64,000 nucleotides of DNA. Source: Protonemura montana (lineage: Eukaryota > Arthropoda > Insecta > Plecoptera > Nemouridae). Where the stretch lies: assembly GCA_947568835.1 (NCBI GenBank), contig CANOQG010000007.1:3658001-3722000 (forward strand), read 5' to 3'. This document shows positions 1 through 64,000 of the stretch, in pieces. The translations under genes were made by a program, and so were the position numbers. The notes beneath the pieces are model-generated. The model was not told where the DNA came from and searched no databases. It saw only the letters and a program-made list of their open reading frames with translations. Numbering within the stretch: position 1 is the stretch's first letter; every line of letters starts with the position of its first letter.

Positions 1-912
1 TGGCAGGACATGGGGCAGGACATGTGGCAGGACATGGGGCAGGACATGGGACATGGGGCTGGACAGGGGAAGGACATGGAGCAGGACATGGGGCAGGACA
101 TGGGGCAGGACATGGGGCAGGACATGGGACAGGACATAGGGAAGGACATGGGGCAGGACATGGGGCAGGACATGGGACATGGGGCAAGACATGGGGCAGG
201 ACATGGAGCAGGACATGGGGCAGGACATGGGGCAGGACATAGGGCAGGACATGGGGCAGGACATGGGACAGGACATATGGCAGGACATGGGGCAGGACAT
301 GTGGCAGGACATGGGGCAGGACATGGGACATGGGGCTGGACAGGGGAAGGACATGGAGCAGGACATGGGGCAGGACATGGGGCAGGACATGGGGCAGGAC
401 ATGGGACAGGACATAGGGAAGGACATGGGGCAGGACATGGGGCAGGACATGGGGCAGGACATGGGACATGGGGCAAGACATGGGGCAGGACATGGGGCAG
501 AACATGGGGCAGGACATGGGGCAGGACACGGGGCAGGACATGGGGCAGGACATGGGGCAGGAAATAGGACAGGACAAGGGGCAGGACATGAGGCAGGACA
601 TGGGACATGGGGCAGGACATGGGGCAGGACATGGGGCATGACATGGGGCAGGACATGGGACAGGACATGGGGCAGGACATGGGGCAGGACATGGGACATG
701 GGGCAGGACATGGGGCAGGACATGGAGCAGGACATGGGACAGGACATAGGGCAGGACATGGGGCAGGACATAGGGCAGGACATGGGGCAGGACATGGGGC
801 AGGACATGGGGCAGGACATAGGGCAGGACATGGGGCAGGACATGAGGCAGGACATGGGACAGGAAATGGGGCAGGACATGGGGCAGGACATGGGACAGGA
901 CATAGGGCAGGA
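1..912 (+). repeat. Partial Y1-type unit, cut by the window start
   Basis: This is the tail of a Y1 unit ending at the CTAG landmark at 913. It holds both copies of the 277-bp internal repeat, marked by ATGGGGCTGGAC followed by AGGGGAAGGAC; the diagnostic T lies at 60 and 337. The sequence begins in mid-monomer, so the array continues upstream. Confidence 0.85.
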
Positions 913-2543
913 CTAGGGGCAGGACATGGGGCAGGACATGGGGCAGGACATGGGACAGGACATGGGGCAGGACATGGGGCAGGACATGGGGCAGGACATG
1001 GGGCAGGAAATGGGGCAGGACATGGGACATGGGGCAGGACATGGAGCAGGACATGGAGAAGGACAAGGGGCAGGACATGGGGCAGGACATAGGGCAGGAC
1101 ATGGGGCAGGACATGGGGCAGGACATGGGGCAGGACATGGGACAGGACATGGGGCAGGACATAGGGCAGGACATTGGACAGGACATGGGGCAAAACATGG
1201 GGCAGGACATGGGACAGGACATGGGACAGGACATAGGGCAGGACATGGGGCAGGACATGGGGCAGGACATGGGACATGAGGCAGGACAGGGGGAGGACAT
1301 GGAGCGGGACATGGGGCAGGACATGGGGCAGGACATGGAGCAGGATATGGGTCAGGACATGGGGCAGGACATGGGACAAGACATAGGGCAGGACATGGGG
1401 CAGGACATGGGGCAGGACATGGGGCAGGACATGGGACATGGGGCAGGACAGGGGGAGGACATGGAGCAGGACATGGGGCAGGACATGGGGCAGGACATGG
1501 GACAGGACATAGGGAAGGACATGGGGCAGGACATGGGGCAGGACATGGGGCAGGACATGGGGCAGGACATGGGGCAGGACATGGGGCAGGAAATGGGACA
1601 GGACAAAGGGCAGGACATGGGGCAGGACATGGGACATGGGGCAGGACATGGGGCAGGACATGGGGCATGACATGGGGCAGGACATGGGACAGGACATGGG
1701 GCAGGACATGGGGCAGGACATGGGGCAGGACATGGGGCAGGACATGGGGCAGGACATAGGGCAGGACATTGGACAGGACATGGGGCAAAACATGGGGCAG
1801 GACATGGGACAGGACATGGGACAGGACATAGGGCAGGACATGGGGCAGGACATGGGGCAGGACATGGGACATGAGGCAGGACAGGGGGAGGACATGGAGC
1901 GGGACATGGGGCAGGACATGGGGCAGGACATGGAGCAGGATATGGGGCAGGAAATGGGGCAGGACATGGGACAGGACATAGGGCAGGACATGGGGCAGGC
2001 CATGAGGCAGGACATGGGGCAGGACATAAGACATAGGGCAGGACAGGGGGAGGACATGGAGCAGGACATGGGGCATTACATGGGGCAGGACATAAGACAG
2101 GACATAGGGCAGGACATGGGGCAGGACATGGGGCAGGACATGGGGCAGGACATGGGACATGGGGCAAGACATGGGGCAGGACATGAGGCAGGACATGGGG
2201 CAGGACATGGGGCAGGACATGGGGCAGGACATGGGGTAGGACATGGGGCAGGAAATGGGACAGGACAAGGGGCAGGACATGGGGCAGGACATGGGACATG
2301 GGGCAGGACATGGGGCAGGACATGGGACATGGGGCAGGACATGGGGCAGGACATGGAGCAGGACATGGGACAGGACATAGGGCAGGACATGGGGCAGGAC
2401 ATAGGGCAGGACATGGGGCAGGACATGGGGCAGGACATGGGGCAGGACATAGGGCAGGACATGGGGCAGGACATGAGGCAGGACATGGGATAGGACATGG
2501 GGCAGGACATGGGGCAGGACATGGGACAGGACATAGGGCAGGA
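913..2543 (+). repeat. X unit, 1,631 bp, with an internal rearrangement
   Basis: The unit starts at the CTAG landmark and carries the X marker ATGGAGAAGGAC. A stretch at about 1,155-1,353 recurs at about 1,750-1,948 (offset 595). It includes ATTGGACAGGAC, ATGGGGCAAAAC and the block with ATGGAGCGGGAC. This duplication explains why the unit is longer than a standard X. ATGGGTCAGGAC near 1,347 appears private to it. Confidence 0.8.
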
Positions 2544-3936
2544 CTAGGGGGCAGGACATGGGGCAGGACATGGGGCAGGACATGGGACAGGACATGGGGC
2601 AGGACATGGGGCAGGACATGTGGCAGGACATGGGGCAGGACATGGGGCAGGACATGGGGCAGGAAATGGGGCAGGACATGGGACATGGGGCAGGACATGG
2701 AGCAGGACATGGGGCAGGACAAGGGGCAGGACATGGGGCAGGACATAGGGCAGGACATGGGGCAGGACATGGGGCAGGACATGGGGCAGGACATGGGACA
2801 TGGGGCAAGACATGGGGCAGGACATAGGGCAGGACATGGGGCAGGACATGGGGCAGGACATGGGACAAGACATAGGGCAGGACATGGGGCATAACATGGG
2901 GCAGGACATGGGGCAGAACATGGGACATGGGGCAGGACAGGGGGAGGACATGGAGCAGGACATGGGGCAGGACATGGGGCAGGACATGGGACAGGAAATA
3001 GGGCAGGACATAGGGCAGGACATGGGGCAGGACATGGGACAGGACATATGGCAGGACATGGGGCAGGACATGTGGCAGGACATGGGGCAGGACATGGGAC
3101 ATGGGGCTGGACAGGGGAAGGACATGGAGCAGGACATGGGGCAGGACATGGGGCAGGACATGGGGCAGGACATGGGACAGGACATAGGGAAGGACATGGG
3201 GCAGGACATGGGGCAGGACATGGGACATGGGGCAAGACATGGGGCAGGACATGGAGCAGGACATGGGGCAGGACATGGGGCAGGACATAGGGCAGGACAT
3301 GGGGCAGGACATGGGACAGGACATATGGCAGGACATGGGGCAGGACATGTGGCAGGACATGGGGCAGGACATGGGACATGGGGCTGGACAGGGGAAGGAC
3401 ATGGAGCAGGACATGGGGCAGGACATGGGGCAGGACATGGGGCAGGACATGGGACAGGACATAGGGAAGGACAAGGGGCAGGACATGGGGCAGGACATGG
3501 GGCAGGACATGGGACATGGGGCAAGACATGGGGCAGGACATGGGGCAGAACATGGGGCAGGACATGGGGCAGGACACGGGGCAGGACATGGGGCAGGACA
3601 TGGGGCAGGAAATAGGACAGGACAAGGGGCAGGACATGAGGCAGGACATGGGACATGGGGCAGGACATGGGGCAGGACATGGGGCATGACATGGGGCAGG
3701 ACATGGGACAGGACATGGGGCAGGACATGGGGCAGGACATGGGACATGGGGCAGGACATGGGGCAGGACATGGAGCAGGACATGGGACAGGACATAGGGC
3801 AGGACATGGGGCAGGACATAGGGCAGGACATGGGGCAGGACATGGGGCAGGACATGGGGCAGGACATGAGGCAGGACATGGGACAGGACATGGGGCAGGA
3901 CATGGGGCAGGACATGGGACAGGACATAGGGCAGGA
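2544..3936 (+). repeat. Y1 unit, 1,393 bp
   Basis: The landmark monomer here has one extra G (TAG followed by five Gs in total), as also at 9914 and 57633. The ATGTGGCAGGAC marker follows, and the 277-bp internal pair is present (T at 3108 and 3385). It is two monomers (24 bp) shorter than the related unit at 9914, the difference falling near 3,860. Confidence 0.85.
3108..3385 (+). repeat. 277-bp internal duplication of Y1 units (representative)
   Basis: A marker pair, ATGGGGCTGGAC followed by AGGGGAAGGAC, recurs exactly 277 bp apart. The feature runs from marker to marker. Other pairs by marker T: 60/337, 7597/7874, 10478/10755, 13070/13347, 19326/19603, 21555/21832, 24147/24424, 30404/30681, 41818/42095, 48858/49135, 55017/55294, 58197/58474, 59962/60239. 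Single markers occur at 40262, 47302 and 53461 inside the 2,724-bp compound units. Confidence 0.88.
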
Positions 3937-5388
3937 CTAGGGGCAGGACATGGGGCAGGACATGGGGCAGGACATGGGACAGGACATGGGGCAGGACATG
4001 GGGCAGGACATGGGGCAGGACATGGGGCAGGAAATGGGGCAGGACATGGGACATGGGGCAGGACATGGAGCAGGACATGGAGAAGGACAAGGGGCAGGAC
4101 ATGGGGCAGGACATAGGGCAGGACATGGGGCAGGACATGGGGCAGGACATGGGGCATGACATGGGACATGGGGCAAGACATGGGGCAGGACATAGGGCAG
4201 GACATGGGGCAGGACATGGGGCAGGACATGGGACAAGACATAGGGCAGGACATGGGGCAGGACATGGGGCAGGACATGGGGCAGGACATGGGACATGGGG
4301 CAGGACAGGGGGAGGACATGGAGCAGGACATGGGGCAGGACATGGGGCAGGACATGGGACAGGACATAGGGAAGGACATGGGGCAGGACATGGGGCAGGA
4401 CATGGGGCAGGACATGGGGCAGGACATGGGGCAGGACATGGGGCAGGAAATGGGACAGGACAAAGGGCAGGACATGGGGCAGGACATGGGACATGGGGCA
4501 GGACATGGGGCAGGACATGGGGCATGACATGGGGCAGGACATGGGACAGGACATGGGGCAGGACATGGGGCAGGACATGGGGCAGGACATGGGGCAGGAC
4601 ATGAGGCAGGACATTGGACAGGACATGGGGCAAAACATGGGGCAGGACATGGGACAGGACATGGGACAGGACATGGGGCAGGACATGGGGCAGGACATGG
4701 GGCAGGACATGGGACATAAGGCAGGACAGGGGGAGGACATGGAGCGGGACATGGGGCAGGACATGGGGCAGGACATGGAGCAGGATATGGGGCAGGAAAT
4801 GGGGCAGGACATGGGACAGGACATAGGGCAGGACATGGGGCAGGCCATGAGGCAGGACATGGGGCAGGACATAAGACATAGGGCAGGACAGGGGGAGGAC
4901 ATGGAGCAGGACATGGGGCATTACATGGGGCAAGACATAAGACAGGACATAGGGCAGGACATGGGGCAGGACATGGGGCAGGACATGGGGCAGGACATGG
5001 GACATGGGGCAAGACATGGGGCAGGACATGAGGCAGGACATGGGGCAGGACATGGGGCAGGACATGGGGCAGGACATGGGGTAGGACATGGGGCAGGAAA
5101 TGGGACAGGACAAGGGGCAGGACATGGGGCAGGACATGGGACATGGGGCAGGACATGGGGCAGGACATGGGACATGGGGCAGGACATGGGGCAGGACATG
5201 GAGCAGGACATGGTACAGGACATAGGGCAGGACATGGGGCAGGACATAGGGCAGGACATGGGGCAGGACATGGGGCAGGACATGGGGCAGGACATAGGGC
5301 AGGACATGGGGCAGGACATGAGGCAGGACATGGGACAGGACATGGGGCAGGACATGGGGCAGGACATGGGACAGGACATAGGGCAGGA
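3937..5388 (+). repeat. X unit, 1,452 bp (standard length)
   Basis: This is a standard X unit with ATGGAGAAGGAC at about 4,077. I counted nine 7-bp truncated monomers in it, including one in the form ATAAGAC near 4,870. It pairs with 13923-15374 at offset 9,986. ATGGTACAGGAC near 5,211 is private to this copy. Confidence 0.88.
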
Positions 5389-7033
5389 CTAGGGGCAGGA
5401 CATGGGGCAGGACATGGGGCAGGACATGGGACAGGACATGGGGCAGGACATGGGGCAGGACATGTGGCAGGACATGGGGCAGGACATGGGGCAGGACATG
5501 GGGCAGGAAATGGGGCAGGACATGGGACATGGGGCAGGACATGGAGCAGGACATGGGGCAGGACAAGGGGCAGGACATGGGGCAGGACATAGGGCAGGAC
5601 ATGGGGCAGGACATGGGGCAGGACATGGGGCAGGACATGGGACATGGGGCAAGACATGGGGCAGGACATAGGGCAGGACATGGGGCAGGACATGGGGCAG
5701 GACATGGGACAAGACATAGGGCAGGACATGGGGCAGGACATGGGGCAGGACATGGGGCAGGACATGGGACATGGGGCAGGACAGGGGGAGGACATGGAGC
5801 AGGACATGGGGCAGGACATGGGGCAGGACATGGGACAGGACATAGGGAAGGACATGGGGCAGGACATGGGGCAGGACATGGGGCAGGACATGGGACATGG
5901 GGCAAGACATGGGGCAGGACATGGGGCAGGACATAGGGCAGGACATGGGGCAGGACATGGGGCAGGAAATGGGACAGGACAAAGGGCAGGACATGGGGCA
6001 GGACATGGGGCAGGACATGGGGCAGGACATAGGGCAGGACATGGGGCAGGACATGGGGCAGGACATGGAGCAGGACATGGGACATGACATGGGACAGGAC
6101 ATGGGGCAGGACATGGGGCAGGACATGGGGCAGGACATGGGGCAGGACATGGGGCAGGACATAGGGCAGGACATGGGGTAGGACATGAGGCAGGACATGG
6201 GACAGGACATGGGGCAGGACATGGGGCAGGACATGGGACAGGACATAGGGCAGGACATGGGGCAGGACATGGGGCAAAACATGGGGCAGGACATGGGACA
6301 GGACATGGGGCAGGACATGGGGCAGGACATGGGGCAGGACATGGGGCAGGACATGGGGCAGGACATGGGGCAGGACATGAGGCAGGACATGGGACATGGG
6401 GCAGGACATGGGGCAGGACATGGAGCAGGACATGGGACATGACATGGGACAGGACATGGGACAGGACATAGGGCAGGACATGGGGCAGGCCATGAGGCAG
6501 GACATGGGGCAGGACATAAGACATAGGGCAGGACAGGGGGAGGACATGGAGCAGGACATGGGGCATTACATGGGGCAGGACATAAGACAGGACATAGGGC
6601 AGGACATGGGGCAGGACATGGGGCAGGACATGGGGCAGGACATGGGACATGGGGCAAGACATGGGGCAGGACATGAGGCAGGACATGGGGCAGGACATGG
6701 GGCAGGACATGGGGCAGGACATGGGGTAGGACATGGGGCAGGAAATGGGACAGGACAAGGGGCAGGACATGGGGCAGGACATGGGACATGGGGCAGGACA
6801 TGGGGCAGGACATGGGACATGGGGCAGGACATGGGGCAGGACATGGAGCAGGACATGGGACAGGACATAGGGCAGGACATGGGGCAGGACATAGGGCAGG
6901 ACATGGGGCAGGACATGGGGCAGGACATGGGGCAGGACATAGGGCAGGACATGGGGCAGGACATGAGGCAGGACATGGGATAGGACATGGGGCAGGACAT
7001 GGGGCAGGACATGGGACAGGACATAGGGCAGGA
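5389..7033 (+). repeat. Y2/X hybrid unit, 1,645 bp
   Basis: It opens as Y (ATGTGGCAGGAC at 5,462), has no 277-bp pair, and from about 6,470 runs into the terminal part of an X unit (ATGGGGCAGGCC, ATAAGAC, ATGGGGCATTAC). The next unit is again Y, as expected if the landmark between Y2 and X was lost at a recombination junction. Confidence 0.78.
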
Positions 7034-8449
7034 CTAGGGGCAGGACATGGGGCAGGACATGGGGCAGGACATGGGACAGGACATGGGGCAGGACATGGGG
7101 CAGGACATGTGGCAGGACATGGGGCAGGACATGGGGCAGGACATGGGGCAGGAAATGGGGCAGGACATGGGACATGGGGCAGGACATGGAGCAGGACATG
7201 GGGCAGGACAAGGGGCAGGACATGGGGCAGGACATAGGGCAGGACATGGGGCAGGACATGGGGCAGGACATGGGGCAGGACATGGGACATGGGGCAAGAC
7301 ATGGGGCAGGACATAGGGCAGGACATGGGGCAGGACATGGGGCAGGACATGGGACAAGACATAGGGCAGGACATGGGGCAGGACATGGGGCAGGACATGG
7401 GGCAGAACATGGGACATGGGGCAGGACAGGGGGAGGACATGGAGCAGGACATGGGGCAGGACATGGGGCAGGACATGGGACAGGAAATAGGGCAGGACAT
7501 AGGGCAGGACATGGGGCAGGACATGGGACAGGACATATGGCAGGACATGGGGCAGGACATGTGGCAGGACATGGGGCAGGACATGGGACATGGGGCTGGA
7601 CAGGGGAAGGACATGGAGCAGGACATGGGGCAGGACATGGGGCAGGACATGGGGCAGGACATGGGACAGGACATAGGGAAGGACATGGGGCAGGACATGG
7701 GGCAGGACATGGGACATGGGGCAAGACATGGGGCAGGACATGGAGCAGGACATGGGGCAGGACATGGGGCAGGACATAGGGCAGGACATGGGGCAGGACA
7801 TGGGACAGGACATATGGCAGGACATGGGGCAGGACATGTGGCAGGACATGGGGCAGGACATGGGACATGGGGCTGGACAGGGGAAGGACATGGAGCAGGA
7901 CATGGGGCAGGACATGGGGCAGGACATGGGGCAGGACATGGGACAGGACATAGGGAAGGACATGGGGCAGGACATGGGGCAGGACATGGGGCAGGACATG
8001 GGACATGGGGCAAGACATGGGGCAGGACATGGGGCAGAACATGGGGCAGGACATGGGGCAGGACACGGGGCAGGACATGGGGCAGGACATGGGGCAGGAA
8101 ATAGGACAGGACAAGGGGCAGGACATGAGGCAGGACATGGGACATGGGGCAGGACATGGGGCAGGACATGGGGCATGACATGGGGCAGGACATGGGACAG
8201 GACATGGGGCAGGACATGGGGCAGGACATGGGACATGGGGCAGGACATGGGGCAGGACATGGAGCAGGACATGGGACAGGACATAGGGCAGGACATGGGG
8301 CAGGACATAGGGCAGGACATGGGGCAGGACATGGGGCAGGACATGGGGCAGGACATAGGGCAGGACATGGGGCAGGACATGAGGCAGGACATGGGACAGG
8401 ACATGGGGCAGGACATGGGGCAGGACATGGGACAGGACATAGGGCAGGA
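7034..8449 (+). repeat. Y1 unit, 1,416 bp
   Basis: The Y marker follows the landmark, and the 277-bp internal pair is intact (T at 7597 and 7874). An X unit follows. Confidence 0.85.
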
Positions 8450-9913
8450 CTAGGGGCAGGACATGGGGCAGGACATGGGGCAGGACATGGGACAGGACAT
8501 GGGGCAGGACATGGGGCAGGACATGGGGCAGGACATGGGGCAGGAAATGGGGCAGGACATGGGACATGGGGCAGGACATGGAGCAGGACATGGAGAAGGA
8601 CAAGGGGCAGGACATGGGGCAGGACATAGGGCAGGACATGGGGCAGGACATGGGGCAGGACATGGGGCAGGACATGGGACATGGGGCAAGACATGGGGCA
8701 GGACATAGGGCAGGACATGGGGCAGGACATGGGGCAGGACATGGGACAAGACATAGGGCAGGACATGGGGCAGGACATGGGGCAGGACATGGGGCAGGAC
8801 ATGGGACATGGGGCAGGACAGGGGGAGGACATGGAGCAGGACATGGGGCAGGACATGGGGCAGGACATGGGACAGGACATAGGGAAGGACATGGGGCAGG
8901 ACATGGGGCAGGACATGGGGCAGGACATGGGGCAGGACATGGGGCAGGACATGGGGCAGGAAATGGGACAGGACAAAGGGCAGGACATGGGGCAGGACAT
9001 GGGACATGGGGCAGGACATGGGGCAGGACATGGGGCATGACATGGGGCAGGACATGGGACAGGACATGGGGCAGGACATGGGGCAGGACATGGGGCAGGA
9101 CATGGGGCAGGACATGGGGCAGGACATAGGGCAGGACATTGGACAGGACATGGGGCAAAACATGGGGCAGGACATGGGACAGGACATGGGACAGGACATA
9201 GGGCAGGACATGGGGCAGGACATGGGGCAGGACATGGGACATGAGGCAGGACAGGGGGAGGACATGGAGCGGGACATGGGGCAGGACATGGGGCAGGACA
9301 TGGAGCAGGATATGGGGCAGGAAATGGGGCAGGACATGGGACAGGACATAGGGCAGGACATGGGGCAGGCCATGAGGCAGGACATGGGGCAGGACATAAG
9401 ACATAGGGCAGGACAGGGGGAGGACATGGAGCAGGACATGGGGCATTACATGGGGCAGGACATAAGACAGGACATAGGGCAGGACATGGGGCAGGACATG
9501 GGGCAGGACATGGGGCAGGACATGGGACATGGGGCAAGACATGGGGCAGGACATGAGGCAGGACATGGGGCAGGACATGGGGCAGGACATGGGGCAGGAC
9601 ATGGGGTAGGACATGGGGCAGGAAATGGGACAGGACAAGGGGCAGGACATGGGGCAGGACATGGGACATGGGGCAGGACATGGGGCAGGACATGGGACAT
9701 GGGGCAGGACATGGGGCAGGACATGGAGCAGGACATGGGACAGGACATAGGGCAGGACATGGGGCAGGACATAGGGCAGGACATGGGGCAGGACATGGGG
9801 CAGGACATGGGGCAGGACATAGGGCAGGACATGGGGCAGGACATGAGGCAGGACATGGGATAGGACATGGGGCAGGACATGGGGCAGGACATGGGACAGG
9901 ACATAGGGCAGGA
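8450..9913 (+). repeat. X unit, 1,464 bp
   Basis: This X unit matches 913-2543 at offset 7,537 in its first part and 7,370 in its last part. It lacks the rearranged stretch of that unit. It is one monomer longer than the standard 1,452 bp. Confidence 0.85.
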
Positions 9914-12594
9914 CTAGGGGGCAGGACATGGGGCAGGACATGGGGCAGGACATGGGACAGGACATGGGGCAGGACATGGGGCAGGACATGTGGCAGGACA
10001 TGGGGCAGGACATGGGGCAGGACATGGGGCAGGAAATGGGGCAGGACATGGGACATGGGGCAGGACATGGAGCAGGACATGGGGCAGGACAAGGGGCAGG
10101 ACATGGGGCAGGACATAGGGCAGGACATGGGGCAGGACATGGGGCAGGACATGGGGCAGGACATGGGACATGGGGCAAGACATGGGGCAGGACATAGGGC
10201 AGGACATGGGGCAGGACATGGGGCAGGACATGGGACAAGACATAGGGCAGGACATGGGGCATAACATGGGGCAGGACATGGGGCAGAACATGGGACATGG
10301 GGCAGGACAGGGGGAGGACATGGAGCAGGACATGGGGCAGGACATGGGGCAGGACATGGGACAGGAAATAGGGCAGGACATAGGGCAGGACATGGGGCAG
10401 GACATGGGACAGGACATATGGCAGGACATGGGGCAGGACATGTGGCAGGACATGGGGCAGGACATGGGACATGGGGCTGGACAGGGGAAGGACATGGAGC
10501 AGGACATGGGGCAGGACATGGGGCAGGACATGGGGCAGGACATGGGACAGGACATAGGGAAGGACATGGGGCAGGACATGGGGCAGGACATGGGACATGG
10601 GGCAAGACATGGGGCAGGACATGGAGCAGGACATGGGGCAGGACATGGGGCAGGACATAGGGCAGGACATGGGGCAGGACATGGGACAGGACATATGGCA
10701 GGACATGGGGCAGGACATGTGGCAGGACATGGGGCAGGACATGGGACATGGGGCTGGACAGGGGAAGGACATGGAGCAGGACATGGGGCAGGACATGGGG
10801 CAGGACATGGGGCAGGACATGGGACAGGACATAGGGAAGGACAAGGGGCAGGACATGGGGCAGGACATGGGGCAGGACATGGGACATGGGGCAAGACATG
10901 GGGCAGGACATGGGGCAGAACATGGGGCAGGACATGGGGCAGGACACGGGGCAGGACATGGGGCAGGACATGGGGCAGGAAATAGGACAGGACAAGGGGC
11001 AGGACATGAGGCAGGACATGGGACATGGGGCAGGACATGGGGCAGGACATGGGGCATGACATGGGGCAGGACATGGGACAGGACATGGGGCAGGACATGG
11101 GGCAGGACATGGGACATGGGGCAGGACATGGGGCAGGACATGGAGCAGGACATGGGACAGGACATAGGGCAGGACATGGGGCAGGACATAGGGCAGGACA
11201 TGGGGCAGGACATGGGGCAGGACATGGGGCAGGACAAAGGGCAGGACATGGGGCAGGACATGAGGCAGGACATGGGACAGGACATGGGGCAGGACATGGG
11301 GCAGGACATGGGACAGGACATAGGGCAGGACTAGGGGCAGGACATGGGGCAGGACATGGGGCAGGACATGGGACAGGACATGGGGCAGGACATGGGGCAG
11401 GACATGGGGCAGGACATGGGGCAGGAAATGGGGCAGGACATGGGACATGGGGCAGGACATGGAGCAGGACATGGAGAAGGACAAGGGGCAGGACATGGGG
11501 CAGGACATAGGGCAGGACATGGGGCAGGACATGGGGCAGGACATGGGGCATGACATGGGACATGGGGCAAGACATGGGGCAGGACATAGGGCAGGACATG
11601 GGGCAGGACATGGGGCAGGACATGGGACAAGACATAGGGCAGGACATGGGGCAGGACATGGGGCAGGACATGGGGCAGGACATGGGACATGGGGCAGGAC
11701 AGGGGGAGGACATGGAGCAGGACATGGGGCAGGACATGGGGCAGGACATGGGACAGGACATAGGGAAGGACATGGGGCAGGACATGGGGCAGGACATGGG
11801 GCAGGACATGGGGCAGGACATGGGGCAGGACATGGGGCAGGAAATGGGACAGGACAAAGGGCAGGACATGGGGCAGGACATGGGACATGGGGCAGGACAT
11901 GGGGCAGGACATGGGGCATGACATGGGGCAGGACATGGGACAGGACATGGGGCAGGACATGGGGCAGGACATGGGGCAGGACATGGGGCAGGACATGAGG
12001 CAGGACATTGGACAGGACATGGGGCAAAACATGGGGCAGGACATGGGACAGGACATGGGACAGGACATGGGGCAGGACATGGGGCAGGACATGGGGCAGG
12101 ACATGGGACATAAGGCAGGACAGGGGGAGGACATGGAGCGGGACATGGGGCAGGACATGGGGCAGGACATGGAGCAGGATATGGGGCAGGAAATGGGGCA
12201 GGACATGGGACAGGACATAGGGCAGGACATGGGGCAGGCCATGAGGCAGGACATGGGGCAGGACATAAGACATAGGGCAGGACAGGGGGAGGACATGGAG
12301 CAGGACATGGGGCATTACATGGGGCAGGACATAAGACAGGACATAGGGCAGGACATGGGGCAGGACATGGGGCAGGACATGGGGCAGGACATGGGACATG
12401 GGGCAAGACATGGGGCAGGACATGAGGCAGGACATGGGGCAGGACATGGGGCAGGACATGGGGCAGGACATGGGGTAGGACATGGGGCAGGAAATGGGAC
12501 AGGACAAGGGGCAGGACATGGGGCAGGACATGGGACATGGGGCAGGACATGGGGCAGGACATGGGACATGGGGCAGGACATGGGGCAGGACATG
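8723..12594 (+). repeat. Older duplicated segment, right copy (about 3.87 kb)
   Basis: Counterpart of 1,353-5,200. Its right end coincides with the switch inside the X/Y1 hybrid at about 12,594, after which the sequence instead follows about 2,632-6,340 (offsets 9,962 then 9,986). Confidence 0.75.
9914..11330 (+). repeat. Y1 unit, 1,417 bp
   Basis: The landmark has the extra G. The 277-bp pair is present (T at 10478 and 10755). The first copy of the 11-kb duplication begins only a few bases into this unit. Confidence 0.85.
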
Positions 12595-13922
12595 GGGCAG
12601 GACATGGGGCAGGACATGGGGCAGGAAATGGGGCAGGACATGGGACATGGGGCAGGACATGGAGCAGGACATGGGGCAGGACAAGGGGCAGGACATGGGG
12701 CAGGACATAGGGCAGGACATGGGGCAGGACATGGGGCAGGACATGGGGCAGGACATGGGACATGGGGCAAGACATGGGGCAGGACATAGGGCAGGACATG
12801 GGGCAGGACATGGGGCAGGACATGGGACAAGACATAGGGCAGGACATGGGGCATAACATGGGGCAGGACATGGGGCAGAACATGGGACATGGGGCAGGAC
12901 AGGGGGAGGACATGGAGCAGGACATGGGGCAGGACATGGGGCAGGACATGGGACAGGAAATAGGGCAGGACATAGGGCAGGACATGGGGCAGGACATGGG
13001 ACAGGACATATGGCAGGACATGGGGCAGGACATGTGGCAGGACATGGGGCAGGACATGGGACATGGGGCTGGACAGGGGAAGGACATGGAGCAGGACATG
13101 GGGCAGGACATGGGGCAGGACATGGGGCAGGACATGGGACAGGACATAGGGAAGGACATGGGGCAGGACATGGGGCAGGACATGGGACATGGGGCAAGAC
13201 ATGGGGCAGGACATGGAGCAGGACATGGGGCAGGACATGGGGCAGGACATAGGGCAGGACATGGGGCAGGACATGGGACAGGACATATGGCAGGACATGG
13301 GGCAGGACATGTGGCAGGACATGGGGCAGGACATGGGACATGGGGCTGGACAGGGGAAGGACATGGAGCAGGACATGGGGCAGGACATGGGGCAGGACAT
13401 GGGGCAGGACATGGGACAGGACATAGGGAAGGACAAGGGGCAGGACATGGGGCAGGACATGGGGCAGGACATGGGACATGGGGCAAGACATGGGGCAGGA
13501 CATGGGGCAGAACATGGGGCAGGACATGGGGCAGGACACGGGGCAGGACATGGGGCAGGACATGGGGCAGGAAATAGGACAGGACAAGGGGCAGGACATG
13601 AGGCAGGACATGGGACATGGGGCAGGACATGGGGCAGGACATGGGGCATGACATGGGGCAGGACATGGGACAGGACATGGGGCAGGACATGGGGCAGGAC
13701 ATGGGACATGGGGCAGGACATGGGGCAGGACATGGAGCAGGACATGGGACAGGACATAGGGCAGGACATGGGGCAGGACATAGGGCAGGACATGGGGCAG
13801 GACATGGGGCAGGACATGGGGCAGGACAAAGGGCAGGACATGGGGCAGGACATGAGGCAGGACATGGGACAGGACATGGGGCAGGACATGGGGCAGGACA
13901 TGGGACAGGACATAGGGCAGGA
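11331..13922 (+). repeat. X/Y1 hybrid unit, 2,592 bp (landmark lost)
   Basis: It starts as X, then near 12,594 switches into Y1 sequence with the 277-bp pair (T at 13070 and 13347) without an intervening CTAG landmark. The next unit is X, so the X-Y order is kept. The same hybrid recurs at 22408-24999. Confidence 0.82.
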
Positions 13923-15374
13923 CTAGGGGCAGGACATGGGGCAGGACATGGGGCAGGACATGGGACAGGACATGGGGCAGGACATGGGGCAGGACATGGG
14001 GCAGGACATGGGGCAGGAAATGGGGCAGGACATGGGACATGGGGCAGGACATGGAGCAGGACATGGAGAAGGACAAGGGGCAGGACATGGGGCAGGACAT
14101 AGGGCAGGACATGGGGCAGGACATGGGGCAGGACATGGGGCATGACATGGGACATGGGGCAAGACATGGGGCAGGACATAGGGCAGGACATGGGGCAGGA
14201 CATGGGGCAGGACATGGGACAAGACATAGGGCAGGACATGGGGCAGGACATGGGGCAGGACATGGGGCAGGACATGGGACATGGGGCAGGACAGGGGGAG
14301 GACATGGAGCAGGACATGGGGCAGGACATGGGGCAGGACATGGGACAGGACATAGGGAAGGACATGGGGCAGGACATGGGGCAGGACATGAGGCAGGACA
14401 TGGGGCAGGACATGGGGCAGGACATGGGGCAGGAAATGGGACAGGACAAAGGGCAGGACATGGGGCAGGACATGGGACATGGGGCAGGACATGGGGCAGG
14501 ACATGGGGCATGACATGGGGCAGGACATGGGACAGGACATGGGGCAGGACATGGGGCAGGACATGGGGCAGGACATGGGGCAGGACATGAGGCAGGACAT
14601 TGGACAGGACATGGGGCAAAACATGGGGCAGGACATGGGACAGGACATGGGACAGGACATGGGGCAGGACATGGGGCAGGACATGGGGCAGGACATGGGA
14701 CATAAGGCAGGACAGGGGGAGGACATGGAGCGGGACATGGGGCAGGACATGGGGCAGGACATGGAGCAGGATATGGGGCAGGAAATGGGGCAGGACATGG
14801 GACAGGACATAGGGCAGGACATGGGGCAGGCCATGAGGCAGGACATGGGGCAGGACATAAGACATAGGGCAGGACAGGGGGAGGACATGGAGCAGGACAT
14901 GGGGCTTTACATGGGGCAGGACATAAGACAGGACATAGGGCAGGACATGGGGCAGGACATGGGGCAGGACATGGGGCAGGACATGGGACATGGGGCAAGA
15001 CATGGGGCAGGACATGAGGCAGGACATGGGGCAGGACATGGGGCAGGACATGGGGCAGGACATGGGGTAGGACATGGGGCAGGAAATGGGACAGGACAAG
15101 GGGCAGGACATGGGGCAGGACATGGGACATGGGGCAGGACATGGGGCAGGACATGGGACATGGGGCAGGACATGGGGCAGGACATGGAGCAGGACATGGG
15201 ACAGGACATAGGGCAGGACATGGGGCAGGACATAGGGCAGGACATGGGGCAGGACATGGGGCAGGACATGGGGCAGGACATAGGGCAGGACATGGGGCAG
15301 GACATGAGGCAGGACATGGGACAGGACATGGGGCAGGACATGGGGCAGGACATGGGACAGGACATAGGGCAGGA
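13923..15374 (+). repeat. X unit, 1,452 bp
   Basis: Standard X unit. Markers shared only with 25000-26451 include ATGAGGCAGGAC near 14,388 and ATGGGGCTTTAC near 14,901, where other X units have ATGGGGCATTAC. Confidence 0.88.
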
Positions 15375-17032
15375 CTAGGGGCAGGACATGGGGCAGGACA
15401 TGGGGCAGGACATGGGACAGGACATGGGGCAGGACATGGGGCAGGACATGTGGCAGGACATGGGGCAGGACATGGGGCAGGACATGGGGCAGGAAATGGG
15501 GCAGGACATGGGACATGGGGCAGGACATGGAGCAGGACATGGGGCAGGACAAGGGGCAGGACATGGGGCAGGACATAGGGCAGGACATGGGGCAGGACAT
15601 GGGGCAGGACATGGGGCAGGACATGGGACATGGGGCAAGACATGGGGCAGGACATAGGGCAGGACATGGGGCAGGACATGGGGCAGGACATGGGACAAGA
15701 CATAGGGCAGGACATGGGGCAGGACATGGGGCAGGACATGGGGCAGGACATGGGACATGGGGCAGGACAGGGGGAGGACATGGAGCAGGACATGGGGCAG
15801 GACATGGGGCAGGACATGGGACAGGACATAGGGAAGGACATGGGGCAGGACATGGGGCAGGACATGGGGCAGGACATGGGACATGGGGCAAGACATGGGG
15901 CAGGACATGGGGCAGGACATAGGGCAGGACATGGGGCAGGACATGGGGCAGGAAATGGGACAGGACAAAGGGCAGGACATGGGGCAGGACATGGGGCAGG
16001 ACATGGGGCAGGACATAGGGCAGGACATGGGGCAGGACATGGGGCAGGACATGGAGCAGGACATGGGACATGACATGGGACAGGACATGGGGCAGGACAT
16101 GGGGCAGGACATGGGGCAGGACATGGGGCAGGACATGGGGCAGGACATAGGGCAGGACATGGGGTAGGACATGAGGCAGGACATGGGACAGGACATGGGG
16201 CAGGACATGGGGCAGGACATGGGACAGGACATAGGGCAGGACATGGGGCAGGACATGGGGCAAAACATGGGGCAGGACATGGGACAGGACATGGGGCAGG
16301 ACATGGGGCAGGACATGGGGCAGGACATAGGGAAGGACATGGGGCAGGACATGGGGCAGGACATGGGGCAGGACATGGGACATGGGGCAAGACATGGGGC
16401 AGGACATAGGGCAGAACATGGGGCAGGACATGGGGCAGGACATGGGACAGGACATAGGGAAGGACATGGGGCAGGACATGAGGCAGGACATGGGGCAGGA
16501 CATGGGACATGGGGCAAGACATGGGGCAGGACATGGGGCAGAACATGGGGCAGGACATGGGGCAGGACACGGGGCAGGACATGGGGCAGGACATGGGGCA
16601 GGAAATAGGACAGGACAAGGGGCAGGACATGAGGCAGGACATGGGACATGGGGCAGGACATGGGGCAGGACATGGGGCATGACATGGGGCAGGACATGGG
16701 ACAGGACATGGGGCAGGACATGGGGCAGGACATGGGACATGGGGCAGGACATGGGGCAGGACATGGAGCAGGACATGGGACAGGACATGGGGCAGGACAT
16801 GGGGCAGGACATGGGACATGGGGCAGGACATGGGGCAGGACATGGAGCAGGACATGGGACAGGACATAGGGCAGGACATGGGGCAGGACATAGGGCAGGA
16901 CATGGGGCAGGACATGGGGCAGGACATGGGGCAGGACATAGGGCAGGACATGGGGCAGGACATGAGGCAGGACATGGGACAGGACATGGGGCAGGACATG
17001 GGGCAGGACATGGGACAGGACATAGGGCAGGA
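15375..17032 (+). repeat. Y2 unit, 1,658 bp (standard length)
   Basis: Standard Y2 unit without the 277-bp pair. With the preceding X unit it forms the exact 3,110-bp XY dimer. Confidence 0.88.
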
Positions 17033-18484
17033 CTAGGGGCAGGACATGGGGCAGGACATGGGGCAGGACATGGGACAGGACATGGGGCAGGACATGGGGC
17101 AGGACATGGGGCAGGACATGGGGCAGGAAATGGGGCAGGACATGGGACATGGGGCAGGACATGGAGCAGGACATGGAGAAGGACAAGGGGCAGGACATGG
17201 GGCAGGACATAGGGCAGGACATGGGGCAGGACATGGGGCAGGACATGGGGCAGGACATGGGACATGGGGCAAGACATGGGGCAGGACATAGGGCAGGACA
17301 TGGGGCAGGACATGGGGCAGGACATTGGACAAGACATAGGGCAGGACATGGGGCAGGACATGGGGCAGGACATGGGGCAGGACATGGGACATGGGGCAGG
17401 ACAGGGGGAGGACATGGAGCAGGACATGGGGCAGGACATGGGGCAGGACATGGGACAGGACATAGGGAAGGACATGGGGCAGGACATGGGGCAGGACATG
17501 GGGCAGGACATGGGGCAGGACATGGGGCAGGACATGGGGCAGGAAATGGGACAGGACAAAGGGCAGGACATGGGGCAGGACATGGGACATGGGGCAGGAC
17601 ATGGGGCAGGACATGGGGCATGACATGGGGCAGGACATGGGACAGGACATGGGGCAGGACATGGGGCAGGACATGGGGCAGGACATGGGGCAGGACATGA
17701 GGCAGGACATTGGACAGGACTTGGGGCAAAACATGGGGCAGGACATGGGACAGGACATGGGACAGGACATGGGGCAGGACATGGGGCAGGACATGGGGCA
17801 GGACATGGGACATGAGGCAGGACAGGGGGAGGACATGGAGCGGGACATGGGGCAGGACATGGGGCAGGACATGGAGCAGGATATGGGGCAGGAAATGGGG
17901 CAGGACATGGGACAGGACATAGGGCAGGACATGGGGCAGGCCATGAGGCAGGACATGGGGCAGGACATAAGACATAGGGCAGGACAGGGGGAGGACATGG
18001 AGCAGGACATGGGGCATTACATGGGGCAGGACATAAGACAGGACATAGGGCAGGACATGGGGCAGGACATGGGGCAGGACATGGGGCAGGACATGGGACA
18101 TGGGGCAAGACATGGGGCAGGACATGAGGCAGGACATGGGGCAGGACATGAGGCAGGACATGGGGCAGGACATGGGGTAGGACATGGGGCAGGAAATGGG
18201 ACAGGACAAGGGGCAGGACATGGGGCAGGACATGGGACATGGGGCAGGACATGGGGCAGGACATGGGACATGGGGCAGGACATGGGGCAGGACATGGAGC
18301 AGGACATGGGACAGGACATAGGGCAGGACATGGGGCAGGACATAGGGCAGGACATGGGGCAGGACATGGGGCAGGACATGGGGCAGGACATAGGGCAGGA
18401 CATGGGGCAGGACATGAGGCAGGACATGGGACAGGACATGGGGCAGGACATGGGGCAGGACATGGGACAGGACATAGGGCAGGA
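17033..18484 (+). repeat. X unit, 1,452 bp
   Basis: X unit with ATTGGACAAGAC near 17,324 and an unusual ttgg (for atgg) in the ATGGGGCAAAAC monomer near 17,720; the latter is shared with 28110-29562. Confidence 0.87.
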
Positions 18485-20178
18485 CTAGGGGCAGGACATG
18501 GGGCAGGACATGGGGCAGGACATGGGACAGGACATGGGGCAGGACATGGGGCAGGACATGTGGCAGGACATGGGGCAGGACATGGGGCAGGACATAGGGG
18601 AGGAAATGGGGCAGGACATGGGACATGGGGCAGGACATGGAGCAGGACATGGGGCAGGACAAGGGGCAGGATATGGGGCAGGACATAGGGCAGGACATGG
18701 GGCAGGACATGGGGCAGGACATGGGGCAGGACATGGGACATGGGGCAAGACATGGGGCAGAACATAGGGCAGGACATGGGGCAGGACATGGGGCAGGACA
18801 TGGGACAAGACATAGGGCAGGACATGGGGCAGGACATGGGGCAGGACATGGGGCAGGACATGGGACAGGACATAGGGAAGGACATGGGGCAGGACATGGG
18901 GCAGGACATGGGGCAGGACATGGGACATGGGGCAAGACATGGGGCAGGACATGGGGCAGGACATAGGGCAGGACATGGGGCAGGACATGGGGCAGGACAT
19001 GGGGCAGGACATGGGACATGGGGCAAGACATGGGGCAGGACATAGGGCAGGACATGGGGCAGGACATGGGGCAGGACATGGGACAAGACATAGGGCAGGA
19101 CATGGGGCATAACATGGGGCAGGACATGGGGCAGAACATGGGACATGGGGCAGGACAGGGGGAGGACATGGAGCAGGACATGGGGCAGGACATGGGGCAG
19201 GACATGGGACAGGAAATAGGGCAGGACATAGGGCAGGACATGGGGCAGGACATGGGACAGGACATATGGCAGGACATGGGGCAGGACATGTGGCAGGACA
19301 TGGGGCAGGATATGGGACATGGGGCTGGACAGGGGAAGGACATGGAGCAGGACATGGGGCAGGACATGGGGCAGGACATGGGGCAGGACATGGGACAGGA
19401 CATAGGGAAGGACATGGGGCAGGACATGGGGCAGGACATGGGACATGGGGCAAGACATGGGGCAGGACATGGAGCAGGACATGGGGCAGGACATGGGGCA
19501 GGACATAGGGCAGGACATGGGGCAGGACATGGGACAGGACATATGGCAGGACATGGGGCAGGACATGTGGCAGGACATGGGGCAGGACATGGGACATGGG
19601 GCTGGACAGGGGAAGGACATGGAGCAGGACATGGGGCAGGACATGGGGCAGGACATGGGGCAGGACATGGGACAGGACATAGGGAAGGACAAGGGGCAGG
19701 ACATGGGGCAGGACATGGGGCAGGACATGGGACATGGGGCAAGACATGGGGCAGGACATGGGGCAGAACATGGGGCAGGACATGGGGCAGGACACGGGGC
19801 AGGACATGGGGCAGGACATGGGGCAGGAAATAGGACAGGACAAGGGGCAGGACATGAGGCAGGACATGGGACATGGGGCAGGACATGGGGCAGGACATGG
19901 GGCATGACATGGGGCAGGACATGGGACAGGACATGGGGCAGGACATGGGGCAGGACATGGGACATGGGGCAGGACATGGGGCAGGACATGGAGCAGGACA
20001 TGGGACAGGACATAGGGCAGGACATGGGGCAGGACATAGGGCAGGACATGGGGCAGGACATGGGGCAGGACATGGGGCAGGACAAAGGGCAGGACATGGG
20101 GCAGGACATGAGGCAGGACATGGGACAGGACATGGGGCAGGACATGGGGCAGGACATGGGACAGGACATAGGGCAGGA
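18485..20178 (+). repeat. Y2/Y1 hybrid unit, 1,694 bp
   Basis: The first part carries ATAGGGGAGGAA near 18,593, shared with 29563, 35819 and 42563. The second part is Y1-like with the 277-bp pair (T at 19326 and 19603). ATATGG variants near 18,671 and 19,311 are shared with the copy at 29563. Confidence 0.8.
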
Positions 20179-22407
20179 CTAGGGGCAGGACATGGGGCAG
20201 GACATGGGGCAGGACATGGGACAGGACATGGGGCAGGACATGGGGCAGGACATGGGGCAGGACATGGGGCAGGAAATGGGGCAGGACATGGGACATGGGG
20301 CAGGACATGGAGCAGGACATGGAGAAGGACAAGGGGCAGGACATGGGGCAGGACATAGGGCAGGACATGGGGCAGGACATGGGGCAGGACATGGGGCATG
20401 ACATGGGACATGGGGCAAGACATGGGGCAGGACATAGGGCAGGACATGGGGCAGGACATGGGGCAGGACATGGGACAAGACATAGGGCAGGACATGGGGC
20501 AGGACATGGGGCAGGACATGGGGCAGGACATGGGACATGGGGCAGGACAGGGGGAGGACATGGAGCAGGACATGGGGCAGGACATGGGGCAGGACATGGG
20601 ACAGGACATAGGGAAGGACATGGGGCAGGACATGGGGCAGGACATGGGGCAGGACATGGGGCAGGACATGGGGCAGGACATGGGGCAGGAAATGGGACAG
20701 GACAAAGGGCAGGACATGGGGCAGGACATGGGACATGGGGCAGGACATGGGGCAGGACATGGGGCATGACATGGGGCAGGACATGGGACAGGACATGGGG
20801 CAGGACATGGGGCAGGACATGGGGCAGGACATGGGGCAGGACATGAGGCAGGACATTGGACAGGACATGGGGCAAAACATGGGGCAGGACATGGGACAGG
20901 ACATGGGACAGGACATGGGGCAGGACATGGGGCAGGACATGGGGCAGGACATGGGACATGAGGCAGGACAGGGGGAGGACATGGAGCGGGACATGGGGCA
21001 GGACATGGGGCAGGACATGGGGCAGGACATGGGACAGGACATGGGGCAGGACATGGGGCAGGACATGTGGCAGGACATGGGGCAGGACATGGGGCAGGAC
21101 ATGGGGCAGGAAATGGGGCAGGACATGGGACATGGGGCAGGACATGGAGCAGGACATGGGGCAGGACAAGGGGCAGGACATGGGGCAGGACATAGGGCAG
21201 GACATGGGGCAGGACATGGGGCAGGACATGGGGCAGGACATGGGACATGGGGCAAGACATGGGGCAGGACATAGGGCAGGACATGGGGCAGGACATGGGG
21301 CAGGACATGGGACAAGACATAGGGCAGGACATGGGGCATAACATGGGGCAGGACATGGGGCAGAACATGGGACATGGGGCAGGACAGGGGGAGGACATGG
21401 AGCAGGACATGGGGCAGGACATGGGGCAGGACATGGGACAGGAAATAGGGCAGGACATAGGGCAGGACATGGGGCAGGACATGGGACAGGACATATGGCA
21501 GGACATGGGGCAGGACATGTGGCAGGACATGGGGCAGGACATGGGACATGGGGCTGGACAGGGGAAGGACATGGAGCAGGACATGGGGCAGGACATGGGG
21601 CAGGACATGGGGCAGGACATGGGACAGGACATAGGGAAGGACATGGGGCAGGACATGGGGCAGGACATGGGACATGGGGCAAGACATGGGGCAGGACATG
21701 GAGCAGGACATGGGGCAGGACATGGGGCAGGACATAGGGCAGGACATGGGGCAGGACATGGGACAGGACATATGGCAGGACATGGGGCAGGACATGTGGC
21801 AGGACATGGGGCAGGACATGGGACATGGGGCTGGACAGGGGAAGGACATGGAGCAGGACATGGGGCAGGACATGGGGCAGGACATGGGGCAGGACATGGG
21901 ACAGGACATAGGGAAGGACAAGGGGCAGGACATGGGGCAGGACATGGGGCAGGACATGGGACATGGGGCAAGACATGGGGCAGGACATGGGGCAGAACAT
22001 GGGGCAGGACATGGGGCAGGACACGGGGCAGGACATGGGGCAGGACATGGGGCAGGAAATAGGACAGGACAAGGGGCAGGACATGAGGCAGGACATGGGA
22101 CATGGGGCAGGACATGGGGCAGGACATGGGGCATGACATGGGGCAGGACATGGGACAGGACATGGGGCAGGACATGGGGCAGGACATGGGACATGGGGCA
22201 GGACATGGGGCAGGACATGGAGCAGGACATGGGACAGGACATAGGGCAGGACATGGGGCAGGACATAGGGCAGGACATGGGGCAGGACATGGGGCAGGAC
22301 ATGGGGCAGGACAAAGGGCAGGACATGGGGCAGGACATGAGGCAGGACATGGGACAGGACATGGGGCAGGACATGGGGCAGGACATGGGACAGGACATAG
22401 GGCAGGA
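20179..22407 (+). repeat. X/Y1 hybrid unit, 2,229 bp, at the 11-kb duplication junction
   Basis: About 816 bp of X sequence joins Y1 sequence at about 20,995-21,031. The downstream part equals 9,918-11,330 shifted by 11,077. This is the breakpoint between the two 11-kb copies. The 277-bp pair has its T at 21555 and 21832. Confidence 0.85.
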
Positions 22408-24999
22408 CTAGGGGCAGGACATGGGGCAGGACATGGGGCAGGACATGGGACAGGACATGGGGCAGGACATGGGGCAGGACATGGGGCAGGACATGGGGCA
22501 GGAAATGGGGCAGGACATGGGACATGGGGCAGGACATGGAGCAGGACATGGAGAAGGACAAGGGGCAGGACATGGGGCAGGACATAGGGCAGGACATGGG
22601 GCAGGACATGGGGCAGGACATGGGGCATGACATGGGACATGGGGCAAGACATGGGGCAGGACATAGGGCAGGACATGGGGCAGGACATGGGGCAGGACAT
22701 GGGACAAGACATAGGGCAGGACATGGGGCAGGACATGGGGCAGGACATGGGGCAGGACATGGGACATGGGGCAGGACAGGGGGAGGACATGGAGCAGGAC
22801 ATGGGGCAGGACATGGGGCAGGACATGGGACAGGACATAGGGAAGGACATGGGGCAGGACATGGGGCAGGACATGGGGCAGGACATGGGGCAGGACATGG
22901 GGCAGGACATGGGGCAGGAAATGGGACAGGACAAAGGGCAGGACATGGGGCAGGACATGGGACATGGGGCAGGACATGGGGCAGGACATGGGGCATGACA
23001 TGGGGCAGGACATGGGACAGGACATGGGGCAGGACATGGGGCAGGACATGGGGCAGGACATGGGGCAGGACATGAGGCAGGACATTGGACAGGACATGGG
23101 GCAAAACATGGGGCAGGACATGGGACAGGACATGGGACAGGACATGGGGCAGGACATGGGGCAGGACATGGGGCAGGACATGGGACATAAGGCAGGACAG
23201 GGGGAGGACATGGAGCGGGACATGGGGCAGGACATGGGGCAGGACATGGAGCAGGATATGGGGCAGGAAATGGGGCAGGACATGGGACAGGACATAGGGC
23301 AGGACATGGGGCAGGCCATGAGGCAGGACATGGGGCAGGACATAAGACATAGGGCAGGACAGGGGGAGGACATGGAGCAGGACATGGGGCATTACATGGG
23401 GCAGGACATAAGACAGGACATAGGGCAGGACATGGGGCAGGACATGGGGCAGGACATGGGGCAGGACATGGGACATGGGGCAAGACATGGGGCAGGACAT
23501 GAGGCAGGACATGGGGCAGGACATGGGGCAGGACATGGGGCAGGACATGGGGTAGGACATGGGGCAGGAAATGGGACAGGACAAGGGGCAGGACATGGGG
23601 CAGGACATGGGACATGGGGCAGGACATGGGGCAGGACATGGGACATGGGGCAGGACATGGGGCAGGACATGGGGCAGGACATGGGGCAGGACATGGGGCA
23701 GGAAATGGGGCAGGACATGGGACATGGGGCAGGACATGGAGCAGGACATGGGGCAGGACAAGGGGCAGGACATGGGGCAGGACATAGGGCAGGACATGGG
23801 GCAGGACATGGGGCAGGACATGGGGCAGGACATGGGACATGGGGCAAGACATGGGGCAGGACATAGGGCAGGACATGGGGCAGGACATGGGGCAGGACAT
23901 GGGACAAGACATAGGGCAGGACATGGGGCATAACATGGGGCAGGACATGGGGCAGAACATGGGACATGGGGCAGGACAGGGGGAGGACATGGAGCAGGAC
24001 ATGGGGCAGGACATGGGGCAGGACATGGGACAGGAAATAGGGCAGGACATAGGGCAGGACATGGGGCAGGACATGGGACAGGACATATGGCAGGACATGG
24101 GGCAGGACATGTGGCAGGACATGGGGCAGGACATGGGACATGGGGCTGGACAGGGGAAGGACATGGAGCAGGACATGGGGCAGGACATGGGGCAGGACAT
24201 GGGGCAGGACATGGGACAGGACATAGGGAAGGACATGGGGCAGGACATGGGGCAGGACATGGGACATGGGGCAAGACATGGGGCAGGACATGGAGCAGGA
24301 CATGGGGCAGGACATGGGGCAGGACATAGGGCAGGACATGGGGCAGGACATGGGACAGGACATATGGCAGGACATGGGGCAGGACATGTGGCAGGACATG
24401 GGGCAGGACATGGGACATGGGGCTGGACAGGGGAAGGACATGGAGCAGGACATGGGGCAGGACATGGGGCAGGACATGGGGCAGGACATGGGACAGGACA
24501 TAGGGAAGGACAAGGGGCAGGACATGGGGCAGGACATGGGGCAGGACATGGGACATGGGGCAAGACATGGGGCAGGACATGGGGCAGAACATGGGGCAGG
24601 ACATGGGGCAGGACACGGGGCAGGACATGGGGCAGGACATGGGGCAGGAAATAGGACAGGACAAGGGGCAGGACATGAGGCAGGACATGGGACATGGGGC
24701 AGGACATGGGGCAGGACATGGGGCATGACATGGGGCAGGACATGGGACAGGACATGGGGCAGGACATGGGGCAGGACATGGGACATGGGGCAGGACATGG
24801 GGCAGGACATGGAGCAGGACATGGGACAGGACATAGGGCAGGACATGGGGCAGGACATAGGGCAGGACATGGGGCAGGACATGGGGCAGGACATGGGGCA
24901 GGACAAAGGGCAGGACATGGGGCAGGACATGAGGCAGGACATGGGACAGGACATGGGGCAGGACATGGGGCAGGACATGGGACAGGACATAGGGCAGGA
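22408..24999 (+). repeat. X/Y1 hybrid unit, 2,592 bp
   Basis: Copy of 11331-13922 at offset 11,077, including the internal X-to-Y1 switch and the 277-bp pair (T at 24147 and 24424). Confidence 0.86.
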
Positions 25000-26451
25000 C
25001 TAGGGGCAGGACATGGGGCAGGACATGGGGCAGGACATGGGACAGGACATGGGGCAGGACATGGGGCAGGACATGGGGCAGGACATGGGGCAGGAAATGG
25101 GGCAGGACATGGGACATGGGGCAGGACATGGAGCAGGACATGGAGAAGGACAAGGGGCAGGACATGGGGCAGGACATAGGGCAGGACATGGGGCAGGACA
25201 TGGGGCAGGACATGGGGCATGACATGGGACATGGGGCAAGACATGGGGCAGGACATAGGGCAGGACATGGGGCAGGACATGGGGCAGGACATGGGACAAG
25301 ACATAGGGCAGGACATGGGGCAGGACATGGGGCAGGACATGGGGCAGGACATGGGACATGGGGCAGGACAGGGGGAGGACATGGAGCAGGACATGGGGCA
25401 GGACATGGGGCAGGACATGGGACAGGACATAGGGAAGGACATGGGGCAGGACATGGGGCAGGACATGAGGCAGGACATGGGGCAGGACATGGGGCAGGAC
25501 ATGGGGCAGGAAATGGGACAGGACAAAGGGCAGGACATGGGGCAGGACATGGGACATGGGGCAGGACATGGGGCAGGACATGGGGCATGACATGGGGCAG
25601 GACATGGGACAGGACATGGGGCAGGACATGGGGCAGGACATGGGGCAGGACATGGGGCAGGACATGAGGCAGGACATTGGACAGGACATGGGGCAAAACA
25701 TGGGGCAGGACATGGGACAGGACATGGGACAGGACATGGGGCAGGACATGGGGCAGGACATGGGGCAGGACATGGGACATAAGGCAGGACAGGGGGAGGA
25801 CATGGAGCGGGACATGGGGCAGGACATGGGGCAGGACATGGAGCAGGATATGGGGCAGGAAATGGGGCAGGACATGGGACAGGACATAGGGCAGGACATG
25901 GGGCAGGCCATGAGGCAGGACATGGGGCAGGACATAAGACATAGGGCAGGACAGGGGGAGGACATGGAGCAGGACATGGGGCTTTACATGGGGCAGGACA
26001 TAAGACAGGACATAGGGCAGGACATGGGGCAGGACATGGGGCAGGACATGGGGCAGGACATGGGACATGGGGCAAGACATGGGGCAGGACATGAGGCAGG
26101 ACATGGGGCAGGACATGGGGCAGGACATGGGGCAGGACATGGGGTAGGACATGGGGCAGGAAATGGGACAGGACAAGGGGCAGGACATGGGGCAGGACAT
26201 GGGACATGGGGCAGGACATGGGGCAGGACATGGGACATGGGGCAGGACATGGGGCAGGACATGGAGCAGGACATGGGACAGGACATAGGGCAGGACATGG
26301 GGCAGGACATAGGGCAGGACATGGGGCAGGACATGGGGCAGGACATGGGGCAGGACATAGGGCAGGACATGGGGCAGGACATGAGGCAGGACATGGGACA
26401 GGACATGGGGCAGGACATGGGGCAGGACATGGGACAGGACATAGGGCAGGA
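25000..26451 (+). repeat. X unit, 1,452 bp
   Basis: Copy of 13923-15374, sharing its private ATGAGG and CTTTAC variants. Confidence 0.88.
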
Positions 26452-28109
26452 CTAGGGGCAGGACATGGGGCAGGACATGGGGCAGGACATGGGACAGGAC
26501 ATGGGGCAGGACATGGGGCAGGACATGTGGCAGGACATGGGGCAGGACATGGGGCAGGACATGGGGCAGGAAATGGGGCAGGACATGGGACATGGGGCAG
26601 GACATGGAGCAGGACATGGGGCAGGACAAGGGGCAGGACATGGGGCAGGACATAGGGCAGGACATGGGGCAGGACATGGGGCAGGACATGGGGCAGGACA
26701 TGGGACATGGGGCAAGACATGGGGCAGGACATAGGGCAGGACATGGGGCAGGACATGGGGCAGGACATGGGACAAGACATAGGGCAGGACATGGGGCAGG
26801 ACATGGGGCAGGACATGGGGCAGGACATGGGACATGGGGCAGGACAGGGGGAGGACATGGAGCAGGACATGGGGCAGGACATGGGGCAGGACATGGGACA
26901 GGACATAGGGAAGGACATGGGGCAGGACATGGGGCAGGACATGGGGCAGGACATGGGACATGGGGCAAGACATGGGGCAGGACATGGGGCAGGACATAGG
27001 GCAGGACATGGGGCAGGACATGGGGCAGGAAATGGGACAGGACAAAGGGCAGGACATGGGGCAGGACATGGGGCAGGACATGGGGCAGGACATAGGGCAG
27101 GACATGGGGCAGGACATGGGGCAGGACATGGAGCAGGACATGGGACATGACATGGGACAGGACATGGGGCAGGACATGGGGCAGGACATGGGGCAGGACA
27201 TGGGGCAGGACATGGGGCAGGACATAGGGCAGGACATGGGGTAGGACATGAGGCAGGACATGGGACAGGACATGGGGCAGGACATGGGGCAGGACATGGG
27301 ACAGGACATAGGGCAGGACATGGGGCAGGACATGGGGCAAAACATGGGGCAGGACATGGGACAGGACATGGGGCAGGACATGGGGCAGGACATGGGGCAG
27401 GACATAGGGAAGGACATGGGGCAGGACATGGGGCAGGACATGGGGCAGGACATGGGACATGGGGCAAGACATGGGGCAGGACATAGGGCAGAACATGGGG
27501 CAGGACATGGGGCAGGACATGGGACAGGACATAGGGAAGGACATGGGGCAGGACATGAGGCAGGACATGGGGCAGGACATGGGACATGGGGCAAGACATG
27601 GGGCAGGACATGGGGCAGAACATGGGGCAGGACATGGGGCAGGACACGGGGCAGGACATGGGGCAGGACATGGGGCAGGAAATAGGACAGGACAAGGGGC
27701 AGGACATGAGGCAGGACATGGGACATGGGGCAGGACATGGGGCAGGACATGGGGCATGACATGGGGCAGGACATGGGACAGGACATGGGGCAGGACATGG
27801 GGCAGGACATGGGACATGGGGCAGGACATGGGGCAGGACATGGAGCAGGACATGGGACAGGACATGGGGCAGGACATGGGGCAGGACATGGGACATGGGG
27901 CAGGACATGGGGCAGGACATGGAGCAGGACATGGGACAGGACATAGGGCAGGACATGGGGCAGGACATAGGGCAGGACATGGGGCAGGACATGGGGCAGG
28001 ACATGGGGCAGGACATAGGGCAGGACATGGGGCAGGACATGAGGCAGGACATGGGACAGGACATGGGGCAGGACATGGGGCAGGACATGGGACAGGACAT
28101 AGGGCAGGA
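26452..28109 (+). repeat. Y2 unit, 1,658 bp
   Basis: Copy of 15375-17032 at offset 11,077. No difference was seen when the translated frames were compared. Confidence 0.88.
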
Positions 28110-29562
28110 CTAGGGGCAGGACATGGGGCAGGACATGGGGCAGGACATGGGACAGGACATGGGGCAGGACATGGGGCAGGACATGGGGCAGGACAATGGG
28201 GCAGGAAATGGGGCAGGACATGGGACATGGGGCAGGACATGGAGCAGGACATGGAGAAGGACAAGGGGCAGGACATGGGGCAGGACATAGGGCAGGACAT
28301 GGGGCAGGACATGGGGCAGGACATGGGGCAGGACATGGGACATGGGGCAAGACATGGGGCAGGACATAGGGCAGGACATGGGGCAGGACATGGGGCAGGA
28401 CATTGGACAAGACATAGGGCAGGACATGGGGCAGGACATGGGGCAGGACATGGGGCAGGACATGGGACATGGGGCAGGACAGGGGGAGGACATGGAGCAG
28501 GACATGGGGCAGGACATGGGGCAGGACATGGGACAGGACATAGGGAAGGACATGGGGCAGGACATGGGGCAGGACATGGGGCAGGACATGGGGCAGGACA
28601 TGGGGCAGGACATGGGGCAGGAAATGGGACAGGACAAAGGGCAGGACATGGGGCAGGACATGGGACATGGGGCAGGACATGGGGCAGGACATGGGGCATG
28701 ACATGGGGCAGGACATGGGACAGGACATGGGGCAGGACATGGGGCAGGACATGGGGCAGGACATGGGGCAGGACATGAGGCAGGACATTGGACAGGACTT
28801 GGGGCAAAACATGGGGCAGGACATGGGACAGGACATGGGACAGGACATGGGGCAGGACATGGGGCAGGACATGGGGCAGGACATGGGACATGAGGCAGGA
28901 CAGGGGGAGGACATGGAGCGGGACATGGGGCAGGACATGGGGCAGGACATGGAGCAGGATATGGGGCAGGAAATGGGGCAGGACATGGGACAGGACATAG
29001 GGCAGGACATGGGGCAGGCCATGAGGCAGGACATGGGGCAGGACATAAGACATAGGGCAGGACAGGGGGAGGACATGGAGCAGGACATGGGGCATTACAT
29101 GGGGCAGGACATAAGACAGGACATAGGGCAGGACATGGGGCAGGACATGGGGCAGGACATGGGGCAGGACATGGGACATGGGGCAAGACATGGGGCAGGA
29201 CATGAGGCAGGACATGGGGCAGGACATGAGGCAGGACATGGGGCAGGACATGGGGTAGGACATGGGGCAGGAAATGGGACAGGACAAGGGGCAGGACATG
29301 GGGCAGGACATGGGACATGGGGCAGGACATGGGGCAGGACATGGGACATGGGGCAGGACATGGGGCAGGACATGGAGCAGGACATGGGACAGGACATAGG
29401 GCAGGACATGGGGCAGGACATAGGGCAGGACATGGGGCAGGACATGGGGCAGGACATGGGGCAGGACATAGGGCAGGACATGGGGCAGGACATGAGGCAG
29501 GACATGGGACAGGACATGGGGCAGGACATGGGGCAGGACATGGGACAGGACATAGGGCAGGA
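28110..29562 (+). repeat. X unit, 1,453 bp, with a 1-bp insertion
   Basis: Copy of 17033-18484 with one extra A at 28,195-28,196 (GGACAATGGGG instead of GGACATGGGG). It is the only difference between the two 11-kb copies that I noticed. Confidence 0.88.
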
Positions 29563-31256
29563 CTAGGGGCAGGACATGGGGCAGGACATGGGGCAGGACA
29601 TGGGACAGGACATGGGGCAGGACATGGGGCAGGACATGTGGCAGGACATGGGGCAGGACATGGGGCAGGACATAGGGGAGGAAATGGGGCAGGACATGGG
29701 ACATGGGGCAGGACATGGAGCAGGACATGGGGCAGGACAAGGGGCAGGATATGGGGCAGGACATAGGGCAGGACATGGGGCAGGACATGGGGCAGGACAT
29801 GGGGCAGGACATGGGACATGGGGCAAGACATGGGGCAGAACATAGGGCAGGACATGGGGCAGGACATGGGGCAGGACATGGGACAAGACATAGGGCAGGA
29901 CATGGGGCAGGACATGGGGCAGGACATGGGGCAGGACATGGGACAGGACATAGGGAAGGACATGGGGCAGGACATGGGGCAGGACATGGGGCAGGACATG
30001 GGACATGGGGCAAGACATGGGGCAGGACATGGGGCAGGACATAGGGCAGGACATGGGGCAGGACATGGGGCAGGACATGGGGCAGGACATGGGACATGGG
30101 GCAAGACATGGGGCAGGACATAGGGCAGGACATGGGGCAGGACATGGGGCAGGACATGGGACAAGACATAGGGCAGGACATGGGGCATAACATGGGGCAG
30201 GACATGGGGCAGAACATGGGACATGGGGCAGGACAGGGGGAGGACATGGAGCAGGACATGGGGCAGGACATGGGGCAGGACATGGGACAGGAAATAGGGC
30301 AGGACATAGGGCAGGACATGGGGCAGGACATGGGACAGGACATATGGCAGGACATGGGGCAGGACATGTGGCAGGACATGGGGCAGGATATGGGACATGG
30401 GGCTGGACAGGGGAAGGACATGGAGCAGGACATGGGGCAGGACATGGGGCAGGACATGGGGCAGGACATGGGACAGGACATAGGGAAGGACATGGGGCAG
30501 GACATGGGGCAGGACATGGGACATGGGGCAAGACATGGGGCAGGACATGGAGCAGGACATGGGGCAGGACATGGGGCAGGACATAGGGCAGGACATGGGG
30601 CAGGACATGGGACAGGACATATGGCAGGACATGGGGCAGGACATGTGGCAGGACATGGGGCAGGACATGGGACATGGGGCTGGACAGGGGAAGGACATGG
30701 AGCAGGACATGGGGCAGGACATGGGGCAGGACATGGGGCAGGACATGGGACAGGACATAGGGAAGGACAAGGGGCAGGACATGGGGCAGGACATGGGGCA
30801 GGACATGGGACATGGGGCAAGACATGGGGCAGGACATGGGGCAGAACATGGGGCAGGACATGGGGCAGGACACGGGGCAGGACATGGGGCAGGACATGGG
30901 GCAGGAAATAGGACAGGACAAGGGGCAGGACATGAGGCAGGACATGGGACATGGGGCAGGACATGGGGCAGGACATGGGGCATGACATGGGGCAGGACAT
31001 GGGACAGGACATGGGGCAGGACATGGGGCAGGACATGGGACATGGGGCAGGACATGGGGCAGGACATGGAGCAGGACATGGGACAGGACATAGGGCAGGA
31101 CATGGGGCAGGACATAGGGCAGGACATGGGGCAGGACATGGGGCAGGACATGGGGCAGGACAAAGGGCAGGACATGGGGCAGGACATGAGGCAGGACATG
31201 GGACAGGACATGGGGCAGGACATGGGGCAGGACATGGGACAGGACATAGGGCAGGA
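29563..31256 (+). repeat. Y2/Y1 hybrid unit, 1,694 bp
   Basis: Copy of 18485-20178 at offset 11,078, with the 277-bp pair (T at 30404 and 30681). Confidence 0.85.
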
Positions 31257-32708
31257 CTAGGGGCAGGACATGGGGCAGGACATGGGGCAGGACATGGGAC
31301 AGGACATGGGGCAGGACATGGGGCAGGACATGGGGCAGGACATGGGGCAGGAAATGGGGCAGGACATGGGACATGGGGCAGGACATGGAGCAGGACATGG
31401 AGAAGGACAAGGGGCAGGACATGGGGCAGGACATAGGGCAGGACATGGGGCAGGACATGGGGCAGGACATGGGGCATGACATGGGACATGGGGCAAGACA
31501 TGGGGCAGGACATAGGGCAGGACATGGGGCAGGACATGGGGCAGGACATGGGACAAGACATAGGGCAGGACATGGGGCAGGACATGGGGCAGGACATGGG
31601 GCAGGACATGGGACATGGGGCAGGACAGGGGGAGGACATGGAGCAGGACATGGGGCAGGACATGGGGCAGGACATGGGACAGGACATAGGGAAGGACATG
31701 GGGCAGGACATGGGGCAGGACATGGGGCAGGACATGGGGCAGGACATGGGGCAGGACATGGGGCAGGAAATGGGACAGGACAAAGGGCAGGACATGGGGC
31801 AGGACATGGGACATGGGGCAGGACATGGGGCAGGACATGGGGCATGACATGGGGCAGGACATGGGACAGGACATGGGGCAGGACATGGGGCAGGACATGG
31901 GGCAGGACATGGGGCAGGACATGAGGCAGGACATTGGACAGGACATGGGGCAAAACATGGGGCAGGACATGGGACAGGACATGGGACAGGACATGGGGCA
32001 GGACATGGGGCAGGACATGGGGCAGGACATGGGACATGAGGCAGGACAGGGGGAGGACATGGAGCGGGACATGGGGCAGGACATGGGGCAGGACATGGAG
32101 CAGGATATGGGGCAGGAAATGGGGCAGGACATGGGACAGGACATAGGGCAGGACATGGGGCAGGCCATGAGGCAGGACATGGGGCAGGACATAAGACATA
32201 GGGCAGGACAGGGGGAGGACATGGAGCAGGACATGGGGCATTACATGGGGCAGGACATAAGACAGGACATAGGGCAGGACATGGGGCAGGACATGGGGCA
32301 GGACATGGGGCAGGACATGGGACATGGGGCAAGACATGGGGCAGGACATGAGGCAGGACATGGGGCAGGACATGGGGCAGGACATGGGGCAGGACATGGG
32401 GTAGGACATGGGGCAGGAAATGGGACAGGACAAGGGGCAGGACATGGGGCAGGACATGGGACATGGGGCAGGACATGGGGCAGGACATGGGACATGGGGC
32501 AGGACATGGGGCAGGACATGGAGCAGGACATGGGACAGGACATAGGGCAGGACATGGGGCAGGACATAGGGCAGGACATGGGGCAGGACATGGGGCAGGA
32601 CATGGGGCAGGACATAGGGCAGGACATGGGGCAGGACATGAGGCAGGACATGGGACAGGACATGGGGCAGGACATGGGGCAGGACATGGGACAGGACATA
32701 GGGCAGGA
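31257..32708 (+). repeat. X unit, 1,452 bp
   Basis: Its first ~816 bp is the end of the second 11-kb copy. It then continues as a normal X unit, which shows the arrangement from which the junction in 20179-22407 was derived. Confidence 0.87.
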
Positions 32709-34366
32709 CTAGGGGCAGGACATGGGGCAGGACATGGGGCAGGACATGGGACAGGACATGGGGCAGGACATGGGGCAGGACATGTGGCAGGACATGGGGC
32801 AGGACATGGGGCAGGACATGGGGCAGGAAATGGGGCAGGACATGGGACATGGGGCAGGACATGGAGCAGGACATGGGGCAGGACAAGGGGCAGGACATGG
32901 GGCAGGACATAGGGCAGGACATGGGGCAGGACATGGGGCAGGACATGGGGCAGGACATGGGACATGGGGCAAGACATGGGGCAGGACATAGGGCAGGACA
33001 TGGGGCAGGACATGGGGCAGGACATGGGACAAGACATAGGGCAGGACATGGGGCAGGACATGGGGCAGGACATGGGGCAGGACATGGGACATGGGGCAGG
33101 ACAGGGGGAGGACATGGAGCAGGACATGGGGCAGGACATGGGGCAGGACATGGGACAGGACATAGGGAAGGACATGGGGCAGGACATGGGGCAGGACATG
33201 GGGCAGGACATGGGACATGGGGCAAGACATGGGGCAGGACATGGGGCAGGACATAGGGCAGGACATGGGGCAGGACATGGGGCAGGAAATGGGACAGGAC
33301 AAAGGGCAGGACATGGGGCAGGACATGGGGCAGGACATGGGGCAGGACATAGGGCAGGACATGGGGCAGGACATGGGGCAGGACATGGAGCAGGACATGG
33401 GACATGACATGGGACAAGACATGGGGCAGGACATGGGGCAGGACATGGGGCAGGACATGGGGCAGGACATGGGGCAGGACATAGGGCAGGACATGGGGTA
33501 GGACATGAGGCAGGACATGGGACAGGACATGGGGCAGGACATGGGGCAGGACATGGGACAGGACATAGGGCAGGACATGGGGCAGGACATGGGGCAAAAC
33601 ATGGGGCAGGACATGGGACAGGACATGGGGCAGGACATGGGGCAGGACATGGGGCAGGACATAGGGAAGGACATGGGGCAGGACATGGGGCAGGACATGG
33701 GGCAGGACATGGGACATGGGGCAAGACATGGGGCAGGACATAGGGCAGAACATGGGGCAGGACATGGGGCAGGACATGGGACAGGACATAGGGAAGGACA
33801 TGGGGCAGGACATGAGGCAGGACATGGGGCAGGACATGGGACATGGGGCAAGACATGGGGCAGGACATGGGGCAGAACATGGGGCAGGACATGGGGCAGG
33901 ACACGGGGCAGGACATGGGGCAGGACATGGGGCAGGAAATAGGACAGGACAAGGGGCAGGACATGAGGCAGGACATGGGACATGGGGCAGGACATGGGGC
34001 AGGACATGGGGCATGACATGGGGCAGGACATGGGACAGGACATGGGGCAGGACATGGGGCAGGACATGGGACATGGGGCAGGACATGGGGCAGGACATGG
34101 AGCAGGACATGGGACAGGACATGGGGCAGGACATGGGGCAGGACATGGGACATGGGGCAGGACATGGGGCAGGACATGGAGCAGGACATGGGACAGGACA
34201 TAGGGCAGGACATGGGGCAGGACATAGGGCAGGACATGGGGCAGGACATGGGGCAGGACATGGGGCAGGACATAGGGCAGGACATGGGGCAGGACATGAG
34301 GCAGGACATGGGACAGGACATGGGGCAGGACATGGGGCAGGACATGGGACAGGACATAGGGCAGGA
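32709..34366 (+). repeat. Y2 unit, 1,658 bp
   Basis: With the preceding X unit it forms a 3,110-bp dimer. It aligns to 15375-17032 at offset 17,334. ATGGGACAAGAC near 33,411 is private. Confidence 0.87.
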
Positions 34367-35818
34367 CTAGGGGCAGGACATGGGGCAGGACATGGGGCAG
34401 GACATGGGACAGGACATGGGGCAGGACATGGGGCAGGACATGGGGCAGGACATGGGGCAGGAAATGGGGCAGGACATGGGACATGGGGCAGGACATGGAG
34501 CAGGACATGGAGAAGGACAAGGGGCAGGACATGGGGCAGGACATAGGGCAGGACATGGGGCAGGACATGGGGCAGGACATGGGGCAGGACATGGGACATG
34601 GGGCAAGACATGGGGCAGGACATAGGGCAGGACATGGGGCAGGACATGGGGCAGGACATTGGACAAGACATAGGGCAGGACATGGGGCAGGACATGGGGC
34701 AGGACATGGGGCAGGACATGGGACATGGGGCAGGACAGGGGGAGGACATGGAGCAGGACATGGGGCAGGACATGGGGCAGGACATGGGACAGGACATAGG
34801 GAAGGACATGGGGCAGGACATGGGGCAGGACATGGGGCAGGACATGGGGCAGGACATGGGGCAGGACATGGGGCAGGAAATGGGACAGGACAAAGGGCAG
34901 GACATGGGGCAGGACATGGGACATGGGGCAGGACATGGGGCAGGACATGGGGCATGACATGGGGCAGGACATGGGACAGGACATGGGGCAGGACATGGGG
35001 CAGGACATGGGGCAGGACATGGGGCAGGACATGAGGCAGGACATTGGACAGGACATGGGGCAAAACATGGGGCAGGACATGGGACAGGACATGGGACAGG
35101 ACATGGGGCAGGACATGGGGCAGGACATGGGGCAGGACATGGGACATGGGGCAGGACAGGGGGAGGACATGGAGCGGGACATGGGGCAGGACATGGGGCA
35201 GGACATGGAGCAGGATATGGGGCAGGAAATGGGGCAGGACATGGGACAGGACATAGGGCAGGACATGGGGCAGGCCATGAGGCAGGACATGGGGCAGGAC
35301 ATAAGACATAGGGCAGGACAGGGGGAGGACATGGAGCAGGACATGGGGCATTACATGGGGCAGGACATAAGACAGGACATAGGGCAGGACATGGGGCAGG
35401 ACATGGGGCAGGACATGGGGCAGGACATGGGACATGGGGCAAGACATGGGGCAGGACATGAGGCAGGACATGGGGCAGGACATGGGGCAGGACATGGGGC
35501 AGGACATGGGGTAGGACATGGGGCAGGAAATGGGACAGGACAAGGGGCAGGACATGGGGCAGGACATGGGACATGGGGCAGGACATGGGGCAGGACATGG
35601 GATATGGGGCAGGACATGGGGCAGGACATGGAGCAGGACATGGGACAGGACATAGGGCAGGACATGGGGCAGGACATAGGGCAGGACATGGGGCAGGACA
35701 TGGGGCAGGACATGGGGCAGGACATAGGGCAGGACATGGGGCAGGACATGAGGCAGGACATGGGACAGGACATGGGGCAGGACATGGGGCAGGACATGGG
35801 ACAGGACATAGGGCAGGA
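34367..35818 (+). repeat. X unit, 1,452 bp
   Basis: Aligns to 17033-18484 at offset 17,334. The 7-bp unit near 35,602 is mutated (GATATGG for GACATGG), a change not seen in its later copies. Confidence 0.86.
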
Positions 35819-37331
35819 CTAGGGGCAGGACATGGGGCAGGACATGGGGCAGGACATGGGACAGGACATGGGGCAGGACATGGGGCAGGACATGTGGCAG
35901 GACATGGGGCAGGACATGGGGCAGGACATAGGGGAGGAAATGGGGCAGGACATGGGACATGGGGCAGGACATGGAGCAGGACATGGGGCAGGACAAGGGG
36001 CAGGACATGGGGCAGGACATAGGGCAGGACATGGGGCAGGACATGGGGCAGGACATGGGGCAGGACATGGGACATGGGGCAAGACATGGGGCAGAACATA
36101 GGGCAGGACATGGGGCAGGACATGGGGCAGGACATGGGACAAGACATAGGGCAGGACATGGGGCAGGACATGGGGCAGGACATGGGGCAGGACATGGGAC
36201 AGGACATAGGGAAGGACATGGGGCAGGACATGGGGCAGGACATGGGGCAGGACATGGGACATGGGGCAAGACATGGGGCAGGACATGGGGCAGGACATAG
36301 GGCAGGACATGGGGCAGGACATGGGGCAGGAAATGGGACAGGACAAAGGGCAGGACATGGGGCAGGACATGGGGCAGGACATGGGGCAGGACATAGGGCA
36401 GGACATGGGGCAGGACATGGGGCAGGACATGGAGCAGGACATGGGACATGACATGGGACAGGACATGGGGCAGGACATGGGGCAGGACATGGGGCAGGAC
36501 ATGGGGCAGGACATGGGGCAGGACATAGGGCAGGACATGGGGTAGGACATGAGGCAGGACATGGGACAGGACATGGGGCAGGACATGGGGCAGGACATGG
36601 GACAGGACATAGGGCAGGACATGGGGCAGGACATGGGGCAAAACATGGGGCAGGACATGGGACAGGACATGGGGCAGGACATGGGGCAGGACAGGGGGCA
36701 GGACATAGGGAAGGACATGGGGCAGGACATGGGGCAGGACATGGGGCAGGACATGGGACATGGGGCAAGACATGGGGCAGGACATGGGGCAGAACATGGG
36801 GCAGGACATGGGGCAGGACATGGGACAGGACATAGGGAAGGACATGGGGCAGGACATGAGGCAGGACATGGGGCAGGACATGGGACATGGGGCAAGACAT
36901 GGGGCAGGACATGGGGCAGAACATGGGGCAGGACATGGGGCAGGACACGGGGCAGGACATGGGGCAGGACATGGGGCAGGAAATAGGACAGGACAAGGGG
37001 CAGGACATGAGGCAGGACATGGGACATGGGGCAGGACATGGGGCAGGACATGGGGCATGACATGGGGCAGGACATGGGACAGGACATGGGGCAGGACATG
37101 GGGCAGGACATGGGACATGGGGCAGGACATGGGGCAGGACATGGAGCAGGACATGGGACAGGACATAGGGCAGGACATGGGGCAGAACATAGGGCAGGAC
37201 ATGGGGCAGGACATGGGGCAGGACACGGGGCAGGACATAGGGCAGGACATGGGGCAGGACATGAGGCAGGACATGGGACAGGACATGGGGCAGGACATGG
37301 GGCAGGACATGGGACAGGACATAGGGCAGGA
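35819..37331 (+). repeat. Y2-type unit, 1,513 bp
   Basis: Carries ATAGGGGAGGAA near 35,930 and an AGGGGGCAGGAC monomer near 36,692 shared with 42563-44075 and 48295-50234. The corresponding unit 42563-44075 has the same length. Confidence 0.84.
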
Positions 37332-38530
37332 CTAGGGGCAGGACATGGGGCAGGACATGGGGCAGGACATGGGACAGGACATGGGGCAGGACATGGGGCA
37401 GGACATGGGGCAGGACATGGGGCAGGAAATGGGGCAGGACATGGGACATGGGGCAGGACATGGAGCAGGACATGGAGAAGGACAAGGGGCAGGACATGGG
37501 GCAGGACATAGGGCAGGACATGGGGCAGGACATGGGGCAGGACATGGGGCAGGACATGGGACATGGGGCAAGACATGGGGCAGGACATAGGGCAGGACAT
37601 GGGGCAGGACATGGGGCAGGACATGGGACAAGACATAGGGCAGGACATGGGGCAGGACATGGGGCATGACATGGGGCAGGACATGGGACAGGACATGGGG
37701 CAGGACATGGGGCAGGACATGGGGCAGGACATGGGGCAGGACATGAGGCAGGACATTGGACAGGACATGGGGCAAAACATGGGGCAGGACATGGGACAGG
37801 ACATGGGACAGGACATGGGGCAGGACATGGGGCAGGACATGGGGCAGGACATGGGACATGAGGCAGGACAGGGGGAGGACATGGAGCGGGACATGGGGCA
37901 GGACATGGGGCAGGACATGGAGCAGGATATGGGGCAGGAAATGGGGCAGGACATGGGACAGGACATAGGGCAGGACATGGGACAGGCCATGAGGCAGGAC
38001 ATGGGGCAGGACATAAGACATAGGGCAGGACAGGGGGAGGACATGGAGCAGGACATGGGGCATTACATGGGGCAGGACATAAGACAGGACATAGGGCAGG
38101 ACATGGGGCAGGACATGGGGCAGGACATGGGGCAGGACATGGGACATGGGGCAAGACATGTGGCAGGACATGAGGCAGGACATGGGGCAGGACATGGGGC
38201 AGGACATGGGGCAGGACATGGGGTAGGACATGGGGCAGGAAATGGGACAGGACAAGGGGCAGGACATGGGGCAGGACATGGGACATGGGGCAGGACATGG
38301 GGCAGGACATGGGACATGGGGCAGGACATGGGGCAGGACATGGAGCAGGACATGGGACAGGACATAGGGCAGGACATGGGGCAGGACATAGGGCAGGACA
38401 TGGGGCAGGACATGGGGCAGGACATGGGGCAGGACATAGGGCAGGACATGGGGCAGGACATGAGGCAGGACATGGGACAGGACATGGGGCAGGACATGGG
38501 GCAGGACATGGGACAGGACATAGGGCAGGA
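37332..38530 (+). repeat. X unit, 1,199 bp, 296-bp deletion
   Basis: Equals the 1,495-bp X units at 44076 and 50235 except that 296 bp is missing near 37,655. Offsets to the next block change from 6,744 before this point to 7,040 after it. Confidence 0.84.
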
Positions 38531-41254
38531 CTAGGGGCAGGACATGGGGCAGGACATGGGGCAGGACATGGGACAGGACATGGGGCAGGACATGGGGCAG
38601 GACATGTGGCAGGACATGGGGCAGGACATGGGGCAGGACATGGGGCAGGAAATGGGGCAGGACATGGGACATGGGGCAGGACATGGAGCAGGACATGGGG
38701 CAGGACAAGGGGCAGGACATGGGGCAGGACATAGGGCAGGACATGGGGCAGGACATGGGGCAGGACATGGGGCAGGACATGGGACATGGGGCAAGACATG
38801 GGGCAGGACATAGGGCAGGACATGGGGCAGGACATGGGGCAGGACATGGGACAAGACATAGGGCAGGACATGGGGCAGGACATGGGGCAGGACATGGGGC
38901 AGGACATGGGACATGGGGCAGGACAGGGGGAGGACATGGAGCAGGACATGGGGCAGGACATGGGGCAGGACATGGGACAGGACATAGGAAAGGACATGGG
39001 GCAGGACATGGGGCAGGACATGGGGCAGGACATGGGACATGGGGCAAGACATGGGGCAGGACATGGGGCAGGACATAGGGCAGGACATGGGGCAGGACAT
39101 GGGGCAGGAAATGGGACAGGACAAAGGGCAGGACATGGGGCAGGACATGGGGCAGGACATGGGGCAGGACATAGGGCAGGACATGGGGCAGGACATGGGG
39201 CAGGACATGGAGCAGGACATGGGACATGACATGGGACAGGACATGGGGCAGGACATGGGGCAGGACATGGGGCAGGACATGGGGCAGGACATGAGGCAGG
39301 ACATAGGGCAGGACATGGGGTAGGACATGAGGCAGGACATGGGACAGGACATGGGGCAGGACATGGGGCAGGACATGGGACAGGACATAGGGCAGGACAT
39401 GGGGCAGGACATGGGGCAAAACATGGGGCAGGACATGGGACAGGACATGGGGCAGGACATGGGGCAGGACATGGGGCAGGACATGGGGCAGGACATGGGG
39501 CAGGACATGGGGCAGGACATGAGGCAGGACATGGGACATGGGGCAGGACATGGGGCAGGACATGGAGCAGGACATGGGACATGACATGGGACAGGACATG
39601 GGACAGGACATAGGGCAGGAAATGGGGCAGGACATGGGGCAGGACATACGGCAGGACATGGGGCAGGACATGGGGCAGGACATGGGTCAGGACATGGGGC
39701 AGGACATGAGGCAGGACTTGGGGCAGGACATGGGGCAGGACATGGGGCAGGACATGGGACAGGACATGGGGCAGGACATGGGGCAGGACATGGGGCAGGA
39801 CATGGGGCAGGACATGGGGCAGGACATGGGGCATGACATGGGACATGGGGCAGGACATGGGGCAGGACATGGAGCAGGACATGGGGCAGGACATGGGGCA
39901 GGACATAGGGCAGGACATGGGGCAGGACATGGGGCAGGACATGGAGCAGGACATGGGACAGGACATGGGACAGGACATAGGGCAGGACATGGGGCAGGAC
40001 ATGGGGCAGGACATAGGGCAGGACATGGGGCAGGACATGGGGCAGGACATGGGGCAGGACATGGGGCAGGACATGGGGCAGGACATGAGGCAGGACATGG
40101 GACATGGGGCAAGACATGGGGCAGGACATGGAGCAGGACATGGGGCAGGACATGGGGCAGGACATAGGGCAGGACATGGGGCAGGACATGGGACAGGACA
40201 TATGGCAGGACATGGGGCAGGACATGTGGCAGGACATGGGGCAGGACATGGGACATGGGGCTGGACAGGGGAAGGACATGGAGCAGGACATGGGGCAGGA
40301 CATGGGGCAGGACATGGGGCAGGACATGGGACAGGACATAGGGAAGGACATGGGGCAGGACATGGGGCAGGACATGGGGCAGGACATGGGACATGGGGCA
40401 AGACATGGGGCAGGACATGGGGCAGAACATGGGGCAGGACATGGGGCAGGACACGGGGCAGGACATGGGGCAGGACATGGGGCAGGAAATAGGACAGGAC
40501 AAGGGGCAGGACATGAGGCAGGACATGGGACATGGGGCAGGACATGGGGCAGGACATGGGGCATGACATGGGGCAGGACATGGGACAGGACATGGGGCAG
40601 GACATGGGGCAGGACATGGGACATGGGGCAGGACATGGGGCAGGACATGGAGCAGGACATGGGACAGGACATAGGGCAGGACATGGGGCAGGACATAGGG
40701 CAGGACATGGGGCAGGACATGGGGCAGGACATGGGGCAGGACATAGGGCAGGACATGGGGCAGGACATGAGGCAGGACATGGGACAGGACATGGGGCAGG
40801 ACATGGGGCAGGACATGGGACAGGACATAGGGCAGGACATGGGGCAGGACATGGGGCAGGACATGGGACATGGGGCAAGACATGGGGCAGGACATGAGGC
40901 AGGACATGGGGCAGGACATGGGGCAGGACATGGGGCAGGACATGGGGTAGGACATGGGGCAGGAAATGGGACAGGACAAGGGGCAGGACATGGGGCAGGA
41001 CATGGGACATGGGGCAGGACATGGGGCAGGACATGGGACATGGGGCAGGACATGGGGCAGGACATGGAGCAGGACATGGGACAGGACATAGGGCAGGACA
41101 TGGGGCAGGACATAGGGCAGGACATGGGGCAGGACATGGGGCAGGACATGGGGCAGGACATAGGGCAGGACATGGGGCAGGACATGAGGCAGGACATGGG
41201 ATAGGACATGGGGCAGGACATGGGGCAGGACATGGGACAGGACATAGGGCAGGA
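38531..41254 (+). repeat. Compound Y2/Y1/X unit, 2,724 bp
   Basis: Begins as Y2, passes through a roughly 480-bp stretch found only in this unit and its copies (about 39,620-40,100), then Y1 sequence with a single GGCTGG marker (T at 40262), then an X terminal part. No internal CTAG landmark. Two further copies lie at 45571 and 51730. Confidence 0.82.
39620..40100 (+). repeat. Block-specific stretch of about 480 bp
   Basis: Monomer order here, including ATACGGCAGGAC near 39,647, a cttgg variant near 39,718 and two ATGGGACAGGAC in a row near 39,960, is found only here and in the copies at about 46,660-47,140 and 52,819-53,299. The stretch sits between Y2 and Y1 sequence, so it may be a remnant of a unit type otherwise absent from the window. 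Confidence 0.65.
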
Positions 41255-42562
41255 CTAGGGGCAGGACATGGGGCAGGACATGGGGCAGGACATGGGACAG
41301 GACATGGGGCAGGACATGGGGCAGGACATGTGGCAGGACATGGGGCAGGACATGGGGCAGGACATGGGGCAGGAAATGGGGCAGGACATGGGACATGGGG
41401 CAGGACATAGAGCAGGACATGGGGCAGGACAAGGGGCAGGACATGGGGCAGGACATAGGGCAGGACATGGGGCAGGACATGGGGCAGGACATGGGGCAGG
41501 ACATGGGACATGGGGCAAGACATGGGGCAGGACATAGGGCAGGACATGGGGCAGGACATGGGGCAGGACATGGGACAAGACATAGGGCAGGACATGGGGC
41601 AGGACATGGGGCAGGACATGGGGCAGAACATGGGACATGGGGCAGGACAGGGGGAGGACATGGAGCAGGACATGGGGCAGGACATGGGGCAGGACATGGG
41701 ACAGGAAATAGGGCAGGACATAGGGCAGGACATGGGGCAGGACATGGGACAGGACATATGGCAGGACATGGGGCAGGACATGTGGCAGGACATGGGGCAG
41801 GACATGGGACATGGGGCTGGACAGGGGAAGGACATGGAGCAGGACATGGGGCAGGACATGGGGCAGGACATGGGGCAGGACATGGGACAGGACATAGGGA
41901 AGGACATGGGGCAGGACATGGGGCAGGACATGGGACATGGGGCAAGACATGGGGCAGGACATGAAGCAGGACATTGGGCAGGACATGGGGCAGGACATAG
42001 GGCAGGACATGGGGCAGGACATGGGACAGGACATATGGCAGGACATGGGGCAGGACATGTGGCAGGACATGGGGCAGGACATGGGACATGGGGCTGGACA
42101 GGGGAAGGACATGGAGCAGGACATGGGGCAGGACATGGGGCAGGACATGGGGCAGGACATGGGACAGGACATAGGGAAGGACATGGGGCAGGACATGGGG
42201 CAGGACATGGGGCAGGACATGGGACATGGGGCAAGACATGGGGCAGGACATGGGGCAGAACATGGGGCAGGACATGGGGCAGGACATGGGGCAGGACATG
42301 GGGCAGGACATGGGACATGGGGCAGGACATGGGGCAGGACATGGGACATGGGGCAGGACATGGGGCAGGACATGGAGCAGGACATGGGACAGGACATAGG
42401 GCAGGACATGGGGCAGGACATAGGGCAGGACATGGGGCAGGACATGGGGCAGGACATGGGGCAGGACATAGGGCAGGACATGGGGCAGGACATGAGGCAG
42501 GACATGGGACAGGACATGGGGCAGGACATGGGGCAGGACATGGGACAGGACATAGGGCAGGA
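41255..42562 (+). repeat. Y1/X hybrid unit, 1,308 bp, at a block junction
   Basis: Y1 start with the 277-bp pair (T at 41818 and 42095), then at about 42,288-42,329 a jump into X-terminal sequence. This is the boundary between the first and second copies of the 7-kb block. ATGAAGCAGGAC near 41,961 is private. Confidence 0.83.
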
Positions 42563-44075
42563 CTAGGGGCAGGACATGGGGCAGGACATGGGGCAGGACA
42601 TGGGACAGGACATGGGGCAGGACATGGGGCAGGACATGTGGCAGGACATGGGGCAGGACATGGGGCAGGACATAGGGGAGGAAATGGGGCAGGACATGGG
42701 ACATGGGGCAGGACATGGAGCAGGACATGGGGCAGGACAAGGGGCAGGACATGGGGCAGGACATAGGGCAGGACATGGGGCAGGACATGGGGCAGGACAT
42801 GGGGCAGGACATGGGACATGGGGCAAGACATGGGGCAGAACATAGGGCAGGACATGGGGCAGGACATGGGGCAGGACATGGGACAAGACATAGGGCAGGA
42901 CATGGGGCAGGACATGGGGCAGGACATGGGGCAGGACATGGGACAGGACATAGGGAAGGACATGGGGCAGGACATGGGGCAGGACATGGGGCAGGACATG
43001 GGACATGGGGCAAGACATGGGGCAGGACATGGGGCAGGACATAGGGCAGGACATGGGGCAGGACATGGGGCAGGAAATGGGACAGGACAAAGGGCAGGAC
43101 ATGGGGCAGGACATGGGGCAGGACATGGGGCAGGACATAGGGCAGGACATGGGGCAGGACATGGGGCAGGACATGGAGCAGGACATGGGACATGACATGG
43201 GACAGGACATGGGGCAGGACATGGGGCAGGACATGGGGCAGGACATGGGGCAGGACATGGGGCAGGACATAGGGCAGGACATGGGGTAGGACATGAGGCA
43301 GGACATGGGACAGGACATGGGGCAGGACATGGGGCAGGACATGGGACAGGACATAGGGCAGGACATGGGGCAGGACATGGGGCAAAACATGGGGCAGGAC
43401 ATGGGACAGGACATGGGGCAGGACATGGGGCAGGACAGGGGGCAGGACATAGGGAAGGACATGGGGCAGGACATGGGGCAGGACATGGGGCAGGACATGG
43501 GACATGGGGCAAGACATGGGGCAGGACATGGGGCAGAACATGGGGCAGGACATGGGGCAGGACATGGGACAGGACATAGGGAAGGACATGGGGCAGGACA
43601 TGAGGCAGGACATGGGGCAGGACATGGGACATGGGGCAAGACATGGGGCAGGACATGGGGCAGAACATGGGGCAGGACATGGGGCAGGACACGGGGCAGG
43701 ACATGGGGCAGGACATGGGGCAGGAAATAGGACAGGACAAGGGGCAGGACATGAGGCAGGACATGGGACATGGGGCAGGACATGGGGCAGGACATGGGGC
43801 ATGACATGGGGCAGGACATGGGACAGGACATGGGGCAGGACATGGGGCAGGACATGGGACATGGGGCAGGACATGGGGCAGGACATGGAGCAGGACATGG
43901 GACAGGACATAGGGCAGGACATGGGGCAGGACATAGGGCAGGACATGGGGCAGGACATGGGGCAGGACATGGGGCAGGACATAGGGCAGGACATGGGGCA
44001 GGACATGAGGCAGGACATGGGACAGGACATGGGGCAGGACATGGGGCAGGACATGGGACAGGACATAGGGCAGGA
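42563..44075 (+). repeat. Y2-type unit, 1,513 bp
   Basis: Copy of 35819-37331 at offset 6,744, with the same AGGGGGCAGGAC monomer near 43,436. Confidence 0.86.
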
Positions 44076-45570
44076 CTAGGGGCAGGACATGGGGCAGGAC
44101 ATGGGGCAGGACATGGGACAGGACATGGGGCAGGACATGGGGCAGGACATGGGGCAGGACATGGGGCAGGAAATGGGGCAGGACATGGGACATGGGGCAG
44201 GACATGGAGCAGGACATGGAGAAGGACAAGGGGCAGGACATGGGGCAGGACATAGGGCAGGACATGGGGCAGGACATGGGGCAGGACATGGGGCAGGACA
44301 TGGGACATGGGGCAAGACATGGGGCAGGACATAGGGCAGGACATGGGGCAGGACATGGGGCAGGACATGGGACAAGACATAGGGCAGGACATGGGGCAGG
44401 ACATGGGGCAGGACATGGGGCAGGACATGGGACATGGGGCAGGACAGGGGGAGGACATGGAGCAGGACATGGGGCAGGACATGGGGCAGGACATGGGACA
44501 GGACATAGGGAAGGACATGGGGCAGGACATGGGGCAGGACATGGGGCAGGACATGGGACATGGGGCAAGACATGGGGCAGGACATGGGGCAGGACATGGG
44601 GCAGGACATGGGGCAGGACATGGGGCAGGAAATGGGACAGGACAAAGGGCAGGACATGGGGCAGGACATGGGACATGGGGCAGGACATGGGGCAGGACAT
44701 GGGGCATGACATGGGGCAGGACATGGGACAGGACATGGGGCAGGACATGGGGCAGGACATGGGGCAGGACATGGGGCAGGACATGAGGCAGGACATTGGA
44801 CAGGACATGGGGCAAAACATGGGGCAGGACATGGGACAGGACATGGGACAGGACATGGGGCAGGACATGGGGCAGGACATGGGGCAGGACATGGGACATG
44901 AGGCAGGACAGGGGGAGGACATGGAGCGGGACATGGGGCAGGACATGGGGCAGGACATGGAGCAGGATATGGGGCAGGAAATGGGGCAGGACATGGGACA
45001 GGACATAGGGCAGGACATGGGACAGGCCATGAGGCAGGACATGGGGCAGGACATAAGACATAGGGCAGGACAGGGGGAGGACATGGAGCAGGACATGGGG
45101 CATTACATGGGGCAGGACATAAGACAGGACATAGGGCAGGACATGGGGCAGGACATGGGGCAGGACATGGGGCAGGACATGGGACATGGGGCAAGACATG
45201 TGGCAGGACATGAGGCAGGACATGGGGCAGGACATGGGGCAGGACATGGGGCAGGACATGGGGTAGGACATGGGGCAGGAAATGGGACAGGACAAGGGGC
45301 AGGACATGGGGCAGGACATGGGACATGGGGCAGGACATGGGGCAGGACATGGGACATGGGGCAGGACATGGGGCAGGACATGGAGCAGGACATGGGACAG
45401 GACATAGGGCAGGACATGGGGCAGGACATAGGGCAGGACATGGGGCAGGACATGGGGCAGGACATGGGGCAGGACATAGGGCAGGACATGGGGCAGGACA
45501 TGAGGCAGGACATGGGACAGGACATGGGGCAGGACATGGGGCAGGACATGGGACAGGACATAGGGCAGGA
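44076..45570 (+). repeat. X unit, 1,495 bp
   Basis: Full-length form of the X unit that is deleted by 296 bp at 37332. A copy lies at 50235 (offset 6,159). Confidence 0.86.
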
Positions 45571-48294
45571 CTAGGGGCAGGACATGGGGCAGGACATGGG
45601 GCAGGACATGGGACAGGACATGGGGCAGGACATGGGGCAGGACATGTGGCAGGACATGGGGCAGGACATGGGGCAGGACATGGGGCAGGAAATGGGGCAG
45701 GACATGGGACATGGGGCAGGACATGGAGCAGGACATGGGGCAGGACAAGGGGCAGGACATGGGGCAGGACATAGGGCAGGACATGGGGCAGGACATGGGG
45801 CAGGACATGGGGCAGGACATGGGACATGGGGCAAGACATGGGGCAGGACATAGGGCAGGACATGGGGCAGGACATGGGGCAGGACATGGGACAAGACATA
45901 GGGCAGGACATGGGGCAGGACATGGGGCAGGACATGGGGCAGGACATGGGACATGGGGCAGGACAGGGGGAGGACATGGAGCAGGACATGGGGCAGGACA
46001 TGGGGCAGGACATGGGACAGGACATAGGAAAGGACATGGGGCAGGACATGGGGCAGGACATGGGGCAGGACATGGGACATGGGGCAAGACATGGGGCAGG
46101 ACATGGGGCAGGACATAGGGCAGGACATGGGGCAGGACATGGGGCAGGAAATGGGACAGGACAAAGGGCAGGACATGGGGCAGGACATGGGGCAGGACAT
46201 GGGGCAGGACATAGGGCAGGACATGGGGCAGGACATGGGGCAGGACATGGAGCAGGACATGGGACATGACATGGGACAGGACATGGGGCAGGACATGGGG
46301 CAGGACATGGGGCAGGACATGGGGCAGGACATGAGGCAGGACATAGGGCAGGACATGGGGTAGGACATGAGGCAGGACATGGGACAGGACATGGGGCAGG
46401 ACATGGGGCAGGACATGGGACAGGACATAGGGCAGGACATGGGGCAGGACATGGGGCAAAACATGGGGCAGGACATGGGACAGGACATGGGGCAGGACAT
46501 GGGGCAGGACATGGGGCAGGACATGGGGCAGGACATGGGGCAGGACATGGGGCAGGACATGAGGCAGGACATGGGACATGGGGCAGGACATGGGGCAGGA
46601 CATGGAGCAGGACATGGGACATGACATGGGACAGGACACGGGACAGGACATAGGGCAGGAAATGGGGCAGGACATGGGGCAGGACATACGGCAGGACATG
46701 GGGCAGGACATGGGGCAGGACATGGGTCAGGACATGGGGCAGGACATGAGGCAGGACTTGGGGCAGGACATGGGGCAGGACATGGGGCAGGACATGGGAC
46801 AGGACATGGGGCAGGACATGGGGCAGGACATGGGGCAGGACATGGGGCAGGACATGGGGCAGGACATGGGGCATGACATGGGACATGGGGCAGGACATGG
46901 GGCAGGACATGGAGCAGGACATGGGGCAGGACATGGGGCAGGACATAGGGCAGGACATGGGGCAGGACATGGGGCAGGACATGGAGCAGGACATGGGACA
47001 GGACATGGGACAGGACATAGGGCAGGACATGGGGCAGGACATGGGGCAGGACATAGGGCAGGACATGGGGCAGGACATGGGGCAGGACATGGGGCAGGAC
47101 ATGGGGCAGGACATGGGGCAGGACATGAGGCAGGACATGGGACATGGGGCAAGACATGGGGCAGGACATGGAGCAGGACATGGGGCAGGACATGGGGCAG
47201 GACATAGGGCAGGACATGGGGCAGGACATGGGACAGGACATATGGCAGGACATGGGGCAGGACATGTGGCAGGACATGGGGCAGGACATGGGACATGGGG
47301 CTGGACAGGGGAAGGACATGGAGCAGGACATGGGGCAGGACATGGGGCAGGACATGGGGCAGGACATGGGACAGGACATAGGGAAGGACATGGGGCAGGA
47401 CATGGGGCAGGACATGGGGCAGGACATGGGACATGGGGCAAGACATGGGGCAGGACATGGGGCAGAACATGGGGCAGGACATGGGGCAGGACACGGGGCA
47501 GGACATGGGGCAGGACATGGGGCAGGAAATAGGACAGGACAAGGGGCAGGACATGAGGCAGGACATGGGACATGGGGCAGGACATGGGGCAGGACATGGG
47601 GCATGACATGGGGCAGGACATGGGACAGGACATGGGGCAGGACATGGGGCAGGACATGGGACATGGGGCAGGACATGGGGCAGGACATGGAGCAGGACAT
47701 GGGACAGGACATAGGGCAGGACATGGGGCAGGACATAGGGCAGGACATGGGGCAGGACATGGGGCAGGACATGGGGCAGGACATAGGGCAGGACATGGGG
47801 CAGGACATGAGGCAGGACATGGGACAGGACATGGGGCAGGACATGGGGCAGGACATGGGACAGGACATAGGGCAGGACATGGGGCAGGACATGGGGCAGG
47901 ACATGGGACATGGGGCAAGACATGGGGCAGGACATGAGGCAGGACATGGGGCAGGACATGGGGCAGGACATGGGGCAGGACATGGGGTAGGACATGGGGC
48001 AGGAAATGGGACAGGACAAGGGGCAGGACATGGGGCAGGACATGGGACATGGGGCAGGACATGGGGCAGGACATGGGACATGGGGCAGGACATGGGGCAG
48101 GACATGGAGCAGGACATGGGACAGGACATAGGGCAGGACATGGGGCAGGACATAGGGCAGGACATGGGGCAGGACATGGGGCAGGACATGGGGCAGGACA
48201 TAGGGCAGGACATGGGGCAGGACATGAGGCAGGACATGGGATAGGACATGGGGCAGGACATGGGGCAGGACATGGGACAGGACATAGGGCAGGA
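45571..48294 (+). repeat. Compound Y2/Y1/X unit, 2,724 bp
   Basis: Copy of 38531-41254 at offset 7,040 with single GGCTGG marker (T at 47302). ACGGGACAGGAC near 46,638 is private to this copy. Confidence 0.85.
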
Positions 48295-50234
48295 CTAGGG
48301 GCAGGACATGGGGCAGGACATGGGGCAGGACATGGGACAGGACATGGGGCAGGACATGGGGCAGGACATGTGGCAGGACATGGGGCAGGACATGGGGCAG
48401 GACATGGGGCAGGAAATGGGGCAGGACATGGGACATGGGGCAGGACATGGAGCAGGACATGGGGCAGGACAAGGGGCAGGACATGGGGCAGGACATAGGG
48501 CAGGACATGGGGCAGGACATGGGGCAGGACATGGGGCAGGACATGGGACATGGGGCAAGACATGGGGCAGGACATAGGGCAGGACATGGGGCAGGACATG
48601 GGGCAGGACATGGGACAAGACATAGGGCAGGACATGGGGCAGGACATGGGGCAGGACATGGGGCAGAACATGGGACATGGGGCAGGACAGGGGGAGGACA
48701 TGGAGCAGGACATGGGGCAGGACATGGGGCAGGACATGGGACAGGAAATAGGGCAGGACATAGGGCAGGACATGGGGCAGGACATGGGACAGGACATATG
48801 GCAGGACATGGGGCAGGACATGTGGCAGGACATGGGGCAGGACATGGGACATGGGGCTGGACAGGGGAAGGACATGGAGCAGGACATGGGGCAGGACATG
48901 GGGCAGGACATGGGGCAGGACATGGGACAGGACATAGGGAAGGACATGGGGCAGGACATGGGGCAGGACATGGGACATGGGGCAAGACATGGGGCAGGAC
49001 ATGGAGCAGGACATTGGGCAGGACATGGGGCAGGACATAGGGCAGGACATGGGGCAGGACATGGGACAGGACATATGGCAGGACATGGGGCAGGACATGT
49101 GGCAGGACATGGGGCAGGACATGGGACATGGGGCTGGACAGGGGAAGGACATGGAGCAGGACATGGGGCAGGACATGGGTCAGGACATGGGGCAGGACAT
49201 GGGACAGGACATAGGGAAGGACATGGGGCAGGACATGGGGCAGGACATGGGGCAGGACATGGGACATGGGGCAAGACATGGGGCAGGACATGGGGCAGAA
49301 CATGGGGCAGGACATGGGGCAGGACATGGGGCAGGACATGGGGCAGGACATGGGACATGGGGCAGGACAGGGGGAGGACATGGAGCAGGACATGGGGCAG
49401 GACATGGGGCAGGACATGGGACAGGACATAGGGAAGGACATGGGGCAGGACATGGGGCAGGACATGGGGCAGGACATGGGGCAGGACATGGGGCAGGACA
49501 TGGGACAGGACATAGGGCAGGACATGGGGCAGGACATGGGGCAAAACATGGGGCAGGACATGGGACAGGACATGGGGCAGGACATGGGGCAGGACAGGGG
49601 GCAGGACATAGGGAAGGACATGGGGCAGGACATGGGGCAGGACATGGGGCAGGACATGGGACATGGGGCAAGACATGGGGCAGGACATGGGGCAGAACAT
49701 GGGGCAGGACATGGGGCAGGACATGGGACAGGACATAGGGAAGGACATGGGGCAGGACATGAGGCAGGACATGGGGCAGGACATGGGACATGGGGCAAGA
49801 CATGGGGCAGGACATGGGGCAGAACATGGGGCAGGACATGGGGCAGGACACGGGGCAGGACATGGGGCAGGACATGGGGCAGGAAATAGGACAGGACAAG
49901 GGGCAGGACATGAGGCAGGACATGGGACATGGGGCAGGACATGGGGCAGGACATGGGGCATGACATGGGGCAGGACATGGGACAGGACATGGGGCAGGAC
50001 ATGGGGCAGGACATGGGACATGGGGCAGGACATGGGGCAGGACATGGAGCAGGACATGGGACAGGACATAGGGCAGGACATGGGGCAGGACATAGGGCAG
50101 GACATGGGGCAGGACATGGGGCAGGACATGGGGCAGGACATAGGGCAGGACATGGGGCAGGACATGAGGCAGGACATGGGACAGGACATGGGGCAGGACA
50201 TGGGGCAGGACATGGGACAGGACATAGGGCAGGA
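48295..50234 (+). repeat. Y1/Y2 hybrid unit, 1,940 bp, at a block junction
   Basis: Begins as Y1 with the 277-bp pair (T at 48858 and 49135) and at about 49,470-49,504 joins Y2-terminal sequence equal to 43,311 onward. ATGGGTCAGGAC near 49,175 is private. Confidence 0.83.
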
Positions 50235-51729
50235 CTAGGGGCAGGACATGGGGCAGGACATGGGGCAGGACATGGGACAGGACATGGGGCAGGACATGGG
50301 GCAGGACATGGGGCAGGACATGGGGCAGGAAATGGGGCAGGACATGGGACATGGGGCAGGACATGGAGCAGGACATGGAGAAGGACAAGGGGCAGGACAT
50401 GGGGCAGGACATAGGGCAGGACATGGGGCAGGACATGGGGCAGGACATGGGGCAGGACATGGGACATGGGGCAAGACATGGGGCAGGACATAGGGCAGGA
50501 CATGGGGCAGGACATGGGGCAGGACATGGGACAAGACATAGGGCAGGACATGGGGCAGGACATGGGGCAGGACATGGGGCAGGACATGGGACATGGGGCA
50601 GGACAGGGGGAGGACATGGAGCAGGACATGGGGCAGGACATGGGGCAGGACATGGGACAGGACATAGGGAAGGACATGGGGCAGGACATGGGGCAGGACA
50701 TGGGGCAGGACATGGGACATGGGGCAAGACATGGGGCAGGACATGGGGCAGGACATGGGGCAGGACATGGGGCAGGACATGGGGCAGGAAATGGGACAGG
50801 ACAAAGGGCAGGACATGGGGCAGGACATGGGACATGGGGCAGGACATGGGGCAGGACATGGGGCATGACATGGGGCAGGACATGGGACAGGACATGGGGC
50901 AGGACATGGGGCAGGACATGGGGCAGGACATGGGGCAGGACATGAGGCAGGACATTGGACAGGACATGGGGCAAAACATGGGGCAGGACATGGGACAGGA
51001 CATGGGACAGGACATGGGGCAGGACATGGGGCAGGACATGGGGCAGGACATGGGACATGAGGCAGGACAGGGGGAGGACATGGAGCGGGACATGGGGCAG
51101 GACATGGGGCAGGACATGGAGCAGGATATGGGGCAGGAAATGGGGCAGGACATGGGACAGGACATAGGGCAGGACATGGGACAGGCCATGAGGCAGGACA
51201 TGGGGCAGGACATAAGACATAGGGCAGGACAGGGGGAGGACATGGAGCAGGACATGGGGCATTACATGGGGCAGGACATAAGACAGGACATAGGGCAGGA
51301 CATGGGGCAGGACATGGGGCAGGACATGGGGCAGGACATGGGACATGGGGCAAGACATGTGGCAGGACATGAGGCAGGACATGGGGCAGGACATGGGGCA
51401 GGACATGGGGCAGGACATGGGGTAGGACATGGGGCAGGAAATGGGACAGGACAAGGGGCAGGACATGGGGCAGGACATGGGACATGGGGCAGGACATGGG
51501 GCAGGACATGGGACATGGGGCAGGACATGGGGCAGGACATGGAGCAGGACATGGGACAGGACATAGGGCAGGACATGGGGCAGGACATAGGGCAGGACAT
51601 GGGGCAGGACATGGGGCAGGACATGGGGCAGGACATAGGGCAGGACATGGGGCAGGACATGAGGCAGGACATGGGACAGGACATGGGGCAGGACATGGGG
51701 CAGGACATGGGACAGGACATAGGGCAGGA
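50235..51729 (+). repeat. X unit, 1,495 bp
   Basis: Copy of 44076-45570 at offset 6,159; the translated frames look identical. Confidence 0.87.
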
Positions 51730-54453
51730 CTAGGGGCAGGACATGGGGCAGGACATGGGGCAGGACATGGGACAGGACATGGGGCAGGACATGGGGCAGG
51801 ACATGTGGCAGGACATGGGGCAGGACATGGGGCAGGACATGGGGCAGGAAATGGGGCAGGACATGGGACATGGGGCAGGACATGGAGCAGGACATGGGGC
51901 AGGACAAGGGGCAGGACATGGGGCAGGACATAGGGCAGGACATGGGGCAGGACATGGGGCAGGACATGGGGCAGGACATGGGACATGGGGCAAGACATGG
52001 GGCAGGACATAGGGCAGGACATGGGGCAGGACATGGGGCAGGACATGGGACAAGACATAGGGCAGGACATGGGGCAGGACATGGGGCAGGACATGGGGCA
52101 GGACATGGGACATGGGGCAGGACAGGGGGAGGACATGGAGCAGGACATGGGGCAGGACATGGGGCAGGACATGGGACAGGACATAGGAAAGATCATGGGG
52201 CAGGACATGGGGCAGGACATGGGGCAGGACATGGGACATGGGGCAAGACATGGGGCAGGACATGGGGCAGGACATAGGGCAGGACATGGGGCAGGACATG
52301 GGGCAGGAAATGGGACAGGACAAAGGGCAGGACATGGGGCAGGACATGGGGCAGGACATGGGGCAGGACATAGGGCAGGACATGGGGCAGGACATGGGGC
52401 AGGACATGGAGCAGGACATGGGACATGACATGGGACAGGACATGGGGCAGGACATGGGGCAGGACATGGGGCAGGACATGGGGCAGGACATGAGGCAGGA
52501 CATAGGGCAGGACATGGGGTAGGACATGAGGCAGGACATGGGACAGGACATGGGGCAGGACATGGGGCAGGACATGGGACAGGACATAGGGCAGGACATG
52601 GGGCAGGACATGGGGCAAAACATGGGGCAGGACATGGGACAGGACATGGGGCAGGACATGGGGCAGGACATGGGGCAGGACATGGGGCAGGACATGGGGC
52701 AGGACATGGGGCAGGACATGAGGCAGGACATGGGACATGGGGCAGGACATGGGGCAGGACATGGAGCAGGACATGGGACATGACATGGGACAGGACATGG
52801 GACAGGACATAGGGCAGGAAATGGGGCAGGACATGGGGCAGGACATACGGCAGGACATGGGGCAGGACATGGGGCAGGACATGGGTCAGGACATGGGGCA
52901 GGACATGAGGCAGGACTTGGGGCAGGACATGGGGCAGGACATGGGGCAGGACATGGGACAGGACATGGGGCAGGACATGGGGCAGGACATGGGGCAGGAC
53001 ATGGGGCAGGACATGGGGCAGGACATGGGGCATGACATGGGACATGGGGCAGGACATGGGGCAGGACATGGAGCAGGACATGGGGCAGGACATGGGGCAG
53101 GACATAGGGCAGGACATGGGGCAGGACATGGGGCAGGACATGGAGCAGGACATGGGACAGGACATGGGACAGGACATAGGGCAGGACATGGGGCAGGACA
53201 TGGGGCAGGACATAGGGCAGGACATGGGGCAGGACATGGGGCAGGACATGGGGCAGGACATGGGGCAGGACATGGGGCAGGACATGAGGCAGGACATGGG
53301 ACATGGGGCAAGACATGGGGCAGGACATGGAGCAGGACATGGGGCAGGACATGGGGCAGGACATAGGGCAGGACATGGGGCAGGACATGGGACAGGACAT
53401 ATGGCAGGACATGGGGCAGGACATGTGGCAGGACATGGGGCAGGACATGGGACATGGGGCTGGACAGGGGAAGGACATGGAGCAGGACATGGGGCAGGAC
53501 ATGGGGCAGGACATGGGGCAGGACATGGGACAGGACATAGGGAAGGACATGGGGCAGGACATGGGGCAGGACATGGGGCAGGACATGGGACATGGGGCAA
53601 GACATGGGGCAGGACATGGGGCAGAACATGGGGCAGGACATGGGGCAGGACACGGGGCAGGACATGGGGCAGGACATGGGGCAGGAAATAGGACAGGACA
53701 AGGGGCAGGACATGAGGCAGGACATGGGACATGGGGCAGGACATGGGGCAGGACATGGGGCATGACATGGGGCAGGACATGGGACAGGACATGGGGCAGG
53801 ACATGGGGCAGGACATGGGACATGGGGCAGGACATGGGGCAGGACATGGAGCAGGACATGGGACAGGACATAGGGCAGGACATGGGGCAGGACATAGGGC
53901 AGGACATGGGGCAGGACATGGGGCAGGACATGGGGCAGGACATAGGGCAGGACATGGGGCAGGACATGAGGCAGGACATGGGACAGGACATGGGGCAGGA
54001 CATGGGGCAGGACATGGGACAGGACATAGGGCAGGACATGGGGCAGGACATGGGGCAGGACATGGGACATGGGGCAAGACATGGGGCAGGACATGAGGCA
54101 GGACATGGGGCAGGACATGGGGCAGGACATGGGGCAGGACATGGGGTAGGACATGGGGCAGGAAATGGGACAGGACAAGGGGCAGGACATGGGGCAGGAC
54201 ATGGGACATGGGGCAGGACATGGGGCAGGACATGGGACATGGGGCAGGACATGGGGCAGGACATGGAGCAGGACATGGGACAGGACATAGGGCAGGACAT
54301 GGGGCAGGACATAGGGCAGGACATGGGGCAGGACATGGGGCAGGACATGGGGCAGGACATAGGGCAGGACATGGGGCAGGACATGAGGCAGGACATGGGA
54401 TAGGACATGGGGCAGGACATGGGGCAGGACATGGGACAGGACATAGGGCAGGA
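51730..54453 (+). repeat. Compound Y2/Y1/X unit, 2,724 bp
   Basis: Third copy of the compound unit, with a single GGCTGG marker (T at 53461). A private GATCAT (for GACAT context) lies near 52,191. Confidence 0.85.
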
Positions 54454-55334
54454 CTAGGGGCAGGACATGGGGCAGGACATGGGGCAGGACATGGGACAGG
54501 ACATGGGGCAGGACATGGGGCAGGACATGTGGCAGGACATGGGGCAGGACATGGGGCAGGACATGGGGCAGGAAATGGGGCAGGACATGGGACATGGGGC
54601 AGGACATGGAGCAGGACATGGGGCAGGACAAGGGGCAGGACATGGGGCAGGACATAGGGCAGGACATGGGGCAGGACATGGGGCAGGACATGGGGCAGGA
54701 CATGGGACATGGGGCAAGACATGGGGCAGGACATAGGGCAGGACATGGGGCAGGACATGGGGCAGGACATGGGACAAGACATAGGGCAGGACATGGGGCA
54801 GGACATGGGGCAGGACATGGGGCAGAACATGGGACATGGGGCAGGACAGGGGGAGGACATGGAGCAGGACATGGGGCAGGACATGGGGCAGGACATGGGA
54901 CAGGAAATAGGGCAGGACATAGGGCAGGACATGGGGCAGGACATGGGACAGGACATATGGCAGGACATGGGGCAGGACATGTGGCAGGACATGGGGCAGG
55001 ACATGGGACATGGGGCTGGACAGGGGAAGGACATGGAGCAGGACATGGGGCAGGACATGGGGCAGGACATGGGGCAGGACATGGGACAGGACATAGGGAA
55101 GGACATGGGGCAGGACATGGGGCAGGACATGGGACATGGGGCAAGACATGGGGCAGGACATGGAGCAGGACATTGGGCAGGACATGGGGCAGGACATAGG
55201 GCAGGACATGGGGCAGGACATGGGACAGGACATATGGCAGGACATGGGGCAGGACATGTGGCAGGACATGGGGCAGGACATGGGACATGGGGCTGGACAG
55301 GGGAAGGACATGGAGCAGGACATGGGGCAGGACA

Positions 55335-56345
55335 TGGGGCAGGACATGGGGCAGGACATGGGACAGGACATAGGGAAGGACATGGGGCAGGACATGGGGC
55401 AGGACATGGGGCAGGACATGGGACATGGGGCAAGACATGGGGCAGGACATGGGGCAGAACATGGGGCAGGACATGGGGCAGGACATGGGGCAGGACATGG
55501 GGCAGGACATGGGACATGGGGCAGGACAGGGGGAGGACATGGAGCAGGACATGGGGCAGGACATGGGGCAGGACATGGGACAGGACATAGGGAAGGACAT
55601 GGGGCAGGACATGGGGCAGGACATGGGGCAGGACATGGGGCAGGACATGGGGCAGGACATGGGGCAGGAAATGGGACAGGACAAGGGGCAGGACATGGGG
55701 CAGGACATGGGACATGGGGCAGGACATGGGGCAGGACATGGGGCATGACATGGGGCAGGACATGGGACAGGACATGGGGCAGGACATGGGGCAGGACATG
55801 GGGCAGGACATGGGGCAGGACATGGGGCAGGACATAGGGCAGGACATTGGACAGGACATGGGGCAAAACATGGGGCAGGACATGGGACAGGACATGGGAC
55901 AGGACATAGGGCAGGACATGGGGCAGGACATGGGGCAGGACATGGGACATGAGGCAGGACAGGGGGAGGACATGGAGCGGGACATGGGGCAGGACATGGG
56001 GCAGGACATGGAGCAGGATATGGGGCAGGAAATGGGGCAGGACATGGGACAGGACATAGGGCAGGACATGGGGCAGGCCATGAGGCAGGACATGGGGCAG
56101 GACATAAGACATAGGGCAGGACAGGGGGAGGACATGGAGCAGGACATGGGGCATTACATGGGGCAGGACATAAGACAGGACATAGGGCAGGACATGGGGC
56201 AGGACATGGGGCAGGACATGGGGCAGGACATGGGACATGGGGCAAGACATGGGGCAGGACATGAGGCAGGACATGGGGCAGGACATGGGGCAGGACATGG
56301 GGCAGGACATGGGGTAGGACATGGGGCAGGAAATGGGACAGGACA
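55335..56345 (+). repeat. 1,011-bp duplication, copy 1
   Basis: Runs from near the ATAGGGAAGGAC monomer of a Y1 unit into X-terminal sequence. It is followed directly by a second copy; boundaries are uncertain by about 30 bp. Confidence 0.83.
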
Positions 56346-57356
56346 AGGGGCAGGACATGGGGCAGGACATGGGACAGGACATAGGGAAGGACATGGGGCA
56401 GGACATGGGGCAGGACATGGGGCAGGACATGGGACATGGGGCAAGACATGGGGCAGGACATGGGGCAGAACATGGGGCAGGACATGGGGCAGGACATGGG
56501 GCAGGACATGGGGCAGGACATGGGACATGGGGCAGGACAGGGGGAGGACATGGAGCAGGACATGGGGCAGGACATGGGGCAGGACATGGGACAGGACATA
56601 GGGAAGGACATGGGGCAGGACATGGGGCAGGACATGGGGCAGGACATGGGGCAGGACATGGGGCAGGACATGGGGCAGGAAATGGGACAGGACAAGGGGC
56701 AGGACATGGGGCAGGACATGGGACATGGGGCAGGACATGGGGCAGGACATGGGGCATGACATGGGGCAGGACATGGGACAGGACATGGGGCAGGACATGG
56801 GGCAGGACATGGGGCAGGACATGGGGCAGGACATGGGGCAGGACATAGGGCAGGACATTGGACAGGACATGGGGCAAAACATGGGGCAGGACATGGGACA
56901 GGACATGGGACAGGACATAGGGCAGGACATGGGGCAGGACATGGGGCAGGACATGGGACATGAGGCAGGACAGGGGGAGGACATGGAGCGGGAAATGGGG
57001 CAGGACATGGGGCAGGACATGGAGCAGGATATGGGGCAGGAAATGGGGCAGGACATGGGACAGGACATAGGGCAGGACATGGGGCAGGCCATGAGGCAGG
57101 ACATGGGGCAGGACATAAGACATAGGGCAGGACAGGGGGAGGACATGGAGCAGGACATGGGGCATTACATGGGGCAGGACATAAGACAGGACATAGGGCA
57201 GGACATGGGGCAGGACATGGGGCAGGACATGTGGCAGGACATGGGACATGGGGCAAGACATGGGGCAGGACATGAGGCAGGACATGGGGCAGGACATGGG
57301 GCAGGACATGGGGCAGGACATGGGGTAGGACATGGGGCAGGAAATGGGACAGGACA
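56346..57356 (+). repeat. 1,011-bp duplication, copy 2
   Basis: Tandem copy of the preceding segment. Private changes are an A in the ATGGAGCGGGAC monomer near 56,994 (GCGGGAAATG) and ATGTGGCAGGAC near 57,230. Confidence 0.83.
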
Positions 57357-57632
57357 AGGGGCAGGACATGGGGCAGGACATGGGACATGGGGCAGGACAT
57401 GGGGCAGGACATGGGACATGGGGCAGGACATGGGGCAGGACATGGAGCAGGACATGGGACAGGACATAGGGCAGGACATGGGGCAGGACATAGGGCAGGA
57501 CATGGGGCAGGACATGGGGCAGGACATGGGGCAGGACATAGGGCAGGACATGGGGCAGGACATGAGGCAGGACATGGGATAGGACATGGGGCAGGACATG
57601 GGGCAGGACATGGGACAGGACATAGGGCAGGA

Positions 57633-59049
57633 CTAGGGGGCAGGACATGGGGCAGGACATGGGGCAGGACATGGGACAGGACATGGGGCAGGACATGGGG
57701 CAGGACATGTGGCAGGACATGGGGCAGGACATGGGGCAGGACATGGGGCAGGAAATGGGGCAGGACATGGGACATGGGGCAGGACATGGAGCAGGACATG
57801 GGGCAGGACAAGGGGCAGGACATGGGGCAGGACATAGGGCAGGACATGGGGCAGGACATGGGGCAGGACATGGGGCAGGACATGGGACATGGGGCAAGAC
57901 ATGGGGCAGGACATAGGGCAGGACATGGGGCAGGACATGGGGCAGGACATGGGACAAGACATAGGGCAGGACATGGGGCAGGACATGGGGCAGGACATGG
58001 GGCAGAACATGGGACATGGGGCAGGACAGGGGGAGGACATGGAGCAGGACATGGGGCAGGACATGGGGCAGGACATGGGACAGGAAATAGGGCAGGACAT
58101 AGGGCAGGACATGGGGCAGGACATGGGACAGGACATATGGCAGGACATGGGGCAGGACATGTGGCAGGACATGGGGCAGGACATGGGACATGGGGCTGGA
58201 CAGGGGAAGGACATGGAGCAGGACATGGGGCAGGACATGGGGCAGGACATGGGGCAGGACATGGGACAGGACATAGGGAAGGACATGGGGCAGGACATGG
58301 GGCAGGACATGGGACATGGGGCAAGACATGGGTCAGGACATGGAGCAGGACATGGGGCAGGACATGGGGCAGGACATAGGGCAGGACATGGGGCAGGACA
58401 TGGGACAGGACATATGGCAGGACATGGGGCAGGACATGTGGCAGGACATGGGGCAGGACATGGGACATGGGGCTGGACAGGGGAAGGACATGGAGCAGGA
58501 CATGGGGCAGGACATGGGGCAGGACATGGGGCAGGACATGGGACAGGACATAGGGAAGGACATGGGGCAGGACATGGGGCAGGACATGGGGCAGGACATG
58601 GGACATGGGGCAAGACATGGGGCAGGACATGGGGCAGAACATGGTGCAGGACATGGGGCAGGACACGGGGCAGGACATGGGGCAGGACATGGGGCAGGAA
58701 ATAGGACAGGACAAGGGGCAGGACATGAGGCAGGACATGGGACATGGGGCAGGACATGGGGCAGGACATGGGGCATGACATGGGGCAGGACATGGGACAG
58801 GACATGGGGCAGGACATGGGGCAGGACATGGGACATGGGGCAGGACATGGGGCAGGACATGGAGCAGGACATGGGACAGGACATAGGGCAGGACATGGGG
58901 CAGGACATAGGGCAGGACATGGGGCAGGACATGGGGCAGGACATGGGGCAGGACAAAGGGCAGGACATGGGGCAGGACATGAGGCAGGACATGGGACAGG
59001 ACATGGGGCAGGACATGGGGCAGGACATGGGACAGGACATAGGGCAGGA
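57633..59049 (+). repeat. Y1 unit, 1,417 bp
   Basis: The landmark has the extra G. The 277-bp pair is present (T at 58197 and 58474). ATGGTGCAGGAC at 58,641 is shared only with the copy at 60,406. Confidence 0.86.
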
Positions 59050-59679
59050 CTAGGGGCAGGACATGGGGCAGGACATGGGGCAGGACATGGGACAGGACAT
59101 GGGGCAGGACATGGGGCAGGACATGGGGCAGGACATGGGGCAGGAAATGGGGCAGGACATGGGACATGGGGCAGGACATGGAGCAGGACATGGAGAAGGA
59201 CAAGGGGCAGGACATGGGGCAGGACATAGGGCAGGACATGGGGCAGGACATGGGGCAGGACATGGGGCATGACATGGGACATGGGGCAAGACATGGGGCA
59301 GGACATAGGGCAGGACATGGGGCAGGACATGGGGCAGGACATGGGACAAGACATAGGGCAGGACATGGGGCAGGACATGGGGCAGGACATGGGGCAGGAC
59401 ATGGGACATGGGGCAGGACAGGGGGAGGACATGGAGCAGGACATGGGGCAGGACATGGGGCAGGACATGGGACAGGACATAGGGAAGGACATGGGGCAGG
59501 ACATGGGGCAGGACATGGGGCAGGACATGGGGCAGGACATGGGGCAGGACATGGGGCAGGAAATGGGACAGGACAAAGAGCAGGACATGGGGCAGGACAT
59601 GGGACATGGGGCAGGACATGGGGCAGGACATGGGGCATGACATGGGGCAGGACATGGGACAGGACATGGGGCAGGACAT
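57915..59679 (+). repeat. 1,765-bp duplication, copy 1
   Basis: Covers most of the Y1 unit at 57633 and the first ~630 bp of the next X unit. Copy 2 follows directly; the boundaries are uncertain by about 40 bp. ATGGGTCAGGAC near 58,329 is private to this copy. Confidence 0.83.
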
Positions 59680-60814
59680 GGGGCAGGACATGGGGCAGGA
59701 CATGGGGCAGGACATGGGACAAGACATAGGGCAGGACATGGGGCAGGACATGGGGCAGGACATGGGGCAGAACATGGGACATGGGGCAGGACAGGGGGAG
59801 GACATGGAGCAGGACATGGGGCAGGACATGGGGCAGGACATGGGACAGGAAATAGGGCAGGACATAGGGCAGGACATGGGGCAGGACATGGGACAGGACA
59901 TATGGCAGGACATGGGGCAGGACATGTGGCAGGACATGGGGCAGGACATGGGACATGGGGCTGGACAGGGGAAGGACATGGAGCAGGACATGGGGCAGGA
60001 CATGGGGCAGGACATGGGGCAGGACATGGGACAGGACATAGGGAAGGACATGGGGCAGGACATGGGGCAGGACATGGGACATGGGGCAAGACATGGGGCA
60101 GGACATGGAGCAGGACATGGGGCAGGACATGGGGCAGGACATAGGGCAGGACATGGGGCAGGACATGGGACAGGACATATGGCAGGACATGGGGCAGGAC
60201 ATGTGGCAGGACATGGGGCAGGACATGGGACATGGGGCTGGACAGGGGAAGGACATGGAGCAGGACATGGGGCAGGACATGGGGCAGGACATGGGGCAGG
60301 ACATGGGACAGGACATAGGGAAGGACATGGGGCAGGACATGGGGCAGGACATGGGGCAGGACATGGGACATGGGGCAAGACATGGGGCAGGACATGGGGC
60401 AGAACATGGTGCAGGACATGGGGCAGGACACGGGGCAGGACATGGGGCAGGACATGGGGCAGGAAATAGGACAGGACAAGGGGCAGGACATGAGGCAGGA
60501 CATGGGACATGGGGCAGGACATGGGGCAGGACATGGGGCATGACATGGGGCAGGACATGGGACAGGACATGGGGCAGGACATGGGGCAGGACATGGGACA
60601 TGGGGCAGGACATGGGGCAGGACATGGAGCAGGACATGGGACAGGACATAGGGCAGGACATGGGGCAGGACATAGGGCAGGACATGGGGCAGGACATGGG
60701 GCAGGACATGGGGCAGGACAAAGGGCAGGACATGGGGCAGGACATGAGGCAGGACATGGGACAGGACATGGGGCAGGACATGGGGCAGGACATGGGACAG
60801 GACATAGGGCAGGA
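59050..60814 (+). repeat. X/Y1 hybrid unit, 1,765 bp, at a duplication junction
   Basis: Starts as X and switches at about 59,680-59,719 into Y1 sequence repeating the unit 1,765 bp upstream. The 277-bp pair has its T at 59962 and 60239. Confidence 0.84.
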
Positions 60815-61444
60815 CTAGGGGCAGGACATGGGGCAGGACATGGGGCAGGACATGGGACAGGACATGGGGCAGGACATGGGGCAGGACATGGGGCAGGACA
60901 TGGGGCAGGAAATGGGGCAGGACATGGGACATGGGGCAGGACATGGAGCAGGACATGGAGAAGGACAAGGGGCAGGACATGGGGCAGGACATAGGGCAGG
61001 ACATGGGGCAGGACATGGGGCAGGACATGGGGCATGACATGGGACATGGGGCAAGACATGGGGCAGGACATAGGGCAGGACATGGGGCAGGACATGGGGC
61101 AGGACATGGGACAAGACATAGGGCAGGACATGGGGCAGGACATGGGGCAGGACATGGGGCAGGACATGGGACATGGGGCAGGACAGGGGGAGGACATGGA
61201 GCAGGACATGGGGCAGGACATGGGGCAGGACATGGGACAGGACATAGGGAAGGACATGGGGCAGGACATGGGGCAGGACATGGGGCAGGACATGGGGCAG
61301 GACATGGGGCAGGACATGGGGCAGGAAATGGGACAGGACAAAGGGCAGGACATGGGGCAGGACATGGGACATGGGGCAGGACATGGGGCAGGACATGGGG
61401 CATGACATGGGGCAGGACATGGGACAGGACATGGGGCAGGACAT
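59680..61444 (+). repeat. 1,765-bp duplication, copy 2
   Basis: Tandem copy of the preceding segment, sharing the rare ATGGTGCAGGAC (60,406). A CAAAGAG variant near 59,575 in copy 1 reads CAAAGGG here. Confidence 0.82.
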
Positions 61445-62266
61445 GGGGCAGGACATGGGGCAGGACATGGGGCAGGACATGAGGCAGGACATTGGACAGG
61501 ACATGGGGCAAAACATGGGGCAGGACATGGGACAGGACATGGGACAGGACATGGGGCAGGACATGGGGCAGGACATGGGGCAGGACATGGGACATGAGGC
61601 AGGACAGGGGGAGGACATGGAGCGGGACATGGGGCAGGACATGGGGCAGGACATGGAGCAGGATATGGGGCAGGAAATGGGGCAGGACATGGGACAGGAC
61701 ATAGGGCAGGACATGGGGCAGGCCATGAGGCAGGACATGGGGCAGGACATAAGACATAGGGCAGGACAGGGGGAGGACATGGAGCAGGACATGGGGCATT
61801 ACATGGGGCAGGACATAAGACAGGACATAGGGCAGGACATGGGGCAGGACATGGGGCAGGACATGGGGCAGGACATGGGACATGGGGCAAGACATGGGGC
61901 AGGACATGAGGCAGGACATGGGGCAGGACATGGGGCAGGACATGGGGCAGGACATGGGGTAGGACATGGGGCAGGAAATGGGACAGGACAAGGGGCAGGA
62001 CATGGGGCAGGACATGGGACATGGGGCAGGACATGGGGCAGGACATGGGACATGGGGCAGGACATGGGGCAGGACATGGAGCAGGACATGGGACAGGACA
62101 TAGGGCAGGACATGGGGCAGGACATAGGGCAGGACATGGGGCAGGACATGGGGCAGGACATGGGGCAGGACATAGGGCAGGACATGGGGCAGGACATGAG
62201 GCAGGACATGGGACAGGACATGGGGCAGGACATGGGGCAGGACATGGGACAGGACATAGGGCAGGA
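60815..62266 (+). repeat. X unit, 1,452 bp
   Basis: Standard X unit aligning to 31257-32708 at offset 29,558. Confidence 0.88.
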
Positions 62267-63924
62267 CTAGGGGCAGGACATGGGGCAGGACATGGGGCAG
62301 GACATGGGACAGGACATGGGGCAGGACATGGGGCAGGACATGTGGCAGGACATGGGGCAGGACATGGGGCAGGACATGGGGCAGGAAATGGGGCAGGACA
62401 TGGGACATGGGGCAGGACATGGAGCAGGACATGGGGCAGGACAAGGGGCAGGACATGGGGCAGGACATAGGGCAGGACATGGGGCAGGACATGGGGCAGG
62501 ACATGGGGCAGGACATGGGACATGGGGCAAGACATGGGGCAGGACATAGGGCAGGACATGGGGCAGGACATGGGGCAGGACATGGGACAAGACATAGGGC
62601 AGGACATGGGGCAGGACATGGGGCAGGACATGGGGCAGGACATGGGACATGGGGCAGGACAGGGGGAGGACATGGAGCAGGACATGGGGCAGGACATGGG
62701 GCAGGACATGGGACAGGACATAGGGAAGGACATGGGGCAGGACATGGGGCAGGACATGGGGCAGGACATGGGACATGGGGCAAGACATGGGGCAGGACAT
62801 GGGGCAGGACATAGGGCAGGACATGGGGCAGGACATGGGGCAGGAAATGGGACAGGACAAAGGGCAGGACATGGGGCAGGACATGGGGCAGGACATGGGG
62901 CAGGACATAGGGCAGGACATGGGGCAGGACATGGGGCAGGACATGGAGCAGGACATGGGACATGACATGGGACAGGACATGGGGCAGGACATGGGGCAGG
63001 ACATGGGGCAGGACATGGGGCAGGACATGGGGCAGGACATAGGGCAGGACATGGGGTAGGACATGAGGCAGGACATGGGACAGGACATGGGGCAGGACAT
63101 GGGGCAGGACATGGGACAGGACATAGGGCAGGACATGGGGCAGGACATGGGGCAAAACATGGGGCAGGACATGGGACAGGACATGGGGCAGGACATGGGG
63201 CAGGACATGGGGCAGGACATAGGGAAGGACATGGGGCAGGACATGGGGCAGGACATGGGGCAGGACATGGGACATGGGGCAAGACATGGGGCAGGACATG
63301 GGGCAGAACATGGGGCAGGACATGGGGCAGGACATGGGACAGGACATAGGGAAGGACATGGGGCAGGACATGAGGCAGGACATGGGGCAGGACATGGGAC
63401 ATGGGGCAAGACATGGGGCAGGACATGGGGCAGAACATGGGGCAGGACATGGGGCAGGACACGGGGCAGGACATGGGGCAGGACATGGGGCAGGAAATAG
63501 GACAGGACAAGGGGCAGGACATGAGGCAGGACATGGGACATGGGGCAGGACATGGGGCAGGACATGGGGCATGACATGGGGCAGGACATGGGACAGGACA
63601 TGGGGCAGGACATGGGGCAGGACATGGGACATGGGGCAGGACATGGGGCAGGACATGGAGCAGGACATGGGACAGGACATGGGGCAGGACATGGGGCAGG
63701 ACATGGGACATGGGGCAGGACATGGGGCAGGACATGGAGCAGGACATGGGACAGGACATAGGGCAGGACATGGGGCAGGACATAGGGCAGGACATGGGGC
63801 AGGACATGGGGCAGGACATGGGGCAGGACATAGGGCAGGACATGGGGCAGGACATGAGGCAGGACATGGGACAGGACATGGGGCAGGACATGGGGCAGGA
63901 CATGGGACAGGACATAGGGCAGGA
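62267..63924 (+). repeat. Y2 unit, 1,658 bp
   Basis: Standard Y2 unit. With the preceding X unit it forms another exact 3,110-bp dimer, far from the 11-kb duplication. Confidence 0.88.
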
Positions 63925-64000
63925 CTAGGGGCAGGACATGGGGCAGGACATGGGGCAGGACATGGGACAGGACATGGGGCAGGACATGGGGCAGGACATG
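63925..64000 (+). repeat. Partial unit, cut by the window end
   Basis: Only 76 bp after the landmark is present. The X/Y marker would start to differ at the next base, so the class is undetermined; alternation predicts X. Confidence 0.8.

Follow-up and report, generated by a model that had tools for sequence, protein, structure and literature searches.

Higher-order repeats (HORs) are blocks of satellite monomers copied together, and their origin is debated, passages of the review literature naming both unequal exchange and break-induced replication at short homology (PMC8997354). The window analysed here, a stretch of DNA of 64 kb, raises the question of which of these shaped a kilobase-scale HOR built on a monomer of only 12 bp. 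The whole window is a single head-to-tail array with a 12-bp period and the consensus GGGGCAGGACAT, as found both by TRF and by monomer tiling (Table 1). The tiling of positions 12-63999 permitted lengths of 4-18 and returned 5,501 monomers of 66 types, all of them 12-mers (4,937), 7-mers (384), 11-mers (142) or 13-mers (38) of inherited types, with zero fragments. About half of the monomers (2,720) are the plain consensus, and singleton types account for 7 of the 5,501. Composition is even along the window (GC 0.62-0.63, GC skew 0.48-0.49) and no sequence class other than the 12-bp satellite was found in the 64 kb; the uninterrupted head-to-tail run of monomers is that of a satellite.

The shortest monomer, the 7-mer GGGACAT, equals the variant GGGACAGGACAT minus one of its two GGACA and marks cassettes within the array; a three-fold GGACA does not occur among the tiled monomers. 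The monomer GGGGCAAGACAT stands directly after a 7-mer in 124 of 125 cases, and the 11-mers other than the CTAG-bearing one come after a 7-mer in every instance (108/108). The mean spacing of the 7-mers, 166 bp, is of nucleosome length, but individual spacings spread from 31 to 499 bp, for which reason a nucleosome-spacing reading was rejected. A 120-base fold (positions 961-1080) is no better than that of its shuffles, with z values of 0.38 for the plus strand as DNA and 0.76 for the minus strand as RNA. Strict G-quadruplex motifs with loops of 1-7 number zero on the plus strand of the window; with loops of up to 12 the same strand holds 1,035, a count that merely restates the monomer.

At the next level, the initial annotation had divided the array into 36 units bounded by CTAG, a two-base change from the CATG of a monomer boundary, and we count the same units between 37 sites, the first at 913 and the last at 63925. 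Unit classes were typed by head pattern in strings of monomer letters, the patterns having been picked after inspection of the strings. Class X comprises 125 monomers and 1,452 bp; the eight units assigned this length earlier are confirmed as seven of exactly 1,452 bp and one of 1,453 bp. Class Y is mostly 1,308-1,694 bp long and takes several forms, with bodies of 1,308-1,417, 1,513, 1,645-1,658 and 1,694 bp, and its head also opens composites of 1,940, 2,724 and 3,179 bp. From the monomer strings and unit comparisons we read some long units (8, 13, 14 and 34) as fusions of X and Y without a CTAG, and units 32 and 34 contain an additional headless X and Y body that is invisible to a count of heads. 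Altogether 39 heads were typed, 36 at a CTAG and three within long units lacking it, which gave 17 X and 22 Y. Neighbouring heads are alike in 7 of 38 cases, compared with a mean of 18.8 in 100,000 shuffles (P ~3e-5). The alternation of X and Y claimed at the outset is thus far above chance, but it is incomplete and decays along the window, with one exception before about 38.6 kb and six beyond.

Copies of the large units resemble each other more closely than do the monomers inside them, as is characteristic of a HOR: the eight X units are 99.5-100% alike over their 28 pairs and the four 1,658-bp Y units 99.9-100% alike over 6 pairs, while identity at lag 12 within the array is 86.1%. Between the classes, the aligned parts of X and the 1,658-bp Y show 96.9% identity, and 216 bases stay unaligned. 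Of the 64 variant monomers of X, 41 recur in the same order in this Y, compared with 23.1 (sd 1.6, maximum 26) in 30 shuffles, and the four other Y forms share 33-52 variants with X, each above the maximum of its own 30 shuffles (25-27). Because of these co-ordered variants, the view that X and Y are diverged duplicates that would descend from a common, older unit of about 1.45 kb is well supported.

One X and one Y together make up a dimer of 267 monomers (125 + 142), which acts as a higher-order unit as had been proposed, although it is not the top level of the hierarchy; XY dimers range from about 2.2 to 3.1 kb. Four exact copies of a 3,110-bp dimer had been listed, at 13923, 25000, 31257 and 60815. 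The spacing holds at all four, but only the first two are identical (Table 1), and the latter two differ mutually at 2 bases. Among 22 lags inspected, the autocorrelation of the DNA is highest within +-120 at lags 12, 1,452, 2,592, 3,146, 6,159, 7,040, 11,077 and 17,334, and lag 3,110 comes second in its neighbourhood. Of the peaks that the initial annotation predicted, those at 12 and 1,452 are therefore the top of their surroundings and that at 3,110 the runner-up, whereas the one at about 277 is weak, ranking ninth within +-120, with exact matches no shorter than 100 bp covering 4.1% of positions, so that it is present but minor. A signal at about 6.1 kb exists as well and comes from a single 6,159-bp tandem duplication. 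Beyond 5 kb the strongest signal is at 11,077 bp, a lag missing from the predicted list, and here lies the longest exact repeat, of 619 monomers or 7,201 bp. Chance runs reach 11-14 monomers in five monomer shuffles, 12-13 in first-order and 16-21 in second-order Markov surrogates (five of each), and the order of the variants hence goes well beyond a shuffled monomer order, as is expected of a HOR.

To locate complete tandem duplications we scanned lags of 150-31,999, breaking a match at more than 3 mismatches per 100 bp and keeping those with less than 2% mismatch; the scan breaks off at any indel and overlooks older events. It returned five rows representing four distinct duplications, of 1,011, 1,765, 2,592 (twice) and 6,159 bp. 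The 11,077-bp duplication lies outside this output because a 1-bp indel splits its match, and it was found from the long-repeat and unit comparisons. It is the largest event in the window, had been missed by the initial annotation and carries zero substitutions, the sole difference between its copies being one base inserted near 28196 in the second copy and absent from other X units. The 2,592-bp duplication appears twice in the scan because the 11-kb event copied it, its second copy lying at 21069-26264, and as it is present in both 11-kb copies it is the older of the two. The order of events is accordingly 2,592 bp, then 11,077 bp, then the inserted base in the second copy.

Table 1. Coordinates of the array, its landmarks, tandem duplications and 3,110-bp dimers, in positions of the window.
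Feature	Position	Strand	Details
12-bp satellite array, consensus GGGGCAGGACAT	2..64000	+	TRF; monomer tiling of 12-63999
37 CTAG landmarks, 36 units	913..63928	+	site positions; per-unit monomer strings
11,077-bp tandem duplication	9918..32098	+	9918-21020 matches 20995-32098; junction homology 26 bp at 20995-21020
2,592-bp tandem duplication	9992..15187	+	junction homology 12 bp at 12584-12595; 2 mismatches
6,159-bp tandem duplication	43311..55663	+	junction homology 35 bp at 49470-49504; 4 mismatches
1,011-bp tandem duplication, inside unit 32	55336..57387	+	junction homology 30 bp at 56347-56376; 2 mismatches
1,765-bp tandem duplication	57916..61481	+	junction homology 36 bp at 59681-59716; 2 mismatches
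XY dimer, 3,110 bp (X 1,452 + Y 1,658)	13923..17032	+	identical copy at 25000-28109
XY dimer, 3,110 bp	31257..34366	+	4 substitutions vs copy at 13923
XY dimer, 3,110 bp	60815..63924	+	4 substitutions vs copy at 13923

The joints of these duplications bear on how they arose. Taking the excess of match length over lag as the junction homology, we obtained 12, 26, 30, 35 and 36 bp for the five distinct complete duplications. For base pairs drawn in any phase the null median is 1, the 95th percentile is 12, and 5.3% reach 12; for monomer pairs drawn in phase the median rises to 14 (95th percentile 41), and weighting by match length moves it to 26 (5-95%: 8 to 1,245). Since the length-weighted in-phase null predicts such values, the five joints need no special preference. 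They hold the 12-mer phase, as is seen from the tiling, which left only inherited monomer types and no fragments. In terms of units, four of the five connect unlike CTAG offsets (816/4, 1253/78, 631/283 and 1175/748) and the fifth lies inside unit 32; at the joint of the 11,077-bp duplication, an X body is followed directly by a Y head. Much longer homology was available, because the eight X copies are nearly identical over 1,452 bp, and the joints fall far short of the 1.4 kb offered by in-register exchange. No complete duplication at lag 3,110, or at any lag with longer junction homology, was found in the scan of 150-31,999. A wider screen of 37 contexts, which include 1-bp indel artefacts, had its median at 42 and its maximum at 266 bp, with the overlap capped at 300 and the largest overlap kept; the argument rests on the complete duplications instead. 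Among 28 hand-picked unit triples, 13 gave 12-57 bp, 14 gave a negative overlap, meaning that the chosen parents fail to explain the unit, and one same-register control gave 514.

Taken as a whole, the window is probably a non-coding eukaryotic satellite with nested HORs that was remodelled by duplication and deletion at joint homology of about 12-36 bp. The nesting leads from the 12-bp monomer to the 7-mer-marked cassettes, on to units of class X or Y, about 1.3-1.7 kb long, and the XY dimers, and finally to recent duplications of 1-11 kb. Recurrent duplication and deletion would account for growth, shrinkage and uniformity of the array, with joints placed in matching stretches of some 12-36 bp, mostly plain consensus monomer, and holding the 12-mer phase, not necessarily the unit register. 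Because short matching stretches occur throughout the array, a joint need not hold unit register, and out-of-register joints would lead to mixed unit lengths, fused X-Y units and missing CTAGs. Template switching out of register or break-induced replication may have made the joints themselves, as may unequal exchange at short homology. The locus is likely heterochromatin, a sequence without a product.

In a stronger form of this proposal, template switching would use the plain consensus monomer as a universal landing site, the HORs arising from short-homology replication restart and not from long-homology unequal crossing-over. If it were true, one to three monomers (12-36 bp), matched in 12-mer phase but outside unit register, would have triggered duplications of up to 11 kb despite kilobases of near-perfect in-register homology nearby. 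We put this forward tentatively, as an idea that falls short of an even chance. Under Smith's model, sister-chromatid unequal crossing-over in long homology in unit register would have built the array, and short-homology joints would form a minority. Hierarchy and homogeneity are both predicted by unequal crossing-over, as sections of two published accounts describe it (PMC8122249, PMC8997354), and the likeness of the X copies agrees with that prediction. When near-identical copies of X or of Y exchange in register, array length changes in steps of whole dimers with no visible joint, and as such exchange leaves no trace in this window it may outnumber the joints that are visible. What speaks against the model is that all five distinct complete duplications have only short joints and that the scan yielded none at the dimer lag or with longer junction homology; we consider it rather unlikely as the main builder of the array. 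The unseen in-register exchange, together with the events that the scan misses, the values of the wider screen and the misfitting triples, is also why we give the short-homology mechanism no more than moderate weight.

The remaining alternatives concern the data and the nature of the locus. An assembly artefact could lie behind part of the fine structure, chiefly the substitution-free 11,077-bp duplication, in which 11,103-11,104 bp are alike save for one inserted base that resembles a base-calling slip. However, slightly differing X and Y units are found again and again throughout the window and the other four duplications bear 2-4 mismatches, so that the hierarchy is independent of any one join, and an artefact of this kind appears improbable. 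Still less credible, indeed very remote, is a coding repeat on the minus strand. Its open reading frames there extend to 5,290 aa, but such long frames are expected because the consensus has no stop in any minus-strand frame. Moreover, the frame is shifted by the 384 7-mers and by 108 11-mers unpaired with a 13-mer, 62 minus-strand stops are spread across the three frames (22, 22 and 18), CTAG falls in all three phases (14, 12 and 11) and none of the 12 monomer positions is free of changes. No tRNA genes and no Rfam families at gathering score were found in the window. The stops in all frames and the lack of RNA genes are consistent with non-coding DNA, and the coding, tRNA and structured-RNA readings were rejected.

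Searches for relatives of the array gave no match of the 3,110-bp dimer in phage or plasmid collections and none of two perfect monomers in prokaryote genome contigs or viral contigs, a result that says little for a satellite of probable eukaryotic origin. When the full text of the literature was queried with the monomer (six 11-letter pieces per strand, all rotations), 65 and 70 papers contained one piece or more, and no title on a satellite was among the 40 matches listed for each set. Closer comparisons come from known satellites. Human satellites 2 and 3 are built on CATTC/GGAAT pentamers, and HSat2 has a short monomer; the monomer of the present array, GGGGCAGGACAT, differs from this pentamer base, as judged by eye. 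Passages of PMC4022460 give a unit of 3.6 kb for human DYZ1 (HSat3A6), whose pentanucleotide base is named in the title of a 1986 paper cited there, and a unit of 1.77 kb for HSat2 of chromosome 1. By arithmetic, the DYZ1 unit at 5 bp holds some 700 monomers, compared with 267 here. DYZ1 and HSat2 thus share with this array a short monomer and a kilobase unit, while the array differs in its 12-mer, G-rich on one strand, and in its two alternating unit classes, the sequences being dissimilar by eye in unaligned form. The statement in the initial annotation that a HOR of about 260 short monomers is unusual was therefore overstated, since kilobase HORs on short monomers are an established kind. 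The array is an ordinary satellite save for its unusually readable joints: nearly all variant monomers are common to several copies, so that clean joints can be located within their own 12-36 bp. In this 12-mer array, the question of unequal exchange versus short-homology break-induced replication becomes countable.

Alpha satellite has a monomer of about 171 bp, some monomers carrying a CENP-B box, as against 12 bp here, and the CENP-B core motif occurs zero times on both strands of the window; the array is thus not of the alpha type. The likeness lies in blocks of diverged monomers that are copied jointly, adjacent blocks of alpha satellite being up to 97-100% alike in the part of PMC8122249 that describes them. 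In monomer length the array comes closer to satellites of Drosophila. These large arrays include dodeca, which has a monomer of 11/12 bp and a consensus that appears different from GGGGCAGGACAT. A 12-bp satellite is also given for D. subobscura in a passage of PMC6795482, and it too forms large arrays, the likeness being one of monomer length. The same source, in the portion on Drosophila miranda, lowei and pseudoobscura, gives HORs of 63, 84 and 168 bp on a 21-bp monomer. These are likewise higher-order repeats on a short monomer, with units that stay below 200 bp, as against 1.3-1.7 kb for the units and 2.2-3.1 kb for the dimers of the present array.

A 4.7-kb block is present in three copies, the later two of which each carry 4 mismatches relative to the first. 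As these copies lie at lags, that is, distances between repeated copies, of 7,040 and 13,199 bp, the region was amplified separately from the 11-kb event, a tandem duplication elsewhere in the array.

Positions of the three copies of the 4.7-kb block
Copy	Positions
First	37638-42329
Second	44678-49369
Third	50837-55528

On a finer scale, two neighbouring bases in unit 31 (52192-52193) are changed together compared with the other copies of this 2,724-bp unit, and they constitute the sole differences between units 31 and 24. These adjacent changes might be one mutation spanning several bases, of the kind seen when replication restarts in an error-prone way; the CTAG landmark that bounds the units is likewise a two-base change. 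Three CTAG sites (2544, 9914 and 57633) carry one extra G, the monomer pair there measuring 25 bp versus 24 bp otherwise, and each precedes a short unit of the Y class.

The 7-mer GGGACAT, found at 365 places across the window (for example at 602-608), corresponds to GGGACAGGACAT with its internal GGACA doublet reduced to a single copy. Such losses are common throughout the window, and none of its monomers shows a gain to three GGACA copies. The minus strand contains ORFs reaching 5,290 aa, such as a mechanical ORF finder would report, which are a by-product of the monomer.
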